This document shows, piece by piece, positions 1-64,000 of a DNA stretch of 64,000 bases. The stretch covers positions 1-64,000 of the forward strand of contig NZ_PQGG01000002.1 of the NCBI RefSeq assembly GCF_002915595.1. Reading direction: 5' to 3'. This DNA is from Zhongshania marina. GTDB taxonomy: Bacteria > Pseudomonadota > Gammaproteobacteria > Pseudomonadales > Spongiibacteraceae. The notes below the pieces were generated by a model that saw nothing but the letters and a program-made list of their open reading frames with translations, was not told where the DNA came from and made no database searches. A program made the position numbers and the translations under genes. Each line of letters begins with the position of its first letter. The stretch's first letter is position 1.

Positions 1-139
1 ACTAATGATAACCTCTTTATGAGGGTGAGTAACTTACCTCCTTCCTAAATGCACTACGGGTTCTAGATATGTTTAAATGGTATTAAGCATGCGTACCAAA
101 GCCGACGCTACTTTTTACGATAGCCAAAGAGTGGAATTT

Positions 140-1279
140 ATGAAGCAATCAATAAACCCTTTTAAAATCGACATTCCGCAAGCGCAGCTTGATGACCTCA
201 AAGCCAGGCTGGCCAATACCCGCTGGCCAAATGCTGAACCCGTTGACGACTGGAGTCAGGGAACACCACTTAATGCAGTGCAGGCACTTTGCGAATACTG
301 GCAACACAGCTATGACTGGCGTCGCTGCGAGCGCGAATTAAACAGCTATCCGCAGTTCACCACGGAAATTGACGGATTAGACATTCACTTTCTACACATC
401 CTCTCTCCCCACGACGACGCCATGCCTATGATCATGACCCACGGCTGGCCCGGATCGATACTGGAGTTTATGCGCGTTATCGAACCACTCACCAATCCCA
501 CCGCCCACGGCGGCAGCGCCAGCGATGCCTTCCATCTCGTCATTCCATCACTTCCCGGCTACGGCTTTTCAGGAAAGCCAACATGCACCGGCTGGGGTCT
601 GGAACGTATTGCCAAAGCCTGGATCGCGCTCATGGCAAAATTGGGATATACAAAATATGTCGCGCAAGGCGGGGACTGGGGGTCAGGGGTAACCAGTGCG
701 ATAGGCTATATCAAGCCACCCGAATGCCTAGCAATCCACGTTAATATGGCGCTGGCACAACCGTCAGCCGAAGACATGGAGACCCTTACTGAGCGCGATC
801 AAAAAGCCTTGGCGGATATTAAATATTATTTCGACTCGGACTCAGGCTACGCCATGATCCAAAAAACACGGCCACAGTCATTAGGTTATGGCCTAGCAGA
901 CTCTCCGGCTGCGCAGGCCGCGTGGATATATGAAAAATTCCATCGCTGGACCGACAATAACGGCCGCCCAGAAGACGCCCTCACTCTTGACCAAATGTTG
1001 GACGACATCAGCATGTATTGGCTGACCAATAGCGGCGCCTCATCTGCTCGCCTGTACTGGGAAAGCTTCGACAGTATTTTTGCCGAAGCAATGACTATTC
1101 CCTGCGGTATTTCAGTATTTCCAAAGGAGTTATTCCGTCCGGCACGCCAATGGGCTGAACGTATATATCAAAACCTAATTCATTGGAACGAACTAGAAAA
1201 GGGAGGACACTTTGCGGCCTTTGAGCAGCCCGAACTATTTGTAAACGAAGTGCGAACTTGCTTTGCGAGTATTCGCTAA
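140..1279 (+). CDS. epoxide hydrolase with EHN N-terminal domain (alpha/beta hydrolase)
   Basis: Microsomal-type epoxide hydrolase that should open an epoxide to a vicinal diol through an aspartyl-ester intermediate. The N-terminal third is the EHN domain (from NPFKIDIPQAQLDDLKARL). The catalytic domain shows the oxyanion motif HGWPGS at about residues 101-106, the nucleophile Asp in GGDWGS at about 179, and the C-terminal catalytic His in GGHFAAFEQPE. The 379-residue length is normal for bacterial members. I chose the ATG at 140 because family members begin just before the EHN domain; in-frame starts at 77 and 89 would add an unconserved leader. It converges with an esterase gene 37 bp away. 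Substrate unknown; the presence of terpenoid-type oxidation genes elsewhere in the window makes a cyclic or terpene epoxide possible, which is inference. Confidence 0.88.
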   Translation: MKQSINPFKIDIPQAQLDDLKARLANTRWPNAEPVDDWSQGTPLNAVQALCEYWQHSYDWRRCERELNSYPQFTTEIDGLDIHFLHILSPHDDAMPMIMTHGWPGSILEFMRVIEPLTNPTAHGGSASDAFHLVIPSLPGYGFSGKPTCTGWGLERIAKAWIALMAKLGYTKYVAQGGDWGSGVTSAIGYIKPPECLAIHVNMALAQPSAEDMETLTERDQKALADIKYYFDSDSGYAMIQKTRPQSLGYGLADSPAAQAAWIYEKFHRWTDNNGRPEDALTLDQMLDDISMYWLTNSGASSARLYWESFDSIFAEAMTIPCGISVFPKELFRPARQWAERIYQNLIHWNELEKGGHFAAFEQPELFVNEVRTCFASIR

Positions 1280-1316
1280 CTCGCCCCGCGTGGGGTTAGC
1301 AATAGCCCTGCGCAAA

Positions 1317-2231
1317 CTACCAATGCTTGGCGATAAACTCACAAAGCTTATTAAGCGCAATTTTACTTTCTGGCAAAAAGGAGATGATCTGCATATCGTG
1401 ACACTGGCCTGGCCAAATATCCAACTCCACAGACACACCTGCGGCGCGGGCTTTTTCCGCCCCCTCCACCGCCACGTCGCGCAGTAACTCGGTACTACTC
1501 GCGGTAAAATACATCGGTGGATAGCCATCAAATGGCGCCAGTAACGGTGATACGGCCGGATCACTAGCCTTATACCCAGCCAAATATAAACTGCGAAAAA
1601 ACAAAAAGGAACTAAGGCGAAACATAGGATCGCGGCCTTCGTTCTCAAATAAAGACCTACCCGATAGGGTCCAATCACCCGCTGGCGAAAACAAACTCGC
1701 CGAGCTCGGCATGGGCAGCGCTGCAGCTCGAATTTTATCGAGAATAGACAGTACCAGACCACCGCCGGCGGAATCCCCAAGAAGCGCTATATGATGTGCT
1801 GGCACGCCCTTTTCAATAAGTGATTTATAACTTTCAAAGCAATCGTCAATCGCCGCAGGGTGCGGATGCTCTGGCGCCAAACGGTAATCTGGAAGCACAC
1901 CTATCGCGCCTAAATTACTACAAATACCTGCGAGCATGGCACGGTATGTATTAGGCGAGCGCAGACAGTAAGCACCGCCATGAAAGAACAGAATATGCTT
2001 TGCGCCAATGAGATCGTCGCTAAATTCCAAGGGTTGCAGAATATCGGCCTGACAATGCGACAAGTCAATTTGACTAATACGGCACAGTAAATCGGCCTTG
2101 CCAATTGCCCGCGCATCGAGCTTGGCAAAACGTGCTCTGAGCGCCTTCAGCTGCCCCAAATTCCATATGGGACGTCTAAGCAGTTTTAGAAAAAAATTTA
2201 ATATGCGGCTGCGAAAACTTTGCTTCATCAT
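1317..2231 (-). CDS. alpha/beta hydrolase, hormone-sensitive-lipase family esterase
   Basis: Carboxylesterase of the HSL family (alpha/beta hydrolase fold 3), 304 residues. The oxyanion motif HGGAY starts at residue 84, the nucleophile is Ser154 in GDSAGGG, and the His of the triad is His278 in GQCHDM. The acidic position reads SSTELLRD, with Glu248 where many members have Asp; Glu is tolerated in the family. The start at 2231 has an AGGGA ribosome site five bases upstream (minus strand); an in-frame start at 2294 lacks one. The TetR gene just upstream on the same strand (gap about 85 bp) may be co-transcribed and control it. Soluble, no signal peptide. Natural ester substrate not predictable. 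Confidence 0.87.
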   Translation of the reverse strand: MMKQSFRSRILNFFLKLLRRPIWNLGQLKALRARFAKLDARAIGKADLLCRISQIDLSHCQADILQPLEFSDDLIGAKHILFFHGGAYCLRSPNTYRAMLAGICSNLGAIGVLPDYRLAPEHPHPAAIDDCFESYKSLIEKGVPAHHIALLGDSAGGGLVLSILDKIRAAALPMPSSASLFSPAGDWTLSGRSLFENEGRDPMFRLSSFLFFRSLYLAGYKASDPAVSPLLAPFDGYPPMYFTASSTELLRDVAVEGAEKARAAGVSVELDIWPGQCHDMQIISFLPESKIALNKLCEFIAKHW

Positions 2232-2317
2232 TATGTCCCTATAGGTATAAAGCGACGTCGATTTTACCCGTGCCGCTACGCGCCCCCTCAACAAACAAGC
2301 AAAACGCCATCATGATT

Positions 2318-2977
2318 CTATGGCGCAATATACTCTGCTACAAAAGAATTAATGGTTTTCTGCGCGGTTTTTGAGGTCGCGCCGCAGAACCGCATATGGG
2401 CTATGGTATGGGCCATACCCAAAATAGTTCGCGCCGCGTCAGCTGCTTGCAAGCTAGCCTTAATTGAATTATCGGCCCGCCCTTCTAGCAATAGTTTGCG
2501 CAAGGCAACCGTTGTTGCGGTATAGAACTCTTTATAGAGCTCCCAAATATGCCCCTTCGTCGAACCGCTCCACTCCAGCCATACCGTTACATAGTTCTTA
2601 TCGGTATCCACCGCCTTGGCAAAGGATGACAACATATCTTCAACACGGACATGGACTGGCGCATCAACGTCAGTTCTCACAATAACAAAGCCTTCCAGCA
2701 GAAACCGGCGCACTTCCTTAATAACCGCTTCCTGCAAATCGTCAATCGTCGGGAAATAATGAAATACGGTGGGACTGGCAACACCAGCAAGTTTAGCAAT
2801 ATCCGCATGCGTTGCCTTTTCAATACCCTGTGAAGCAAACACATCAACGGCACACATTAAAATTTGATGCCGGCGCGCCTCAGGCGACATACGCTTTGCC
2901 CGCACTTTTGTTGGCGTCGTGTTATTCGCTGATTTTTTTGCCCCTGCCACGCGTCTACCTCTTCCAGTTTCTAACAT
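2318..2977 (-). CDS. TetR/AcrR family transcriptional regulator
   Basis: One-component repressor, about 219 residues. The N-terminal helix-turn-helix is clear (RRHQILMCAVDVFASQG, then HADIAKLAGVASPTVFHYFP), and the C-terminal ligand domain is the usual all-helical region with no recognisable ligand class. A basic, low-complexity leader of about 30 residues precedes the HTH, so the start is uncertain: 2977 was preferred, but 3010 and 3040 are open in frame and 2890 would leave a minimal protein. It lies directly upstream of the esterase gene on the same strand, suggesting it regulates that esterase and itself. A 20-bp imperfect palindrome at 3181-3200 is a candidate operator. Confidence 0.85.
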   Translation of the reverse strand: MLETGRGRRVAGAKKSANNTTPTKVRAKRMSPEARRHQILMCAVDVFASQGIEKATHADIAKLAGVASPTVFHYFPTIDDLQEAVIKEVRRFLLEGFVIVRTDVDAPVHVRVEDMLSSFAKAVDTDKNYVTVWLEWSGSTKGHIWELYKEFYTATTVALRKLLLEGRADNSIKASLQAADAARTILGMAHTIAHMRFCGATSKTAQKTINSFVAEYIAP

Positions 2978-3180
2978 ACCCTTGTACTGCGCCTCCCTTG
3001 CTGGGAGCATCGAATATCGCAATATTAAGATACAAAACAATAACCACAGATTCTATAGCATAAACAAGGGTTTACACAGCTATGAATCGAACTATTCTCA
3101 AGCGATGGAAAGCCCAAATCATACCCCTTTTTTAAGGGGCTTGTCGCGTCTGTTACAATACTGGGCCGACGCCCGCTCTC

Positions 3181-3200
3181 AATATAGTCATGACTGTATT
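3181..3200. promoter_or_regulatory. imperfect 20-bp palindrome between tetR and arfB
   Basis: The core AGTCATGACT (3186-3195) is a perfect palindrome and the symmetry extends to AATA/TATT on both sides with one mismatched pair. It sits about 200 bp upstream of the TetR gene and 60 bp upstream of arfB. Size and symmetry suit a TetR-type operator, but no second copy was found, so assignment is inference. Confidence 0.3.
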
Positions 3201-3259
3201 ATTGAATGCTCAGGCAATGCGATTAACTTACAGACTATTATTTAAAAGGCAGATTACTC

Positions 3260-3673
3260 ATGTTTTGCATCTCGCCGTCCGTAGCCATCCCCGACGACGA
3301 AATTGAGCTAAGTGCAATTCGCGCTCAGGGCTCAGGCGGGCAAAATGTCAATAAGGTATCGTCAGCCATCCACCTGCGCTTTGATATCCACGCATCCTCG
3401 CTGCCAGAATTCTACAAACAGAGACTATTGGATCGAAATGATCAGCGAATAAGTAAAGAAGGCGTCATTATCATTAAAGCCCAGCAGTTTAGAACCCAAG
3501 AAAAAAATCGCGAAGATGCCCTGTCTAGGCTGCTTGAGCTGATCAAAGATGCCACTAAAACTCTGCCACCCAGACGCCCCACCAAACCCACAAAAGGGTC
3601 CCAAAAGCGTCGCATGGACAGCAAATCCCAGCGCGGCAAGATTAAAGCGCTGCGCGGTCGTGTAGACGACTAA
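3260..3673 (+). CDS. arfB: alternative ribosome-rescue factor ArfB (YaeJ), peptidyl-tRNA hydrolase
   Basis: Rescues ribosomes stalled on non-stop mRNAs by hydrolysing the peptidyl-tRNA. At 137 residues it matches E. coli ArfB (140). The class I release factor GGQ motif is at residues 26-28 ([10 protein letters not shown]), and the basic C-terminal tail that enters the empty mRNA channel is present ([20 protein letters not shown], ending GKIKALRGR). The start ATG follows an AAAAGGCAG stretch. Monocistronic by position; it converges with the TauE-family gene, the stops being only 14 bp apart. No oddities. Confidence 0.95.
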
Positions 3674-3675
3674 AA

Positions 3676-3705
3676 ACCAAAAAAGCCTTAGCCCTTTAAC
3701 AAGGC
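3676..3705 (-). terminator. possible intrinsic terminator for the TauE-family gene
   Basis: On the minus strand GCCTT and AAGGC flank an 11-nt loop and are followed by a run of T, overlapping the last codons of the permease gene. The stem is only 5 bp, so this is a weak call. Confidence 0.4.
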
Positions 3706-4449
3706 CGCGGTACTAGCGACAAGCGTCATAACAAACAAAAACCATTTAAGGCCTTTAGGGCTGGCTTTTATCGCTATACGCACACCAATTTTTGCACCAA
3801 TGATGGTACCCACTGCCAGAATTAATCCCGGCACCCACGCCACCAAATCCTGCCAGATAAAAACCGCCAAGGCGGCTACGGTCAGCGCTGCCGTGCATAC
3901 CATCTTTATCGCATTAGTTTTTACCAGGTCATATCGCAAACTGCCGGCAAGCGCCGCAATTAAAATAAACCCCACCCCCGCCTGCACAAAGCCCCCGTAG
4001 ACGCCTGCCAGAAAAAGAGTCCAACGCGCATAGGGCGCTTCCTTCATAGACAGCGCCTGGGTCCCTAACGGTGGTGCGACAACATTAGGGCGAACCAAAA
4101 TAATAAACGCCATCGATACCATCGCCAGCAACAAAGCGGGTTTAAGCCATTCACTTGGCGCAAATGCGGCAATGACTGCACCCAGTAGTGAACCAAGTAA
4201 CGTGGGCTTTAAAATACCAAAGAGATCTTGACGTGCTAACTGGCCATGACTATCAAAGTCCTTGGCGGCGGTCACCGATTGCATTAATACACCAACACGA
4301 TTTGTTGCGTTTGCAACGTCGGCGGGCAATCCCATCAGCATCAACGCCGGCAAGGTCAAATTTGATCCGCCTCCTGCTAGGGTATTAATAATCCCCGCAA
4401 TCAAACCAACAATAAGCAATAAAGCGATTAATTCTGGACTTTGATACAT
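3688..4449 (-). CDS. TauE/SafE family membrane permease
   Basis: Integral membrane protein of about 253 residues, family TauE/SafE (formerly DUF81), associated with export of sulfite, sulfoacetate or related organosulfur anions. Seen: a very hydrophobic protein with about seven to eight membrane segments, the typical N-terminal stretch with NTLAGGGSNLTLPALM, and the second half repeat QAGVGFILIAALAGSLRYD. The ATG at 4449 is preferred; a TTG at 4458 is in frame with a better-placed GGGG upstream. It stands alone between arfB and a small membrane peptide gene, so its substrate cannot be inferred from neighbours. Confidence 0.85.
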   Translation of the reverse strand: MYQSPELIALLLIVGLIAGIINTLAGGGSNLTLPALMLMGLPADVANATNRVGVLMQSVTAAKDFDSHGQLARQDLFGILKPTLLGSLLGAVIAAFAPSEWLKPALLLAMVSMAFIILVRPNVVAPPLGTQALSMKEAPYARWTLFLAGVYGGFVQAGVGFILIAALAGSLRYDLVKTNAIKMVCTAALTVAALAVFIWQDLVAWVPGLILAVGTIIGAKIGVRIAIKASPKGLKWFLFVMTLVASTAALLKG

Positions 4450-4658
4450 TACACCCAATTTAATTACCCCAACAAATCAAGCTATATTTCTCGACCAACA
4501 GCTACTGTCATATGCCTTGTATTCGGCCTATTACCAAGTTAAATAAGTACATCTTCGCATCAAACAGCCCGCTTTTTAGCGCTACTATTGCTCAACATCC
4601 AGTCGTTTGATTCTTACGTAAATAGCCTGTTGATATTATCAATACTGCGGAGAATAAA

Positions 4659-4817
4659 ATGACAAACGCTAAAGCCATAAATATAAATATCCCTATAATC
4701 GCAAATATTGTGCTATTGGGTGCATCAATTGCCATAACACAAGCTAGCATCGGAATACTGGCTGCTACCGCTCTTGCCCTCGCATTATTACTCAGCGCGA
4801 CAGCACTTAGTAGCTAA
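4659..4817 (+). CDS. 52-residue hydrophobic membrane peptide, unknown function
   Basis: A short open frame with strong translation signals: GGAGA sits six bases before the ATG at 4659, and the frame closes at TAA 4815-4817. The product is almost entirely hydrophobic after a short polar start (MTNAKAININ). It has two apparent membrane spans, roughly residues 11-27 and 31-50, rich in Ile, Leu and Ala, separated by TQAS. No family recognised. It fills a 558-bp gap between the TauE-type gene and the Hpt gene. The Shine-Dalgarno site and uninterrupted hydrophobic coding argue for a real gene, but conservation has not been tested. Confidence 0.55.
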   Translation: MTNAKAININIPIIANIVLLGASIAITQASIGILAATALALALLLSATALSS

Positions 4818-5007
4818 ACCAAGGGCTCGTACTACAATTCTTATCAAAGAACGACGGCGAGAGTATTGATACAAAATGCGGACGAGTTTGATTTTTCACC
4901 AACAGCTACCACTCATTACGATACGTGTACTATTCTTGTAACTAGGCAGCGAAAATGCGAATTGGTAGTTGCAATCGATTAACCGCAGTAGAAAATGAAG
5001 GGGCGAT

Positions 5008-5358
5008 ATGATACTGGACGAAGCCCGAGTTCAGGACATGACTCGGAACAATACGAAGTTAATTGCCTCTATATCACAACTGTTTCTAAATGAACTTCCT
5101 GATATGATCGCCAATATTGAGCGAGCTTATAATCAAAATGACTGTAGTGCCCTAGCAAACGCAGTGCACCGTTTAAAAAGCGCGCTTGGGAATTTCGCAA
5201 GTAAAAGTTACTACGATGAGTTCTCACAGCTAGAGTCTTTGGCTCTCAATGCTTCTACTGAAGGCAGCTCACTAGCGGAATGGTTCGCCGCGTGGACTGT
5301 AGCAAAACTGAAACTTGAGCAAATGGTCAACGAGCTAAAAAGCATGGCAGGTATCTAA
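5008..5358 (+). CDS. Hpt-domain phosphotransfer protein
   Basis: Stand-alone histidine phosphotransfer protein of 116 residues, an intermediate in a multistep phosphorelay. The phosphorylatable His is in AVHRLKSALGNF (HxLKxxxxxxG motif) near residue 54, within a four-helix bundle pattern; no catalytic ATPase domain is present. An AAGGGG site precedes the ATG. The next gene starts only 4 bp after its stop and encodes a REC-GGDEF protein, so the pair very likely forms a relay in which this protein passes phosphate to, or drains it from, that receiver. The sensor kinase must be encoded elsewhere. Confidence 0.85.
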   Translation: MILDEARVQDMTRNNTKLIASISQLFLNELPDMIANIERAYNQNDCSALANAVHRLKSALGNFASKSYYDEFSQLESLALNASTEGSSLAEWFAAWTVAKLKLEQMVNELKSMAGI

Positions 5359-5362
5359 ATCC

Positions 5363-6253
5363 GTGGACGTTCTCATTGTCGACGACGACGCAATAACTCG
5401 CTTCGCTCTCTCTGCTGCAGTAGAAGAGTGGGGATTCGTACCCGTGCTTGCGGAAAACGCCGACCAAGCTCTTAAAACACTTGCTACCGAAACCACTCCT
5501 CACCTACTTATTATTGACTGGTCAATGCCTGGCATGAGTGGGCCAGATTTATGCAAAACCATACGCAAGCGTGAAGATGGTCAATTTTTCTACATTCTTA
5601 TGCTGACCGGCAAAGAAGGTAACGAGGCCATAATTGAAGCGATGGAAGCCGGCGCCGACGACTTCCTCAGCAAACCCTTTGACCACCGTGTCTTAAAAGT
5701 ACGGATTGCCGCCGGTAGCCGTATTGTCCGCCTAGAGCAAACCCTCAACCAATTAGCCTCTCGGGACGCACTCACCCAATGCTGGAACCGGCGCATGATC
5801 GACGAGCTATTTGCCAATAGCATTGCGGAATCGACCAGAAAGCGTAGTAAATTCTCAGTGATGGTATTAGATATCGATCACTTCAAACGAGTGAATGACA
5901 CCTTCGGCCACTCTGGCGGTGATGCAGCCTTAAAACACGTAGTAAATATCTTAAATACTAATCTGCGTGAATATGATCAGGTTGGGCGCTACGGCGGTGA
6001 AGAGTTTGTCATATTGCTCCCCGCCACTGACCGCAATGAGGCCTGGGGCGTTGCTGAGCGAATTCGCTCTGCTATTCAATTTCAGCCTACAATCCTTAAC
6101 GACGACCTCAAAATAGAATTAACCGTGAGCATTGGCATCGCAGAATTTGATCGCAGTCGCGACGCCAACCAAAGCGCATTTTTCGAACGTGCCGACAAAG
6201 CTCTGTATACAGCTAAGCAGACCGGCAGAAATCGCATTATTTGTTCAGAATAA
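5363..6253 (+). CDS. response regulator with REC and GGDEF domains (diguanylate cyclase)
   Basis: Makes cyclic-di-GMP from two GTP under control of a phosphorylated receiver domain. REC covers residues 1-115: acidic cluster at 7-9, phosphoacceptor Asp52 in IIDWSMPGMSG, and Lys104 in SKPF. The GGDEF domain covers about 130-296, with an intact active site GGEEF at 211-215 and an inhibitory I-site RxxD (REYD, 202-205) exactly five residues upstream, so product feedback inhibition is expected. Architecture matches PleD/WspR-like cyclases. Translation begins at GTG 5363, four bases after the Hpt gene stop, so translational coupling is likely. Confidence 0.93.
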   Translation: MDVLIVDDDAITRFALSAAVEEWGFVPVLAENADQALKTLATETTPHLLIIDWSMPGMSGPDLCKTIRKREDGQFFYILMLTGKEGNEAIIEAMEAGADDFLSKPFDHRVLKVRIAAGSRIVRLEQTLNQLASRDALTQCWNRRMIDELFANSIAESTRKRSKFSVMVLDIDHFKRVNDTFGHSGGDAALKHVVNILNTNLREYDQVGRYGGEEFVILLPATDRNEAWGVAERIRSAIQFQPTILNDDLKIELTVSIGIAEFDRSRDANQSAFFERADKALYTAKQTGRNRIICSE

Positions 6254-6266
6254 CCGTACTATAGGG

Positions 6267-6292
6267 TCGATTCAAAATCCGTAATGAATCGA
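6267..6292. promoter_or_regulatory. inverted repeat between the cyclase and the lipase-like gene
   Basis: TCGATTC (6267-6273) and GAATCGA (6286-6292) form a 7-bp inverted repeat with a 12-bp centre. It could be a regulator site for the downstream hydrolase or a weak hairpin after the cyclase gene; there is no T-run. Function unassigned. Confidence 0.3.
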
Positions 6293-6330
6293 ATACGTAA
6301 AATAATAAAACCTAACACGGAAGCCAAACT

Positions 6331-7077
6331 GTGGACGCTATCACCCCACCACCACTGCATCTCTCGCTAAGTGAAACTTGGCGTGCTGGCATCGAAATCA
6401 CCGAGCTTGCCTGCAAGATCGCCACTTTACAAAATACACCTAAAGGTGACGGGCACCCTGTCATGACCCTGCCGGGCTACGGAGGCGCCGACGGCTGCAT
6501 GGCTCTCCTGAGATATTTCTTAAAAAGTCGTGGCTACCAGAGCTACGGCTGGGGCCTCGGCCGAAATATGCCACCAAATCGAATCACTAGCCTAGCTGAG
6601 ATGAATGCGTTTCAAGCTAATTTACTACTACGGCTCAACCGGCAAATCGACACCCTATTTGAAAGCACACAGCAAAAAATCAGCCTTATTGGCTGGAGCC
6701 TAGGGGGTAATTACGCCAATTTGCTCGCCCAAAGCCGTCCAGACGCCATTCGCCAAGTCATCACCCTAGGTACACCCTATGGTGACCCAAGAGGAACAAG
6801 CGCATGGAAAATTTTAAAATGCCTAAATCGCGGCAAGCAATCTGACGCATCACAAAACACCGAAGCATGGGCTCACACCAATAACGGCCAGCGCGAAGTA
6901 CCCACCACCGTCATATATAGCCCGATAGACGGAATTGTGTCACCGCAAATTGCCAAATTGAGCACCAAAAATACCGAGAATATCGCCGTCAATTCAAGCC
7001 ATATCGGCTTCACCGCAAACGCCAAGGTCTATCGGATTATCGCGGAAGTATTGGCTCGCCCCTTGCACCCAATGTAA
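6331..7077 (+). CDS. lipase-like alpha/beta hydrolase
   Basis: 248-residue alpha/beta hydrolase without a signal peptide. The oxyanion region is MTLPGYGG (45-52), the nucleophile elbow is GWSLGG with Ser123, a probable acid is the Asp in YSPIDGIV, and the His is in NSSHIGF near the C-terminus. This arrangement resembles PGAP1/lipase class 2-like esterases that act on acyl chains. Translation starts at GTG 6331 with CGGAAG upstream. It is isolated between the diguanylate cyclase and the TonB receptor gene; substrate unknown. Confidence 0.75.
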   Translation: MDAITPPPLHLSLSETWRAGIEITELACKIATLQNTPKGDGHPVMTLPGYGGADGCMALLRYFLKSRGYQSYGWGLGRNMPPNRITSLAEMNAFQANLLLRLNRQIDTLFESTQQKISLIGWSLGGNYANLLAQSRPDAIRQVITLGTPYGDPRGTSAWKILKCLNRGKQSDASQNTEAWAHTNNGQREVPTTVIYSPIDGIVSPQIAKLSTKNTENIAVNSSHIGFTANAKVYRIIAEVLARPLHPM

Positions 7078-7373
7078 ATTTGGCTCAAATAAGCACCTAT
7101 AAAAATTGACATAAAAATAAGCACAAAATCGCGCATTACCAAAATATATGAACTATATTCATCATCTATACAAAAAATATAGCCATAAATTTAACGCATA
7201 ACAAATATTAACAAAAGTTAACAAACATTGAACCCGCTCACAACGAGACGCTGTAAAGACATTCAGCCCAAACTAATTCAAGCGGATTATGCCTGCATTG
7301 TCTTTTAGTAGTTAATATGTTTTAACTAATGCAACGCATTAATAACAATAACGATCCTACACGGAGCGCCTAA
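7078..7373 (+). promoter_or_regulatory. AT-rich leader/promoter region of the TonB receptor gene
   Basis: Noncoding and strikingly AT-rich compared with both neighbours. It holds several TTAACA/GTTAAC-like repeats (7190-7230) and a small inverted repeat ATGAA-CTATA-TTCAT at 7148-7162. A TTGACA hexamer lies at 7106-7111 but has no good -10 partner at 16-18 bp. The ribosome site GGAG precedes the GTG start. I see no Fur-box match or riboswitch fold by eye. Confidence 0.4.
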
Positions 7374-9914
7374 GTGAAAAAATTAACTCCTATAGTCTCA
7401 GGACTGTGTGCTTTCACCGTTTCAATGAGCAGCCCAGTTTTTTCTCAGACCGAGGTTAAAAAATCAGGCTACGCCCTAGAGGAGGTGATTGTTACCGCCC
7501 AGAAAAAGGCGGAATCACTGCAAGACACTCCCATATCGCTGACCGCCTTTGGCGAAGAACGCTTAGAAATTGACGGTATAAATAGCCTCAATGATATCGG
7601 CTCAAAAGTGCCCAGCTTAACGATTGAGCCATTCCCAATTAATAATGCCACGCTGCGAATCTTTATTCGCGGTATCGGCCTTTCTGATGTACAGGTTACC
7701 CAAGACCCACCAGTCGGCATCTATGTAGATGGTGTGTATATTGCCCGCTCTACCGGCACGGCCCTCGATGTTGCAGAGCTGCAACGGATCGAGGTTCTAC
7801 GTGGACCACAGGGCACTTTGTATGGCCGCAATACTACCGGCGGCGCGATCAACCTCGTCACAAAGCGGCCGACTACCGACGCTTTCGAATTAAAACAAAA
7901 ATTCACTGTCGGTAATCGCGGTCTATTTACATCGAAAACCTCCGCCAATATTCCTTTAGCAGATACCCTTGCAGCAAAAGTAGCCTATCTCAGCACCAGA
8001 TCTGACGGCTTTATCGAAAACACTGGCCCCGGCGGCGACTTTGGTGACCGAGAGGTTGAAGGCTATCGCATCGATTTGCGCTGGGACATCAGCGATAGCA
8101 TGTCACTAGATTATGCCTACGATAATTCCGACTTCGAGTACTACAACTCCATGTACCAGTCGATTAATCCGGCGATACAAAACAAGGGGCAAGCGGAACC
8201 TATTCGCGAGTTTGCCGTAAGCGAGTCCAAACATAGCAGAAGCCGCTTTAGCAGCATGGCAACTGCCAGAAAATTTGAAGCTTCAACCACGGAAATCGAA
8301 GGTCACTCATTTATTCTGACCAAAGATTTCCAAAACGTACAATTCAAATATATCGGCGCCTTCCGTGAACTTAGAGATGCATCTTACGCAGATTTAGGGG
8401 GCGGTCTCGGCTCTGAGGAGTACCGCGTTGACTCACACGAATACTGTGGCGCGGCGGTAACCGCACAAACTGGCTCAGACTGTCTGCCCTTGGTCATACC
8501 CGTAATTTCACAAGAGCAGTATTCACATGAGTTTCAACTCAGCGGCTCACTATTCGATGACAGCCTGGACTACATCCTAGGCGCCTATTACTTTGAAGAA
8601 GAAGCCACCGAAAATAACTCGCCGCTACACCATCAATTTAGCGCGCGAATCAGTGATGGGATTATCCCCATTCCAGTGCTCGGTGAAATTCTCGGCGGCG
8701 TCCTCATCGGCGCAGGTGATGTGCATCTAGTGAATATGCTGTCACAGCGCTACGACATCAAAAACGAAGCGAAAGCAGTATTTGGTCAGTTCACCTGGAC
8801 GCCAAACCTTTTCGACAAGCGTATGCACCTAACATTTGGCGCCCGCTACTCAGAAGATTCCCGCGAGGCACTCAAAAACCAAATTGATAAAACCTATTTA
8901 GAAGTACGCAGCCTGAATATGGCAATTGATACTGAAGACCTCAGCGCCCTATCGCCGGTACTCGCAGCGGCGGGTTTCCTGCTTCCAGGTGACCGTAGTT
9001 TTGACAATGTACTCGGTAAAAAAGACTTCGATGACGCCTCATTTAGTTTCATCGGCGAATTTGATCTTACCGATGATATAAACGTCTACGGAAAATTTGT
9101 CCAAGCCTATAAGTCAGGCGGCTTTAACACTCGTGATCCACAGCGCGGCGGCACAGGCTTCGCTGCTGGCACCCCCGGCAAAGGCGACGACACAGCAGTA
9201 GAAGCGCCCGACGGCAATGTTTACGGTTTCGGCTTTGCAGATGGTTTTGACGAAGAGCGGGTAGCGTCTTTTGAAGCCGGTATTAAAAGTGAGCTAATGG
9301 ATCGCCGCCTACGTATCAACGCCAATATTTTCTACAGCGAATACACCGACATTCAGCTCAACTTTATCTTGGCAGGCACCGTCGCAGACACCAAAGTAGC
9401 TAACGCCGGCGAAGCCGAAATGCGCGGCTTTGAAACCGACATTACCTACCTTGCAAGCGAAAACCTCATGCTAATGCTGAACTATGCATTTCTTGATGCA
9501 GAAGTGACCAAGGCCGTTGATGAGTTTGGCAACGACCTAACAGACAGCTTTGGTTTTTATTCTGCGCCTAGCCAGTCTTACACCGCCTCTGCTGACTACA
9601 CGGTAGGCCAGTATGACTGGGGACAGCTAGCGGTAAACCTAAGCTATAACTTTATGGATAATCGCCGTGGTGGTATTCGCGGTGCCAACTCTAAAAATGT
9701 TTACCTCGGCGAATACGGTTTAATAAACGGCCGAGTTAGCTTTAGCGAAATTCAAGTCAGCAAATACGGCACCCTCTACTTCGGTCTATGGGGTAAGAAC
9801 CTAACTGACAAGGAGTACGAAATTACCGCGGTAGATAACCTTCCCCACAGCGACCGGACGGTGATTTGGGGCGACCCAAGAAGCTACGGCATCGACCTAA
9901 TCTATCAGTACTAA
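7374..9914 (+). CDS. TonB-dependent outer-membrane receptor
   Basis: Outer-membrane beta-barrel importer energised by TonB, 846 residues. A signal peptide (MKKLTPIVSGLCAFTVSMSS, cleaved after PVFSQ) precedes a TonB box EEVIVTAQ at about 36-43. A plug domain follows to about residue 160 with signatures FIRGIG, QDPPVGIYVDGVY and VEVLRGPQGTLYGRN-type residues (EVLRGPQGTLYGRNTTGG). The remainder is barrel, ending in a C-terminal Tyr after YGIDLIYQ, as expected for BAM recognition. The type is that of the large TonB receptor group of marine and sphingomonad-like degraders, which take up hydrophobic or oligomeric organics as well as iron chelates. Start is GTG with GGAG 8 bp upstream. No adjacent transport genes identify the ligand. 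Confidence 0.93.
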   Translation: MKKLTPIVSGLCAFTVSMSSPVFSQTEVKKSGYALEEVIVTAQKKAESLQDTPISLTAFGEERLEIDGINSLNDIGSKVPSLTIEPFPINNATLRIFIRGIGLSDVQVTQDPPVGIYVDGVYIARSTGTALDVAELQRIEVLRGPQGTLYGRNTTGGAINLVTKRPTTDAFELKQKFTVGNRGLFTSKTSANIPLADTLAAKVAYLSTRSDGFIENTGPGGDFGDREVEGYRIDLRWDISDSMSLDYAYDNSDFEYYNSMYQSINPAIQNKGQAEPIREFAVSESKHSRSRFSSMATARKFEASTTEIEGHSFILTKDFQNVQFKYIGAFRELRDASYADLGGGLGSEEYRVDSHEYCGAAVTAQTGSDCLPLVIPVISQEQYSHEFQLSGSLFDDSLDYILGAYYFEEEATENNSPLHHQFSARISDGIIPIPVLGEILGGVLIGAGDVHLVNMLSQRYDIKNEAKAVFGQFTWTPNLFDKRMHLTFGARYSEDSREALKNQIDKTYLEVRSLNMAIDTEDLSALSPVLAAAGFLLPGDRSFDNVLGKKDFDDASFSFIGEFDLTDDINVYGKFVQAYKSGGFNTRDPQRGGTGFAAGTPGKGDDTAVEAPDGNVYGFGFADGFDEERVASFEAGIKSELMDRRLRINANIFYSEYTDIQLNFILAGTVADTKVANAGEAEMRGFETDITYLASENLMLMLNYAFLDAEVTKAVDEFGNDLTDSFGFYSAPSQSYTASADYTVGQYDWGQLAVNLSYNFMDNRRGGIRGANSKNVYLGEYGLINGRVSFSEIQVSKYGTLYFGLWGKNLTDKEYEITAVDNLPHSDRTVIWGDPRSYGIDLIYQY

Positions 9915-9926
9915 TCGCAGAGCAAT

Positions 9927-9954
9927 AAAAAAGGCAGCTTCGCCTGCCTTTTTT
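9927..9954. terminator. bidirectional intrinsic terminator
   Basis: GGCAG (9933-9937) pairs with CTGCC (9944-9948) around a 6-nt loop. The stem is flanked by six A on the left and six T on the right, so it can stop both the receptor gene (+) and chrR (-), which converge here. Confidence 0.85.
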
Positions 9955-10002
9955 GTTTCCAAGCCCTTCTTATAAAAGACCACTACTACCTTTAACCTAA
10001 TA

Positions 10003-10683
10003 TTACATTCCAACAAAGGGCTGTATTAATTTAGCTAACCAGCCCTTAAAGGCTAGCGGCGCATCCATCCCCGCCAAACAAATACAATCCATATCATCAT
10101 CGGCTACCGGTTGGTGCTCAACACTGCCGTCTAAGTCCGCCACATCGCCGGCATTAAACTGACCGAGCTTATCACTGTAACCACCGCGTAAAATCAGCGT
10201 TAATTCACTGCCGCGATGACTGTGCACTGGCATCTTTTGCCCAGCAGCAATTCGCAGCAAACGCGCTTGCCCTTCGCCACAATCCAATACAATTTGCTTT
10301 AGCCCTGGCGCAATCGTTTTCTTCCACGGCAGCGCATCAAAATCCGCTTCCTTCAACATATTCCGCAATAAAGACGGCATGGTATCCTGTGCAGAATTAG
10401 CCTCTGCTGTTTTAAGCGAACCAACAGCCTCAGGCGCCGCACTCTGCGATTCCTGCAAAGCCAAGCGTTCTAACACATTTTCCCGTGCTCTATTAGACAA
10501 CGCTTTGGGAGTGAGCGCCGACATCAGCTCACCGCCCAAACTTTCACCAGCACGCACCTGCGAACGACAATGCGGGCAAAACTGTATATGGCATCCCACT
10601 ACCAAGGCCAAGGCAGCCGGCAGCGAGCCCGCCGCGTAGCTTAGCAAGGTGTCTTCATTGGGATGGTGCTCAATCCGGCTCAT
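10003..10683 (-). CDS. chrR: ChrR-type zinc anti-sigma factor
   Basis: Anti-sigma factor that holds the adjacent ECF sigma factor until an oxidative signal, singlet oxygen in Rhodobacter, releases it. 226 residues. The zinc anti-sigma domain ligands are His6, His32, Cys36 and Cys39 (HIQFCPHC), nearly the same numbering as in R. sphaeroides ChrR. A C-terminal cupin domain follows a linker, with metal ligands His154, His156, Glu160 (HSHRGSE) and His190, so it is the full two-domain form. The start ATG overlaps the stop of rpoE by 4 bp (ATGA), giving translational coupling. Confidence 0.92.
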   Translation of the reverse strand: MSRIEHHPNEDTLLSYAAGSLPAALALVVGCHIQFCPHCRSQVRAGESLGGELMSALTPKALSNRARENVLERLALQESQSAAPEAVGSLKTAEANSAQDTMPSLLRNMLKEADFDALPWKKTIAPGLKQIVLDCGEGQARLLRIAAGQKMPVHSHRGSELTLILRGGYSDKLGQFNAGDVADLDGSVEHQPVADDDMDCICLAGMDAPLAFKGWLAKLIQPFVGM

Positions 10684-11243
10684 AAGCCATTTTCTCCAAA
10701 ATACTGACGAAATGCTTTTATCGCCAGTCGTAAACTCGACTTCACACTACCGAGGGGCATTCCAGTTTCTTCGGCAATTTCACTGTGGCTTTTGCCTTCA
10801 TAATACGATTTATAAACAACCTGAGCCTGATTCACTGGCAGCGTATCTAAAACCGCCTTTAGTCGCTCACCGTCAACATTTAGACGAACATCCGCGTCAA
10901 CGGTCTCCTCTAAATTTTCATCTGACTCATACGCTATACCGCGCTGCTTACGTAATTTATCTATCCATAGATTTCTCGCCACCCGAAATAACCAGGTGCT
11001 CACTGCCGCCTTTTCGGCATTGTACAAATGCGCCTTATTCCATAATGCGAGTAAGGCCTCCTGAGCGAGGTCCTCCGCAATTGACGACGCCGCTCCCTGC
11101 CCCAATAAATAGGCATTCACACGGGGCGAAAAATGGTCAAACAACAACATAAAACTATCTTTATCGCGATTTTCTGCAACGCGGGCCATACAACCAGCCC
11201 AAAACTCGCCATTGCGTTCCTGCTCGACGGCATTATCTGCCAT
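10680..11243 (-). CDS. rpoE: ECF sigma factor of the RpoE/ChrR pair
   Basis: Sigma-70 family ECF factor, 187 residues. Region 2 is visible around DLAQEALLALW through STWLFRVARNLWIDKLRK; region 4 with its HTH is YEGKSHSEIAEETGMPLGSV, followed by KSSLRLAIKAFR. Its overlap with chrR and the type of anti-sigma factor place it in the group that controls the singlet-oxygen/peroxide response. GGGG lies 8 bp before the start. The doxX-family gene lies 23 bp upstream and is probably in the same transcript. Confidence 0.92.
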   Translation of the reverse strand: MADNAVEQERNGEFWAGCMARVAENRDKDSFMLLFDHFSPRVNAYLLGQGAASSIAEDLAQEALLALWNKAHLYNAEKAAVSTWLFRVARNLWIDKLRKQRGIAYESDENLEETVDADVRLNVDGERLKAVLDTLPVNQAQVVYKSYYEGKSHSEIAEETGMPLGSVKSSLRLAIKAFRQYFGENGL

Positions 11244-11266
11244 TGATAAACCCCTTCATTCGGACC

Positions 11267-11671
11267 CTATACGCTATCTGTCGACGTGTGGATCAACTTC
11301 TGATTATTTTCGCTGGTAGACCATAAAATAGCGGCAATCAAGACAAATTGCAGCGGAATACGTAACCATAGCAACTCTGGAGCAACTGGCCCGCCAAATA
11401 TTGGCACATCACTGACGGCCTGATAGATATTAGCCGGTAGCACGAGCAAACAATACAGTGCCGCCAACTTTCCGGTGATTGATCGCAAACTCGGTGACAA
11501 TATGCCGATTACCAGTAAAAACTCTATTATTCCGGTCGCCCAAACAATAACTTTTGGCCAAGGCAAAAAGGGTGGCACTATGCCAACAAAATCGGCAGTG
11601 ACCACAAAGTGCGCAATACCGCCGAAAAAAAATACCGCACACACCAAAACCCGAACCACAACTTTAAGCAT
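11267..11671 (-). CDS. DoxX family membrane protein
   Basis: Small integral membrane protein, 134 residues, with four hydrophobic segments (about 4-24, 45-62, 70-88, 104-122) and the DoxX-like features GGIAHFV and ATGIIEFLLVIGIL. DoxX proteins are often linked to redox stress responses. First gene of the probable operon doxX-rpoE-chrR, with GAGG six bases before the ATG. Because the sigma factor usually activates its own operon, this protein is a plausible member of the regulon. Molecular function is not established for the family at large. Confidence 0.8.
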   Translation of the reverse strand: MLKVVVRVLVCAVFFFGGIAHFVVTADFVGIVPPFLPWPKVIVWATGIIEFLLVIGILSPSLRSITGKLAALYCLLVLPANIYQAVSDVPIFGGPVAPELLWLRIPLQFVLIAAILWSTSENNQKLIHTSTDSV

Positions 11672-11861
11672 AAACGCCTCTCACCGCGCTCTGCATATCA
11701 GGCTGCGGCCTTTTTATTTAGTGACTTACCAGCCAATAGACCCGTAAACCAACGCGCTGTTACACGCAATAAGTAAGATTAGCACAGACAAGACGAATAA
11801 TTAGCATTGCTGCTACCCGCTCCCAGCTATACCATTAAGACTGAAAAATACGGAGAAAAAC

Positions 11862-12872
11862 ATGCTTTTGCCCAGTGCTAAATCAATGCCAGACCTCATC
11901 GGCAACACTCCCTTGCTTCACTTAAAGCAAGTATCCGAGCTTACCGGCTGCACCATTCTTGGTAAGGCAGAGTTTCTCAATCCCGGCGGCTCCGTAAAGG
12001 ATCGCACCGCGCTAGGCATTATTCGCGATGCCGAAAAAAAGGGTACATTAAAACCCGGCGGGACGATTGTTGAAGGCACCGCAGGGAATACAGGTATTGG
12101 CCTAACGCTAATCGCTAATGCACTGGGCTATCGCAGCGTGGTTGTCATGCCTCACAGCCAAAGCCGCGAAAAAATTGAACTACTCGATTTATACGGCGCC
12201 GATCTGCGCCTAGTTACCGCCACCAGCTACAGCGACCCCAACCACTATATTCACACCGCCCGCCGTTTAGCTGAAAGCCTTAACGAAACCGAGCCAAATG
12301 GCGCAATATGGGCTCGCCAATTTGATAATGTCGCCAATTGCGATATACACGAAACCACCACCGGCCAAGAAATTTGGGAGCAAACCGGCGGCAGTATAGA
12401 TGGCTTTATCTGTGCAGTGGGAACCGGCGGCACCCTCGCCGGAGTAAGCCGCGCACTCAAAGCACACAAACCCGACGTGACCATCGGCATTGCCGACCCT
12501 ATGGGCTCCTCGCTATACAATTACTTCACCAATGGCGAGCTACGCGGCGAAGGTCGCTCCATTGCCGAGGGAATTGGTATCAGCCTCGTCACCGACAATT
12601 TGCGCCGCGCATCCGTTGACGAAGCCTTTGAAATTAGCGATGCCGAAGCACTGCCTTATATATTCGATATTCTTCGTCATGAAGGCCTATGTTTAGGCGG
12701 CTCATCGGCCATTAATATTGCCGGTGCAGTTCGTTTGGCTCGCAAACTCGGCCCCGGCCACACCATTGTGACCATTCTATGCGATTACGGCGACCGCTAT
12801 AAAAGCAAGCTATTTAATCCGGTGTTTTTAGAAAATATGGGCTTGCCCGCCCCCGACTGGACAAGAAACTAA
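11862..12872 (+). CDS. cysteine synthase family PLP enzyme
   Basis: Fold-type II PLP enzyme of the O-acetylserine sulfhydrylase/cystathionine beta-synthase family, 336 residues, expected to make cysteine from O-acetylserine and sulfide. The PLP lysine is Lys46 in NPGGSVKDR. The substrate loop reads EGTAGNTG (71-78), with Ala where classical CysK has Ser (TSGNTG), and the phosphate-binding loop is GTGGTL. It is longer than CysK/CysM and resembles the longer cysteine synthase A-like group found near P450 or degradation genes, so the nucleophile may differ. GGAG precedes the ATG. Alone in its transcript; a hairpin follows. Confidence 0.85.
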   Translation: MLLPSAKSMPDLIGNTPLLHLKQVSELTGCTILGKAEFLNPGGSVKDRTALGIIRDAEKKGTLKPGGTIVEGTAGNTGIGLTLIANALGYRSVVVMPHSQSREKIELLDLYGADLRLVTATSYSDPNHYIHTARRLAESLNETEPNGAIWARQFDNVANCDIHETTTGQEIWEQTGGSIDGFICAVGTGGTLAGVSRALKAHKPDVTIGIADPMGSSLYNYFTNGELRGEGRSIAEGIGISLVTDNLRRASVDEAFEISDAEALPYIFDILRHEGLCLGGSSAINIAGAVRLARKLGPGHTIVTILCDYGDRYKSKLFNPVFLENMGLPAPDWTRN

Positions 12873-12892
12873 GTTTATCGCGATCCATAATC

Positions 12893-12912
12893 TGGGCTGT
12901 GATTACAGCCCA
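12893..12912 (+). terminator. hairpin after the cysteine synthase gene
   Basis: TGGGCTGT and ACAGCCCA form a perfect 8-bp stem with loop GATT. No T-run follows, so it may be a weak or factor-assisted terminator, or an mRNA 3-prime stabiliser, between the synthase and P450 genes. Confidence 0.5.
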
Positions 12913-12949
12913 TGCCGGCAACACTCCTGACTACTGAGTTTATCTAGCT

Positions 12950-14197
12950 ATGTCACAATGCCCCTTCGCCAATCTACTAAATCCAGACACCTATGCGCAG
13001 GGAATGCCCTACGAGGCACTCAAAGCCATACGCCAACAGGGGTCGGTGGTTAAAATTGACGACCCTATTACCAGCGTCCCCTATTGGGCAGTTGTCGGCC
13101 AAGCAGAACTCGATTTTGTCAGTAAAAACCCAGGCTTATTTTCCTCTGCAAAACGCACCGCGTTTCCCATGGAGTTCCCGCAGGACGAAGTTGACTTTAT
13201 TCACTGTCACACCATTATCAATATGGACCCACCCCGCCATCAGAAAGTGCGGCGAATCGTCCGCGAAGCCTTCACCCCCAAGCGGGTAAACTCCTACGAG
13301 CCGGCGTTTCGCGCCCATGCCAAACGGATTCTCGACCGTGTTGTTGATCGTGGCGAATGCGAATTCGTCGAAGAGGTCGCGGCAGAACTCCCCCTAGTCG
13401 CAATATTAGAATTGCTCGGCGTGCCAATCGAAGATCGCAAACAATTCTTTGAGTGGACTAACACCATGATGTTTGCCGACGACCCCGATATGGCGGTCAG
13501 CGTGGAAGCCGGCCAAATTGCCGCCGGTGAATGTATTAATTACGCCCTCAAACTAGCTGCCTTGCATCGCGAAACGCCCATGAACAATATCACCAGTGCG
13601 CTGCTAGACGCCGAGGTAGACGGGCAAGCTATTTCCGAAGAAGACTTTGCTTGGATGTTTATTCTTATCCTCGTTGGCGGCAATGAGTCTACCCGAACGG
13701 TTATTTCCCATGGCATGCGTTTGCTGATGGAACACCCCGAGCAACTTGAATACCTTGTTCAACACCCCGACAAAATTACCGCCGCAATTGACGAAATCCT
13801 GCGTTACAACACCGCGTTTATTCAAATGCGCCGCACCGCGACGGAAGATATTGAACTAGGCGGCCAGCAAATTGCAGCTGGTGACAAAATTATATTGCAC
13901 TACCACGCAGTGAATCATTCAGAAGCCGTATTCGGTGATGACGCCATGAGCTTTGACGTGCGCCGCAGTGAGCGCATGCCCAAATTGGGCCAGCAAATTC
14001 GCTCCTTCGGTATCGGCCAACATTTTTGTATTGGCTCCCATTTAGCGCGGCTAGAATTGCAAGTTATGTTCGAGGAGATCATTCCACGGCTGCGCAATCC
14101 GCGCCTACAAGACAATATTGCCTATACCCGCTCATACTTCGTTAACGGCATCAAAAATATGCATATTCGCTTTGATACGGCGGCCATAGCCGACTAA
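12950..14197 (+). CDS. cytochrome P450 monooxygenase (CYP125/CYP142-like class)
   Basis: Haem-thiolate monooxygenase, 415 residues. The haem ligand is Cys360 in FGIGQHFCIG, the ExxR pair is Glu282/Arg285, and the I-helix oxygen-activation segment is VGGNESTR (242-249), with Ser-Thr where GNETT is common. NMDPPRHQKVRRIV in the B-C region and the C-terminal half resemble bacterial P450s acting on sterols and long hydrophobic chains (CYP124/125/142 group); this is family resemblance only. It lacks its own redox partners here; the putidaredoxin-like pair at 41.2-42.8 kb could serve it. It sits between a cysteine synthase and a lemA gene, outside the main catabolic island. Confidence 0.88.
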   Translation: MSQCPFANLLNPDTYAQGMPYEALKAIRQQGSVVKIDDPITSVPYWAVVGQAELDFVSKNPGLFSSAKRTAFPMEFPQDEVDFIHCHTIINMDPPRHQKVRRIVREAFTPKRVNSYEPAFRAHAKRILDRVVDRGECEFVEEVAAELPLVAILELLGVPIEDRKQFFEWTNTMMFADDPDMAVSVEAGQIAAGECINYALKLAALHRETPMNNITSALLDAEVDGQAISEEDFAWMFILILVGGNESTRTVISHGMRLLMEHPEQLEYLVQHPDKITAAIDEILRYNTAFIQMRRTATEDIELGGQQIAAGDKIILHYHAVNHSEAVFGDDAMSFDVRRSERMPKLGQQIRSFGIGQHFCIGSHLARLELQVMFEEIIPRLRNPRLQDNIAYTRSYFVNGIKNMHIRFDTAAIAD

Positions 14198-14263
14198 TTC
14201 GCTTTTTACTCTGCCTCAAGGTATTTTAACGACGCCGCACAGTACACGGAAAAGGACTCTGTC

Positions 14264-14836
14264 ATGGAAATTGGATTAATTATTAGCCTCTGCCTCCTCG
14301 TCTTCGCCATTGCCTATGTCGTGATGCTTTACAACGGCCTCGTCAACCTCAAACACAATGTCGCCAAACACCTTGCCAATATTGACGTTCTGTTAAAACA
14401 GCGCCACGACGAACTGCCCAAACTTATAGAAACCTGCAAACAATATATGCGCCACGAGCAAGACACCCTCACCAAGGTAATTGCCGCAAGACAGCATGTG
14501 GCAGATGCCCAATCGACTCATGATATGAAGGCCCTAGGTGCCGCCGAAACCGGATTGCGGGCGTCAATGGGACAGCTCTTTGCGCTGGCAGAAAATTACC
14601 CAGAACTCAAAGCAGATCGCACCTTCACAACATTGCAGGAGCGCATATCTGCACTTGAAAACGCCATCGCTGACCGCCGCGAGGTCTACAACGAGGCGGT
14701 TAACAATAACAATGTCCGCATAGAGCAGTTTCCAGATGTCATTATCGCCCGCTGGTTTAAGTTCGGAGCCTTTGACTTACTGCAATTCAAAAAAGAAGAG
14801 CTTAGCGACGTTGATGTGAAATCACTGTTTAGCTAA
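14264..14836 (+). CDS. LemA family membrane protein
   Basis: 190-residue protein with one N-terminal membrane helix (about 4-23, signal-anchor) and a coiled-coil-rich LemA domain (DVLLKQRHDELPKLIETCKQ, later NNNVRIEQFPDVIIARWF). LemA proteins are membrane-anchored helical bundles facing the periplasm; the family role is still unclear. An AAGGA site precedes the ATG by 7 bases. The next gene begins at the base after its stop, so the two are certainly co-translated and probably form one membrane complex. Confidence 0.92.
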   Translation: MEIGLIISLCLLVFAIAYVVMLYNGLVNLKHNVAKHLANIDVLLKQRHDELPKLIETCKQYMRHEQDTLTKVIAARQHVADAQSTHDMKALGAAETGLRASMGQLFALAENYPELKADRTFTTLQERISALENAIADRREVYNEAVNNNNVRIEQFPDVIIARWFKFGAFDLLQFKKEELSDVDVKSLFS

Positions 14837-15709
14837 ATGGAAACCGATTATTTTGCCCTAGCGATTTGCGCCCTCATCTCCCTCGTCAGCGCGGTAGGTA
14901 GCATTAGCCGCCTGAAAACCGCGAGGGTCATTGAAGACACCCCCACCTCTAAAATTCGCTCGGCCCATCAAGGTTATGTCGAACTCGTCGGCTTTGCCAA
15001 AGCCGGCCCCGAACAATTGTTGTTAAGCGGGCTAAGTCAAACCCCCTGTCTGTGGTATCGCTACAAAATTGAACGCTATGAGTCCTCAGGCAAAAACAGC
15101 AGCTGGCGAAGTATTGAGAGTAAAACCAGTGAGCAGGCGTTTATCATTAACGACGGCAGTGGTGACTGCTATGTCATGCCCAATCGCGCCGAGGTAAGCA
15201 CGATCCGCAAACGAAGCTGGCAGGGCAACTCGCGTCACCCCAGTAAAACAAGCGGCATTAGACTATTTGGCCAACGTTATCGATATACTGAAGAATTGCT
15301 CTGCGCCGACGACCTGCTTTATGTCATTGGTCTCTTTGAAACCCGTCACCCACCCAGCCCCACCGCTGTGCGCGACGCTGAAATGACTAAAATTCTTACG
15401 GAATGGAAGCAAGATTACGATAAACTTACTGACCGCTTTGACCGCAATGGCGATGGAGAAATTGACCTGCAGGAATGGGAGCTAGTAAGAGCCGAGGCAT
15501 TACGTAAGGCAGAGCGCCAACAGCGCGCGGCGGGGCCAATTAACCCAGTACACACCATCAGCTATTCGCCCAGCCGCAGACAACCCTATATTATTGCCAG
15601 CTCAGAACCCGAGTCGCTCAGCCGCCGCTACCGATGGCAGGCCTTGGCACTCTTGCTTGTCAGCGTGATCAGCGCTTCAATATTAATTTGGATGCTAAGA
15701 TCGCACTAG
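14837..15709 (+). CDS. GIDE-domain membrane protein with an EF-hand
   Basis: 290-residue membrane protein. It has an N-terminal helix (about 5-24), then a GIDE-type domain like that of the eukaryotic mitochondrial ligase MUL1 and of bacterial partners of LemA (TPCLWYRYKIERY, FIINDGSGDCYVMP, YTEELLCADDLLYVIG). A canonical EF-hand loop follows, DRNGDGEIDLQEW at 202-214 with Asp202, Asn204, Asp206, Glu208 and Glu213 as calcium ligands, and a C-terminal membrane helix lies at about 268-286. There is no RING domain. Start abuts the lemA stop. The calcium loop between the GIDE domain and the last helix is not something I associate with this family and suggests calcium gating. Confidence 0.8.
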   Translation: METDYFALAICALISLVSAVGSISRLKTARVIEDTPTSKIRSAHQGYVELVGFAKAGPEQLLLSGLSQTPCLWYRYKIERYESSGKNSSWRSIESKTSEQAFIINDGSGDCYVMPNRAEVSTIRKRSWQGNSRHPSKTSGIRLFGQRYRYTEELLCADDLLYVIGLFETRHPPSPTAVRDAEMTKILTEWKQDYDKLTDRFDRNGDGEIDLQEWELVRAEALRKAERQQRAAGPINPVHTISYSPSRRQPYIIASSEPESLSRRYRWQALALLLVSVISASILIWMLRSH

Positions 15710-15773
15710 CGAAAAAGCAGAGCAAAAATGAATAACGACAGAATGACAAAAATAGAGAAACAGGAACAACACT

Positions 15774-16379
15774 ATGGCTAACCGCCGCAATACCAAAGAG
15801 CGCATTCTTGATATCGCCGAAGACCTCTTCGCCCAGCAAGGTTTTGGTGCCACGTCGGTAAGTGAAATTGCGGCGCTGGTCGGCATTAGCAGCCCTGGTA
15901 TCTACAAGCACTTTAGCAATAAGCTCGACATCTACGAGCAGGTCTGCCAGCGCTTGTTTGAGCCCCTAGCAGAGGCTACCCGCGGCATGGCTGCCGACGC
16001 AGATTTTGCAGAAACCCGTCAGCAAATCCATCAAGTAATGTCGCTGCTGGCGAACAAGCCCAACACCGCCAGAATTGTTCAGCATGCCACCCTCGCCAGA
16101 GATGAAACGCTGGATCTACTGAGTGACCGCTGGTATCGAAAGTTTTTTTCCACCATCAGTGACCCCGCCAGCAACCCCGACAAAGAGTGGATTAATGTGC
16201 CCACCGCAATGGCCTTCCACTGCATGATACTGGGCTACGTCACCCTAGCGCCGCTGCACAAATCCATCTTTGGTGTAGACCCGCTCTTACCGGAGCAGCT
16301 CGAAGCGCAACTGCAATTCCAGCAAGACATGGTTGATGGTTTAAGTAGCTTGGTGCAGCGTCCAATCAAGAAAAAATAG
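15774..16379 (+). CDS. TetR/AcrR family transcriptional regulator
   Basis: 201-residue one-component regulator. The HTH lies in residues 7-52 (TKERILDIAEDLFAQQGF, then VSEIAALVGISSPGIYKHFSNK). The C-terminal domain from about 80 (VMSLLANKPNTARIVQHATL) is of the TetR_C type seen in regulators of fatty-acid or hydrocarbon genes. AGGA lies 8 bases before the ATG. It follows the GIDE gene by 64 bp on the same strand, but its targets are not evident. No palindromic site was seen next to it. Confidence 0.88.
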   Translation: MANRRNTKERILDIAEDLFAQQGFGATSVSEIAALVGISSPGIYKHFSNKLDIYEQVCQRLFEPLAEATRGMAADADFAETRQQIHQVMSLLANKPNTARIVQHATLARDETLDLLSDRWYRKFFSTISDPASNPDKEWINVPTAMAFHCMILGYVTLAPLHKSIFGVDPLLPEQLEAQLQFQQDMVDGLSSLVQRPIKKK

Positions 16380-16387
16380 CGCCGCGC

Positions 16388-16840
16388 CTACTCTACTATG
16401 GCTGTGGCCGCCGCTCGTATTTGCTCGCTGTACTTCCCTTCCAGCAAGGCCATTTCGGTGCTGTATTTTGCACGCTGCTCGGCCGATAAACTTTTCCAAG
16501 CCTGATGCGTTGGAATGTGGGCCAACGCGGCGGCCATCTCACTAAATACCGCCGTGTCCTTTAGATAATTTCTATCTCGTCTCGCGGTCTCTGCTAATAC
16601 CGCAATACGCAAGGCCAATTCACTACCACCTACTTGCCCTCCCAAATAACAGCGCGCCAAAACTTCTATACCCTGCTGCGCATCAATTTGTTCCGCCAAG
16701 GACTCCTGTTCTGCCTGCTGTAAAGCCGCTTTCTCGGCCTGTGTTTGCAAACGCAAACGCCATAGCAAATTCCCTGCAACAGCGGCTAACACAGCAATAA
16801 TAAATGCAGCCAGAATCAACCACAGCACATAATTCGACAT
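16388..16840 (-). CDS. DUF2489-like membrane-anchored protein
   Basis: 150-residue protein with one N-terminal membrane helix (about 5-28), a Gln/Glu/Ala-rich linker predicted to coil, and a C-terminal helical domain beginning at GIEVLARCYLGGQVGGSELALRI-type residues (QGIEVLARCYLGGQVG). This layout matches the gammaproteobacterial DUF2489 family. GGGG sits 7 bases before the start. Function unknown. It converges with the TetR gene, only 8 bp between stops. Confidence 0.6.
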   Translation of the reverse strand: MSNYVLWLILAAFIIAVLAAVAGNLLWRLRLQTQAEKAALQQAEQESLAEQIDAQQGIEVLARCYLGGQVGGSELALRIAVLAETARRDRNYLKDTAVFSEMAAALAHIPTHQAWKSLSAEQRAKYSTEMALLEGKYSEQIRAAATAIVE

Positions 16841-16943
16841 TCAAATCCCCTTTCAAACAAATACAAAGCCCACCTCAGCGTCATCTTCTTTCGCAAGCAG
16901 GAACTTAGCGGCGACAAACCTAGGAGCAAAGCCCTCACTGCCT

Positions 16944-16949
16944 TATAAT
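16944..16949 (+). promoter_or_regulatory. candidate -10 box for the methionine salvage operon
   Basis: A perfect TATAAT lies 27 bp upstream of the mtnA GTG start, giving a short leader of about 20 bases that contains GGAGG. No good -35 hexamer is present at 16-18 bp, so an activator may be needed. No SAM riboswitch fold is apparent in the short leader. Confidence 0.4.
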
Positions 16950-16976
16950 TACGGCCCCAAAAACTGGAGGTAATCA

Positions 16977-18026
16977 GTGGCTACTCCTAGCGCTATCATT
17001 TGGTCAAACAATCAACTGCAATTGCTGGATCAGCGTATTCTGCCTGTGCAATGCGAATACCTCCACTACCAAGACCCCTTTGCGGTTGCCGATGCCATCC
17101 GAGCGATGGTGGTTCGCGGCGCACCCGCCATCGGTATTACCGCCGCTTACGGCATGGTGCTAGCAGCCCAGCAAATCACCAACACACCCGCCAGTGTCGC
17201 CGCATGGTGCAGCGCCCTAGCACCGGCAAGAGAAGCCCTAGCCAACTCCCGCCCCACCGCGGTGAATTTATTCTGGGCACTAGACCGCTGCGACCGCGTG
17301 ATTGAAGAACAAGGTAATGGCGGCAAGCTACTGCAGGCGCTGACCGAACTCGCCGTGCAAATCCATGCCGAAGATATTCAAATTAATCAGCGCATTGGCG
17401 ACTTTGGCGCTAGCTTAATTCCCGCCGACAGCATTGTGTACACCCACTGCAACGCCGGCGCACTCGCAACCGGTGGCTACGGCACCGCCTTAGGGGTTAT
17501 CCGCTCAGCCCACCGCGACGCTAAAATTCGCGGTGTTTTTGCTGGCGAAACCCGCCCCTGGCTGCAGGGTGCCAGACTAACAAGCTGGGAGCTAATGCAG
17601 GACGGCATCCCCGTCACATTGGCCATCGAAGGCGCTGCCGCCCATATCATGCGCGAACACCAACCAAGCTGGATTATTGTTGGCGCAGACCGCGTGGCAG
17701 CCAACGGCGATGCCGCCAATAAAATTGGCACCTACAACCTCGCCATTATTGCCAAACACCACGGCGCTAAAGTCATGGTCGCAGCGCCGACCAGCACCTT
17801 TGACGCCAATATCGACGGCCCACAAATCCCCATTGAGCAACGCCCAGCTGAGGAGATCACCCACAGCTTTGGTAAGCGGATTGCTCCAGAGGGCGTGGTG
17901 ACAAGCAACCCTGCCTTCGATGTCACACCCGCGCAACTCATCGATGCTATCGTTACTGAACACGGCATTATTCATCAGCCAAATCGCGACAAGGTTCTCG
18001 CACACCTTGCGGCCGCGCAAAAATAG
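16977..18026 (+). CDS. mtnA: methylthioribose-1-phosphate isomerase
   Basis: Converts 5-methylthioribose-1-phosphate to methylthioribulose-1-phosphate in methionine salvage. 349 residues, normal length. Signatures: RGAPAIGITAAYG near 48-59, catalytic Cys158 in THCNAGALATGGYGTALG, catalytic Asp238 in GADRVAANGDAANKIGTY. These match the Cys/Asp pair of B. subtilis MtnA. Translation starts at GTG 16977 with GGAGG 7 bases upstream. First gene of mtnABDC; mtnB follows after 11 bp. Confidence 0.96.
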   Translation: MATPSAIIWSNNQLQLLDQRILPVQCEYLHYQDPFAVADAIRAMVVRGAPAIGITAAYGMVLAAQQITNTPASVAAWCSALAPAREALANSRPTAVNLFWALDRCDRVIEEQGNGGKLLQALTELAVQIHAEDIQINQRIGDFGASLIPADSIVYTHCNAGALATGGYGTALGVIRSAHRDAKIRGVFAGETRPWLQGARLTSWELMQDGIPVTLAIEGAAAHIMREHQPSWIIVGADRVAANGDAANKIGTYNLAIIAKHHGAKVMVAAPTSTFDANIDGPQIPIEQRPAEEITHSFGKRIAPEGVVTSNPAFDVTPAQLIDAIVTEHGIIHQPNRDKVLAHLAAAQK

Positions 18027-18037
18027 CAGGTAAGCAC

Positions 18038-18661
18038 ATGATTGATAGTAAATATTTTTATCAACAGGCCATTGCCCTCGCCGCCGCTGGCGAAGATTTA
18101 TATCAACGTGGTTGGGTTCCCGCTACCAGTGGCAATTTTTCTGCACGGCTCGACGCCTCCTCCGCGATTGTCACCGCCTCGGGTAAGCACAAGGGCCGAC
18201 TAAGCCCCACCGATTTCATTGCCGTGGATTTACAGGCCAACCCAATTAGTGAAGGCAAGCCCTCAGCCGAAACCGAACTGCACACCCAACTGTACGCGCG
18301 CTTTCCCGAGATTGCTGCAGTCTTGCACTGCCATTCACCCAAGGTAACGGTAATTTCAAAAGCGAAGCCAAATACAAAAGCCATCCACTTAGAAGACTAT
18401 GAGCTTCTCAAAGCCTTTGACGGCGTTGACACCCACGCCACCCGCGTCGATATTCCGATCTTCGACAATACCCAAGATATCAGCGCACTCGCCGCCGAGG
18501 TAGACACTTATTTAGCTCTTCACCCGACGTGCCCCGCCTATCTAATTCGCGGCCACGGTGTGTATTGCTGGGGAAAAGATATCGACAGCTGTATGCGCAA
18601 TCTTGAAGCCTTAGATTTTCTTATAGAATGTGAATTAGAACTGATGCGCCTTGCGCACTAG
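18038..18661 (+). CDS. mtnB: methylthioribulose-1-phosphate dehydratase
   Basis: Zinc-dependent dehydratase of the class II aldolase fold that turns methylthioribulose-1-phosphate into diketo-5-methylthiopentyl-1-phosphate. 207 residues. Family marks: SGNFSARLD at about 29-37, TELHTQLY, the zinc histidines in VLHCHSPKVT, and the C-terminal YLIRGHGVYCWG. Start ATG is preceded by AGGTAAGC. It lies 11 bp after mtnA and 10 bp before mtnD, as part of one operon. Confidence 0.95.
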   Translation: MIDSKYFYQQAIALAAAGEDLYQRGWVPATSGNFSARLDASSAIVTASGKHKGRLSPTDFIAVDLQANPISEGKPSAETELHTQLYARFPEIAAVLHCHSPKVTVISKAKPNTKAIHLEDYELLKAFDGVDTHATRVDIPIFDNTQDISALAAEVDTYLALHPTCPAYLIRGHGVYCWGKDIDSCMRNLEALDFLIECELELMRLAH

Positions 18662-18671
18662 GAGTAACGCC

Positions 18672-19217
18672 ATGAGCCAACTCACTATTTTTTCAGACGG
18701 CAATGCCAAACAAGCGCTGTCTAGCAGCCGCGACCCACAGCAAATTAGCGAGCAACTCAAAGCGGTAGGTGTTCGCTTTGAACAATGGCAGACCCGCAAC
18801 GACATCGTTGCCGGCGACAGCCAAGAAGCTGTGCTGCGCGCCTACGATAACGACGTAAAACGACTTATCGCGGAGCAGGGTTATCAAAGCGTCGATGTCA
18901 TCAGCATTGCCAGCGACAATCCACAAAAGGACGCGCTGCGCCTAAAGTTTTTAGACGAACACACCCACAGCGAAGACGAGGTTCGTTTTTTTGTACAGGG
19001 CCAAGGATTGTTCGCCCTGCACATTGGCGACAAAGTCTTTGAAGTTTGGTGCGAGAAAGGCGACCTATTAAGCGTACCTGCCAATACCACCCATTGGTTT
19101 GACCTTGGGCCACAACCCGACCTAGTCGCGATTCGTTTCTTCAATAATCCCGACGGCTGGATTGCAAACTACACGGGCGATGACATCGCCAGTCGCTATT
19201 CGCGGCTCGATGCCTAG
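18672..19217 (+). CDS. mtnD: acireductone dioxygenase
   Basis: Cupin dioxygenase that, with iron, converts acireductone to formate and the ketoacid precursor of methionine; with nickel the family gives an off-pathway reaction. 181 residues. Metal ligands are His97, His99, Glu103 (EHTHSEDEVRFF) and His141 (TTHWFDLG), matching the Klebsiella enzyme within one residue. I start at ATG 18672, which has GGAG 7-8 bases upstream, rather than at 18651, which would overlap mtnB and add an unconserved leader. Confidence 0.96.
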   Translation: MSQLTIFSDGNAKQALSSSRDPQQISEQLKAVGVRFEQWQTRNDIVAGDSQEAVLRAYDNDVKRLIAEQGYQSVDVISIASDNPQKDALRLKFLDEHTHSEDEVRFFVQGQGLFALHIGDKVFEVWCEKGDLLSVPANTTHWFDLGPQPDLVAIRFFNNPDGWIANYTGDDIASRYSRLDA

Positions 19218-19239
19218 TTCAGCCTAAAAGGAATATTTT

Positions 19240-19926
19240 GTGATCAAAGCTATCGTTACCGACATCGAAGGCACTACTAGCTCGATTCAATTTGTGCATC
19301 AGGTGCTCTTCCCCTATGCCGCAAAAAATCTGCCTGAGTTTGTTCGTCAGCATCGCGGTGACGACGCCGTTGAAGCCGCCTTAAATGAAGTCGCAGACCA
19401 AGCTAAACTCGACATCGACAATACCGAGCAATTAATTCAGCAGTTACTCGAGTGGATCGCCGAGGACAAAAAAGTCACCGCGCTAAAAGCGCTACAGGGA
19501 CTCATTTGGGATCACGGCTACCGCAACGGCGACTACCAAGCCCACATTTATCCAGACGCGCTTGATGCACTAACAGAGTGGCATAAGCAGGGCATCGCGT
19601 TATATGTGTATTCATCTGGCTCTATTCACGCCCAGAAGTTATTTTTTGGATTTAATGAAGGTGGCGATCTTCAATATTTATTTAAAGATTACTTCGACAC
19701 CACCACCGGCCCCAAACGCGAGGCCGCGTCCTACAGCTTAATACAAAAGGCTATAAACCTAGCGGCGGAAAACATTCTGTTTTTGTCAGATATTCGCGAA
19801 GAAGTGGATGCAGCAGCAGAAGTCGGCATGCATACCGCGTGGGTACAACGCGACACCGCCGCTCTGGTTTCAGACCCGCAGCATCAGTGTGTCGGTAGTT
19901 TTGCCGATCTACAACTACCGAGCTAA
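19240..19926 (+). CDS. mtnC: enolase-phosphatase E1
   Basis: HAD-superfamily bifunctional enolase/phosphatase making acireductone from diketo-methylthiopentyl phosphate. 228 residues. The nucleophile motif is DIEGTTSSIQFVH (Asp8, Glu10), motif II is YSSGSIHAQKLFF, and the C-terminal acidic motif is FLSDIREEVDAAAEVGM. Start is GTG 19240 after AAAGGA. Last gene of the operon. No mtnK, mtnP or mtnN is visible, so the entry step to methylthioribose-1-phosphate must be encoded elsewhere. Confidence 0.96.
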   Translation: MIKAIVTDIEGTTSSIQFVHQVLFPYAAKNLPEFVRQHRGDDAVEAALNEVADQAKLDIDNTEQLIQQLLEWIAEDKKVTALKALQGLIWDHGYRNGDYQAHIYPDALDALTEWHKQGIALYVYSSGSIHAQKLFFGFNEGGDLQYLFKDYFDTTTGPKREAASYSLIQKAINLAAENILFLSDIREEVDAAAEVGMHTAWVQRDTAALVSDPQHQCVGSFADLQLPS

Positions 19927-19948
19927 GACTAAGTTTGTATCGCGCAGA

Positions 19949-20338
19949 TTATTCAGCGCGATCCAGCTTAGAAATTGATTCAATACTGCAACGTTTAGAC
20001 ACGCCCGCTTCTGGCACAATAATCTCATCAAATTTGGTAAGCGTATTGGTTCGGGTTTTAAACACTAATGCTTCAGTACTACGCAGCTGATCACAGCGGT
20101 TTTTTAAGCTAATTAGGTAATGCTCAGAAATACCATTGCTAAACATAAAATGCCGATTGTCTAAATACGTCCAGTCGCTGATTCGATACGATTGAATTTG
20201 ATCAATATTTTCACCTGGACGAAAGCCGTAGTCAGCCAAGCGTTCGTCTAGACCCTTGGCATCCTCTTTTACACCGCCACACGCCAGCAAAGAAAAAGCC
20301 ATCAATATCAGAAGATTAGGTTTTATTATCGTGCTCAT
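19949..20338 (-). CDS. lipoprotein with DUF6491-like domain
   Basis: 129-residue exported lipoprotein. The signal peptide ends in a lipobox SLLACGG, with the lipidated Cys near residue 20. The mature part contains ISDWTYLDNRHFMFSNG and ends with two Cys separated by a conserved-looking block, as in the small DUF6491 family of gammaproteobacteria; function unknown. The start at 20338 has an excellent GGAGGTGAAT site; an in-frame start at 20365 does not. It follows the helicase gene on the same strand by about 93 bp and converges with mtnC. Confidence 0.65.
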   Translation of the reverse strand: MSTIIKPNLLILMAFSLLACGGVKEDAKGLDERLADYGFRPGENIDQIQSYRISDWTYLDNRHFMFSNGISEHYLISLKNRCDQLRSTEALVFKTRTNTLTKFDEIIVPEAGVSKRCSIESISKLDRAE

Positions 20339-20431
20339 ATTCACCTCCAGATGAATGTTCGCCACATTAGCGCTGTGTTTATCAGACTCTGTATTCGCTA
20401 TTAGGTTCGTCCCGCAACAACACCGCCACTA

Positions 20432-22867
20432 CTATTTATTGGCGGCGATACGTGTAGCGCGAAACAAATCTCGCCGAAAAGTTTTACTGCCATCACGAAA
20501 CCGAATATGGATAAATCGCGAATCAATATCTGTGACCACGCCGCGACCAAATTTACTGTGCGCCAAAATATCACCCGCCGCGAACCCACCCAACTCCTGC
20601 AATGCCGGCAACACATCGTCTGGAGGTAGATCAATAACACTCAGCGCTTCATCAAGCACTAAAGACGAAAAATACACCTGCTTGCCGTTAAACTGGACCA
20701 CCACGCCGTACTCATCGACCCCGACGATTCGACCGCGACCATGAAGTTTGTGCACAAACCCTACACCTAGATCGTATTTCTTCTGCCAAGGGATATCAGT
20801 GGCAAAATCACCGTCGATTTCCAAAGCGCTAAGATAGCGCCTAGCGATGTCGCCGAGACCGATATCAGACTCAATAGCGCCTGCTGCCAAAGAATTGCCC
20901 AGCCGAATTGATTGGGTGAGATTCATTTCCTGTAAAAATGGACTTGGCAGTACATTTAATTCAGGCCGCACGCCGCCGTTAAAGCCGTTTATGCAATCCA
21001 AATTTGGCGAAAATAAATACAGCGCGTCAATTGCGCGGGTCATGGCAACATACATCAAGCGCCGTTCAGATTCCTGCTGTTCAGCGTCGGGGCGTCGCCT
21101 TTTCCCCGCTTGGTAAGGCATATAATATGCGCTCAAATTTGGCAAAATAACCACCGGCCATTCCAAACCTTTACTGCGATGCATGGTGGTAATCGTTACC
21201 GCATCGGTGGCTAATTGACTGGTCTTGGCATTCGACTCCGCGCCGCCAAAACCTAAGCCCTCGACCATGTCGATAATCGCCGCCGGCGTCTGATCTTGCT
21301 GCATAGCGACAAAGCTCACAAATGCACTAATCGTTGCCGCTCGGTTTTCCCCGTCTTCACTATTTAAGGCGTTTTCACGAATCGATTTCAACAAATCTAA
21401 ATCGGCTAAAAAGGTGGCCAATCCATTGCCGGCAAGGCGGGATTTTTCAACACCCTCAAGCGCAGCCGCCACCCGCGATAATCGCTGCTCCTGATATACC
21501 GTCAAGCCCTGTGCAGACATCCGCAGCGCATTAAAGCCGATGCCGTCGCTGAGAATGCGCCGCGCATAGCCACGCAGGTCCTCATGCTTAATTTTGAGTT
21601 CGCAGAATCGCAAACAATCGAATAATTGCTGCTCGCAATCAGATGAAGATTGCTCATAAAAACGCCCCGCCATTATCCGCAACAAGACAATCAATACCTT
21701 GGTCTCTCTGCGCTCCAATACCCGACTACCACCGCTAATGCGATTGGGTATGCCACGCTGCAACAGTACTAATTCCACCGGCGCCGCCTGCGCCCAGGTC
21801 CGACATAAAAACACCATATCTCGAAAAGGCCGACCCGCTGCGTGCTCTGCTAAGCACACCTCCGCTAAGCACAAGCCGTCTGCGGATTGAGCGCGCAATT
21901 CTATTTTGGTGGTCGGGGCATTCTCAGCGCTGATACACAATACCGGCTCGCGGCGTTGATTATGTGAAATCAGGTGGGCCGCCGCTAAAGCCAAACAGTG
22001 GCCGTAACGGAAGGTACGCGACATTTGATAATTAATATGGGGATAACTCGCACCAAAGTGTTCGAGCATATACTCGGGGCGAGCACCGCGAAATTCATAA
22101 ATACACTGATCGCTATCACCCACCACATGTAAGCGGGCACGATCACCGGCGAGGGTTTTTAAAAGAAAAAACTGGATATCATTTATATCTTGGAATTCAT
22201 CAACAACAAATAACTCGACGCGATTTGCGAGAAAATCTGCCAAGTCGGGCTTGGCCGCAATCATCATACAGGGGTCATAAAGATAGTCAGAGAAGGTCAC
22301 CCTGCCAGCGGCCTTCCGCCACTGTTCAAATCGCGCAAAGGCTTCAATAAACAATTGATATTGATCTGGATAGTAAGCGGCATAGAAAGTAGTTTCTGGC
22401 GTTTGCAAACTAGATTTAGCCAAATCGACAAAGCCCGCAAAGGCATCCAACCACTGCTGCTGCTCATCGCGAATGGCCTCACGCTGGGCAGAGGTACCCG
22501 CCGACGCCTGCAAGGCCCGCAACATTTCAAGAGCTGCCTGTGCGTCTCCTAGTGGAGTGGGATCAAAAGCCGGCAAATGCCCTTCCTTTGCCAAGGCCAA
22601 TGCTAAATTTCGGCCCATTGCGTGAAAGGTTCTTACCGGCGGCAAGCCCATCGCCGTACCGGCGACACCTAGTAATTTATGGCTAAAATCCTCCTGCGCC
22701 GCTTTATTAAACATGACTACACGCACTAAGCGCGGGTCCATGCCGGCCTTGAGGCGCTCGAGCACGTAACGCACCATCGTCGTGGTCTTACCCGCGCCGG
22801 CAACTGCGGTCACCCTTGCGTGGCCACGAGTATGACTGGCGACTATGCGCTGCTCTTCTGTCAGCAT
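20432..22867 (-). CDS. UvrD/Rep-family superfamily 1 DNA helicase
   Basis: ATP-dependent 3-prime to 5-prime DNA helicase, 811 residues. Walker A is VAGAGKTTT (22-30), Walker B DEFQD (223-227), motif III GDSDQCIYEFRGA, motif V TITTMHRSKGLEWPVV, motif VI YVAMTRAID. The motor is more like Rep/PcrA than RecB and lacks a nuclease domain. The C-terminus carries two similar Tudor-like repeats, at about 696-735 (GVGFVHKLHGRGRIVGV) and 759-800 (GDILAHSKFGRGVVTDI); PcrA/UvrD have one such module, used to bind RNA polymerase. This duplication is the unusual feature. Repair or transcription-coupled role inferred. Confidence 0.88.
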   Translation of the reverse strand: MLTEEQRIVASHTRGHARVTAVAGAGKTTTMVRYVLERLKAGMDPRLVRVVMFNKAAQEDFSHKLLGVAGTAMGLPPVRTFHAMGRNLALALAKEGHLPAFDPTPLGDAQAALEMLRALQASAGTSAQREAIRDEQQQWLDAFAGFVDLAKSSLQTPETTFYAAYYPDQYQLFIEAFARFEQWRKAAGRVTFSDYLYDPCMMIAAKPDLADFLANRVELFVVDEFQDINDIQFFLLKTLAGDRARLHVVGDSDQCIYEFRGARPEYMLEHFGASYPHINYQMSRTFRYGHCLALAAAHLISHNQRREPVLCISAENAPTTKIELRAQSADGLCLAEVCLAEHAAGRPFRDMVFLCRTWAQAAPVELVLLQRGIPNRISGGSRVLERRETKVLIVLLRIMAGRFYEQSSSDCEQQLFDCLRFCELKIKHEDLRGYARRILSDGIGFNALRMSAQGLTVYQEQRLSRVAAALEGVEKSRLAGNGLATFLADLDLLKSIRENALNSEDGENRAATISAFVSFVAMQQDQTPAAIIDMVEGLGFGGAESNAKTSQLATDAVTITTMHRSKGLEWPVVILPNLSAYYMPYQAGKRRRPDAEQQESERRLMYVAMTRAIDALYLFSPNLDCINGFNGGVRPELNVLPSPFLQEMNLTQSIRLGNSLAAGAIESDIGLGDIARRYLSALEIDGDFATDIPWQKKYDLGVGFVHKLHGRGRIVGVDEYGVVVQFNGKQVYFSSLVLDEALSVIDLPPDDVLPALQELGGFAAGDILAHSKFGRGVVTDIDSRFIHIRFRDGSKTFRRDLFRATRIAANK

Positions 22868-23108
22868 GACAAACTTACTTGATAGATCATGATGGGAATA
22901 TTGTGAGGATTTCCAATAATTAGCTGGCGGGGAAGGATATCAAGATTTGCCTTATTAATCTGAATTAGCACCTCAATGCCCCGTATAGGCAACTCTCATT
23001 TCGATATCACGTAGTCATTTGTTACAATTTACGCCACACTAGACAATCTCATTCCGTTCATCCCAGCAGAGTAGTCTTTACTGCTAGTTTAACCATTAAG
23101 GAATACCC

Positions 23109-23702
23109 TTGGGCAGACCATCCAAACCAATTATTTCGAAGGAGCTCGCGGCGCGGGCTGCACTGACCGTTATTGATAAGCTTGGGGTAGACGGCATGAG
23201 TCTACAACTGGTTGCCAAGGAACTTGGCGTAAAGGCGCCTTCGCTGTATTACCACTTCAAAAATAAGGCGGAAATGCTTGCTGAAGTGGCCAGAATTATC
23301 TTGATCGACGCCTCATCAAACAAGCCGCATATTGATGCCGATTGGCGCGAGGCCCAGATCGAACTTGCTATCGCCACCCGCCGCTCGATTCTTCGCCATC
23401 CTCGGGCCGCACCACTGATGCTGCAATTTTTCCCTCGCCATCTCATGCTAAAGCCCTACGACCATTGGAGCCATAAATTTGATGTGCCGCCAGAGCTGCA
23501 GCTATTAGTGATTGAGGGAGTAGAGAAACTTACCTTTGGGTCGGCTTTACTCGGTGCAATGAGTCGCGCAACAGGTACTCAACCGATGCCAGAGTTTGAC
23601 GCAGAAGACTACCCCCATCTCGATATCGCAATGCAAGCAAATACCCTTGATGAAGAAGGCATGTTTGTTGAAACGCTTCGCCGGTTTTTAGCCTCGTTCT
23701 AA
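23109..23702 (+). CDS. TetR/AcrR family transcriptional regulator
   Basis: 197-residue regulator at the left edge of the catabolic island. The HTH is in residues 8-50 (LAARAALTVIDKLGVDGM, then LQLVAKELGVKAPSLYYHFKNK). The C-terminal domain resembles the TetR_C_1 class with RHPRAAPLMLQFFPRH. Translation appears to begin at TTG 23109, since AAGGA lies 6 bases upstream and the HTH begins at once with GRPSKP; no ATG is available before the HTH. It converges with the acyl-CoA dehydrogenase gene, so it is placed to control the 24-28 kb operon, but no operator was matched to it. Confidence 0.88.
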   Translation: MGRPSKPIISKELAARAALTVIDKLGVDGMSLQLVAKELGVKAPSLYYHFKNKAEMLAEVARIILIDASSNKPHIDADWREAQIELAIATRRSILRHPRAAPLMLQFFPRHLMLKPYDHWSHKFDVPPELQLLVIEGVEKLTFGSALLGAMSRATGTQPMPEFDAEDYPHLDIAMQANTLDEEGMFVETLRRFLASF

Positions 23703-23720
23703 ATCTCAAACGTCGAATAC

Positions 23721-23752
23721 AAAAAAGGCGCCCTCAAAGTGGCGCCTTTTTT
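23721..23752. terminator. bidirectional intrinsic terminator
   Basis: A perfect 12-bp stem, AAAAAAGGCGCC against GGCGCCTTTTTT, with an 8-nt loop. It stops the TetR gene (+) and the acyl-CoA dehydrogenase operon (-), which converge here. Confidence 0.93.
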
Positions 23753-23793
23753 GTATCCTCAGATTTTAAAAATCATCTGAGTCATAGCTAAAA

Positions 23794-24978
23794 CTAGCGA
23801 CTTAAAGACTTCCAAATAATGGTGCGCTGAATTTCGCTGGTACCGCCATAAATAGTTTGAGCTCGCTCAAACAAATATGCGTCTGCAGAGAGGCTACCGT
23901 AGCTAGGTGTACTCAAGAGCGACTGCTGCCAATTCGGCAAATTCATGTCTGGAAACGCCAAGCCATGTCTCGCACTTAACAACATAAATAACTCGGTTAT
24001 ACGCTGAGCGCATTCCGTGCATTGAATTTTTAAGGACGACATCGCAGCGGGAGCCAACTCCCCCACCAAAGCCCGTAACACCGACACTTCCAAGGCGGCT
24101 AGCTCGATCTCTAGCGCCGCTAGCTGAGCAGCAAACAAAGGATCATCTATTAACTTCTCGGCCCTATCACCCGACACGTCTGATGCCAGTTTTCGCAATT
24201 TAGCAAGGTCCGCCTTTTTACGACCAATATGCGCGTAAGAAAGACGCTCGGTACTCAGTAATACATTTGCGTAATGCCAACCCTGTCCTTCTTCGCCAAT
24301 GCGATTGGCAACGGGAACACGTACGTTTTCAAAGCTAATACGATTCAGCTCCCAAGCACCGTTCATAGTAATAATGGGATGAACTTCAATACCTTCGGAA
24401 TGCATATCTACGCAAACAAATGAAATCCCTTCTTGCTTACGTTCACCTTTAGACGAGCGTACTAAACAAAAAATCCAATCAGCCCAGTGGCCTAATGTTG
24501 TCCAAACTTTATTGCCATTAAGAATATATTCGTCGCCGTCACGATCCGCCCGCATACCCAAACTGGCGAGATCAGAGCCTGATTCCGGCTCTGAATATCC
24601 TTGGGCCCACATACTCTTGGATGACAATATATCTGGCAACCAACGCTGTTTTTGTTCAGCGCCGCCAAATTCGACAATAATCGGTCCGACGTATATGACG
24701 GCCATCGGAATAATATTCGGCGCGCCGATACGCTCTAATTCAGACTCAAAAATATAGCGCTGAATTTCCGTCCAACCTGGCCCACCGTGCGTTTTTGGCC
24801 AAGCGATACCCAACCATTGCTTTGACTGCAAAGCCGCCTGCGATACGCAGTGATCTTCGCGGCTGAGGCGATCCCCCCGACGCACTTTTTCTAAAATATG
24901 CTGGGGATAATCGCACTCAAAAAATTGGCGTACCTCCTGTTGAAATGCGCTTTCGCTAGCGCTTAATTGCAAATTCAT
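23794..24978 (-). CDS. acyl-CoA dehydrogenase
   Basis: FAD-dependent alpha,beta-dehydrogenation of an acyl-CoA, 394 residues. Clear family motifs: GYSEPESGSDLASL (FAD/substrate), NGNKVWTTLGHWADW, and the C-terminal RAQTIYGGTSEIQR. At the position of the medium-chain catalytic Glu (YEGT) it has Gly (IYGGT), as in the long-subunit type used on pimeloyl-CoA and steroid side chains, where the base lies elsewhere. Last gene of a minus-strand run ligase - aldehyde dehydrogenase - this gene (gap 36 bp). No strong ribosome site seen. Substrate probably a branched or ring-bearing acyl-CoA, by context. Confidence 0.92.
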   Translation of the reverse strand: MNLQLSASESAFQQEVRQFFECDYPQHILEKVRRGDRLSREDHCVSQAALQSKQWLGIAWPKTHGGPGWTEIQRYIFESELERIGAPNIIPMAVIYVGPIIVEFGGAEQKQRWLPDILSSKSMWAQGYSEPESGSDLASLGMRADRDGDEYILNGNKVWTTLGHWADWIFCLVRSSKGERKQEGISFVCVDMHSEGIEVHPIITMNGAWELNRISFENVRVPVANRIGEEGQGWHYANVLLSTERLSYAHIGRKKADLAKLRKLASDVSGDRAEKLIDDPLFAAQLAALEIELAALEVSVLRALVGELAPAAMSSLKIQCTECAQRITELFMLLSARHGLAFPDMNLPNWQQSLLSTPSYGSLSADAYLFERAQTIYGGTSEIQRTIIWKSLSR

Positions 24979-25014
24979 TTCACTAATCTGCTTTGGCGCA
25001 TTGTCTGCTCCGTA

Positions 25015-26448
25015 TTATTTTGCCGCTTTTTTCGGAATATAAATTGCTTTCGGCTGAGTAAATTCCATCAGCCCCGCCATGCCATTTTCTACACCAAAGC
25101 CAGACTGTTTGTGACCGCCCAAAGGTGTCACTGGTGTCGATTGCAAATTTTGATTAATCCACACCGTGCCGGTATCAAGGCGCTTTGCCACCGCCAAAGC
25201 TTTATCAATATCTGACGACCACACCGCACCAGCTAAACCGTATTCGCTGTTATTCGCCCGCTCAATAACCTCATCTAAATCGCTGTATCGCAGCAAGGGT
25301 AATATCGGCCCAAATGCCTCTTCAGTTACGACTCGTGAATCTTCTGGCGGATTATCAACCAAAGTTAAGGGTAAAAAATAGCCACTACCTTGGGGTACCG
25401 CGCGCCCCTCTAACAAGGTCAATCCGTCTGCCCGCGCCTCGTCCATCAGGGCTTTGACACGCAAATACTGGGGTTTGTTTTGCACTGGACCAAATACTGT
25501 ATCGGGCTCCATACCATCTCCTACTTTTAAGAATTTGGCTAGGCCATGTAGCTTATCCCGCAGCGCATCGTATATATCATCGTGAACATACATGCGCTTG
25601 GTCGCGATACAAATCTGCGCAGTGTTATAGAACGCCCCCATGAATAATTCCTGGGCGACCTTGTCGACATCGACATCTGGAAGAATGATTGCCGCATCAT
25701 TGCCACCTAATTCCAGTGTTAGACGCTTAAGATCTTGTGCCGCCGAAGCCATAATACGTTTACCGGTTGCGGTTGAACCAGTAAACGATATTTTTGCAAA
25801 ACCGGGATGCGCAGTCATTAAAGGCCCGAGAGCATCGCCGCCAGTAATAATATTCAGCACCCCCGCCGGAAATACATCGCGCAGAATTTCGCCAATTTTC
25901 AACATCGCCAGTGGCGTATACGGAGATGGTTTTAATACCATCACATTACCAGTAAGCAAGGCGTGGGAAATTTTCCAGAACGCTAATAATACTGGGAAAT
26001 TCCACGGCACAATTGCACACACCACACCCAGGGGTTCGTGATGCACCTCTACTCGACGGGTTTCAGAGTCTTCAGTGATATCCACGGGTATGTCGAACTT
26101 GGCCATGCTCATTAGCCAATGGCTGGCACCCAGTATTTCTTCCTTAGCAAATTTAAGAGGACGCCCCTGTTCCAGGGTAAATATTTCAGCTAATTCGTCG
26201 GCGTGTGCAGCAATTACTTTTGCTGCATTTATTGCCGCCGCTGCGCGCTCTTTGTGCGGTGTTGCACGCCATTTCGGAAACGCAGCCGCCGCCGCGCTAA
26301 CCGCCATATCAAGCTCAGCAGCCCCCGCAACCGGCGCCTGCGCAAACACCTCACCGGATGCAGGATTTACCACACCCATTGTCTCTACGCCGGCAACACC
26401 TTTGCCGTTGATCGTCATCGTATAGGGTGTGGCTCGTAACTGACTCAT
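25015..26448 (-). CDS. NAD(P)-dependent aldehyde dehydrogenase
   Basis: Oxidises an aldehyde to the acid, 477 residues, the standard ALDH length. Seen: VPWNFPVLLAFWK, the cofactor loop FTGSTATGKRI, the general base Glu in LELGGNDAAI, the nucleophile Cys in YNTAQICIATKR, and the C-terminal GVENGMAGLMEFTQPKAI. GAGG lies 5 bases before the ATG. It sits between the acyl-CoA ligase and acyl-CoA dehydrogenase genes, so its acid product is probably the ligase substrate; a terminator-like hairpin separates it from the ligase gene. Confidence 0.94.
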   Translation of the reverse strand: MSQLRATPYTMTINGKGVAGVETMGVVNPASGEVFAQAPVAGAAELDMAVSAAAAAFPKWRATPHKERAAAAINAAKVIAAHADELAEIFTLEQGRPLKFAKEEILGASHWLMSMAKFDIPVDITEDSETRRVEVHHEPLGVVCAIVPWNFPVLLAFWKISHALLTGNVMVLKPSPYTPLAMLKIGEILRDVFPAGVLNIITGGDALGPLMTAHPGFAKISFTGSTATGKRIMASAAQDLKRLTLELGGNDAAIILPDVDVDKVAQELFMGAFYNTAQICIATKRMYVHDDIYDALRDKLHGLAKFLKVGDGMEPDTVFGPVQNKPQYLRVKALMDEARADGLTLLEGRAVPQGSGYFLPLTLVDNPPEDSRVVTEEAFGPILPLLRYSDLDEVIERANNSEYGLAGAVWSSDIDKALAVAKRLDTGTVWINQNLQSTPVTPLGGHKQSGFGVENGMAGLMEFTQPKAIYIPKKAAK

Positions 26449-26460
26449 ATCAACCTCATA

Positions 26461-26490
26461 AAAAAATAGCCGACATGATCACTTGTCGGC
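26461..26490 (-). terminator. intrinsic terminator between ligase and aldehyde dehydrogenase genes
   Basis: Minus strand: GCCGACA pairs with TGTCGGC around an 8-nt loop and is followed by TATTTTTT. It lies after the ligase stop (26517) and just before the aldehyde dehydrogenase start (26448), so it may attenuate rather than fully end transcription. Confidence 0.75.
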
Positions 26491-26516
26491 GAAATAAAAT
26501 CGTCCACAAATTTGCT

Positions 26517-28040
26517 TTAACGCACTTTACTTAATTCCACGTGGGCATTGGCGTATTTAACCCGCAGTGCGGGTTTCGCGATTTTGCCCGTTGCCAAACG
26601 GGGCAATGCCTCGCCTTCCAAGACCACATAACGCGGAACTTTAAATGCGCTCAAATGGGTATTGCAGTGCTGAATAACAGTCTCAATGGTGAGATCGTCG
26701 CGGCCATAAATAATCGCTAGCGGGGTTTCACCAAAGCCGTCGTCTTTAGCTGCAATGACCGCCACCTCATTCACGCCGTCTATCTCAGAAATAACGCGCT
26801 CCAACTCCGCAGCTGAAATATTTATACCGCCAGAGATAATAATATCCTTGAGGCGATCTAACATGGTGAGCAGACCATTCTCATCTACCATGCCCAAATC
26901 GCCGGTGTGCAGCCATCCATTCACCAGCGTCTTCGCTGTCGCCTCTGGATCGTTCCAGTAGCGGGTCATTATGCCCGCCCCTTTAATCACGATTTCACCT
27001 GGCGTATTTGGCCCGCAGAATTCGCCTTTATCGTCCACAATAGCAATCCGCGTAAACGCTGAGCCACGACCACATTTTTCTGGATCGCTGAGTGCCGCAG
27101 ACCTTGAGTTGACTGTCGCCTGCCCTCCCGCTTCTGTCTGGCCGTAGAGCTGACGTAGCGTAACGCCCTTCTCCAACCACGTGTCTAGCAATTGATTAGA
27201 AACCCTCGCGCCGCCAACCAGACAGTAACGCAAGCTAGCAAGATCCGCCGCCGCAAAACTCTCGCTGGCCGCCATCCGCTCGAAGAATATAGGCGCGCCC
27301 ATCATTACGGTAATACCGTGCTCCTGAATCATTTGAATAGCGCGCAGCGGCTCAAAAGCCTCTTCAACAAAGATCGTGCCGCCGTAAGCCAAATATTGCG
27401 TTGTAACCACGTAACCCGCAGAGGTGCACAGCGGGCCAAACAACAGCACTTTTGCCTTATCAATTGAGTATGGTTCGGCAATGGCGGTTTCCGACACATA
27501 GGAACTTAAGGTGCGATGGGAATACACCACGCCCTTGGGGTGCCCAGTTGATCCACTGGTTGGAATAATAACGACTTCGTCATCGAGACCAATTTCCGGA
27601 CGCGGAGCGCTATTAGCGCTGGCCCCGTTTCTAAATTGATCAATCACACTGATATCAAACACCGTGCAGCCTTCCACTTTGGCCTGCGTAGCATTCGCCA
27701 GCTCGGCGCGTGCGGCGTCGTGAAAAATAAACTTCGACTGGTAGCGTTCACCAACCATATAGGCGACTTCGCTTACCGTAAAACGGGGATTCACCGGCGC
27801 CAAAATACCGCCAGACAACATCACCGCCTGCGACAGCACTATCCATTCCATGCTGTTGGTGGCCAAAATCGTAACGCGCTCGCCGCGCTGTAAACCTTCA
27901 GCTATAAGCCAGTCCGCAATCGCCTCGGCCCAGCAGTTAAGCTCACTGTATGTGATTTGATCCTTTGCAGTGACAATTGCGGCAGTGTCTTTACGATCAA
28001 CTGCCCACCACTTAAAAATGTCTATTAGCGTACTGCTCAC
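26517..28040 (-). CDS. acyl-CoA synthetase (AMP-forming ligase)
   Basis: Activates a carboxylic acid to its CoA thioester through an acyl-adenylate, 507 residues. Motifs: P-loop PTSGSTGHPKGVVYSH, A5 QLYGQTEAGG, A7 GWLHTGDLG, A8 RLKDIIISGGINIS, and the catalytic Lys near the C-terminus in LATGKIAKPALR. The start is GTG 28040 with GGAGG 6 bases upstream; a TTG at 28052 is in frame but poorly placed. It is the first gene of the minus-strand unit and is divergent from an acyl-CoA dehydrogenase gene. Fits activation of the acid formed from an alicyclic or terpenoid alcohol; chain specificity not readable. Confidence 0.93.
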   Translation of the reverse strand: MSSTLIDIFKWWAVDRKDTAAIVTAKDQITYSELNCWAEAIADWLIAEGLQRGERVTILATNSMEWIVLSQAVMLSGGILAPVNPRFTVSEVAYMVGERYQSKFIFHDAARAELANATQAKVEGCTVFDISVIDQFRNGASANSAPRPEIGLDDEVVIIPTSGSTGHPKGVVYSHRTLSSYVSETAIAEPYSIDKAKVLLFGPLCTSAGYVVTTQYLAYGGTIFVEEAFEPLRAIQMIQEHGITVMMGAPIFFERMAASESFAAADLASLRYCLVGGARVSNQLLDTWLEKGVTLRQLYGQTEAGGQATVNSRSAALSDPEKCGRGSAFTRIAIVDDKGEFCGPNTPGEIVIKGAGIMTRYWNDPEATAKTLVNGWLHTGDLGMVDENGLLTMLDRLKDIIISGGINISAAELERVISEIDGVNEVAVIAAKDDGFGETPLAIIYGRDDLTIETVIQHCNTHLSAFKVPRYVVLEGEALPRLATGKIAKPALRVKYANAHVELSKVR

Positions 28041-28365
28041 GACTTCCTCCAACGGGCCAACCCTTGGTTATATTCTTTATATTTATGACTAAAGACGGCC
28101 ATTCACCCGAAAATACTGCAGGGGGAAATATCACGCCTTCAATATAGCTCTTTTACGCGCGCCAAGATTATCCTCCAACGCCAATTTTCTCAGTAAGCTC
28201 CACCAATATGAGTAATTACAAGGTAGATTAAAACTGAGTAAAACCAAGTCTTGCAGCGCACAACAAGATAATCTAATCTAATTAGATTAATAGCTGCCGT
28301 CAACAACTACGTCATGTCACGCTCGGCAAATTGACTCACTAAACGATACAACGCAGGACTCAGCA
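28041..28365. promoter_or_regulatory. divergent promoter region with palindrome at 28274-28289
   Basis: Noncoding spacer between the ligase gene (-) and an acyl-CoA dehydrogenase gene (+). It contains a perfect 16-bp palindrome, TAATCTAATTAGATTA, at 28274-28289, about 77 bp upstream of the plus-strand start. The half-site ATCTAAT recurs in the divergent regions at 35.3 and 37.5 kb. A TetR-type repressor site controlling both directions is likely; which regulator binds is unknown. Confidence 0.5.
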
Positions 28366-29592
28366 ATGAATATTGAATGGACCGCCGACGAACTAAAATT
28401 CCGCGACGAAGTGCGCGATTTCTTCAAACTGGAATTAAGTGAGGACATTCGAGCCGCTGGAAAATTAATGACCAGCGTGTATTCAGACCATGAACTGTCG
28501 ATGAAATGGCAGCACAAATTAGTCGCCAAGGGCTGGGCCGCCCCCTCTTGGCCTGTGGAATACGGCGGTTGCGACTGGACGGTTGCACAGCATTATATTT
28601 TCGCCCGCGAGCGCGCACTTGCCGGCGCACCACCATTATCGCCAATGGGCATACAGATGTGTGCACCCGCCATTATTTGCTTCGGCACCCCTGAACAAAA
28701 AGACTTCTTCCTCCCCCGTATGCTTAGCGGCGAACACTTTTGGTGTCAGGGTTACTCGGAACCCGGTTCCGGCTCAGACCTGGCCTCATTGCAAATGCCT
28801 GCAATAGACGACGGCGATCATTTTATTTGCAATGGTTCAAAAATATGGACCACCCACGCCGATGAAGCTAACTGGATTTTTTGCCTAGTACGCACCACCA
28901 AAGCAAGTAAACCTCAGCTAGGCATTACATTTTTAGTGATCGACATGAACACCCCCGGCATTGAAGTGAAACCGATTATTTCACTCACCGGTGAGCACAT
29001 TCAAAACGAAGTATTTTTCCAAGATGTACGCGTACCAAAAACCAATGTTATTGGTAAGGTCGATGAAGGTTGGACCGTGGCCAAATACCTGCTCGAATTT
29101 GAGCGCGGTGGCGCAGCGTATGCGCCGCTCATGCAAATTCGCTTAGAGGAAATACGTGAATTTGCCGCGACCGTTCCCGGCGATAGCTGCCCGCGCCTTA
29201 TCGACGACCCACTCTTTGCCGCTAAACTAGCCCAAGCAGAGATAAAAGCTGCCACCTTAGAAATGTATGAATTACGAACGATGTCGGCTATATCTGCCGG
29301 CGGCTCACCAGGAACATCGGCGTCGGTAATGAAAATTCTGGGCACTGAATTGCAACAATTGGTAAGCGAGGTCGCCTTGGAAGCTAGCGCGGGCTATGGC
29401 AATAGCTACCAGCCCCAAGCCTGCGCCCCCGGCGGTGCAACTATTTACCCCCATCAAGAATCGGGCTTAGAAGGCCCCCTCGACGCAGCACTGGCTCCGC
29501 TGCGCTACTTTAATGAGCGAGCAGGTAGTATTTATGCAGGTTCGAATGAAATCCAAAGAAATATTTTAGCGAAGGCTGCACTGGGGCTTTAA
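28366..29592 (+). CDS. acyl-CoA dehydrogenase, pimeloyl-CoA dehydrogenase large-subunit type
   Basis: 408-residue FAD acyl-CoA dehydrogenase. Motifs: GYSEPGSGSDLASLQM, NGSKIWTTHADEANW, and a C-terminal RAGSIYAGSNEIQRNILAK, again lacking Glu at the YEGT position. An insertion around 345-375 (PQACAPGGATIYPHQESG) is seen in large-subunit enzymes that pair with a catalytically incomplete small subunit. The minus-strand dehydrogenase at 31.1-32.2 kb looks like that partner. AGGA is 8 bases before the ATG. Transcribed alone from the divergent promoter that carries the 28,274 palindrome. Confidence 0.92.
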   Translation: MNIEWTADELKFRDEVRDFFKLELSEDIRAAGKLMTSVYSDHELSMKWQHKLVAKGWAAPSWPVEYGGCDWTVAQHYIFARERALAGAPPLSPMGIQMCAPAIICFGTPEQKDFFLPRMLSGEHFWCQGYSEPGSGSDLASLQMPAIDDGDHFICNGSKIWTTHADEANWIFCLVRTTKASKPQLGITFLVIDMNTPGIEVKPIISLTGEHIQNEVFFQDVRVPKTNVIGKVDEGWTVAKYLLEFERGGAAYAPLMQIRLEEIREFAATVPGDSCPRLIDDPLFAAKLAQAEIKAATLEMYELRTMSAISAGGSPGTSASVMKILGTELQQLVSEVALEASAGYGNSYQPQACAPGGATIYPHQESGLEGPLDAALAPLRYFNERAGSIYAGSNEIQRNILAKAALGL

Positions 29593-29639
29593 CACCCCTT
29601 TGTGCAGCGTATAAAAAAAATATAAAAATAGCGCTTTTA

Positions 29640-31070
29640 CTAGCGGGTTTTCTTTAGCTGCATTTTCAGCATTTTATCAATGGTGTTTCCGTACGGCGGA
29701 TCCATCATCGCGCCGAGCTTTTTATACCAACCTTGTTCAAAAACTGATTTGGCGTGTGAAAATCGTTTAAAGCCAGCGCCGCCACCCCAGTAACTGCCCA
29801 TGCCACTATGTCCTACACCACCAAAGGGAAGATCAGACATCATAAGCTGCATCATGACTTCGTTAATCGCTAATCCACCAGAACTGGTTTGACTTAGGAT
29901 CGTTGCTTTTTCTTGCTCATTATCACCGAAAAAATATAGCGCCAACGGGCACTCGCCCTTGTTGACGTAATCAACAGCGTCTTGGAATGTTTTATAGGTT
30001 TTAATAACCAAAATCGGCCCGAAGATTTCCTCCTGCATTAGGCGGCTATCCTCCGGTGGATCCACTACAATCGCGGGCGTAAATTGACGGCGCGCATCGG
30101 TGGCGCCCACATCAACTGTAATAATATTACAGGACTTGGCTTGTGCATCAGCTATTAGCTCATGCATGCGCTTGTAATGAGCATCGGTGGCGATCGATGC
30201 ATAATCTGCCGCAGCCTTGTCTAGCGGGTACATTTTAGTCACCGCAGCCTTAGCCTGCTCAATAAACTCATCGAGCTGCGCGTCGGGAAGCAAAACATAA
30301 TCAGGGGTAATACAGCCCTGCCCAGAGTTAATGAGACGACCACTCATGGTTCTCGATGCGGTATAGGCGATGTCAGCACCGGCACCAATAATCACCGGAG
30401 ACTTACCACCCAACTCCAGCGTGACCGGCACTAAATTGCGCGCGGCTGCAGCCATAATATGTTTAGCGGTACCGGCACTGCCGGTATACATCAAATGATT
30501 AAAGGGAAGTTCAGCAAATGCGCGGGAAACCTCAACTTCACCGGTAACAATCGCCAACTCACTCACATCAAAATATTCAGGCAGTTTCGTCGCCAGCAAG
30601 TCGGCAGCGTGGGGCGAAAACTCCGACACCTTAACCATTACCCGATTCCCGGCACAAAAGGCATCCATACTGGCAACTATCGCCATTGCCAAGGGCCCGT
30701 TCCAGGGCACCATAACACCGACCACACCGAGAGCTTGATATTTTATATAGGTTTTCGCACCCATAAGGTTAAAGGGAAAATCCGGTTTACGAACCTCATC
30801 CTTCATCCAGTTTTTTAAATTCTTTTTTATTGATTTAGCGTGATTGATAACGGGAATAATTTCTACCGCTTTAATAAAAGAATCTGGCTTGTGGATCCAA
30901 TCCTTTTTAGTGGCTTCAACAATGGCATCTTGATTATCGATTAAAAAGTCCACACAGCGTTCAACACGATCTATACGCGTCTGAATACTCGCGTCTCCCT
31001 CCTGCATAAAACTTTCGCGCTGAATACGCAAAATGTCGCCTAGCGATTCTGGACTATTTGCCGCCATCAT
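29640..31070 (-). CDS. aldehyde dehydrogenase, coniferyl-aldehyde-dehydrogenase type
   Basis: 476-residue ALDH of the group that includes coniferyl and long-chain fatty aldehyde dehydrogenases. Seen: VPWNGPLAMAIVASMDA, the Glu of VTLELGGKSPVII, and the nucleophile Cys in INSGQGCITPDYVLL. It also ends in the group's long tail, with YKKLGAMMDPPYGN near the C-terminus. Last gene of the minus-strand run Rieske - GMC - acyl-CoA dehydrogenase - ALDH, 35 bp after the dehydrogenase. Likely oxidises the aldehyde made by the GMC enzyme upstream. Confidence 0.93.
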   Translation of the reverse strand: MMAANSPESLGDILRIQRESFMQEGDASIQTRIDRVERCVDFLIDNQDAIVEATKKDWIHKPDSFIKAVEIIPVINHAKSIKKNLKNWMKDEVRKPDFPFNLMGAKTYIKYQALGVVGVMVPWNGPLAMAIVASMDAFCAGNRVMVKVSEFSPHAADLLATKLPEYFDVSELAIVTGEVEVSRAFAELPFNHLMYTGSAGTAKHIMAAAARNLVPVTLELGGKSPVIIGAGADIAYTASRTMSGRLINSGQGCITPDYVLLPDAQLDEFIEQAKAAVTKMYPLDKAAADYASIATDAHYKRMHELIADAQAKSCNIITVDVGATDARRQFTPAIVVDPPEDSRLMQEEIFGPILVIKTYKTFQDAVDYVNKGECPLALYFFGDNEQEKATILSQTSSGGLAINEVMMQLMMSDLPFGGVGHSGMGSYWGGGAGFKRFSHAKSVFEQGWYKKLGAMMDPPYGNTIDKMLKMQLKKTR

Positions 31071-31105
31071 ATTTTTATACTCCCCAATTATTGTATGGCC
31101 TGAAA

Positions 31106-32239
31106 TTAGCTCGCGCGCAAAGCCGCGTGGCGCATAAGGTGATAATCTGCACTGCCAAATTCTGATTCAATAAGCGTCGCGCGCTTAAAGTAGTGACTTA
31201 TCGCCAGCTCGTCAGTCATGCCCATACCGCCGTGAAGCTGTACCGCATTTTGACCAACAAAACGGCAGGCTTTACTGATGGTAACTTTGGCAGCAGAGGC
31301 AGCAACAGCTCGCTCATTTACTGAAGAAGATAAATTCAAGGTCACCAAATAGGCCGCCGAACGAGCCATTTCGATTTCCATATACATGTCGACCATACGA
31401 TGCTGTAGGGCCTGAAAATTTGATATTGGCTGACCAAATTGTTTACGCTGCTTGGTGTAGGCAACCGTGTCTTCATGCAGCACCGACATCAACCCTACCG
31501 ACTCTGCAGAGAGTGCCGCGATTGCTTCATCGCCGGCTTGCTCTATGTTAGCTAGCGCTTCTCCGACCTCGCCGATAAGCGCCTCGGCACCTATTTGCAC
31601 ATTATTAAATTCAACATCCGCAGCACGCCGACCATCAATTGTGGGGTACTCACTCATGCGAATGCCGCTGCTAGCTTTATCGAGCAAAAATAAAGAAATA
31701 CCACTGCTATCGCCGGGCTTGCCGCTGGTGCGCGCCGTCACTAATAAATGGGAGGCCCACGGCGCCGCCATCACCACCGATTTTTTGCCGTTTAGCAGCC
31801 AACCCTTACCATTGGCAGTAGCAGTGCTCGCAAGCGATTTAAAATCGTAGCGCGCATTAGGTTCACCCCATGCAAATGCCACAATCCGGTCACCAGCAGC
31901 AATATTGGCAAGCATCTCGTCGGCGGTAGCGCCACCAGCACGTGCCAATATGCCACCACAAATAACGACGGTTTCCAGATATGGCTCTAATACCAAACTG
32001 CGTCCGAACTCTTCCATAACCAGCATGGTGCTTACGGCATCCATACCCATACCGCCAACTCGCTCTGGCAAGGTCATCGCGGTAATTCCTAAGTCCTCTG
32101 CAAAAGCCTTCCAAATGTCGGGACGCCAGCCATCGGCCAAACTCGCTTGGCGGCGCGCTTCAAATTGGTAATTAGCTTGCAAATAACTTTGCAGACTTTG
32201 GCGGATGAGGTTTTGTTCTTCGGTGAAAGAGAAATCCAT
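31106..32239 (-). CDS. acyl-CoA dehydrogenase, small-subunit type
   Basis: 377-residue acyl-CoA dehydrogenase fold protein. It starts DFSFTEEQNLIRQSL and has the central KQRKQFGQPISNFQALQHRM and QLHGGMGMTDE motifs. The C-terminus is FKRATLIESEFGSADYHL, without the YEGT/YGGT element of the catalytic subunit type. This pattern fits the small partner of pimeloyl-CoA or steroid-type alpha2beta2 dehydrogenases; the best candidate partner is the 28.4 kb gene. ATG 32239 is preferred over 32266. In a minus-strand operon between GMC and ALDH genes. Confidence 0.9.
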   Translation of the reverse strand: MDFSFTEEQNLIRQSLQSYLQANYQFEARRQASLADGWRPDIWKAFAEDLGITAMTLPERVGGMGMDAVSTMLVMEEFGRSLVLEPYLETVVICGGILARAGGATADEMLANIAAGDRIVAFAWGEPNARYDFKSLASTATANGKGWLLNGKKSVVMAAPWASHLLVTARTSGKPGDSSGISLFLLDKASSGIRMSEYPTIDGRRAADVEFNNVQIGAEALIGEVGEALANIEQAGDEAIAALSAESVGLMSVLHEDTVAYTKQRKQFGQPISNFQALQHRMVDMYMEIEMARSAAYLVTLNLSSSVNERAVAASAAKVTISKACRFVGQNAVQLHGGMGMTDELAISHYFKRATLIESEFGSADYHLMRHAALRAS

Positions 32240-32299
32240 AAAATCTTGTTCCGCTAATAAAACCAAATAATGTCAAAATATCTTTGCGAACCGCCGGCT

Positions 32300-33904
32300 T
32301 TAAGCATCGCGCAAAATAATATCCGCCGCGCGCCACGCCATTGCCATGGTCGGTCCGTTGGTATTGCCCGACGGTATTTGCGGCATAATCGATGTGTCCA
32401 TCACCCGCAGACCAGACACGCCTCTTACCCGTAACGCTGGGTCAACCACCGAATCTGCATCCTGCCCCATACGGCAACTACCCACCGCATGATAACCACA
32501 GCTACCGTAGCGGTCGTATGCGGCGATAATGTCGTCGTCAGAGACACACTGCGGCCCCGGATAGGTTTCTTCGGCGATTAATTCTTTCAAGGGCTGCTGA
32601 GCAGCATAGCGACGCGCAATATTCACTGTTTCTATCATTAAAGCGCGATCTTCCTCGGTACTGCGATAGTTCGGCTTCAAACTCGGCATCGCATTTGGGT
32701 CACGGCTATTGATATGTATCTCCCCTTTTGACGTTGGGCGCAGCGGATAACCGACGATCCCCATACCGGGAAAGGTTTCTAATTTTTCGCGGTTGGTTTC
32801 GAAATCAAAACTAAAGGGCGCAACGAGAAACTGAATATCAGGCCGAGGGACTGACTTGCTAGATTTAAACCACGCACCCACTTCATAGGCACCAGAAGAC
32901 ATCGGGCCAGTCTTCTTTATAAAGTACTGAAAAACGTTTTTAAGCAAACGCCAGCCGCTGTATTCGACGTTTTCAGATAGGGGCTGATTTAGTTTCCATT
33001 GAGCAATAATGCCCCGATGTTCAAGTAAGTTTTTGCCAACTTCAGGGCTGTTGTGAACCACCGGAATATTCAAGCTATTCAATAAATCTGCAGGGCCAAC
33101 ACCGGAGCGCTGCAAAATACCCGGCGACGCCATAGCGCCACCGGCAATAATAATTTCTTTGTTTGCAGAGTAACTGCGTTTCTCTGCGCCTTTTCCGACC
33201 AGCGCATCAACACTCACTGCGCGTTTGCCTTCAAACTGCACCTTGTCTACCAAGGCTTTTGTCACAATCGTTAAATTGGGGCGATCTCTAACCGGATCGA
33301 TAAACGCCTTTGATGCGCTCTGGCGCTTTCCATCCCAGATTGTGCGCGAGGCGTAACCAACACACTCGGCGTCAGTTGGTGCATTAACGTCTTCAACCCG
33401 CGGCAAACCCATTGCCGCAGCAGCATCAATCATCGCCTCGGTCAAACGGTTGCGACGATTAGCTAAACTGACTTTTTGCGGGCCTTTGCCACCTCTGGTT
33501 TCGCCCTCACCCAACTCGTGACACTCCAGGGCTTTATAGGCTGCGCCAATATGCTCCCAAGACCAATCTTCGCTTGATTGCGCAGCAATTTCGTTAAAAT
33601 CAGAGGGTTGGCCGCGAACATACATTAGGCCGTTCATTGAGCTAGAACCGCCCATCACTTTGCCGCGCGCCCACACTTCTTCTTTGAAACCATTGCCTGC
33701 CTCGGGGTCAGCCGGATACGCCCAAATATGATTTGGATCAGTCATCAACTTGCCCAAACCCTTAGGCATATGCACAAGCGGGTGGCTATCTTCGCCACCC
33801 GCCTCTAACAGCAAAACGCTATTCTTTGGATTTTCCGAAAGTCGGTTAGCCAGTACACAACCAGCAGCGCCTGCGCCAACCACAATATAGTCAAAGCTAT
33901 TCAT
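32300..33904 (-). CDS. GMC family FAD-dependent alcohol oxidoreductase
   Basis: Glucose-methanol-choline family flavoenzyme, 534 residues, expected to oxidise a primary alcohol to an aldehyde. FAD site DYIVVGAGAAGCVLANRLS at residues 4-22, second signature VMGGSSSMNGLMYVRG, ATP-like loop IIIAGGAMASPGILQRSGVG, and C-terminal catalytic His in CGYHAVGSCRMG with IPSGNTNGPTMAMAWRAADI. This subgroup includes alcohol dehydrogenases of long-chain and terpene alcohol pathways (AlkJ-like). Operon neighbours are a Rieske oxygenase upstream and a dehydrogenase/ALDH downstream, giving oxygenation then alcohol and aldehyde oxidation. Confidence 0.93.
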   Translation of the reverse strand: MNSFDYIVVGAGAAGCVLANRLSENPKNSVLLLEAGGEDSHPLVHMPKGLGKLMTDPNHIWAYPADPEAGNGFKEEVWARGKVMGGSSSMNGLMYVRGQPSDFNEIAAQSSEDWSWEHIGAAYKALECHELGEGETRGGKGPQKVSLANRRNRLTEAMIDAAAAMGLPRVEDVNAPTDAECVGYASRTIWDGKRQSASKAFIDPVRDRPNLTIVTKALVDKVQFEGKRAVSVDALVGKGAEKRSYSANKEIIIAGGAMASPGILQRSGVGPADLLNSLNIPVVHNSPEVGKNLLEHRGIIAQWKLNQPLSENVEYSGWRLLKNVFQYFIKKTGPMSSGAYEVGAWFKSSKSVPRPDIQFLVAPFSFDFETNREKLETFPGMGIVGYPLRPTSKGEIHINSRDPNAMPSLKPNYRSTEEDRALMIETVNIARRYAAQQPLKELIAEETYPGPQCVSDDDIIAAYDRYGSCGYHAVGSCRMGQDADSVVDPALRVRGVSGLRVMDTSIMPQIPSGNTNGPTMAMAWRAADIILRDA

Positions 33905-34009
33905 TTATTATTGTCCCCACAAGCCACTGAACTTGCTCAGAATCCGCAGCGGTCATCTTTTAGCCGCAGCGGAACTTGGTGTTTTTATTACCGCGATAAT
34001 TGTCGGCGT

Positions 34010-35188
34010 CTAGCGATCTTCTGGCGCCAAATACGATTCGATAGAGTCGTGGAACGGCCCAATCATTTCTTCAAGACCGCCAAAAAACACCTCTTTAATC
34101 GCGCCAGAGTTCATGCCTTCTTGTTGCAATTCCGCCGCCCTAAAATCTTCGCCACCAAAGACTTCATCAATAAGCGCAAAGGACTTCGCATACAACGCTT
34201 CTGCTTTTTCACTATCTGCAGGGCCTTTTACCAACATGTAATAATCGACTACGGTACGATCCTTCGCGCGCGGCATTAAAATCATAACGCTGAAATAATA
34301 CGGACTGGTGATGACCACGGTATTTGGGAATACCAAATAGGCGTGGGTAACAAATTTGTGAAGGTTGTCCACCTCCTCTTGCAGCATCTCTGGCTTAAAG
34401 TTCGCCTTACCCGAGGTTTGGCGCTGGTGATCGCCAAGATGGGTATACACACTCGGCACATCCACAAACATGCTGGCGATGGAGTTCGCGTGTAATCTTT
34501 GTATGTGATATGCCTCTAAGAATGGCTCCATCACAAACTTCCAATTGGTTTTTAAATCGTAAAGGCGACGCCCGTAGACGTGCATTTTATCTAACCCAAA
34601 TGATTCCAAATCTTCAGCGACTTGATCGGTTCCCTCAATTTGTTCAGGCGCATAATCGGGATCAAGCCCTACCCAAATAAAACCACCTGATTCATAACAG
34701 GTTAAGCTGACCAAGCCTAAATCGCACTTCTTGGCGCTAGGAAAAGTTTCTTGACGGGGAATACCCACCAAAGCGCCATCCATACCGTAGGTCCATGCAT
34801 GGTATGGGCAAGACACCCGCCCCGCTTTTACCGGCTTATCGCCTTCCACTAATTTTGAGCCACGGTGCCGACAGGCATTGATAAATGCGTGGGCAACGCC
34901 ATTGCGGTCGCGGGTTAGCAGCAGCGGAACACCGTAGCAGTCCTGCGGCAACGACATGCCCGGCTCGGGCAAATACGCCGAAGGAGCGGCGACCACAGGC
35001 ACCTTTTTAAAGAGATCGCGCATTTCTGCCTCAAAGCGCGCCTCACTTAAATAAACAGAGGTCGGTCGACTCGCTTCTGTAGTCGGTATGTGAGCATCTT
35101 CTGGCGCACGCAATTTTGAAATAGCATCCCACTGACTGGCCGTCAGACCTAGGGGAACCTTCTCTGCCACTTTGCTGCTCTGCTCCAT
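34010..35188 (-). CDS. Rieske non-haem iron oxygenase, alpha subunit
   Basis: Terminal oxygenase of 392 residues that activates O2 at a mononuclear iron. The Rieske cluster ligands are Cys106, His108 (CRHRG) and Cys127, His130 (CPYHAWTYG); the iron site has His228 and His233 in FLEAYHIQRLH, with an acidic partner near the C-terminal EDFRAAELQQEG. No small beta subunit is adjacent, so it belongs to the single-subunit type (KshA- or demethylase-like). Start ATG 35188 has GAGGA 7 bases upstream. First gene of its minus-strand operon, divergent from the P450cam-like gene. The ferredoxin/reductase pair at 41-43 kb could supply electrons. Confidence 0.93.
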   Translation of the reverse strand: MEQSSKVAEKVPLGLTASQWDAISKLRAPEDAHIPTTEASRPTSVYLSEARFEAEMRDLFKKVPVVAAPSAYLPEPGMSLPQDCYGVPLLLTRDRNGVAHAFINACRHRGSKLVEGDKPVKAGRVSCPYHAWTYGMDGALVGIPRQETFPSAKKCDLGLVSLTCYESGGFIWVGLDPDYAPEQIEGTDQVAEDLESFGLDKMHVYGRRLYDLKTNWKFVMEPFLEAYHIQRLHANSIASMFVDVPSVYTHLGDHQRQTSGKANFKPEMLQEEVDNLHKFVTHAYLVFPNTVVITSPYYFSVMILMPRAKDRTVVDYYMLVKGPADSEKAEALYAKSFALIDEVFGGEDFRAAELQQEGMNSGAIKEVFFGGLEEMIGPFHDSIESYLAPEDR

Positions 35189-35559
35189 AATCATTCCTCT
35201 CTTATTCGTATGCGGCCAAGCTAATCCCAGCCCAAAGCTGCATTAAACTTAGCTTTAAAACAGCGGGGTGAACTCACAAGCATCGTAAAAATGCCGATTA
35301 CTCATTATGCATCCAGACTAAAAGAGCATTTATCTAATGTCAATAGTTTTAAGTGTATATTCAAGTGCGCTTACAAAGCCTTTACAAAACTAATAACGAT
35401 AGATAATATGATTTGAACGATGCTGCTAAGTGCCCATATTGCTTGCCGCATCAGCGCGACTAGACTGACTGACAGCAAGGCCTCGTCGTATCCGACGACG
35501 CCATCTAGACCCAAAATAATTGAATATACTCAAGCCACGACTTGAGAGGGATTATCGTC
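35189..35559. promoter_or_regulatory. 371-bp divergent promoter region, Rieske oxygenase / P450
   Basis: No gene is visible. The motif ATCTAATGTCAATAG is at 35332-35346; on the minus strand it includes TTGACA. The same 15-mer with one change occurs at 37487-37501 before the GST and DUF35 genes. A small stem TCGTCG-TATC-CGACGA lies at 35483-35498, and CTCAAG/CTTGAG (35529-35546) overlaps the ribosome site of the P450 gene. Likely joint control of both directions. Confidence 0.5.
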
Positions 35560-36759
35560 ATGCATAGCAAAGTAAGCATTCCAGACCACATACCACCGCA
35601 TCTTGTATTTGATTACGACTACCACGGTGACGCCAGAGTTAACGCCGAGGTTCACACCAGCTTAGAAACACTCCATGACGACGCTCCCGATGTATTCTTT
35701 ACACCGTACAACGGCGGTCACTGGGTAGTTACCCGCCACGATACGATCTCTGAGGTTGTTCGCGATCCAGAACATTTTTCCGCGAGCGAAATGCAGATAC
35801 CCCGTATCGAAAATCCACCGATGTTTATTCCACTGAACCTCGATCCACCAAACAACATTCCCTATCGGCAAGCGCTGATGCCCGCATTCTCGCCCAAGGC
35901 AATAAAGGCGCTAGAAGGCAAAATTCGGTACTGGGCGGGCAAGATTATCGACGACGCTATTGCTGGCGGCGAATGTGATTTTATAAAAGATATCTCTTCG
36001 GTATTCCCCGTTACCGTATTTATGGAATTAATGGGCATGCCTTTAGATCGCCTGCGTGAATTCCGTGCCCTATCCGACGCTTTTTTCAGCACCAACTCGC
36101 AAGAAGAAATACACCAACTTTCTATGCAAATTATTGGTGTTATGACTGAGATTGTTGAACAAAAACGTGCCAACCCCGCTGATGATTTAATTAGCCATAT
36201 TCTCACCGTAAAAATTAACGGCGAGCCTATTAGCATGGAAGAAATTCAAAACATGTGCTTCCTGCTCTTTTTGGGTGGCATGGACACCGTAACCAATGTT
36301 ACCGGCTTTACATTTAGACAGCTGGCGAATGAGCCCGCACTCCAAAAACGCCTAGTAGATAATCCTGCTGACATTACTAAATTTGTCGACGAAGGGATTC
36401 GCAGCTTTGGTGTAATTAGTACCCCGCGCCTAGTCGCTAAAGATTGCGAAAAATTCGGCGCAAACTTTAAAGCCGGCGAAATGGTATTGTGCCTGTTGCC
36501 GATATCAGGTCGGGATGACCGCAAAAACAGCAATCCAAATACCTTTAACATAGATCGGGAAAAAGACGACAACCACACCCTGACCTTCTCAATCGGCCCC
36601 CACCTTTGCATTGGTCATTTATTGGCTCGCACTGAGATTCGAGTACTAACAGAAGAATGGGTGAAGCGTATTCCAAGCTTTAAAATAAAAGATGGCACCA
36701 CACTCGACTTCCGAATGGGCTTTGCGCTGGCACTTACCGGCCTACCCCTAACTTGGTAA
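35560..36759 (+). CDS. cytochrome P450, P450cam (CYP101)-like
   Basis: 399-residue class I bacterial P450. By eye it aligns along its length with P450cam: PPHLVFDYD near the start, NGGHWVVTRHDTI, FLGGMDTVTN in the I-helix (Asp242/Thr243 match the proton-relay Asp251/Thr252), ExxR at 278-281, and haem Cys350 in FSIGPHLCIG. The camphor-binding Tyr96 aligns with Pro87 (ENPPMFIP against the P450cam stretch ending FIP), so the substrate is unlikely to be held by the camphor hydrogen bond. The start at 35560 has GAGAGGG upstream. Putidaredoxin-like partners are encoded 5 kb downstream. A terpenoid or alicyclic substrate is inferred. Confidence 0.92.
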   Translation: MHSKVSIPDHIPPHLVFDYDYHGDARVNAEVHTSLETLHDDAPDVFFTPYNGGHWVVTRHDTISEVVRDPEHFSASEMQIPRIENPPMFIPLNLDPPNNIPYRQALMPAFSPKAIKALEGKIRYWAGKIIDDAIAGGECDFIKDISSVFPVTVFMELMGMPLDRLREFRALSDAFFSTNSQEEIHQLSMQIIGVMTEIVEQKRANPADDLISHILTVKINGEPISMEEIQNMCFLLFLGGMDTVTNVTGFTFRQLANEPALQKRLVDNPADITKFVDEGIRSFGVISTPRLVAKDCEKFGANFKAGEMVLCLLPISGRDDRKNSNPNTFNIDREKDDNHTLTFSIGPHLCIGHLLARTEIRVLTEEWVKRIPSFKIKDGTTLDFRMGFALALTGLPLTW

Positions 36760-36769
36760 GCAAAACACC

Positions 36770-36800
36770 ATGCATACAGGCTCACTGAGCCTGTATGCAT
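36770..36800. terminator. 31-bp palindrome between convergent P450 and GST genes
   Basis: ATGCATACAGGCTCA and TGAGCCTGTATGCAT are perfect 15-base arms around a single C. In RNA this is a strong hairpin on either strand, positioned 10 bp after the P450 stop and 12 bp after the GST stop. No long T-run follows on either strand, so a bidirectional terminator or processing/stability hairpin is the likeliest role. Confidence 0.65.
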
Positions 36801-36812
36801 AAAGTGTGAACT

Positions 36813-37421
36813 TTAACTTTTTGCCCTTGCCGCTTGATACGCCGAACGACTTTGCAAACGATCAAAATAAACCGTGATAGCCGGCGTAAAATATTTTTGA
36901 TATCCAAACAAGCTGCTCAACAATAAAGCATAGCCCACTGAAATATCCGCCGCCGTAAATCGCTCACCGCACAAATAAGTTTTGCCTTGCAAACCTGCAT
37001 CCAGCACCTTTAAGCGCTCCTGCAAGAAAACACTAAGGTCTTCGCCCACCACCGGCAGACGTTGTGGCTTAGGTAGAAACAGGGTGTAGCGCAAAATTGT
37101 GGCCTGAATATTCGCCAATGAAGCCTCGCCAAAATGCATCCAGTTCAACCAGCTACCGTAGTCTGCTTCATCGGGTGTAAGCCGCAGCTCACCACCGTCG
37201 TAGCGATTAAGCAGATACTCTAATATGGCAACAGATTCACTCATTTTGGTATCGCCATCGACCAAATACGGCAAAGTACCAAGAGGGTTAACCGCCAAAA
37301 ACTCCGGGGCCTTTACCCGCGGAGGGAACGGCACAACATCTAAATCGTAAGACACGCCCAACTCTTCCAGTAACCACACGCAGCGCAAAGAGCGGGTATC
37401 AACACTATGGTATAGCTTCAT
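36813..37421 (-). CDS. glutathione S-transferase
   Basis: Cytosolic-type GST, 202 residues. The N-terminal thioredoxin fold starts MKLYHSVDTRSLRCVWLLEE; the cis-Pro and glutathione-binding turn is TLPYLVDGDTKMSESVAI (Glu-Ser). The helical domain from about 90 ends ITVYFDRLQSRSAYQAARA. No obvious catalytic Tyr, with Ser or Arg of the DTRS turn more likely, as in bacterial beta/theta types. AGGA precedes the ATG. It is divergent from the DUF35-thiolase operon, so it probably detoxifies or processes an electrophilic intermediate of the pathway; this is inference. Confidence 0.9.
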   Translation of the reverse strand: MKLYHSVDTRSLRCVWLLEELGVSYDLDVVPFPPRVKAPEFLAVNPLGTLPYLVDGDTKMSESVAILEYLLNRYDGGELRLTPDEADYGSWLNWMHFGEASLANIQATILRYTLFLPKPQRLPVVGEDLSVFLQERLKVLDAGLQGKTYLCGERFTAADISVGYALLLSSLFGYQKYFTPAITVYFDRLQSRSAYQAARAKS

Positions 37422-37683
37422 TTTTTATTCCTGTAATGACAATGAGAACGCGAAATCATCAAGCTAGCAGCATGAATCAAAAATAATCTAATGACAATAG
37501 ATTGTAGAGTTTGTAAGCTTAGCAGGCAGAAAAGCAGTGCAGCGACTAAGATTTTCATAAGCTTTAATTGCTAAAAAACGCATAAGCCAAAATCAACGCG
37601 AACATGGGGTACTCATCTTATATCCGCTCCCCCAGCGCAATCTAAAAAGCAATAATTTGAACACAAGGTGTCAGGAGAATCGT
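37422..37683. promoter_or_regulatory. divergent promoter region, GST / DUF35-thiolase operon
   Basis: AATCTA (37485-37490) and TAGATT (37498-37503) form an inverted repeat with a 7-bp centre, containing ATCTAATGACAATAG. This 15-mer differs by one base from the motif at 35332-35346. It lies about 64 bp upstream of the GST start and 180 bp upstream of the DUF35 gene. A good candidate operator for a TetR regulator of the island. Confidence 0.5.
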
Positions 37684-38124
37684 GTGAAAGGTATCGGAGC
37701 AGACGAAGCATATTGGCAGGCACTCAGTGCTGGCGAACTCAAACTACCGCAATGTAGCGCATGTGGCAAAACACATTGGCCCGCAGTATGGCGCTGTGGC
37801 GAGTGCGGCAGCTGGGAGCACGAATGGAAGTCTTTTGAGTTCAGCGGCACTATTTTTAGCTGGGCACGCACTTGGCATGAATTCGGTGCGGCCAAAGAAT
37901 TCGGCCTCCCCTATGTGAGTGTCGTAGTCGAGATCGATAACGCTAATGGCAGACGTTTATTAGGCACCATCGCTGGCAATGCGGAAAACATCCGCATTGG
38001 TGATCGCGTGCGCGGTGAAGTCATTAGCGTCAATATTGAAGACGAAGTCATACCCGCACTGCGCTGGCATTTAGACGACAAGCCCTCTACCGCTACAAAA
38101 TTCAACTCGGGAGCAACACTATGA
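37684..38124 (+). CDS. DUF35 OB-fold zinc protein, partner of the thiolase-fold enzyme
   Basis: 146-residue acyl-CoA-associated protein of the DUF35 family: an N-terminal rubredoxin-like zinc ribbon with two Cys pairs (CSACGK, CGECGS) and a C-terminal OB-fold (GTIFSWARTWHEFG, LGTIAGNAENIRIGDRVRGE). Such proteins bind and are required by thiolase-fold partners; in actinobacterial steroid catabolism the DUF35 part of ChsH2 activates the aldolase Ltp2. The start is GTG 37684 with AGGAG 6 bases upstream. Its stop overlaps the next gene's ATG (ATGA), implying a fixed protein pair. Confidence 0.88.
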   Translation: MKGIGADEAYWQALSAGELKLPQCSACGKTHWPAVWRCGECGSWEHEWKSFEFSGTIFSWARTWHEFGAAKEFGLPYVSVVVEIDNANGRRLLGTIAGNAENIRIGDRVRGEVISVNIEDEVIPALRWHLDDKPSTATKFNSGATL

Positions 38125-39284
38125 ACCGCGCATCCCAAGCTAAAGTCGCCGTCGCCGGCGTCGGACTACGACAGTACAAACGCGGCGGCGCAACGCTGCC
38201 AGAGCAAGGCATATTAATCAGAGCAATTATCGATGCCTGTGAGGATGCAGGATTTAATCCAGCAGATGTAGATGGCTTTGTCTCCTACGGCGACGACAAA
38301 AATGAACCCGTCAGGCTGATGCCAGACTTAGGAACCAAAGAGTTACGCTGGAATTCCCAGGTTTGGGGCGGTGGCGGTGGCGGTATTGCAGCGGCCTTCG
38401 GCCAAGCGGCAGCAGCAATTATTAGCGGCCAAGCCAATGCCGTCATCGTATTTAGAGCCCTCGCCCAAGGCAATAGTGGGCGCATGTCCGCCGCAGTTAT
38501 GCGCCACCACCTGAATGACCATATCATGGGTGCTGGGCTTATTGCGCCAGCCCAAATTTGTGCTCTGCGCGCCCAACGGATGTTCGAATATCACCAAGTA
38601 CCACACTCGGTTACTGAAGAATTGGTAAAGGCTTCTTACTACCACGGCGCCAAAAATCCCGAGGCCAGCTCCTTCGGCAAGGAACTCGATCTAGAAGCCT
38701 ATCGCACTGGTCGCTGGGTCACGGAGCCGTTCAGATTATTCGACTGCTCTAGGGAAAACGACGGCGCCGGCGCACTCCTGCTAGTTTCTACCGAACAGGC
38801 CCGCGACCTTAAAAAGCCGCCCATAACGCTTTTGGGGGTGGCCAACGGTGCAAGCCAAGGCTGGGGAGACCTGATCGAAAACGATACCGATTACGCCTCT
38901 GCCGGTTTCAAACCCGTCGCAGATCGGCTGTGGGAACAAACCGGCTTGCAACCAAAAGATATAGACGTTGTTCAGCTATACGAAAACTTCAGCGCCCAAG
39001 GTATCGCCTCATTAATTGATCACGGCTTTTGCACCTATGAGAACGTCGCTGAGTTCGTGAAATTTGAAAACCTCATTGCAGATGGTGGCAAATTGCCGGT
39101 AAACACCTCCGGCGGCAACTTTGCCCAAGGCTTTATTCACGGCATAGGGACTCCCATAGAAGCTATTCGAGTATTACGTGGCGAATCGGCAAACAACGTC
39201 GCCAATGCCAAAACCTGCTTACTCGCCGGCGGCCCAGGAGCCCCCACCGTTAGCTCGGCCATTTTTAGCGTAGATGATCGTTAA
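38121..39284 (+). CDS. thiolase-fold protein without nucleophilic Cys, Ltp2-like aldolase candidate
   Basis: 387 residues, lipid-transfer-protein/SCP-2 thiolase superfamily. The place where thiolases carry the acyl-accepting Cys is a glycine tract (VWGGGGGGIAAAFGQAA, 82-97), so it is not a conventional thiolase. It retains HGIGTPIEAIRVLRG (His340) and has Tyr287 in VVQLYENF, which may correspond to the catalytic Tyr of Ltp2. Ltp2 with a DUF35 partner performs retro-aldol cleavage of a beta-hydroxyacyl-CoA side chain. The 4-bp overlap with a DUF35 gene supports the same kind of complex. Substrate unknown; calling it acetyl-CoA acetyltransferase would be misleading. Confidence 0.82.
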   Translation: MNRASQAKVAVAGVGLRQYKRGGATLPEQGILIRAIIDACEDAGFNPADVDGFVSYGDDKNEPVRLMPDLGTKELRWNSQVWGGGGGGIAAAFGQAAAAIISGQANAVIVFRALAQGNSGRMSAAVMRHHLNDHIMGAGLIAPAQICALRAQRMFEYHQVPHSVTEELVKASYYHGAKNPEASSFGKELDLEAYRTGRWVTEPFRLFDCSRENDGAGALLLVSTEQARDLKKPPITLLGVANGASQGWGDLIENDTDYASAGFKPVADRLWEQTGLQPKDIDVVQLYENFSAQGIASLIDHGFCTYENVAEFVKFENLIADGGKLPVNTSGGNFAQGFIHGIGTPIEAIRVLRGESANNVANAKTCLLAGGPGAPTVSSAIFSVDDR

Positions 39285-39426
39285 TTCGTGCTCATTACCG
39301 TTTGAGCATGGCGCATCATATCTAAGGCATGCAAAATACGGCCTACGTAATTTCCAGCTCCAGCGAGTAATTCAAGCCGCGCACAGCGCGGCACTCCTAG
39401 GCGCTGCCATATAAGGATGATAGAAA

Positions 39427-40224
39427 ATGAATTTTCAAGAAATCACCGTTGAGATTCGCGAATCCGTCGGCATTCTCACCCTCAACGCACCGGAAACCCT
39501 CAATGCGCTGACACCGATTATGGTAGGCGAAATCACCGAGGCAATTGACTATATTGCCAACAATGCACGCGCAATGATCCTCTGCGGCTCAGGTCGCGGA
39601 TTTTGCTCAGGCGCCTCGCTAAACCCAGCCAACCCCCTTACACCCATGTCAGCAGATCGCAGCCAGCGCGATATCGGTATTATTTTAGAGAAGTTTCTAA
39701 ACCCAATAATGACCAAGCTCAAAAACCTGCCCATTCCTTGGATTAGCGCCGTTCGCGGCAGTGCCGCTGGTTTTGGCGCCTCGCTTGCACTTGCCGGCGA
39801 CATGATCCTTGCCAGCGAAAACGCCACTTTTATACAAATCTTCTCAAAAATCGGCCTTGTTCCCGACGGCGGCGCCACCCACTTACTTAGCCGCACAATC
39901 GGCCGCGCCCGCACCATGGAATTAATGCTAACAGGAGATCGCTTAAGCGCAGAAAAAGCCCTGGACTGGGCGCTGGTCAACCGTGTTGTTACAGACGACA
40001 CCTTAGAGGAAGAGGCCTTCAATACCGCCCTAGCCCTTGCCAAGGGCCCAACCGTCGCCCTAAGCCTAATTCGCAAAGCGGTTTGGACCGCCGTCGACTC
40101 AAATTGGGAAACCAGCTTACAAACCGAGCGTGAATTGCAGAAAGTAGCGGGACAAACCGCCGACTTTGACGAAGGTGTTGCCGCCTTTGTAGAAAAACGC
40201 GCAGCCAAATTCACCGGTCAATAA
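39427..40224 (+). CDS. enoyl-CoA hydratase/isomerase family protein
   Basis: 265-residue crotonase-fold enzyme. Oxyanion-hole elements are GSGRGFCSGASL (near 57) and the second helix segment GSAAGFGASLALAGDMI; the catalytic region reads SKIGLVPDGGATHLLSR. The Asp-Gly-Gly (PDGG) at the second catalytic position is the isomerase-like pattern (PaaG type), so either hydration or double-bond isomerisation is possible. AAGGA is 9 bases before the ATG. Follows the thiolase-fold gene by 142 bp and precedes a second crotonase gene by 27 bp. Confidence 0.92.
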   Translation: MNFQEITVEIRESVGILTLNAPETLNALTPIMVGEITEAIDYIANNARAMILCGSGRGFCSGASLNPANPLTPMSADRSQRDIGIILEKFLNPIMTKLKNLPIPWISAVRGSAAGFGASLALAGDMILASENATFIQIFSKIGLVPDGGATHLLSRTIGRARTMELMLTGDRLSAEKALDWALVNRVVTDDTLEEEAFNTALALAKGPTVALSLIRKAVWTAVDSNWETSLQTERELQKVAGQTADFDEGVAAFVEKRAAKFTGQ

Positions 40225-40251
40225 TTTACTAATGTATCAGGACGGCTTTTG

Positions 40252-41139
40252 ATGAACTTCCAATATCTACTTTATAAACTTGAAGACGGCATTGCGACGA
40301 TCACCATTAACCGTCCGGACAAACTTAACGCCTTCACCCCCGCAATGGCGGATGATTTAATCTCGGTGATAGATCACATCGACGCAGACGACGATGTCAA
40401 AGCCGTGGTGATTACCGGCGCCGGCCGCGCTTTCTGCGCAGGAGCTGACTTATCATCCGGCAAAGATACCTTTAATGGTGAAGGCGACGGTGAATCTGCG
40501 GTACGTGCAGGCGATACGGTAGATTACAGCGACGAGTCTGTTCGAGATATCGGCGGTCTTGTCACCCTGCGACTCTATCGCTGCCTTAAACCAATTATTG
40601 CCGCCATCAACGGCCCTGCGGTGGGTGTTGGCATTACCATGACCCTGGCGATGGACATTCGACTCGCCAGTGAAAATGCCAAGGTTGGCTTTGTTTTTGC
40701 TCGCCGCGGCATTGCGCCAGAAGCGGCCTCCTCGTTCTTTCTTCCCCGCATTGTAGGGATATCTCGCGCACTAGAATGGTGCTTTAGCGGCCGTGTTTAC
40801 CCAATTTCCGAGATCAAAGACAGTGGATTGATCAGAAAAGTGTGTTCTGAGCAAGAATTACTTCCTGAAGCCTATGCAATTGCACGCGAAATCGTAGACA
40901 ATACGGCTCCGGTTTCTGTAGCCCTGATCAGACAAATGTTGTGGCGGGGGCTGGAAATGAACCACCCTATGGATGCCCACAAGCTAGACAGCAGGGTAAT
41001 ACTTAGCCGGGGTCGCAGCAGCGATGCCGCCGAAGGTGTTGTATCATTCATAGAAAAGCGTCCACCGGAATTTAAAAATCAGGTGTCGAAAGACATGCCA
41101 GATTTTTACCCGTGGTGGGACGAACCAAAGTACCTATAA
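40252..41139 (+). CDS. enoyl-CoA hydratase family protein
   Basis: Second crotonase-fold enzyme, 295 residues, longer than usual by an insert after the first oxyanion motif (AGRAFCAGADLSSGKDTFNG to about 105). The second catalytic segment is RRGIAPEAASSFFLPRIVG, with Glu at the family's acid/base position. The insert is seen in members annotated as acting on bulky or branched enoyl-CoAs. ATG 40252 follows AGGA; TTG 40249 is in frame. In the plus-strand operon DUF35 - thiolase - two hydratases - reductase - ferredoxin. Probable role: hydration ahead of retro-aldol cleavage. Confidence 0.91.
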   Translation: MNFQYLLYKLEDGIATITINRPDKLNAFTPAMADDLISVIDHIDADDDVKAVVITGAGRAFCAGADLSSGKDTFNGEGDGESAVRAGDTVDYSDESVRDIGGLVTLRLYRCLKPIIAAINGPAVGVGITMTLAMDIRLASENAKVGFVFARRGIAPEAASSFFLPRIVGISRALEWCFSGRVYPISEIKDSGLIRKVCSEQELLPEAYAIAREIVDNTAPVSVALIRQMLWRGLEMNHPMDAHKLDSRVILSRGRSSDAAEGVVSFIEKRPPEFKNQVSKDMPDFYPWWDEPKYL

Positions 41140-41212
41140 AATATAATCCATGAGTCTTACGGCAGCCCGCAAGACAACATGAAACTGAACAAGAGCCTCC
41201 TGGAAATGACTT

Positions 41213-42433
41213 ATGAGTGAACACTGCATTATTATTGGAGCCAGCCACGCCGCTGCCCAATTAGTATCCAGCCTCCGCCAAGAGGGCTGGGAAGGGAAAA
41301 TCTCGCTAATCGGCGACGAACCTAATTTACCCTACCACCGTCCGCCCTTGTCAAAAGCCTTTTTTGTCGGCGAGAAAACCGAAGACGAGCTATTAATTCG
41401 CGCGGCGGATTTTTACGAAAAAAATAAGGTTGATCTACTTTTAGGCTCACGCGTGACCGTCATTGATCGCGACGCCAAGAAAATCACCCTAGAAGACGGC
41501 GCCGAAATTTCTTATACCAAACTGGCCCTCACCACCGGCGCTCGAGTTCGCAAAATCCCCTTCACCGGCAGTGAACTCGCCGGCGTGTTCTATATGCGCG
41601 ATCTTAACGATGTTAAGCAAACCCACAAATTTACTGGCCCAGGCAAATCAGCAGTTATAATTGGTGGTGGCTATATCGGCTTAGAAACCGCCGCCTCGCT
41701 GCGTAAAATTGGCATGAAGGTAACGGTTATCGAAGCCATGTCGCGGGTATTACAGCGTGTAACAGCCCCCGAAGTGTCGGCATTTTACACCCGTGTACAC
41801 ACCGAGGAAGGTGTTGATATCCGCACCGAAGCCGGTGTCGATGCCATAGTCGGTGAAAAACATGTAGAAGGCGTTCGCCTCGCAGATGGCAGCACCGTAG
41901 CTGCTGACCTTGTGATCATTGGCGTGGGTGTTATCCCTAACATCGAGCTTGCTGAATCGGCTGGCCTCACCATAGACAACGGTATTGCAGTAAACGAGTT
42001 TGCCACCACCAACGACCCAGATATTGTGGCTGCGGGCGACTGCACCAATCACTACAACCCAATTTATGACCGTAAACTCCGCTTGGAATCGGTACAAAAC
42101 GCTACTGATCAAGCTAAAATTGCGGCCAAAAGCATTTGCGGTAAACCAGAGGAGTATAATGCGCTTCCGTGGTTCTGGTCAGATCAATACGATTTGAAAC
42201 TTCAAATTGCTGGACTCTCACAGGGATTTGACGAGGTCATTATCCGTGGTGACAGTGAGCAAGGCCGTAGTTTTGCTGCATTCTATTTCAGTGAAGGTCG
42301 TTTTATTGCAGTAGATGCGATTAACCGGCCAAAAGAGTTCATGATGAGCAAGCGAGCCTTAACCGCAGGGCAAACCGCTGACCCACTGAAACTTGCCGAC
42401 GAGTCTATTGAAATCAAAGACGCCTTTAACTAA
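41213..42433 (+). CDS. FAD-dependent ferredoxin reductase, putidaredoxin-reductase (CamA) type
   Basis: NADH-dependent reductase passing electrons to a 2Fe-2S ferredoxin, 406 residues. FAD-binding start IIIGASHAAAQLVSSLRQ and YHRPPLSKAF; NAD loop VIIGGGYIGLETAASLRK; second FAD motif DIVAAGDCTNHYNP. This is the one-FAD, oxygenase-coupled class that includes CamA and rubredoxin reductases. Its stop is 23 bp before a putidaredoxin-like gene, and a P450cam-like gene is in the same island, so a complete three-component P450 system is encoded here; it may also serve the Rieske oxygenase. Confidence 0.93.
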   Translation: MSEHCIIIGASHAAAQLVSSLRQEGWEGKISLIGDEPNLPYHRPPLSKAFFVGEKTEDELLIRAADFYEKNKVDLLLGSRVTVIDRDAKKITLEDGAEISYTKLALTTGARVRKIPFTGSELAGVFYMRDLNDVKQTHKFTGPGKSAVIIGGGYIGLETAASLRKIGMKVTVIEAMSRVLQRVTAPEVSAFYTRVHTEEGVDIRTEAGVDAIVGEKHVEGVRLADGSTVAADLVIIGVGVIPNIELAESAGLTIDNGIAVNEFATTNDPDIVAAGDCTNHYNPIYDRKLRLESVQNATDQAKIAAKSICGKPEEYNALPWFWSDQYDLKLQIAGLSQGFDEVIIRGDSEQGRSFAAFYFSEGRFIAVDAINRPKEFMMSKRALTAGQTADPLKLADESIEIKDAFN

Positions 42434-42456
42434 TTCAAAGTACGAGAACACATACA

Positions 42457-42777
42457 ATGCCTTTAATTATTTATAAATCTCACGATGGCAGCACCCAAGA
42501 AGTTCATGCGGAAGCTGGCACGAGCATTATGCAAGCCGCTGTAGACAACGGTATCGACGGCATTCTCGGTGAATGTGGCGGCTGCTGCAGCTGCGCTACT
42601 TGTCACTGCTATGTTGACCCAGCTTGGGTTGCCAAAGCTGGCGAGCCAGACAGCACCGAAAAAGACATGCTGGACTGCGTGCTAGAGCCTCAGGAAACAA
42701 GCCGCTTGAGCTGCCAAATTATTATTACTGACGAAATGGACGGCATGATTATCGCTATGCCCGAGTCTCAGTACTAA
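42457..42777 (+). CDS. 2Fe-2S ferredoxin, putidaredoxin-like
   Basis: Vertebrate/putidaredoxin-type [2Fe-2S] ferredoxin of 106 residues, exactly the length of putidaredoxin. Cluster ligands by pattern are Cys40, Cys46, Cys49 (ECGGCCSCATC) and Cys86 (SCQIII). It starts with YKSHDG, like putidaredoxin's YVSHDG, and ends with an aromatic residue, Tyr106, where putidaredoxin has the functionally important Trp106. Three extra Cys (43, 44, 51) around the cluster are unusual. Last gene of the plus-strand operon, after its reductase. Confidence 0.95.
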   Translation: MPLIIYKSHDGSTQEVHAEAGTSIMQAAVDNGIDGILGECGGCCSCATCHCYVDPAWVAKAGEPDSTEKDMLDCVLEPQETSRLSCQIIITDEMDGMIIAMPESQY

Positions 42778-42893
42778 TATCGAGACCTTTGGATAGGGCT
42801 TACATCTAAGCCCTATCTAGCCATCCCCCCATTTAGCTGCCTTTCTTCACCTCTAATATAGCTAAGCAAACAAAAACTAAGCGATCAGTTAAA

Positions 42894-42915
42894 TTTATGC
42901 TAGGATCTGCATAAA
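42894..42915 (+). promoter_or_regulatory. inverted repeat operator upstream of TetR gene
   Basis: TTTATGC (42894-42900) and GCATAAA (42909-42915) are perfect 7-bp arms with an 8-bp centre, ending about 52 bp before the TetR start. Position and geometry fit an autoregulatory TetR operator. Confidence 0.55.
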
Positions 42916-42967
42916 CCAGCCAACTTTTTGTTAATCACCGCTATTTATATTGGAAAAACAGGCCGAT

Positions 42968-43633
42968 ATGACCGTTGCCGTAAGCAAGCCCAAGCGTAAA
43001 ACCGCCAAAAAACGAAATAACTCCAAAGACCAACTACTCAACGCCGCGAGCACCATACTCACCGAGCGCAATGCGATCGACATATCACTCAGTGATATCG
43101 CGGAGGCGTCAGGACTCAACTCGGCCCTAATCAAATACCATTTTGGCAATAAAGAAGGCCTGCTACTGGCGCTGGTTGAACGAGATGCCGCGTCAACACT
43201 TGGTTTGCTTGATCAACTGCTGGCTATGGATGTATCGCCCATACAAAAAGTGCGTTTACACGTTGCTGGCGTTGTTAAAACTTATGCCAAAGTCCCCTAT
43301 TTAAACCGCCTTATTCACACCCTGATGGACAGCAAGGATCCCATTGTTGCCGAAGAAATGGTGAATTTTTTTGTGAAGCCCCTGCTCGAATCCCAAACCA
43401 AAATACTCGACGAGGGTTTGCAAGCCGGCATTTTTCATAAAATAGACCCGATGATGTTTTATTATTCCGTTATCGGCGCCTGCGACTATATTTTTTACGC
43501 CCGCCACTCACGCAAAATTGTCACCGGAAATTCCGAACTCACGCCAGAAATCCGCGACAAATATATTAATTTTGTCGCCGATACCATCCTCAAAACCCTT
43601 TGCATAGATTCAAATACAAGCATTAAGACCTAG
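42968..43633 (+). CDS. TetR/AcrR family transcriptional regulator
   Basis: 221-residue regulator at the right edge of the island. A Lys/Arg-rich leader (KPKRKTAKKRNN) precedes the HTH (KDQLLNAASTILTERNAIDI, LSDIAEASGLNSALIKYHFGNK). The C-terminal domain is of the common TetR_C type (MVNFFVKPLLESQTKILDEG). ATG 42968 has AGG 6-7 bases upstream; TTG 42950 is also in frame. Its stop TAG (43631-43633) shares its last base with the left end of the MITE-like element, so the native C-terminus may have been altered by insertion. Likely controls the adjacent operon. Confidence 0.88.
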   Translation: MTVAVSKPKRKTAKKRNNSKDQLLNAASTILTERNAIDISLSDIAEASGLNSALIKYHFGNKEGLLLALVERDAASTLGLLDQLLAMDVSPIQKVRLHVAGVVKTYAKVPYLNRLIHTLMDSKDPIVAEEMVNFFVKPLLESQTKILDEGLQAGIFHKIDPMMFYYSVIGACDYIFYARHSRKIVTGNSELTPEIRDKYINFVADTILKTLCIDSNTSIKT

Positions 43634-43899
43634 GGAGCCTCTGCACAAGCGGGTAATATCTCAGCGGAGTCTTTGGGGCGTACTGGCAAGGCGACGCGCG
43701 AGGATCAAGGCTGGTTGTCCTTGATGAGTGCGGCAACGCCGTCCAGTGCGCTCCAAAGGCCCGCCCTCCGGGGCTTTACCTTAAAGCGCTCAGCTGCGTT
43801 GAAATTACTTGAAAGGCAACCAGCCTTCCTGCATAACGCCGCCTTGCTGAGCGCTTTAAGGCAAAGCCTGAGGTATCAACCGCTTGTGCAGAGGCTCCC
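43633..43899. mobile_element. MITE-like non-autonomous element, about 267 bp
   Basis: The ends are perfect 20-bp inverted repeats: GGGAGCCTCTGCACAAGCGG at 43633-43652 and its reverse complement at 43880-43899. Similarity continues inward for about 12 bp with a few mismatches. The interior is itself symmetric: CCTTAAAGCGCTCAGC pairs with GCTGAGCGCTTTAAGG, and GGCTGGTTG with CAACCAGCC, so the whole could fold. There is no transposase; an open frame within it is an incidental by-product of the repeat. It lies exactly between the stop codons of a TetR gene and a convergent SDR gene. No clear target-site duplication was seen. I cannot name the parent IS. Confidence 0.75.
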
Positions 43900-43904
43900 C
43901 AGCG

Positions 43905-44624
43905 CTAACGCAACATCAAACCACCATCTACCACGATGCTCTGGCCGGTGATGTAGGCAGCTTCCGGAGAAGCTAAAAACATCACCGTTGCGGCGACCTC
44001 ATCAGGCTTCCCCCATCGCCCAGCAGGTATCGAGCGTAAAATCTCGGCCTGCCGTGCTGTGTCACTTTTTGCCCAATCAATTATTTTTGTATCAATAAAT
44101 CCCGGAGCCACCAAATTCACCCTTACGCCGCGGCTCACCCACTTATCGGCTATCGCTCGTGTGAAGCCCAATAAACCAGATTTACTGGCGGTATACGCAG
44201 GATAGTCCCGCAAGGCAATAAAACTCGCACTGGAACCAACATTGATGATCGCCCCCTTACGCTCGCACAGACGTTCATAAAAGCGATAACAGAGATCAAC
44301 CACACTGTTTAAATTCACCTCAATGGTCCTTAAATACGTGCGATAATCGTACTCACCAAGCTCAGCGGAACCGGCGTTGTTTACCAATATATCGAGTGTC
44401 GAAAACGCCTCTGTAAGCCGCTGCCGACCCACATCTTCGGCCAAGTCTAATTGATGATAAACAAAATCAGATAAATCATTTCCATAATCCGCCGTACTAG
44501 CCCGCGTGCCGGTAATGTGGACCTCGGCACCTGCCTCAGCAAAGCCCCGCGCTATGGCGTAGCCAATACCCTGACTGCCACCAGTAACAAGCACTATTTT
44601 CTGGCTAAAATCGAACGTAATCAC
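43905..44624 (-). CDS. short-chain dehydrogenase/reductase
   Basis: Classical SDR of 239 residues, NAD(P)-dependent oxidoreductase. The cofactor loop is TGGSQGIG, NNAG is present, and the catalytic residues are Ser in VGSSASF plus Tyr-Lys in YTASK. The C-terminal YITGQSIVVDGG is typical. The start is GTG 44624 with GAGG 7 bases upstream; the open frame extends further but has no initiation signal, and that part contains the promoter palindrome. 3-oxoacyl or alcohol substrates are both possible; the FabG/HSD-like core does not decide. Confidence 0.92.
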   Translation of the reverse strand: MITFDFSQKIVLVTGGSQGIGYAIARGFAEAGAEVHITGTRASTADYGNDLSDFVYHQLDLAEDVGRQRLTEAFSTLDILVNNAGSAELGEYDYRTYLRTIEVNLNSVVDLCYRFYERLCERKGAIINVGSSASFIALRDYPAYTASKSGLLGFTRAIADKWVSRGVRVNLVAPGFIDTKIIDWAKSDTARQAEILRSIPAGRWGKPDEVAATVMFLASPEAAYITGQSIVVDGGLMLR

Positions 44625-44669
44625 AACACACCTCGCTATAGAAAACCGCTCAAACGCGCAATGTATTGT

Positions 44670-44699
44670 AGTTTGTTTAATCGAACGATTAAACAAACT
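44670..44699. promoter_or_regulatory. 30-bp perfect inverted repeat in the SDR promoter
   Basis: AGTTTGTTTAATCG and CGATTAAACAAACT are 14-bp perfect arms with AA between them. The site ends 46 bp upstream of the SDR start and about 100 bp upstream of the ppa -10 box. The inner TTAATCG-AA-CGATTAA has the shape of a TetR-family operator. No TetR gene is adjacent except the one at 43.0 kb, whose own site differs. Confidence 0.6.
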
Positions 44700-44777
44700 T
44701 AGCACCAAGCCATGCCACCACATTTATAGAATTAGCACAGCAAGTACACACCCCACCAGATTGAGCTGCGCCTGCCT

Positions 44778-44807
44778 TTGGTAATCCGCCACTACACAGT
44801 TTATAAT
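44778..44807 (+). promoter_or_regulatory. candidate promoter of ppa
   Basis: A perfect -10 TATAAT (44802-44807) with a 4/6 -35 match TTGGTA (44778-44783) and an 18-bp spacer, about 50 bp upstream of the ppa start. Confidence 0.5.
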
Positions 44808-44856
44808 CTGCGCAGATTTATCAACCCCAAAACACAATCTGAAACGGAAGCCCACA

Positions 44857-45384
44857 ATGAGCTACAACCAAATTCCAGCTGGCAAAGATCTGCCAAACGA
44901 CATCTACGTTGCCATCGAAATCCCTGCCAACAGCAGCCCAATCAAGTACGAAATCGAAAAAGAATTCGACGCACTGATGGTAGACCGCTTCATGGCAACC
45001 CCCATGTTCTACCCAGCTAATTATGGCTATATTCCAAACACCCTATCTGAAGACGGCGACGCACTGGATGTACTTGTTGTAACCCCATACCCAGTAGTAC
45101 CAGGTTCAGTTATCCGCGCACGCCCTATCGGCATTTTGAACATGAGCGATGAAGCGGGTAAAGACGCTAAATTACTGGCAGTGCCACACGATAAATTGAC
45201 CGTGTTATACCAAGACGTGAAAGAACCTTCTGACCTGCCTGAATTGCTAATCAAGCAAATTGAACATTTCTTTGAAAACTACAAAGATCTAGAGAAAGGC
45301 AAGTGGGTTAAAGTTGATGGCTGGGCTGGCAGCGAAGAAGCCAAAGCAGAAATCATGAAAGCAGCTGCGGCCTACAAAGGCTAA
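44857..45384 (+). CDS. ppa: inorganic pyrophosphatase
   Basis: Type I soluble pyrophosphatase, hydrolyses PPi to two phosphates and pulls biosynthetic reactions forward. 175 residues, as in E. coli. The signature with metal-binding Asp is [10 protein letters not shown] (Asp66, Asp68, Asp71); other active-site elements are [14 protein letters not shown] and [11 protein letters not shown]. Codon choice is more uniform than in neighbours, consistent with high expression. Monocistronic with its own TATAAT promoter and a 3-prime hairpin. Confidence 0.97.
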
Positions 45385-45392
45385 GCTACTTA

Positions 45393-45418
45393 GGCGGAGT
45401 CGTATTCACGACTCCGCC
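45393..45418 (+). terminator. hairpin after ppa
   Basis: GGCGGAGTCGT and ACGACTCCGCC form a perfect 11-bp stem with loop ATTC, 8 bp after the ppa stop. A T-run is absent, so termination may depend on the stem alone or on Rho; it may also protect the mRNA end. Confidence 0.6.
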
Positions 45419-45530
45419 ACCCTCCTCAAGCGCACCGTAAACCAACCTTAATATTTACTTTCAGGCATAAAAAAACGGCGCCTTTTCAGACCCCGTCTTT
45501 TACAATCCGCAGCTAAAAGCAGTAATTTGC

Positions 45531-46007
45531 CTAGGAAACCTTGGGCATCGCCTTTAGTAAGCGCTGATACAACTTAGTATTTTTACGAATCGATTTATGC
45601 TTAGCATAAGCCTCAACCGCTCGGTTCCACGCGTCGTCACTACCGTGGGCATTTAAAGAAAAACTGGTACACACGGTTTTGTTTTCAACTTTTGACGCCA
45701 CACCAACTTGAAAAATAGGCGTTAAATTCCCGCTCTTCTCAGTTTTCAATAAATAGCTAATACCCCGCACAGTGCCGTCACTTTTAAAGCAGCGATCCTC
45801 TTTGGTTTCATCTAAATAACGCTGCTGTTCAGCTTCTAACACCGCGTCGCGGGCCAGCGCCTCTTTCTCAACGTCATTTTTCTGCTTACCTTCAAGGCGC
45901 GCGCCGCCGGTTTTCAGCGAGAAATACTCCTGATACAACTTGCCCGCCACGGTACGGCGCACCCTATACCCATAGAATGCTTTGTTATCCAGTAGTTTAA
46001 CGCTCAC
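45531..46007 (-). CDS. hypothetical protein, AP2-like N-terminus
   Basis: 158 residues, not recognised with confidence. The N-terminal stretch FYGYRVRRTVAGKLYQEYFSLKTGG resembles the short beta-sheet of AP2-like DNA-binding modules in reading pattern (YRV.R...K.Y..YFS). A Lys/Glu-rich helix follows (EKEALARDAVLEAEQQR), then a beta-rich segment and a helical end (AWNRAVEAYAKHKSIRK). No signal peptide or membrane span. The start is GTG 46007 with GAGG upstream. Neighbours (ppa, serine acetyltransferase) give no hint. Confidence 0.55.
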   Translation of the reverse strand: MSVKLLDNKAFYGYRVRRTVAGKLYQEYFSLKTGGARLEGKQKNDVEKEALARDAVLEAEQQRYLDETKEDRCFKSDGTVRGISYLLKTEKSGNLTPIFQVGVASKVENKTVCTSFSLNAHGSDDAWNRAVEAYAKHKSIRKNTKLYQRLLKAMPKVS

Positions 46008-46094
46008 ACTAACCTCGCTTTATATAGTTCCGTCACTATAGCTCAAAATATAACATATGTAACACAATAAATCTGACGCAATAACCTAGCTGCG

Positions 46095-46886
46095 CTAACT
46101 TTCGTCACTGATGTTCTGATCCATATTTAATGCCGGAAGTTCCGCAGACAATGCACCTACCTGCTTCGCCGGAACACCCGCCACTGTGGAGTGTGCAGCC
46201 ACATCACTGACCACCACACTTCCGGCCGCAATTTTTGCACCGTCACCCACTACAATTGGTCCAAGAACCTTTGCCCCGGCACTGATCAGCACCCCGTCAC
46301 AAATACGCGGATGACGCGGCCCCTGCCCACTCCCGCAACCACCCAAGGTCACCGAGTGCAGCATAGAGACATTGTTACCCACCACCGCCGTTTCGCCGAT
46401 AACCAAACCAGTGGCGTGATCCACCATAACCCCGCTACCAATTACCGCGGCGGGATGAATATCGACATCAAACACACTGGCAATACGATTCTGCAAAAAC
46501 AAAGCCAGTGATTCGCGGCCTTGTAGCCACAGCCAGTGGGCTATTCTATATGCTTGAATTGCCTGAAAACCCTTAAAGTACAAAAACGGCATACCGTAGT
46601 GATCACAGGCTGGGTCGCGCTCAAAATGGGCGCAGATATCCCGCGCCGCCGCATTAACAATGCTGTCATCGCTGGCAAACGCTTCATTAAACACATCTCT
46701 GATCAACATTGCCGGTACTGAATCACAATCTAGCTTAGCTGCGATGTGAAAACTTAAAGCACCGGCAAAACTCGTGTGATTTAAAATACTGGCGTGATAG
46801 AAACTTGCCAATACCGGCTCATTACGGCCGTATTCCCGAGCTTCGGCGGTCATTGCTGACCAAAGTTCGCTTACAGATAAACTCAT
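46095..46886 (-). CDS. cysE: serine O-acetyltransferase
   Basis: Acetylates serine from acetyl-CoA, first step of cysteine synthesis. 263 residues. An N-terminal helical domain (to about 135) precedes a left-handed beta-helix of hexapeptide repeats; catalytic Asp156-His157 are in MVDHATG and the second His is His192 in PRHPRI. GGTG.G features (LGGCGSGQG) match SAT enzymes. The start at 46886 has GGGAG upstream and overlaps the preceding M15 peptidase stop by 4 bp (ATGA); the longer frame to 46934 would run into that gene. The cysteine synthase that uses its product may be the 11.9 kb gene. Confidence 0.92.
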   Translation of the reverse strand: MSLSVSELWSAMTAEAREYGRNEPVLASFYHASILNHTSFAGALSFHIAAKLDCDSVPAMLIRDVFNEAFASDDSIVNAAARDICAHFERDPACDHYGMPFLYFKGFQAIQAYRIAHWLWLQGRESLALFLQNRIASVFDVDIHPAAVIGSGVMVDHATGLVIGETAVVGNNVSMLHSVTLGGCGSGQGPRHPRICDGVLISAGAKVLGPIVVGDGAKIAAGSVVVSDVAAHSTVAGVPAKQVGALSAELPALNMDQNISDES

Positions 46887-47632
46887 AACGGCTCCCGACC
46901 GTTTAGGGCTTGCGCATGAGCCGGCGGATAGCAACTCGTCGGCACTGCGATATAGCGCTGATAAATATTAGGCAATTCTTTTAAGACGACATCTCTCAAA
47001 CGTAGATCCGCTTGCTGCTGCAATGCTTCGTGAAGTAGCTCGGCCTGCATCGCAACGTCGCACTCAGCCGCCAAGGGCGCATAGCTTAAATGCCAGCGTT
47101 CTGGTGCAATCCCACCGCGATCAACATTATAAGGCCTAAAAAACCCTTCGCCGCGCCCCGCCGCAAACTCGCCATCTAGCCACTTATGCATGGGGCCAAA
47201 TACCCCCGCATCCGCCACCTCCTCAGGGGTCAATTGCACACGGTAATCCGCAGGCACAGCGGCGGCGTCATATACATCAACATCGCTACCCCAATGATGA
47301 CGAGAGGCACCGGGTAAGGCCGACCAACGCAATATTGCGGCAATTAATTCTGGCTCAGACAAACTAGCCCAATCTAATACCTGCCCCGCATCATCTAAAA
47401 GCTGGCGCTGCCCCGCCGCCTTGGCATTCCAAATAGCTAGCTGGCGATCAAAACTGCGAAAACCACTCCCTACTCTAAGATCAAAACCCGCTTTGGCCGC
47501 AGATGCCTTAAGCGCGGTTAAGGGGGCGACAATCTCCTGATGAACTGGCACTCCGTCCAATGAGCTCATCACCAACTCGTCTCGGCCCAGCAGTAAATCT
47601 CTGCTGATATTGTAGCGATTAGTGTTTAACAT
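46883..47632 (-). CDS. M15 family D-alanyl-D-alanine carboxypeptidase-like protein
   Basis: 249-residue zinc peptidase of the VanY type, trimming peptidoglycan stem peptides. Zinc ligands: His112 and Asp119 in SRHHWGSDVDVYD, His181 in PERWHLSY with Glu178 as catalytic acid/base. RVGSGFRSFDRQLAIWN near 53 is the usual substrate-strand motif. No N-terminal signal peptide is seen (MLNTNRYNISRDLL), which is odd for a cell-wall enzyme, so either the start is different or it acts in the cytoplasm. Translationally coupled to cysE by a 4-bp overlap; divergent from the patatin-like gene. Confidence 0.87.
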   Translation of the reverse strand: MLNTNRYNISRDLLLGRDELVMSSLDGVPVHQEIVAPLTALKASAAKAGFDLRVGSGFRSFDRQLAIWNAKAAGQRQLLDDAGQVLDWASLSEPELIAAILRWSALPGASRHHWGSDVDVYDAAAVPADYRVQLTPEEVADAGVFGPMHKWLDGEFAAGRGEGFFRPYNVDRGGIAPERWHLSYAPLAAECDVAMQAELLHEALQQQADLRLRDVVLKELPNIYQRYIAVPTSCYPPAHAQALNGREPL

Positions 47633-47729
47633 TTTTTAGGTACAAATTATTCCTGCGGTTGAGTTGTCACCAGTCGTGGCATCATACTACCGACAATTGA
47701 TCGACGTTGAAATTCCGGAGTAACACAAG

Positions 47730-48773
47730 TTGGAAGACGCCTCACTAGGTAACAAGAAAATCGCCTTGGCGCTAGGTAGCGGCTCAGCACGAGGCATGGC
47801 CCACATTGGCGTTATTCAGCGCCTCGGTGAATTAGGTATTCAACCGGACATTATTTGCGGCACCTCAATTGGCTCCGTTATCGCCGGATGCTACCTCACC
47901 GGTAAATTAGAGCATTTCACCGATTGGATACAATCACTCAGCACCACCCAAGTGCTGCACTATATGAGCGTTAGCCTCACAGCAACAGGTGGTGTTGCCC
48001 ACGCAACGCGCCTAATCGAATTCTTTATCAACGAATACGGCAACCCCGATATCGAAGATTTAAACATGCCCTTCGCCGCCGTCGCCACCGACTTAATGCG
48101 GGGTCGCGAAGTATGGCTGCAACGCGGCCCCCTATGGGACGCGGTTCGCGCCTCAATGGCAATACCTGGCATTCTCACACCGGTTGCCTTTGGCAACTCA
48201 TGGTTGGTTGACGGCGGCTTAGTAAACCCTGTTCCTGTATCTGTATGTCGCGCTCTTGGCGCCGACATCATTATCGGCGTTGACCTTAATAGCGACCTAG
48301 TGGGACGTCAAAAGGTCCTCACCGATGCCAAAGCACCGGCGAATGAGGAAACCATCGAAGAAGAGGAATCTGAAGACGAGGAGCTACTGCCAGAAGAGGC
48401 CGAAGACGACCCCTTTTTAGGCGCCGCATTCAGCCGCTTTGCAAATTCAATAAAAGAAGCGGCGAGTAATTTCCGTAGCAGCGACACCGAGAAAAAGCCC
48501 GAACCGCCAGGCACTATGAGCGTCATGATGAGTGCTATCAATATTATGCAGGACCGTATTACCCGCAGCCGACTCGCCGGCGAACCCGCCGACATTATGC
48601 TGTGGCCGCGCCTTGGTCATATTGGCTTATTGGAATTCAGCAGCGCCGCAGAGGCCATTGTTGAGGGCCGTGATGCAGTTGACCGGATGTTGCCTGCGAT
48701 TCGCCACGCTTTCATGAGCGAGGGCGACGACCGGATGCTAAACGCGATACCTCAAACACCGCCAATTACTTAG
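47730..48773 (+). CDS. patatin-like phospholipase family protein (RssA-like)
   Basis: Ser-Asp dyad acylhydrolase fold, 347 residues. Oxyanion loop GSGSARGMAH (16-25), nucleophile Ser46 in GTSIGS, catalytic Asp161 in VDGGLVNPVP. It has the RssA/YchK-type core, then a highly acidic stretch (about 206-228, mostly Glu and Asp) and a C-terminal segment that returns to fold-like sequence at about 260. The start seems to be TTG 47730, with GGAG about 9 bases upstream and no ATG before the conserved core. Cytoplasmic. A small Rieske protein gene follows by 5 bp. Confidence 0.88.
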   Translation: MEDASLGNKKIALALGSGSARGMAHIGVIQRLGELGIQPDIICGTSIGSVIAGCYLTGKLEHFTDWIQSLSTTQVLHYMSVSLTATGGVAHATRLIEFFINEYGNPDIEDLNMPFAAVATDLMRGREVWLQRGPLWDAVRASMAIPGILTPVAFGNSWLVDGGLVNPVPVSVCRALGADIIIGVDLNSDLVGRQKVLTDAKAPANEETIEEEESEDEELLPEEAEDDPFLGAAFSRFANSIKEAASNFRSSDTEKKPEPPGTMSVMMSAINIMQDRITRSRLAGEPADIMLWPRLGHIGLLEFSSAAEAIVEGRDAVDRMLPAIRHAFMSEGDDRMLNAIPQTPPIT

Positions 48774-48778
48774 ATTTT

Positions 48779-49111
48779 ATGCTGACACTTTGCTCACTAA
48801 ACGACATCCCCGAGCCCGGTTCCAAGGGCTTTAAATTTCCGGACAAATCACTCTTTGCCGTGCGTGCAAGGGGTGAGGTTTTTGTTTACCAAAACAGCTG
48901 CCCTCACCTTGGTATTGAATTGAACTGGCAGGAAGATCAATTTCTCGATTACGACGACTCCCTCATTCAATGCGCTACCCATGGCGCACTATTCATTATT
49001 GAATCGGGGGAGTGCATTGCTGGCCCCTGTCACGGTAAGGCCCTAAAAAAACTCGGCAGCAAAATAGAAAATGGTTATGTGGTACTCACAGAGGAACAAG
49101 TGCAAAACTAA
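48779..49111 (+). CDS. small Rieske [2Fe-2S] protein
   Basis: 110-residue Rieske ferredoxin-type protein. Cluster ligands are in CPHLGIEL (Cys-x-His) and CATHGALF (Cys-x2-His), spaced by an acidic loop of about 20 residues that is longer than normal. Such proteins occur next to nitrite reductase or as stand-alone electron carriers. It begins 5 bp after the patatin-like gene stop with no clear ribosome site, suggesting translational coupling. Partner unknown. Confidence 0.85.
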   Translation: MLTLCSLNDIPEPGSKGFKFPDKSLFAVRARGEVFVYQNSCPHLGIELNWQEDQFLDYDDSLIQCATHGALFIIESGECIAGPCHGKALKKLGSKIENGYVVLTEEQVQN

Positions 49112-49129
49112 TCGCCTACGAGCGCGAAC

Positions 49130-49840
49130 TCATACCACCACGGGAATCCGATCAGCTAGCACAAGCTCTTTCTCACTAATCTGCGCCTTGTAGGCGAGTA
49201 CTTCCAAACCCTCATTTACCGCATTTTTTAAGGCCTGCGCGTACCGTGGGTCAATCTCAGATGCCGGTCGAACGCGTCTAATATCCTCGTGAAGCACCGC
49301 AAACAATAACACCACCCTCGCGCCATCCCGCTTGAGTTGCAGTAACTCGTCTATATGTTTGAGTGCCCGTGCGCTAACCGCATCGGGAAAAGCACCAAGG
49401 CCATCGCCACAATGCAGGGTCACAGACTTAACCTCTACATAGCAGTCGGGCTCAGCTTCACGGCTATCTGTCAGGAAAAAATCAATTCTGCTACCAGAGG
49501 CTAAGCGCTTCTCAGCTTGGCACTCAGCATAGCTTGCCAGCGGGGCTATTCGCGATGTCGCCAATGCCTCGTTAACTAAGGCATTGGCGCGGGCCGAATG
49601 AATACAAATCATCCCACCAAGTTCACTTTCCACTAGCTCCCATGTATAAGCATACTTACGCTTGGGATTGTGGTTATTCAACAGCCATACTCGGCTATCT
49701 GGCAGTGCGCAACCGGTCATCGCACCGGTATTAGGGCAATGCACGGTAATTTCCTCACCACTCTCCAGAAGCACATCGGCCAAAAAGCGTTTATATCGTT
49801 TTAACAATCGCCCACGCTGTAAATTTTCAGGCCACTTCAC
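49130..49840 (-). CDS. sfsA: sugar fermentation stimulation protein SfsA
   Basis: SfsA family, 236 residues, close to E. coli SfsA (234). In E. coli it was described as a DNA-binding activator of maltose genes; its nuclease-like fold leaves the role open. Family marks: RGRLLKRYKRFLADVLL at the N-terminus, HCPNTGAMTGC, HSARANALVNEAL, FLTDSREAEPDCYVEVKSVTL, and DAVSARALKHIDEL. The start is GTG 49840, with GGAG 7 bases upstream, rather than TTG 49855. Converges with the Rieske gene. Confidence 0.95.
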   Translation of the reverse strand: MKWPENLQRGRLLKRYKRFLADVLLESGEEITVHCPNTGAMTGCALPDSRVWLLNNHNPKRKYAYTWELVESELGGMICIHSARANALVNEALATSRIAPLASYAECQAEKRLASGSRIDFFLTDSREAEPDCYVEVKSVTLHCGDGLGAFPDAVSARALKHIDELLQLKRDGARVVLLFAVLHEDIRRVRPASEIDPRYAQALKNAVNEGLEVLAYKAQISEKELVLADRIPVVV

Positions 49841-50095
49841 ACAGTACTCCAGCAAACATCATCATTATCTTTTACCTGTAAAAACCGCAGTATTATCGCG
49901 CCCTATCATACCCCATACCGCCGCCTTCGAATGGCCGTCTACCCCCCACAAGCGGTACCATCTCTAGCCCAGCAATGTTAATGTAAGGCCATTCGTCATC
50001 TGCAATCCGCCGCGCAATCAAGCACTAAGATTTAAGCGGTATTCAGGCAACACCCTAGCGCCGTGACAATACGGAGCCGGAAAAGAGTATTCATT

Positions 50096-52783
50096 GTGAT
50101 CAAGAAGTTTTTACTAGGCCTAGGCCTAATTATTGGCATTATTGTATTGGTGATCAGCATTGCCCTTATTCAACCGCATTTACTTCGTGGATTGATAGGC
50201 ACTGGCGCCCAACGCTTTGCCGGCTTAGATATAGAAATTTCTGACATCCAATCACACCTCAATCCACTACGCTTTGAAATTAGTGGCCTGCAAATTAATA
50301 ATCCCGAGTGGCCACAGCCAGAGCTGCTCGCCCTTGGCGATATCACCATCGCCCTAACAGAAAGCCCCTTCAGCCATAAAGCTTTTTGGGAATTAAGTGC
50401 TAAAAAATTAGTTATTAATGTTGCGCAAAATGAGGCCGGCGAACTGAACTGGATTAGCAGTAAATTAAAATCCGCAGAAGAAATGCCCAGCCCAGAAGAA
50501 ATCGACAAGGGGCCAATACTCCCCGGCGATTTTAATTTTAATCGCATCGCCATTAACGAAGTTACCTTGAACTGGCGCGACAAAAAAGATAATGAAAGCC
50601 AAATTTATCTGCCGGAGCTAAGGGCAGAGCGCATCGAAGCCGGCAATGGCGACTTCTATATTGGCCTCGATTATCTCGAACAACATATCGAACTACACAG
50701 CGCGATCACGCTATTCGATCCGCTGCAAGGCATACTTGCTTACGACCTATCACTGCACCACAAAGACGTAGACATCAAAAGTAAGGGCAAGCTGTATCTT
50801 AGTCCGAACTTAGCCGGCAGTACGCTATCCTTAAATCTCGATCTACGTAGCGCCGACGCCCTTGGCAAACTGGCGAATACCGAACTTCCAGAACTACCCA
50901 TCACAAAGCTATCTACAAATATCGCTATCACACCGAACTACGAACTAAGCGACATCGTTCTTGAACTCAACGACAGTAAAATAAAAGGCGATATTAAGAT
51001 CGACGCGGAGACCTCCGCGGTAAAAGCAACACTGCGCTCAGCCAATTTAGATATCGATAGCCTCTTACCCGCAAAAAGCGAATCCGAGACAGACGATACA
51101 AGCAAAGCAACAGGCGCAAGCAGCACGACAAAGGAGAGCAAAGACGAAGATGCCATAGACTGGGCCTGGCTCAACGACACCGACGTACAAGTCAATCTCG
51201 ACATTAAAAAACTTAGCCTTATGGGCTGGGAGTTAAATGGCCTGAAGTCAGATATCGCCGTTAAAAATCCCATCAAACTCACATTAAGTGCCACCCAAAT
51301 TGTCGAGCTAGCAAGCAAACGTGAAATCACGGATTTCTCCACAGATATTAGCCTAGAGCCCCTCGCGGAAAGCACCAGCGGCAGCGACGCCAAGGTGTCA
51401 ATCACAGCCAAGCAGCAAGGCATTAGCGCCGAGGCTTCTGGCACGGTTAATTTAAACGGGATTGCGGATACAGAATTTGACCTTAAAGCCGATGCGGAAA
51501 AAAGTCTGGAGGTCTGGAAACTAGCGCTACTTCCCTGGCAAGAGGCCGGCCCTCTAGCAATTAACGTAGCCATAAAAACCACTGCAGACAGCTATGCCGT
51601 AAAGGGTAGTAGCCGCCTCGGGGAGCAAAGTACGGACTTAGATCTTAATTTTACCCCCGCCAACACCCCAGACGACATATCGAATTTGAAGGGCACACTA
51701 TCGCTGCGGAAAATTGATTTAGCCTTTCTCAACCCGCCCGCCGATGCATCCAAAACGGAAGAAAAACCTAAGCCCACCAAATCATCCAAGAAAAAGCTCA
51801 TCAGCGACGAGCCCATCGCTTTTGACTCGCTAAAGTCCGTTAACGCTGAGTTACAAATTCAACTTGAAGACATCGACACCGGCTACAACCGCATAAGCAA
51901 AGCGAAATTCAAACCAACCGTAAAAAATGGCCTGCTTAAACTCAAAGACACGACCGTGAATTTTGACGGCGGTGAAGCCAAAATCGCCCTCACTTTAGAT
52001 GCGGCCAAAGCTATCCCTGAGTTGGATATAAAATTCAGCGTCGATGCCGATGACTACGGCAAGCTTGGTCTAGACAAGGCGGCGGGGATCAATCAAGGCA
52101 CAGGGCGCATTCGTTTTGACGCCGACAGCAAAGGCCTAAGCCCCCATCAATTTGCCGCCAATATGAATGCAACATTAGATATAAAAATTACTGATTTAGT
52201 CGCACAGGGCAATGCGCTGAATCTCATTGGCTCCGACGTGCTTAGTGAAACCATAGACAAACTCAATCCCTTTTCCGAAAAGAAAACCCGCACCGATATC
52301 GAATGTGTTGCCGTTCACTTCAAAGGTAGCGAGGGCAAGTTTGTCAGTAATGACGGTATCGCTTTAGAAACCGAACAAACTAAAATTATCGGCACCGGAA
52401 ATATTGATATCGGCAAGGAAGAATTTTTACTCGGCGTATCCCCCATTGCCCGTACCGGCGTGGGAATAAATGTTGGCGCAGCAGCCAGCTTAGTAAGGCT
52501 TGGGGGAAGCTTTAGCAAACCCAAAATAGTCGCCGATCCAGCGGGAATGTTTACCTCAGGCTTGTCTACCGGCGCCGCGATTTATACCGGCGGCTTATCG
52601 CTATTAGCACAGGGCTTACTCAAACGCGCCATTTATGCCGGCAGTGCCTGCGACGGCGATATTGACGACATCCCAACCGTTGAGGAATTACCTGAAGAGA
52701 TCCTCAACCCTGTCGCGCCAGATGGTCAAATACCTCAGCAAAATACGCCCGCGCCGACTACACAAATACCTACAAGTAACTAA
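50096..52783 (+). CDS. AsmA-like protein with DUF748 domain
   Basis: 895-residue inner-membrane-anchored periplasmic protein of the AsmA/DUF748 class, thought to bridge the periplasm and move phospholipids or aid outer-membrane assembly. An N-terminal membrane helix (about 4-26) is followed by repeated beta-strand repeats; marks include LEISDIQSHLNPLRFEI-like sequence and the C-terminal AsmA_2 region with GTGRIRFDADSKG and LLGVSPIARTGVGINVG. The protein is Asp/Ser/Lys-rich and slightly acidic. GTG 50096 is preferred (Met-Ile-Lys-Lys at the helix start); GTG 50063 adds an arginine-rich tag. Converges with rsmC, 8 bp between stops. Confidence 0.85.
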   Translation: MIKKFLLGLGLIIGIIVLVISIALIQPHLLRGLIGTGAQRFAGLDIEISDIQSHLNPLRFEISGLQINNPEWPQPELLALGDITIALTESPFSHKAFWELSAKKLVINVAQNEAGELNWISSKLKSAEEMPSPEEIDKGPILPGDFNFNRIAINEVTLNWRDKKDNESQIYLPELRAERIEAGNGDFYIGLDYLEQHIELHSAITLFDPLQGILAYDLSLHHKDVDIKSKGKLYLSPNLAGSTLSLNLDLRSADALGKLANTELPELPITKLSTNIAITPNYELSDIVLELNDSKIKGDIKIDAETSAVKATLRSANLDIDSLLPAKSESETDDTSKATGASSTTKESKDEDAIDWAWLNDTDVQVNLDIKKLSLMGWELNGLKSDIAVKNPIKLTLSATQIVELASKREITDFSTDISLEPLAESTSGSDAKVSITAKQQGISAEASGTVNLNGIADTEFDLKADAEKSLEVWKLALLPWQEAGPLAINVAIKTTADSYAVKGSSRLGEQSTDLDLNFTPANTPDDISNLKGTLSLRKIDLAFLNPPADASKTEEKPKPTKSSKKKLISDEPIAFDSLKSVNAELQIQLEDIDTGYNRISKAKFKPTVKNGLLKLKDTTVNFDGGEAKIALTLDAAKAIPELDIKFSVDADDYGKLGLDKAAGINQGTGRIRFDADSKGLSPHQFAANMNATLDIKITDLVAQGNALNLIGSDVLSETIDKLNPFSEKKTRTDIECVAVHFKGSEGKFVSNDGIALETEQTKIIGTGNIDIGKEEFLLGVSPIARTGVGINVGAAASLVRLGGSFSKPKIVADPAGMFTSGLSTGAAIYTGGLSLLAQGLLKRAIYAGSACDGDIDDIPTVEELPEEILNPVAPDGQIPQQNTPAPTTQIPTSN

Positions 52784-52791
52784 AGCTAGGA

Positions 52792-53868
52792 TTATTTCTG
52801 TAAGCACAGGACCTTAAAGCCGTCCTGCTCACACAGCAGTTCGCAGGCCTGAAACAGGCCTTGGGCTTTACGCTCAAGGGGTATAAATTGATTCACGACA
52901 AACAGCGCTCGCCCCTTTTTAGCTAGCAGGCGGTGGCTTGCCGCCAAAAAGCGATCTGTCAGCGATCCCGCCACCGCAAAGCCTTGATGAAATGGTGGAT
53001 TGCATAAGACCGCATCAACAGGGCCTTGTATACCAGCAGCGCAATCTGCCAATACTAACTCTGCATTTAAGCCGTGTACGTCACAGTTCTTGCGCGCGGC
53101 CAATATCGCACTGGCATTATTGTCGGTTAGCAACCACTCCGCATCAGCTAACTGCTGTGCCGCCATGACCGAGATATATCCATAACCACAGCCTAAGTCC
53201 GCAACACGGCTTGGCTGAGTTTCAAACATGTTTAAAAATGTGTGCAAATGTTCAATAAGTAGCGCACTTCCGCGATCTTGTTTTTGCCAACCAAACACGC
53301 CCGGTTTGCTAAATAATTGCGGGGCTTGGGCGATCTCTCTAATCAGCGTGTATTGGCTATCGTCCAGCAAGCTACTGGGTTCCTGCTGTTTAATAATTGT
53401 TGCGAGGTAGGCGCCACCGTCCTGCTTTTTAATATCGGCGTTAGTGCCTAACAGCGCGGCGGCCTTTTTTGCGTAGTTATGTAGGCCATCATTTTTATGG
53501 CCACTGAGTAGCAAGCTGCCCCCTGTTGGCAGGGCTTGCAGGGCCTGATTAATGAGGTAGTGGACAATGGCTTTTTCTTTAGACACGCGATAACACACCG
53601 TGCTCGGCTGCACGGCATCGACGGGAATATCAAAATCTCCCAGCTCCACGTTAAAACCGCCGGCGCGCAGCTGATCCGCAATATCACAGCGATTAGTGAA
53701 GCTTTGCCAATCTGACTGTGCATGGGGGAGTGGCATATCCGCTATATGTTCGTCTGCAAACCACCATACCGGCGACACCAAAGATGAAAACTGCCGATAC
53801 AGCGCAGTTAAGGCGGTATCTGTCGCAGCCCCCTCTCCCGCGCTGGCGCCAACTCGTGATTTAGGCAT
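52792..53868 (-). CDS. rsmC: 16S rRNA (guanine1207-N2)-methyltransferase
   Basis: SAM-dependent rRNA methyltransferase, two-domain RsmC/RlmG family, 358 residues. The N-terminal pseudo-methyltransferase domain has the RsmC flavour (YRVSKEKAIVHYLINQALQALPTGG), and the C-terminal catalytic domain has motif I ADLGCGYGYIS and motif IV NPPFHQGFA typical of base N2-methylation. ATG 53868 is chosen; TTG 53892 upstream is in frame. RlmG is the main alternative, but sequence around the N-terminal domain favours RsmC. Flanked by an rsuA-like gene on the same strand. Confidence 0.85.
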   Translation of the reverse strand: MPKSRVGASAGEGAATDTALTALYRQFSSLVSPVWWFADEHIADMPLPHAQSDWQSFTNRCDIADQLRAGGFNVELGDFDIPVDAVQPSTVCYRVSKEKAIVHYLINQALQALPTGGSLLLSGHKNDGLHNYAKKAAALLGTNADIKKQDGGAYLATIIKQQEPSSLLDDSQYTLIREIAQAPQLFSKPGVFGWQKQDRGSALLIEHLHTFLNMFETQPSRVADLGCGYGYISVMAAQQLADAEWLLTDNNASAILAARKNCDVHGLNAELVLADCAAGIQGPVDAVLCNPPFHQGFAVAGSLTDRFLAASHRLLAKKGRALFVVNQFIPLERKAQGLFQACELLCEQDGFKVLCLQK

Positions 53869-53956
53869 AGTTCTTTTTTTCCTGCTTGGCAATGTTTAAC
53901 AAGGCACCCATTGCATATGTTGATTCTTGGGTCAGCAAACCCGTATCGTTTTTAAG

Positions 53957-54685
53957 CTAGTGCCCAACGCTGGCAATTTCGTCGGCGCTTAAGGCGCGAT
54001 ACTCACCTTCAGCCAAGCTGCTGTCTAGGCTGATCTCGCCAATCGCTTCGCGGTGTAAGCGGGTCACTGCATTGCCCTCAGCGCCAAACATGCGTTTCAC
54101 TTGGTGGTAGCGCCCCTCACAGATTTTAAGCCGCGCACGACAATCGTCGATGATGCTCAGCTCAGCGGGCAGGGTTCGCGCCTTATCATCTTTTAAAAAC
54201 ACGCCACGAGCGAAGTGCTCAATGCAACGCTCGGCAATCGGCTCTGCCGTTTCTACATAATAGGTTTTCCAGCATTTGCGCTGAGGTGAGGTAATAGCAT
54301 GCGACCAATTCCCGTCGTCTGTCAGCAACACCAGCCCTGTGGTATCAATATCTAGCCGCCCTGCCACATGCAAACGCTCCGGATTATCTTCATCCATTAG
54401 ATCCAGCACCGTCGAATGCCGACGATCGCGGGCCGCACAAACATAGCCCTGCGGCTTATTTAACATTAAATAGCGCGGCCCTATAGCCCGCAAGCTCGCC
54501 CCCATAAGGGTGACATCTGCGGTGGCGGGAATTAGCTGCGAAGGGTCTGTTACCGCACGGCCATCGACGGCAATATCGCCTGATTTAATCAGTTTTTTTG
54601 CGTCGCTGCGGGAATAGTCAGTCACGCTGGCCAAATAGCGATCCAGACGGATGGGCTTACTGGGGGTATTCACAAATCCAAGCAC
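53957..54685 (-). CDS. 16S rRNA pseudouridine synthase, RsuA family
   Basis: 242-residue pseudouridine synthase. An S4 RNA-binding domain (RLDRYLASVTDYSRSDAKKL) is followed by the catalytic region with Asp in GRLDIDTTGLVLLTDDG and the C-terminal EGRYHQVKRMFGAEGN. Length and motifs match RsuA (pseudouridine 516 in 16S rRNA) rather than the large-subunit enzymes RluB/E/F, though paralogue choice is uncertain. Both GTG 54685 and GTG 54673 are possible starts. Two rRNA-modification genes lie side by side here. Confidence 0.88.
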   Translation of the reverse strand: MLGFVNTPSKPIRLDRYLASVTDYSRSDAKKLIKSGDIAVDGRAVTDPSQLIPATADVTLMGASLRAIGPRYLMLNKPQGYVCAARDRRHSTVLDLMDEDNPERLHVAGRLDIDTTGLVLLTDDGNWSHAITSPQRKCWKTYYVETAEPIAERCIEHFARGVFLKDDKARTLPAELSIIDDCRARLKICEGRYHQVKRMFGAEGNAVTRLHREAIGEISLDSSLAEGEYRALSADEIASVGH

Positions 54686-54732
54686 TCTTAAACAATGCCG
54701 GTATTGTCGGGTAAGTGCTTCAAGCAGGCAAT

Positions 54733-54756
54733 AAAAAAGGGCCGATAAGGCCCTTT
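54733..54756 (-). terminator. intrinsic terminator of the Ala/Lys/Glu-rich protein gene
   Basis: Minus strand: AAAGGGCC against GGCCCTTT with a 5-nt loop, followed by TTTTTT. It lies 25 bp downstream of the stop at 54781. Confidence 0.85.
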
Positions 54757-54780
54757 CCTTTAGCGTTGCAAACCTCAGTT

Positions 54781-55260
54781 TTACTGAGCTTCTGCACCCG
54801 CTTCAACATTTGCATTAACCTTAATATTGGTCAGGCTACGCAGTGCTGATTTTTTCTCTTCTAGTTTAGCTTTTGCTTCTGCTTTAGCCGCTGCGCGCTC
54901 TTCAGCACGAGCTTCTGCGTCTGCTTTAGCCTGAGCCTCACGCTCTGCTTTAGCCGCTTTGCGCTCTGCTTTTTCAGCTTCGGCTTTTGCCTTCATCTCT
55001 TCGCGCTTAGCTTTTGCTTCGGCTTTTTTCTCGTCCAGGTCAGCCTTCATAGACTCGCGCTTGGCGTCAGCATTTGCTTTTGCTTCCGCTGCTTTCTCGT
55101 CGATGTTGGTGTCAACACTAACATTGGCTTCCGCTTTTGCTTCTGACTTAGAGTCACCGCCACCCAAGCCCAGACGGCTTAAGAAACTACCTTCAGCAGC
55201 CATAACACTGCCACTTAAGCCAACTAATGTCGCCGCAATTACGATGTCTTTCATTTTCAT
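54781..55260 (-). CDS. exported Ala/Lys/Glu-rich coiled-coil protein
   Basis: 159 residues. A signal peptide (to about residue 21, ending SVMAAEG) is followed by a Ser/Gly segment (FLSRLGLGGGDSKS) and then roughly 100 residues made almost only of Ala, Lys, Glu, Arg and Asp (heptad-like AEAKA/EKKAEAKAK patterns). The end, from about 143, is NIKVNANVEAGAEAQ-like. A long alpha-helix or coiled coil in the periplasm is expected, as in TolA- or histone H1-like low-complexity proteins; no family is assigned. The GGGG site is 10 bases before the ATG. It has its own terminator, so it is an independent unit. Confidence 0.7.
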   Translation of the reverse strand: MKMKDIVIAATLVGLSGSVMAAEGSFLSRLGLGGGDSKSEAKAEANVSVDTNIDEKAAEAKANADAKRESMKADLDEKKAEAKAKREEMKAKAEAEKAERKAAKAEREAQAKADAEARAEERAAAKAEAKAKLEEKKSALRSLTNIKVNANVEAGAEAQ

Positions 55261-55412
55261 GGTGTTTTATTCCCCGTTTGAATTGTCGTACCTGTTATGT
55301 GCTATCCATTGTAGGGAAGCATTCTTCTGTGACAAGTATTCAATCACGTAATTTTCACCGCAACTTTTTGAAATAATCACGGTCGTGTTCAGCTTAGAGT
55401 CAGCTTTGCCGC

Positions 55413-56999
55413 CTAATGCTCTCGGGTTGCTCTAAAGCGTACTTCTGGGTGACGCTCCTCGGTAAGGGCTAAATTAACTCGGGTTGGAGCCAGGTAGGTT
55501 AAATGCCCACCGCCGTCCAATGCCAAGTTCTCAGCGCACTTACGCTTAAATTCCTCAAATTTCTTAGGATCTTCACAGTCTACCCAGCGCGCGGTATACA
55601 CATTAATGGGCTCGTACAGGGCCTCCACCTTGTATTCATCCTTTAGGCGATAGGCAACCACGTCAAACTGCAGGGTTCCGACCGCACCAACAATCAGGTC
55701 GCTATTGCGCTGGGGCATAAATACCTGTGTAGAGCCCTCTTCTGAAAGCTGCTGCAAGCCCTTTTGCAATTGTTTTGACTTTAAGGGGTCGCGCAGGCGA
55801 ATGCGGCGGAACAGCTCCGGCGCAAAATGAGGAATACCAGTGAATTTGAGATCCTCACCTTCGGTAAAGGTGTCGCCGATCTGAATAGTGCCGTGATTGT
55901 GCAAACCGATTATATCGCCCGACACCGCCTCGTCGAGCAGCTCTCGATCACCGGCGAGAAAGCTCACTGCGTCGGCAATTTTAATGTCTTTGCCAATCCG
56001 CACGTGACGCATTTTCATGCCCTTGCGATAGGTACCCGAGCAGACCCGCATAAAGGCAATGCGGTCACGATGCTTAGGGTCCATATTGGCTTGAATCTTA
56101 AAAATAAATCCCGCAAACACGTCTTCCTTGGCGTCTACTTCGCGCTGATCCGTCGCCCTATTTAGTGGCGCAGGTGCCCATTCGACAAAACCGTCGAGCA
56201 TTTCGCGAACACCGAAATTAGACAGTGCGGTACCAAAATACACCGGCGTCATTTTGCCGTTCAAATACTCCTCAAGATTAAATTCGTGGCTAGCACCGCG
56301 CACTAACTCAATCTCGTCTAAATAATTCTCGTACTCGTCATCCAACAAGGCCTTCGCTTCAGCGCTTTCTAAGCCCTGAATCTGTATATCTTCCGCCACT
56401 ACCGAACCCTTGCCGGCTTGGAATACATGAATGACATCGGTGTAAAGATTATAGACACCCTTAAACTCCCGCCCCATGCCAATCGGCCAGTTGATCGGCG
56501 CGGCGGCAATACCTAAGACGCTTTCGACCTCATCAAGCAGTTCTATAGGGTCGCGAATATCCCTATCCATTTTGTTCACAAAGCTAAGAATCGGAGTATC
56601 CCGCAGGCGACACACATTCATTAATTTTATGGTTCGATCCTCGACACCCTTCGCACCGTCGATAATCATCAGCGCCGAGTCCACCGCCGTCAGTGTGCGG
56701 TAAGTATCCTCAGAGAAATCCTCGTGACCGGGGGTATCCAACAAGTTCACGACCCGACCTTTATAGGGAAACTGCATCACCGACGAAGTAACCGAAATAC
56801 CGCGCTCCTTTTCCAGACTCATCCAGTCTGAGGTTGCAGCGCGGTCGTTTTTCTTGCCTTTAACCGTACCCGCCACCTGTATCAACTGCCCCAGCAGAAT
56901 CAACTTCTCGGTAATTGTGGTTTTACCAGCATCGGGGTGGGAAATAATCGCAAAGGTTCTGCGCTTGGCGATTTCCTGCTTTAAAGGTGAAATAGACAT
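55413..56999 (-). CDS. prfC: peptide chain release factor 3
   Basis: Translational GTPase that removes RF1/RF2 from terminated ribosomes, 528 residues. G1 [14 protein letters not shown] (20-33), G3 [17 protein letters not shown]4 [12 protein letters not shown]; the RF3-specific C-terminal domains contain [16 protein letters not shown]. Normal length for gammaproteobacterial RF3. Monocistronic; a ribosome site is not obvious. The 444-bp plus-strand-facing region upstream separates it from an AT-rich block. Confidence 0.97.
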
Positions 57000-57443
57000 T
57001 GGTGTGGGTCTTCTAACTAAGCTAATTTATGCAGCACCAAGATGGCCGCAACTGTACGAGGCGTGAGTTTAAAGGAGTTGGGCGGTGCTTGCACTACCGG
57101 ACGGTGGAAAGCGAGCAAATACAGCCGGAAATCAATAATCAACATTTAAACACCTCAAAGCGCTAGTATTTACTGATAAATGACTGGAAGCGTCATCAAA
57201 ATAGCCATGCCATAAGGCCGGCGCCAAGCTTAAAAAGAGGATGATATCTGACCACCTCTGTCGAATAATTAAAAAACGTGGAAACCCACAACCCCACTAT
57301 TGCACCACTTCGATTTAGAAGATTTAGCGGCGCCTAACACATCAACTTTAGCGAATAAATGCTTGACCACTGATAAAATATTACGCTTTAATCCATCAGG
57401 TAAAACGGAATTAACTAAAAAATCAAAACATAAAGGGAACAAC
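57000..57443. promoter_or_regulatory. 444-bp intergenic region; candidate promoter for the DUF3015-like gene
   Basis: No gene is supported, although frames stay open in the second half. A plus-strand promoter TTGACC (57363-57368), 18-bp spacer, TTTAAT (57387-57392) lies about 52 bp before the DUF3015-like gene. The prfC promoter must lie in the first half, but no clear hexamers were found. Base composition becomes AT-rich from here to 60.3 kb. Confidence 0.4.
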
Positions 57444-57944
57444 GTGAATAAGACTATCCTAAGCTCTGCACTAACATCTATCTTACTAATTTCGTCCTCA
57501 CTCACAGTCGCTCAAGACAAAGTAGCTGGTTCTGGCCCAAACCCATTTTCTGATTGTGGTATTGGTGCCGCTCTTTTTACCAAGACCAAATGGGCTGCAG
57601 TAAGCTCTAACATCATCTGGGATATAGGAATTACGGCAGTTACTTCAGCAACAGCTAGCCCAGAGACGTGCAGCGGTAAGACCATTGAAACTGCTCAATT
57701 AATTCACAGAACGTACGATGAATTACTTGAAGAGACAGCACGTGGAAACGGCTCACATCTGACCTCAATGTTAAACATGATGGGATGCGAAAATAGCAAC
57801 CATGCAGCTGCAACCAGTGATATTCGTATCAAGTTATCCACTGAAATCACGAATCCAAATTACCAATTAAAAACCGCGCAAGAGAAATCTTCAGCATACT
57901 ACGACGCGATGAATAGCGCAGTGACAGAAAACTGCGGCAGCTAA
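57444..57944 (+). CDS. exported DUF3015-like protein
   Basis: 166 residues with a signal peptide (NKTILSSALTSILLISSSLT, cleaved near VAQD). The mature part has FSDCGIGAALFTKTKWAAVSSN, IWDIGITAVTSATASPETC and two later Cys, a pattern of the DUF3015 family. DUF3015 genes often sit beside DUF4105 genes, as here. The start is GTG 57444 with AAGGGA 5 bases upstream; the longer frame from 57300 has no ribosome site and would bury the signal peptide. Function unknown. Confidence 0.75.
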   Translation: MNKTILSSALTSILLISSSLTVAQDKVAGSGPNPFSDCGIGAALFTKTKWAAVSSNIIWDIGITAVTSATASPETCSGKTIETAQLIHRTYDELLEETARGNGSHLTSMLNMMGCENSNHAAATSDIRIKLSTEITNPNYQLKTAQEKSSAYYDAMNSAVTENCGS

Positions 57945-57973
57945 ATACAAATACTCAAAGCACATCCCAAAAT

Positions 57974-58005
57974 CAGTCCCTAGGTACTGCTGCACCTAGG
58001 GACTG
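57974..58005 (+). terminator. 12-bp-stem hairpin between DUF3015-like and DUF4105 genes
   Basis: CAGTCCCTAGGT and ACCTAGGGACTG form a perfect 12-bp stem with an 8-nt loop and end 28 bp before the DUF4105 start. No T-run. It may act as a partial terminator or mRNA-stability element setting different levels of the two proteins. Confidence 0.55.
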
Positions 58006-58032
58006 GCTCTACAACTGAAAAAAGCCTGAGCT

Positions 58033-59892
58033 ATGAATTCTAACTTGGCATTTGCAATTGCCTTTGTATTGCTTTGGCTGCCGTCATTTAGTCTTGGAAC
58101 CACGGCAATACCCATTGAAACCGCATCAGAAAACATATTTAACGACAAAACATGGTTAAAGCTACTTCACTACCAACGCCATGCTGGAATGACTGATGAA
58201 TATAAAAGCACAATCACCTCGCCACAGTTTTTCTTATCGGAGAAAGGTAGGGCTAGCCCAAAAGATGAGCTATTAGCCACATTACAGGCAATTTATTTGC
58301 CCGCAAATGATAATCCAAACTTGCACGCGCAATGTCGATTTAGAGCACGGTATTTATGGCTGAAAGACAAATACAATCTCAGTAGTGAACCAAAAATACA
58401 CTGCTCAGATTATTTAAAATTTACAAGCAACGAAGGCATAAAGTCTCTTAGCTTAGTACTTGCTACAGGGTATCTCGGAAATCCGGCCTCATACTATGGT
58501 CACCTTCTAATAAAACTAAACACGAATGCGGATAGCTCACAGAACAGCCTTATTGAGCAATCCATTAACTATGGTGCAGTGTTACCGAGAAAAATCGCGC
58601 CAATACCCTATGTATTAAAAGGTCTATTTGGCGGTTTTCAAGGAAGCTTCACCAATATTCAATATTATTTCCATAATCACCAATATGGAGAGAATGAACT
58701 TCGTGATCTCTGGGAGTACGAACTTAAACTTCCGCAAAAGGATGTGAAACTGATTTCAGCACACACATGGGAATTACTAGGAATTAACTTCCAGTACTTT
58801 TTTATAAATAAAAACTGCGCATACCAAATGGCTGACCTTTTGACACTATCGGACAAGGTAGAAATCCCTGCTCTATATTCTATTTATGCCATACCCCAAG
58901 TATTACCCCAAAAATTAAACGAACTTGGTCTTGTACAAAAAGTCAAATATCACCCATCACGACAGTCACGATTCTATAGCACATACAGCAAGCTCAGCAC
59001 CAAGGCAAAACTATTCTTAAAGAAATCCAGTGCGAATCCAGATATTCCAGGAAGCTTCACATACTCGAAACTCAACGCGGATGAACGTCGCAACTTAATT
59101 GATACAACGATTAATTATTACCAATTTCTGAAATTGAAAAATCACAACACTACTTTACCTACTGCTTACTATGACGCTCTTGCAGCCAGCCTAAATGAGC
59201 CCCCTGTAACTGCGGATAAGGAGCCGAGGGTCAAACTTGGACCAGAATCCGGTCGCAAGCCAAGTTCTATCAGGATTAGCGCCGTATCATCTTCAAATAA
59301 CTTCGATGGAATAGGAATTAACATACGCCCAGCCTACTATGACACATTAGATGCTGACGCAGGTCATCGTCAAAACGGTCGCCTCGGCATGCTCGAAATC
59401 AATGCACGACTTACTAAAGATCGGCTAATTCTAAACTCCTTTGATTTATTCTCTATCGAAAGTAACGTCGAAACAGAAACAAACCTACCGGGAGATGGTG
59501 GGCTTTCTTGGAAATTAAGGGGAGGCTCTGAACGGCAAAACTTTACATGTGATAATTGTAGCGTCGCTAGAGTTCAAGGAGATATCGGAAAAAGCTACAA
59601 AATAAATAGCTATCATTTTATAAATGGATATATCGGCGGGGCGATACATGAAAATAAGAATGGACAAGGCCACTCGTTTGTTCGCGCGAGCATTACTGAC
59701 ACGCTAATTCTTAATAAATTTTCAGCCCGAATAGCTTTTGAACAAAGGTTACATGACAACAATCAACTCAAATCAGAACAAAGTTACGCGATAAGTGCTC
59801 GCTACCAAATTGATAAGAACATAGAATTTCGGACGGAATTCCGAAAGAACATAGCCTATGAATCAGAAATTGGATTCGGATGGTATTGGTAA
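58033..59892 (+). CDS. exported DUF4105 protein
   Basis: 619 residues, DUF4105 (Lnb N-terminal periplasmic-domain) protein. A signal peptide to about residue 22 is followed by the core with QCRFRARYLWLKDKYNL, GNPASYYGHLLIKLN and INKNCAYQMADLLTL (Cys-rich active-site-like region similar to papain-like NlpC folds). The C-terminal third from about 400 is rich in alternating strands, ends in a Trp (GFGWYW), and could form an outer-membrane beta-barrel. Molecular role unproven in the family. AT-rich codon use compared with flanking housekeeping genes. Confidence 0.8.
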   Translation: MNSNLAFAIAFVLLWLPSFSLGTTAIPIETASENIFNDKTWLKLLHYQRHAGMTDEYKSTITSPQFFLSEKGRASPKDELLATLQAIYLPANDNPNLHAQCRFRARYLWLKDKYNLSSEPKIHCSDYLKFTSNEGIKSLSLVLATGYLGNPASYYGHLLIKLNTNADSSQNSLIEQSINYGAVLPRKIAPIPYVLKGLFGGFQGSFTNIQYYFHNHQYGENELRDLWEYELKLPQKDVKLISAHTWELLGINFQYFFINKNCAYQMADLLTLSDKVEIPALYSIYAIPQVLPQKLNELGLVQKVKYHPSRQSRFYSTYSKLSTKAKLFLKKSSANPDIPGSFTYSKLNADERRNLIDTTINYYQFLKLKNHNTTLPTAYYDALAASLNEPPVTADKEPRVKLGPESGRKPSSIRISAVSSSNNFDGIGINIRPAYYDTLDADAGHRQNGRLGMLEINARLTKDRLILNSFDLFSIESNVETETNLPGDGGLSWKLRGGSERQNFTCDNCSVARVQGDIGKSYKINSYHFINGYIGGAIHENKNGQGHSFVRASITDTLILNKFSARIAFEQRLHDNNQLKSEQSYAISARYQIDKNIEFRTEFRKNIAYESEIGFGWYW

Positions 59893-59914
59893 CCAAAATA
59901 GGATGAATATATTT

Positions 59915-60295
59915 ATGAAGACAAAATATACTTTGCTCGCTTTGCTAATATCTTTAAGCGCTCAAGCTCAAGTGGAAACACACTTCGCAATACCTGCAAG
60001 TGTCTTAGACAAAAACAGTACCGGCATTTTTCGATCGTTCTGCGTGGAAACAAGACTCTTCGTCGCCTTCAACGGTAAAAGTGGCTTTTCGTCCGTAACA
60101 AATGTGAAAAATGGCAACAACACCCCAGTCTATTGTGAACACACTGAATTTGTAGTGCTTAGCGAAGAACAAGTCCCTGCCCTACCGCTAGACAAAAAGA
60201 GCTCTGGAATTGGCCGCATCCTTACGCTCGGGAATAATAAATTTATGTTGTACACGAGCCGCAGTGGCGCCAACGACCTAAGCCAGTTTTTCTGA
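59915..60295 (+). CDS. exported hypothetical protein
   Basis: 126 residues with a signal peptide (MKTKYTLLALLISLSAQAQ). The mature part has two Cys (SFCVETR and YCEHTE) likely to form a disulfide, and ends DLSQFF. No family recognised. Two near ATGs (59903, 59915) are available; AGGA sits 11 bases before the second, which I prefer. It follows the DUF4105 stop by 22 bp and so forms the third gene of this exported-protein set. Function unknown. Confidence 0.55.
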   Translation: MKTKYTLLALLISLSAQAQVETHFAIPASVLDKNSTGIFRSFCVETRLFVAFNGKSGFSSVTNVKNGNNTPVYCEHTEFVVLSEEQVPALPLDKKSSGIGRILTLGNNKFMLYTSRSGANDLSQFF

Positions 60296-60527
60296 AACTA
60301 GCCCATTACGAAAATAGTCGTACACGAGCATGGTGATTTTATAAATATCACATCGGGTACGGCCATTAACTTTACTATTCCTATGCCAGTTCTCAACTCC
60401 GGTATTCCGTCGCACTAACGGTAAGTGCTATAGCGAAAAATCGGCTTTTCCAGTAAGCTGCACGCCGCTGTCACCTTGGCTGCGACCATCACGCCGCGAC
60501 ACGCGACATTTTTGAGAAGATCTATTT

Positions 60528-61838
60528 ATGAGTTTTACCTCCCTGGGCTTATCTGCCCCGATTTTGGCGGCCGTTGCCGAGCAAGGTTACGACACCCCAT
60601 CCCCCATTCAAGCACAAGCCATACCCGCAGTATTAGAAGGCCGTGACGTTATGGCCGCCGCGCAAACCGGCACTGGCAAAACCGCTGGGTTTACACTGCC
60701 TATATTAGAATTGCTGTCCCGTGGCGAACGCGCACAAGCCAACCAAGCCCGCGTATTAATCCTCACCCCCACCCGCGAGTTAGCTGCCCAGGTTGGCGAA
60801 AGCGTTGCGACGTACGGCAAGCATCTGCCGCTTCGCTCCGCTGTGGTGTTTGGTGGCGTTAAGATAAACCCGCAAATGATTAAATTGCGCCGCGGTGTAG
60901 ACGTACTGGTCGCCACCCCCGGCCGCTTATTAGATTTGTACAATCAAAACGCGGTCAAATTTAAGCAGCTAGAAATTCTCGTGTTGGACGAAGCTGACCG
61001 CATGCTCGACATGGGCTTTATCCATGACATTCGTAAAATTTTGGCGGTACTACCAAAGCAACGCCAAAACCTGATGTTCTCGGCGACCTTCTCCGGTGAT
61101 ATTCGCGAGCTTGCAAAAGGCATCGTAAACAATCCAGTTGAAATTTCTGTTAGCCCAGAAAACACCACCGCCAAAAGCGTAAGCCAGTGCATTTATCCGG
61201 TAGACAAAAGCCAGAAGCCTAGCCTGCTAACCCATTTAATTCACAGCAATGATTGGCAGCAGGTGCTTATTTTCTCTAAAACCAAGCACGGCGCTAATCG
61301 CCTTGCAGCGCATTTAGAAAAAGCCGGTATTGGCGCCGCTGCGATTCACGGTAATAAAAGCCAAGGCGCGCGAACTAAAGCCTTAGCTGATTTTAAAAGC
61401 GGCGCAGTTCGCGCCTTGGTTGCAACGGATATCGCGGCACGGGGCTTAGATATTGACCAACTGCCGCAGGTCGTTAATTTTGATTTGCCAAATGTGCCGG
61501 AAGACTATGTACACCGTATTGGTCGCACCGGTCGCGCTGGCGCTACCGGCAATGCGGTGTCATTGGTGTGTGCAGACGACTTTAAATTACTGGCGGATAT
61601 TGAGCGCCTAATTCAAGAAATTCTGCCACGTGAAATATTAGCGGGTTTTGAGCCTAGCCATGCACTGCCAGAGTCGCGCTTAAACCAGCGCCCCGCCCGT
61701 AAGCCAAGACCAAAAAATCGCAGCGAACACCGCGACGGCCAGCGCCCCGCAGGTAATCCCGCCAACCGTAATAACAGAAGTGCACGACCTGGCGGAAACC
61801 GCAGCGCCAATACGGGACGAAGTGCTCCCAAGGCCTAA
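60528..61838 (+). CDS. rhlE: DEAD-box RNA helicase RhlE
   Basis: ATP-dependent RNA helicase of 436 residues. Q motif [11 protein letters not shown], Walker [13 protein letters not shown], Ia [12 protein letters not shown] box [14 protein letters not shown] motif [21 protein letters not shown]. The C-terminal tail from about 380 is Arg/Asn/Gly-rich ([19 protein letters not shown]) and binds RNA, as in RhlE. Expected role: ribosome assembly or RNA turnover in the cold. A strong terminator follows. Confidence 0.95.
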
Positions 61839-61848
61839 GCGATTACCG

Positions 61849-61886
61849 GCGCAACAATCATTTGCGATTGTTGCGCCTTATTTTTC
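61849..61886 (+). terminator. intrinsic terminator of rhlE
   Basis: GGCGCAACAATC pairs with GATTGTTGCGCC (12 bp) around loop ATTTGC, followed by TTATTTTT. Eleven bases after the rhlE stop. Confidence 0.95.
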
Positions 61887-61996
61887 CACCATGCCTCTAG
61901 CTATTTTAAAAATTTCACTCAAATACTTTGCCTTCCCTGTCCGCGCCACTAAAATGCCGAGCAGAAAATCTTCATGCCGCCACTAAGGTCTTTCAC

Positions 61997-62491
61997 ATGC
62001 TTGAAAAAGTTTTTGAACGTATTTTGTATTCAGCGCGCTGGCTGCTCGCCCCCATTTATCTTGGCCTCAGCTTTGCCCTCTTGGCACTCGCCATCAAGTT
62101 TTTCCAAGAACTATTTCATGTGCTACCGCATATATTTGAAACCTCAGAAATGGATTTGGTATTGCTGGTATTGTCGCTCATCGACATTTCGCTGGTGGGT
62201 GGCCTACTTGTGATGGTGATGTTTTCTGGCTATGAAAACTTCGTCTCGCAAATAGACTTAGATGACAACGATCACAAGCTAACGTGGCTGGGAAAACTCG
62301 ACACCGGAAGCCTAAAGAACAAGGTTGCCGCGTCTATTGTTGCGATATCGTCTATTCACTTATTAAAAGTGTTTATGAACGCAGACAAAATCGATGATGG
62401 AAAACTCATGTGGTATGTGATCATCCACCTCACCTTTGTGGTCTCCGCCTTTGCAATGGGCATGCTAGACAAGCTCACTAGACACGATTAG
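61997..62491 (+). CDS. yqhA: YqhA/UPF0114 membrane protein
   Basis: 164-residue inner-membrane protein, exactly the E. coli YqhA length. Three to four hydrophobic segments (about 14-32, 52-76, 105-125, 140-155) and family signatures [40 protein letters not shown] and a C-terminal Asp. ATG 61997 with AAGG upstream is chosen over 61928, which would add an unconserved 23 residues. Function unknown. Confidence 0.93.
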
Positions 62492-62502
62492 GTCTAGCGC
62501 AT

Positions 62503-63021
62503 TTATAGCTCAAGACTATCGAGATCGGTATTTTCAGTGAAGATAGTTTTACGCCCGTGAAAACCGGCGTAAAACTCACGGTGAGCGGCGTAGGAAAATT
62601 CATCTTCTCGGCTGCTGTACTGAGCAATCCATGCAATCAGCATTTCAAGATTGGCATCCTGCGCAGCCTTAGTGGGGTATTTATGTGGTTCCCAGGGGCG
62701 TGCCTTAGCATTGGCAATACACGCCTCCACCGGCAAGTCCATAAACACAATATGATCGGCGCTGGCACTGAGCAACTCCAATAAATCGGTATAACAGCCC
62801 TCTACCACCCATCCGCAATTATTCGCGGTATTGTCTTTAACAAAGTCTCGTAGCTCGGCGTCAACGGCCTCGAGAGGCGCTCGCTGTGGTGGCGAGCTTG
62901 GCAGCCAAGCTAGAGTATCTAAATCAAGATGAGCAAAACCTCGGCTCGCCGCTAATGCGCGTGCCAAGGTCGATTTTCCGGAACCTGAGTTACCAAATAT
63001 AAGAATATGCTGAGACGGCAT
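62503..63021 (-). CDS. P-loop ATPase/kinase-like protein
   Basis: 172-residue nucleotide-binding protein with a Walker A GNSGSGKSTLARAL at about 10-23 and a Walker-B-like DHIVFMDLP. The adenylate-kinase/shikimate-kinase-like fold (HLDLDTLAW substrate region) is seen in many small AAA-type ATPases that phosphorylate unknown small molecules. No helicase or protease domain. GGGG lies 11 bases before the start. Tail to tail with yqhA; followed on the same strand by the dbpA-like gene. Confidence 0.8.
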   Translation of the reverse strand: MPSQHILIFGNSGSGKSTLARALAASRGFAHLDLDTLAWLPSSPPQRAPLEAVDAELRDFVKDNTANNCGWVVEGCYTDLLELLSASADHIVFMDLPVEACIANAKARPWEPHKYPTKAAQDANLEMLIAWIAQYSSREDEFSYAAHREFYAGFHGRKTIFTENTDLDSLEL

Positions 63022-63081
63022 TATTTATATTTCCCCCATTAAAACGCCGCTCAAACGCCATCAAACCAATCGTTGATAGAC

Positions 63082-64000
63082 CTAACCGCGAATCCGACGC
63101 ACTCTAAAATTGCGGCCCTTCAATTTTCCTTCGGTGAGCTTTCGCAAACCATCTGCCGCGACATCATTGCGCACGGCAACATAGGCGGTATTATCAAAAA
63201 CGTGGATTTTGCCCACATCTGTTCCCGCAATGCCATTTTCGCCCGTCAGCGCGCCGACAATGTCACCAGGACGAATTTTCTGTTTCTTGCCACCATCTAT
63301 CTGCAGGCAGGCCATTGGTGGTCTGAAGGTCGGTTTGTCGAGATGATTAATATCCGGCAGCGCTTCCGGCACCACCTTATTACCGCGCATTTCTTCAATG
63401 CGGGCAATTTTCGCACTCTCGCGATCCGTGTAAAGGCTGCAGGCAATACCCTTACCACCGGCGCGGCCAGTACGACCAATACGGTGAATATGCACTTCGG
63501 CGTCGCGGGCAATATGGTAGTTAATCACTGCATCTAGGGCATCGATGTCCAAGCCCCGCGCGGCAACGTCGGTGGCCACCAATACCGATACGCTTTTATT
63601 CGCAAAGCGCACCAGAGTTTGGTCACGCATTTTTTGATCAAGATCACCGTGCAAAGCCTGCACGCTAAACCCCGCTTCGCGCAAATCATCACAGACTTGC
63701 TGGGTTTCATGGCGAGTATTACAAAAGATAACCGTCGAATCGGGGCGGTATCTAAGCAGCAGTAATTTCACCGCCACAATGCGCTGGGTATTATCAGCCA
63801 CTTTAAAAAAGTGTTGGGCAATGCTGTTGTTGTCGTGGGTAGATTCTACTTTCACCAACAAGGGGCGCTGCATAATTCGGGTTGCGATGTCTTGAATCTC
63901 ATCGGGGTACGTCGCACTAAATAGTAGGCTCTGCCGCTCTTTAGGAATATAGCCAATAATGGTGTCCAGTGAATCTTGGAAACCCATTTCCAGCATGCGA
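63082..64000 (-). CDS. dbpA: DEAD-box helicase DbpA, C-terminal part (cut by window end)
   Basis: ATP-dependent RNA helicase, 3-prime portion only; the frame stays open to the edge of the window, so the N-terminal half lies outside. Present: MLEMGFQD after the DEAD box, SAT motif [50 protein letters not shown]. The C-terminal domain (about 230-304 of this fragment, CLQIDGGKKQKIRPGDIVGAL, later VAADGLRKLTEGKLKGR) is the DbpA RNA-recognition domain that binds hairpin 92 of 23S rRNA. Role in 50S assembly. Confidence 0.9.
   Translation of the reverse strand, partial: RMLEMGFQDSLDTIIGYIPKERQSLLFSATYPDEIQDIATRIMQRPLLVKVESTHDNNSIAQHFFKVADNTQRIVAVKLLLLRYRPDSTVIFCNTRHETQQVCDDLREAGFSVQALHGDLDQKMRDQTLVRFANKSVSVLVATDVAARGLDIDALDAVINYHIARDAEVHIHRIGRTGRAGGKGIACSLYTDRESAKIARIEEMRGNKVVPEALPDINHLDKPTFRPPMACLQIDGGKKQKIRPGDIVGALTGENGIAGTDVGKIHVFDNTAYVAVRNDVAADGLRKLTEGKLKGRNFRVRRIRG

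What the first reader, a model, noticed from the sequence alone, without database searches (positions are those of the whole stretch)
23109..43633. A 20-kb catabolic island for an unidentified alicyclic or terpenoid/steroid-like substrate
Between two TetR genes sit a P450cam-like P450 with its own putidaredoxin and reductase homologues, a Rieske oxygenase, a GMC alcohol oxidoreductase, two aldehyde dehydrogenases, an acyl-CoA ligase, three acyl-CoA dehydrogenases, two crotonases, and a DUF35/thiolase-fold pair. Seen: gene content and operon layout (four divergent or convergent transcription units). Inference: oxygenation, oxidation to acid, CoA activation, dehydrogenation, hydration and C-C cleavage act in sequence. 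I do not recognise this set as a published pathway, and no ring-cleavage dioxygenase or KstD-type steroid gene is present, so it is not a standard steroid cluster.
Basis: partly seen in the sequence, partly recalled or inferred. Interest (0 to 1): 0.8.

Follow-up and report, generated by a model that had tools for sequence, protein, structure and literature searches.

The report
Co-regulated genes degrading ring-shaped compounds
A marine bacterium carries a real, jointly controlled set of genes that probably oxidises a ring-shaped, terpene-like molecule and cuts off its side chain with an unusual relative of a steroid-cleaving enzyme; related sets with the same DNA switch occur in distant bacteria, but the substrate is still unknown.

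Summary
The gene content is confirmed and the genes belong together. The window is from a Zhongshania genome. G006 and G016 keep the set in the same order, four other Zhongshania genomes keep 9-15 of 19 genes reordered, and sphingomonads, Solimonas, Pseudomonas, Cupriavidus and Brevundimonas have versions. A 19-bp palindrome (AATCTAATGNCATTAGATT) stands in three of four divergent promoter regions. A matrix trained on Zhongshania sites finds 64 sites in 21 non-Zhongshania orthologous loci, 55 in 23 actinobacterial loci of the same aldolase clade (0.1 and 0.0 expected) and none in 35 loci of the sister clade. An unlinked CoA-transferase gene carries the site too. So it is a regulon, TetR1 being the likely repressor (inferred). 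The DUF35/thiolase-fold pair resembles steroid aldolase Ltp2-ChsH2 but has Phe in place of the acid Tyr. Best reading: P450 hydroxylation, oxidation to acid, CoA activation, dehydrogenation, hydration, retro-aldol side-chain cleavage; substrate perhaps a cyclic isoprenoid, unproven. Corrections: ferredoxin, reductase and one crotonase belong to a resident locus that survives without the cluster; strand blocks number seven, not four; a glutathione transferase was missed.

The parts
23109..23702 (+). TetR1, likely repressor of the regulon
   Evidence: TetR_N; N terminus matches tetracycline TetR model NF010319, 57.6 bits, far below its 265 cut-off; in all 7 cluster genomes and 2 of 14 others
23794..24978 (-). 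ACAD1, PimC-like acyl-CoA dehydrogenase
25015..26448 (-). ALDH1, aldehyde dehydrogenase
26517..28052 (-). acyl-CoA ligase (AMP-binding)
28270..28288 (.). operator in the CoA ligase | ACAD2 region, perfect match
   Evidence: matrix score 26.1
28366..29592 (+). ACAD2, PimC-like acyl-CoA dehydrogenase
29640..31070 (-). ALDH2, MdlD-like aldehyde dehydrogenase (264 bits, below the 550 cut-off)
31106..32266 (-). ACAD3, PimD-like acyl-CoA dehydrogenase
32300..33904 (-). GMC alcohol oxidoreductase
34010..35194 (-). Rieske oxygenase, GbcA/CntA-like
35331..35349 (.). operator in the Rieske | P450 region, 3 mismatches
   Evidence: matrix score 25.2
35387..35405 (.). second, weaker operator in the Rieske | P450 region
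   Evidence: 4 mismatches; matrix score 22.0
35542..36759 (+). CYP101-like P450 (start at 35560 is also possible)
36813..37421 (-). glutathione S-transferase
37485..37503 (.). operator in the GST | DUF35 region, 1 mismatch
   Evidence: matrix score 28.9
37657..38124 (+). DUF35 (ChsH2 C-terminal type) partner of the lyase
38121..39284 (+). Ltp, thiolase-fold C-C lyase of the F type (YENF motif, Phe338)
39427..40224 (+). ECH1 crotonase, resident locus
40249..41139 (+). ECH2 crotonase, candidate hydratase; broken or nearly gone in 4 of 4 examined sites without the cluster
41213..42433 (+). FdR, ferredoxin reductase, resident locus
42457..42777 (+). Fdx, 2Fe-2S ferredoxin, resident locus
42950..43633 (+). 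TetR2, second regulator
43905..44723 (-). SDR dehydrogenase, travels with the set in G006, G016 and G018

Best explanation
A catabolic regulon for an alicyclic, probably cyclic-isoprenoid compound. Shown by computation: the genes stay together across species, share one operator, and include a relative of steroid side-chain aldolases. Inferred: the CYP101-like P450 hydroxylates an unactivated C-H; GMC and ALDH take the alcohol to an acid; the ligase (with a CaiB/BaiF transferase encoded elsewhere under the same operator) makes the CoA thioester; the PimC/PimD-like dehydrogenases desaturate it; ECH2 hydrates it; the DUF35-Ltp pair cleaves the beta-hydroxyacyl-CoA by retro-aldol into a ketone plus a short acyl-CoA. 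The Rieske enzyme adds a second oxygen, on the ring or at the beta carbon. TetR1 represses the set through the palindrome until the substrate or an intermediate binds. My estimates for the parts: coherent co-regulated set 0.95; TetR1 as regulator 0.75; retro-aldol C-C cleavage 0.65; cyclic isoprenoid substrate 0.4.
For: Set kept in 6 other Zhongshania genomes: 19, 18, 15, 11, 11 and 9 of 19 genes in the fetched stretches of G006, G016, G020, G019, G018, G008 (the aldolase of G019 and TetR1 of G008 lie just beyond). Operator in three divergent regions; 64 sites in 18 of 21 orthologous non-Zhongshania loci, 55 in 19 of 23 actinobacterial F-type loci, 0 in 35 Y-type loci, backgrounds 0.10, 0.00, 1.90. 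One of the four genome-wide places at up to 2 mismatches stands about 195 bp before a CaiB/BaiF gene that is 55% identical to one inside the G020 cluster. Aldolase fold nearest Ltp2-ChsH2, then Sal among characterised aldolases; base Tyr conserved. Rieske 28 of 45 F-type against 0 of 35 Y-type loci, CoA ligase 31 against 1, ALDH1 37 against 0, P450 24 against 2. ECH2 is decayed in 4 of 4 examined cluster-less sites. CYP101B1/C1 take ionones (PMC8197338, table).
Against: No chemistry or expression was tested. Phe338 removes the general acid known from Ltp2 and no Cys replaces it as in Sal, so the lyase reaction could differ; this part of the model has low confidence (residues 331-340 mean pLDDT 56). 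No operator stands before TetR1 itself in the window, and within 44 F-type loci TetR1 and operator do not co-vary significantly (27 both, 4 TetR1 only, 10 operator only, 3 neither; p=0.40). The GMC gene is in 0 of 23 actinobacterial loci and their P450 and Rieske genes are only about 25-34% identical to the window's. The P450 has lost the polar camphor contacts, so substrate inference from the family is weak. No dedicated Rieske reductase was found in the set.
Confidence: 0.6

Rival explanations
1. Petroleum alicyclics: the pathway degrades alkyl-cycloalkanes or naphthenic acids of crude oil, the P450 oxidising the alkyl end and the lyase removing the side chain at a branched carbon.
For: The close relative G016/L087 is a MAG named Lab_640_Crude; Zhongshania was enriched by crude oil in Labrador Sea sediment (PMC8478444, passages). 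The same enzyme logic fits.
Against: That paper's passages attribute alkane and some monoaromatic genes to Zhongshania, not this set. CYP101 relatives with known substrates take terpenoids (PMC8197338, table).
Confidence: 0.2
2. Steroid or bile-acid side-chain removal: the set is a diverged igr-type module feeding a ring-degradation pathway encoded elsewhere.
For: Aldolase fold and DUF35 partner match Ltp2-ChsH2; two-type acyl-CoA dehydrogenases as in ChsE1-E2. Extradiol dioxygenase-like genes occur elsewhere in the genome.
Against: 31% identity to Ltp2 and a different active site; no MaoC hydratase. Dioxygenase-like hits at E <= 1e-20 are in 21 of 21 genomes, with and without the cluster, none over the family cut-off, so they neither support nor exclude it.
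Confidence: 0.1
3. Aryl or alkyl acid pathway of the ibuprofen type: the Rieske enzyme itself makes the tertiary alcohol beside the CoA ester and the lyase releases the side chain.
For: The ipf genes of pIBU218 also pair a ring oxygenase with a thiolase-fold protein, DUF35 and CoA ligase (ipf names assigned by me from gene order and PMC9195938, passages). Rieske genes go with F-type aldolases, 28 of 45 against 0 of 35 loci.
Against: Low identity to the ipf proteins: Ltp 26%, Rieske 26% over 198 columns, ligase 27%. The window's Rieske is GbcA/CntA-like, and P450, GMC and ALDH genes point to an unactivated start substrate.
Confidence: 0.15
4. Unrelated metabolic genes that merely neighbour each other.
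For: ECH1, FdR and Fdx are resident genes of another locus; GC is not deviant.
Against: Conserved set and shared operator for the remaining genes.
Confidence: 0.03

Closest known systems
Steroid C3 side-chain module: igr operon (ChsE1-E2, ChsH1-H2, Ltp2) and C. testosteroni ORF40-44
   Same: CoA-thioester logic; two-type acyl-CoA dehydrogenases; thiolase-fold lyase beside DUF35; a P450 near the module (cyp125 beside igr is recalled; Novosphingobium ES2-1 plasmid p3 shows one)
   Different: Lyase 31% identical, YENF/Phe instead of YDHF/Tyr; free-standing DUF35, no MaoC; crotonase, GMC, GbcA-like Rieske, other operator
Sal-Shy bile-acid aldolase
   Same: Thiolase fold with DUF35 (9myr); base Tyr kept; the second Tyr of Ltp2 is absent in both (PMC12329534, passages)
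   Different: Sal has YDCY with catalytic Cys and Gln at the second place; the window has YENF and Phe; 22% identity
Ibuprofen ipfABDEF of pIBU218
   Same: Rieske oxygenase, thiolase-fold protein, DUF35 and CoA ligase together
   Different: 26-27% identity; two-subunit dioxygenase; no P450, GMC or ALDH in the adjacent ipf genes listed
P450cam / CYP101 family
   Same: Best PDB matches; Asp251-Thr252 pair and heme Cys357 kept
   Different: 34% identity; positions 96, 101, 185 and 297 are Met, Leu, Phe and Thr (wild-type P450cam residues recalled, the aligned chain being a mutant); ferredoxin and reductase are resident
Tetracycline repressor TetR and tetO
   Same: TetR1 residues 11-101 match NF010319; the operator core has the TCTA-N7-TAGA plan that I recall for tetO
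   Different: 57.6 bits against a cut-off of 265; controls catabolic genes

Membership tests
Ltp2-ChsH2 steroid aldolase | Thiolase fold with DUF35 partner gene | tested here: met
Ltp2-ChsH2 steroid aldolase | YDHF motif with second catalytic Tyr | tested here: not met
   YENF and Phe338
Ltp2-ChsH2 steroid aldolase | Sequence within the Ltp2 clade | tested here: not met
   31% identity; Comamonas against actinobacterial Ltp2 is 61-64% (PMC12502768, passages); no joint tree with Ltp2 was built
Sal aldolase | YDCY motif with catalytic Cys | tested here: not met
   YENF; motif from PMC12329534 passages
Retro-aldol lyase activity (works like) | Cleaves beta-hydroxyacyl-CoA | not testable with these tools
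   Only the base Tyr is conserved
CYP101 | Best match to P450cam-type chains, heme Cys and acid-alcohol pair | tested here: met
CYP101 | At least 40% identity for formal family naming (recalled rule) | tested here: not met
   34% to P450cam, 133 of 392; identity to the other CYP101 chains not computed
Camphor pathway | Baeyer-Villiger monooxygenase and camphor-contact residues | tested here: not met
   No such gene among the scanned products; contacts changed
Ibuprofen ipf system | Orthologous ipfABDEF genes | tested here: not met
   26-27% identity
Single TetR1-controlled regulon | Common operator at the transcription units | tested here: met
Single TetR1-controlled regulon | TetR1 is the protein that binds the operator | tested here: inconclusive
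   Phyletic and motif support but p=0.40 for co-variation inside F-type loci

The most novel reading that the evidence does not exclude
The F-type DUF35-Ltp pair is a third catalytic class of thiolase-fold C-C lyase (neither YDHF/Tyr nor YDCY/Gln) and the marker of one cross-phylum regulon, kept with its operator in Actinobacteria and Proteobacteria, in which a GbcA-type Rieske oxygenase rather than a hydratase supplies the hydroxyl that the lyase needs: an undescribed route for removing side chains from cyclic isoprenoids.
Probability: 0.25. Interest if true: 0.78.

Novelty: new variant of a known kind. Interest (0 to 1): 0.62.

Why it matters
It turns a list of neighbouring genes into a testable regulon: one operator predicts which genes belong to the pathway, and already picked out an unlinked CoA-transferase gene. 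It also marks a clade of steroid-aldolase relatives with a changed active site. If the substrate is found, this would be a widespread route for breaking down cyclic terpenoid-like carbon or petroleum alicyclics, and a possible new C-C lyase for biocatalysis.

Tried and rejected
Rejected: a canonical camphor pathway (no Baeyer-Villiger gene among scanned products, contacts lost); a standard igr-type steroid module; membership in the ipf system; close plasmid-borne relatives of the aldolase (9 records at E <= 1e-60, all below 60% identity, best 43.5%; 296 records at 1e-10, also all below 60%). Abscisic-acid catabolism was considered because Rhodococcus sp. P1Y degrades it to a methyl ketone and Novosphingobium sp. 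P6W uses it (PMC7996341, passages); the passages shown name no genes, so it stays a lead.

Led nowhere: TIGR03213 as a steroid indicator rang in 21 of 21 genomes, all below cut-off; the operator-like place C30:11991 has no clear target; one search found nothing because its E-value limit was too strict; one script failed on an edge case and was rerun; collecting the structure took several tries (then 84).

Papers: ten searches. 28, 38 and 94 returned none; some returned listings. I read passages of PMC12329534, PMC12502768, PMC7996341, PMC8197338, PMC9195938 and PMC8478444, no whole text. That I found no description of this set rests on these searches of an open-licence library; none searched for the operator letters.

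Neighbour counts use 10-kb flanks and 55-bit homology and include short contigs; on the 57 loci of 20 kb or more the differences for Rieske, CoA ligase, ALDH1, TetR1, GMC and P450 remain. Neighbours that differ little: ACAD2 (23 of 45 against 16 of 35, p=0.66), ECH2 (23 against 11, p=0.11); ACAD3 differs (21 against 4, p=7e-4). The tree is midpoint-rooted, so which state is ancestral is open. The operator threshold of 12 bits was my choice; at 16 and 20 bits the counts are 50/34/0 and 34/11/0. Eleven fetched stretches of other Zhongshania regions (196,504 bases) hold 3 sites against 0.8 expected.
Full report
OBSERVATION. Two details change: from TetR1 to TetR2 the genes lie in seven same-strand blocks, not four, and a glutathione S-transferase gene (36813-37421) was missed. 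The window is part of a 4.13-Mb, 46-contig genome.

SYNTENY. Taking TetR1 to SDR as 19 genes, the stretches fetched around the P450 hold, at 45% identity or more, 19 in G006 and 18 in G016 (82-100% identity, same order with insertions), and 15 in G020, 11 in G019, 11 in G018 and 9 in G008 (48-82%, blocks reordered). The aldolase of G019 lies 0.6 kb beyond the fetched stretch, TetR1 of G008 at 19.9 kb of the same contig, TetR1 of G016 on another contig beside UvrD, and TetR1 of G018 2.4 Mb away. These six and the window's genome are the 7 of 18 genomes of the genus with a P450 of 68% identity or more. More distant P450 copies (54-57%) occur in G018, about 110 kb from its set, and on a 3.1-kb contig of G008. 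Aldolases of 61-80% identity with versions of the set around them occur in Solimonas, Pseudomonas, Cupriavidus, Brevundimonas and 17 sphingomonad loci.

WHAT BELONGS AND WHAT DOES NOT. In G005, G008, G009 and G010 the same flanking genes (UvrD-like and VanY) are only 5.4-8.1 kb apart. Between them ECH1, FdR and Fdx are complete, and no other gene of the window's set is found there. FdR is in 19 of 21 family genomes at E <= 1e-150. So ECH1, FdR and Fdx are resident; they may serve the P450 but are not its private partners. ECH2, in contrast, lies in two frames in G009, in three pieces in G008, is reduced to short remnants in G010, and leaves only 76- and 85-bp DNA matches in G005, while it is complete in G006 and G016. 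In G004 and G007, which lack the aldolase at E <= 1e-80, TetR1 stands between UvrD and FdR; what lies in the 1.1 kb between TetR1 and FdR was not examined. These remnants suggest loss of the cluster from this site in several lineages rather than recent gain; G008 has its cluster on another contig. Four relatives have a second ferredoxin (42-44%): beside the P450 in G019, G020 and G008, between Rieske and GMC in G018. The window's best match to it is the resident ferredoxin. G006, G016, G008 and G018 have a TonB-dependent receptor in the cluster, and G020 one of 65% identity 5 kb past the last cluster gene found. The window has 47 bp at that place; the three matches in its genome at E <= 1e-60 are 29-35% identical, and the one in the window is 24%.

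CO-REGULATION. Palindrome analysis of the intergenic regions showed a common element: AATCTAATCTAATTAGATT at 28270, TATCTAATGTCAATAGTTT at 35331 and AATCTAATGACAATAGATT at 37485, in the CoA ligase | ACAD2, Rieske | P450 and GST | DUF35 regions. The fourth divergent region, UvrD | TetR1, has none. The window has 4 matches at up to 3 mismatches against 0.37 expected, the fourth (10281) lying elsewhere. A matrix from 21 Zhongshania sites was tested on loci not used for training. At 12 bits it gives 64 sites in 18 of 21 orthologous loci (background 0.10), 55 in 19 of 23 actinobacterial loci of the same aldolase clade (0.00), and 0 in 35 loci of the sister clade (1.90). In the 21 orthologous loci sites lie from 30 bp inside to 350 bp before homologues of Rieske (18), GMC (16), CoA ligase (10), ALDH1 (8), TetR1 (5), DUF35 (5), Fdx (2), ACAD1 (1) and ACAD2 (1); 16 of 64 have none of the window's genes near, and a site between divergent genes counts twice. 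Sites also stand within 100 bp before the TonB receptors of G006, G016, G018 and G008 and just before that of Sphingopyxis L099. In the whole own genome 16 places match at up to 3 mismatches against 10 for the reversed control pattern. Of the four at up to 2 mismatches two are in the cluster, one (C30) has no clear target, and one is about 195 bp before a CaiB/BaiF CoA-transferase-like gene (C25), 55% identical to the gene inside the G020 cluster and 37-40% to those in four sphingomonad loci (the CaiB/BaiF name is recognised by eye, no family scan was run on it). TetR1 is the likely binder. It is in all 7 cluster genomes and 2 of the 14 others, its homologues are in 31 of 45 F-type and 0 of 35 Y-type loci, its N terminus matches the tetracycline repressor model, and the operator core has the TCTA-N7-TAGA plan that I recall for tetO. 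Inside 44 F-type loci TetR1 and operator do not co-vary significantly (p=0.40), so this assignment is inference.

THE ALDOLASE. The 38121 product has the thiolase fold (AlphaFold, mean pLDDT 83), closest to Ltp2-ChsH2 (6ok1); Sal (9myr) comes next among characterised aldolases. Published work gives Ltp2 a YDHF motif with Tyr base plus Tyr344 as acid, and Sal a YDCY motif with Gln at the second place (PMC12329534, passages). The window has YENF and Phe338; the model is weak around residue 338 (mean pLDDT 56 for 331-340), so the equivalence rests on sequence alignment. Of 96 loci examined (80 named, 16 unnamed), 49 have Phe (48 YENF, 1 YENM) and 47 have Tyr (46 YENF, 1 YDAF). On a tree of 81 rows the Phe group (46) and the Tyr group (35) are split by one branch with 100/100 support. 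The Phe group is the one with oxygenation and activation genes nearby: Rieske 28 of 45 against 0 of 35 loci, P450 24 against 2, CoA ligase 31 against 1, ALDH1 37 against 0, TetR1 31 against 0, GMC 16 (all in the orthologous loci) against 0; ACAD3 21 against 4; ACAD2 and ECH2 do not differ significantly. The actinobacterial P450 and Rieske genes are distant homologues (about 25-34%), though one Rieske also matches the GbcA model best. IpfD of the ibuprofen plasmid has YDAF and Tyr (ipf assignment mine from gene order and PMC9195938, passages).

MECHANISM. Inferred order: P450 hydroxylation, GMC and ALDH oxidation to an acid, ligase or CoA transferase, PimC/PimD-like dehydrogenation, hydration by ECH2 or direct hydroxylation by the Rieske enzyme, and retro-aldol release of a short acyl-CoA with a ketone left on the ring. 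The P450 keeps the Asp-Thr pair and heme Cys but not the polar camphor contacts. Its closest solved relatives are camphor P450s and CYP101J2 (that CYP101J2 takes cineole is recalled), and CYP101B1/C1 take ionones (PMC8197338, table). This favours a cyclic isoprenoid without proving it; crude-oil alicyclics remain a rival, since Zhongshania responds to crude oil (PMC8478444, passages).

VERDICT. A real set of genes under a shared operator, new (within the searches told below) in its combination, its aldolase clade and its operator, built of known enzyme families: a new variant of a known kind. The substrate is open.

Noticed in passing
window 12950-14197 and 7374-9914: A second P450 gene lies beside a PLP-dependent enzyme gene (11862-12872), and a TonB receptor plug-domain gene stands nearby.
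   Followed up: no
L037:5409-9867 (G016): In G016 two genes sit between CoA ligase and ACAD2: one that looks by eye like an ADP-forming acyl-CoA synthetase, and a thiolase-like/crotonase fusion whose thiolase part is 58% identical to the thiolase-like protein of G019; the window's genome has only a 33% match.
   Followed up: partly
L175:6274-13386 (Novosphingobium sp. ES2-1 plasmid p3): A conjugative plasmid carries two acyl-CoA dehydrogenases, MaoC genes, a lipid-transfer protein with the YDHF motif and a P450 side by side.
   Followed up: no
L174:7525-11143 (pIBU218): The ibuprofen plasmid has a second DUF35/lipid-transfer pair, with YDHF motif, beside a CaiB/BaiF gene and a crotonase, apart from the ipf genes.
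   Followed up: no
window 43630-43902: The TetR2-SDR intergenic stretch has three nested or neighbouring inverted repeats, the outer with 35-nt arms 89% complementary, which may be a small mobile or structured element; no second copy of its end was found in the window at up to 2 mismatches apart from a 2-mismatch match at 33767.
   Followed up: partly
window 29593-29639: The window's strain has 47 bp where G006 and G016 carry a TonB receptor gene with its own operator.
   Followed up: partly
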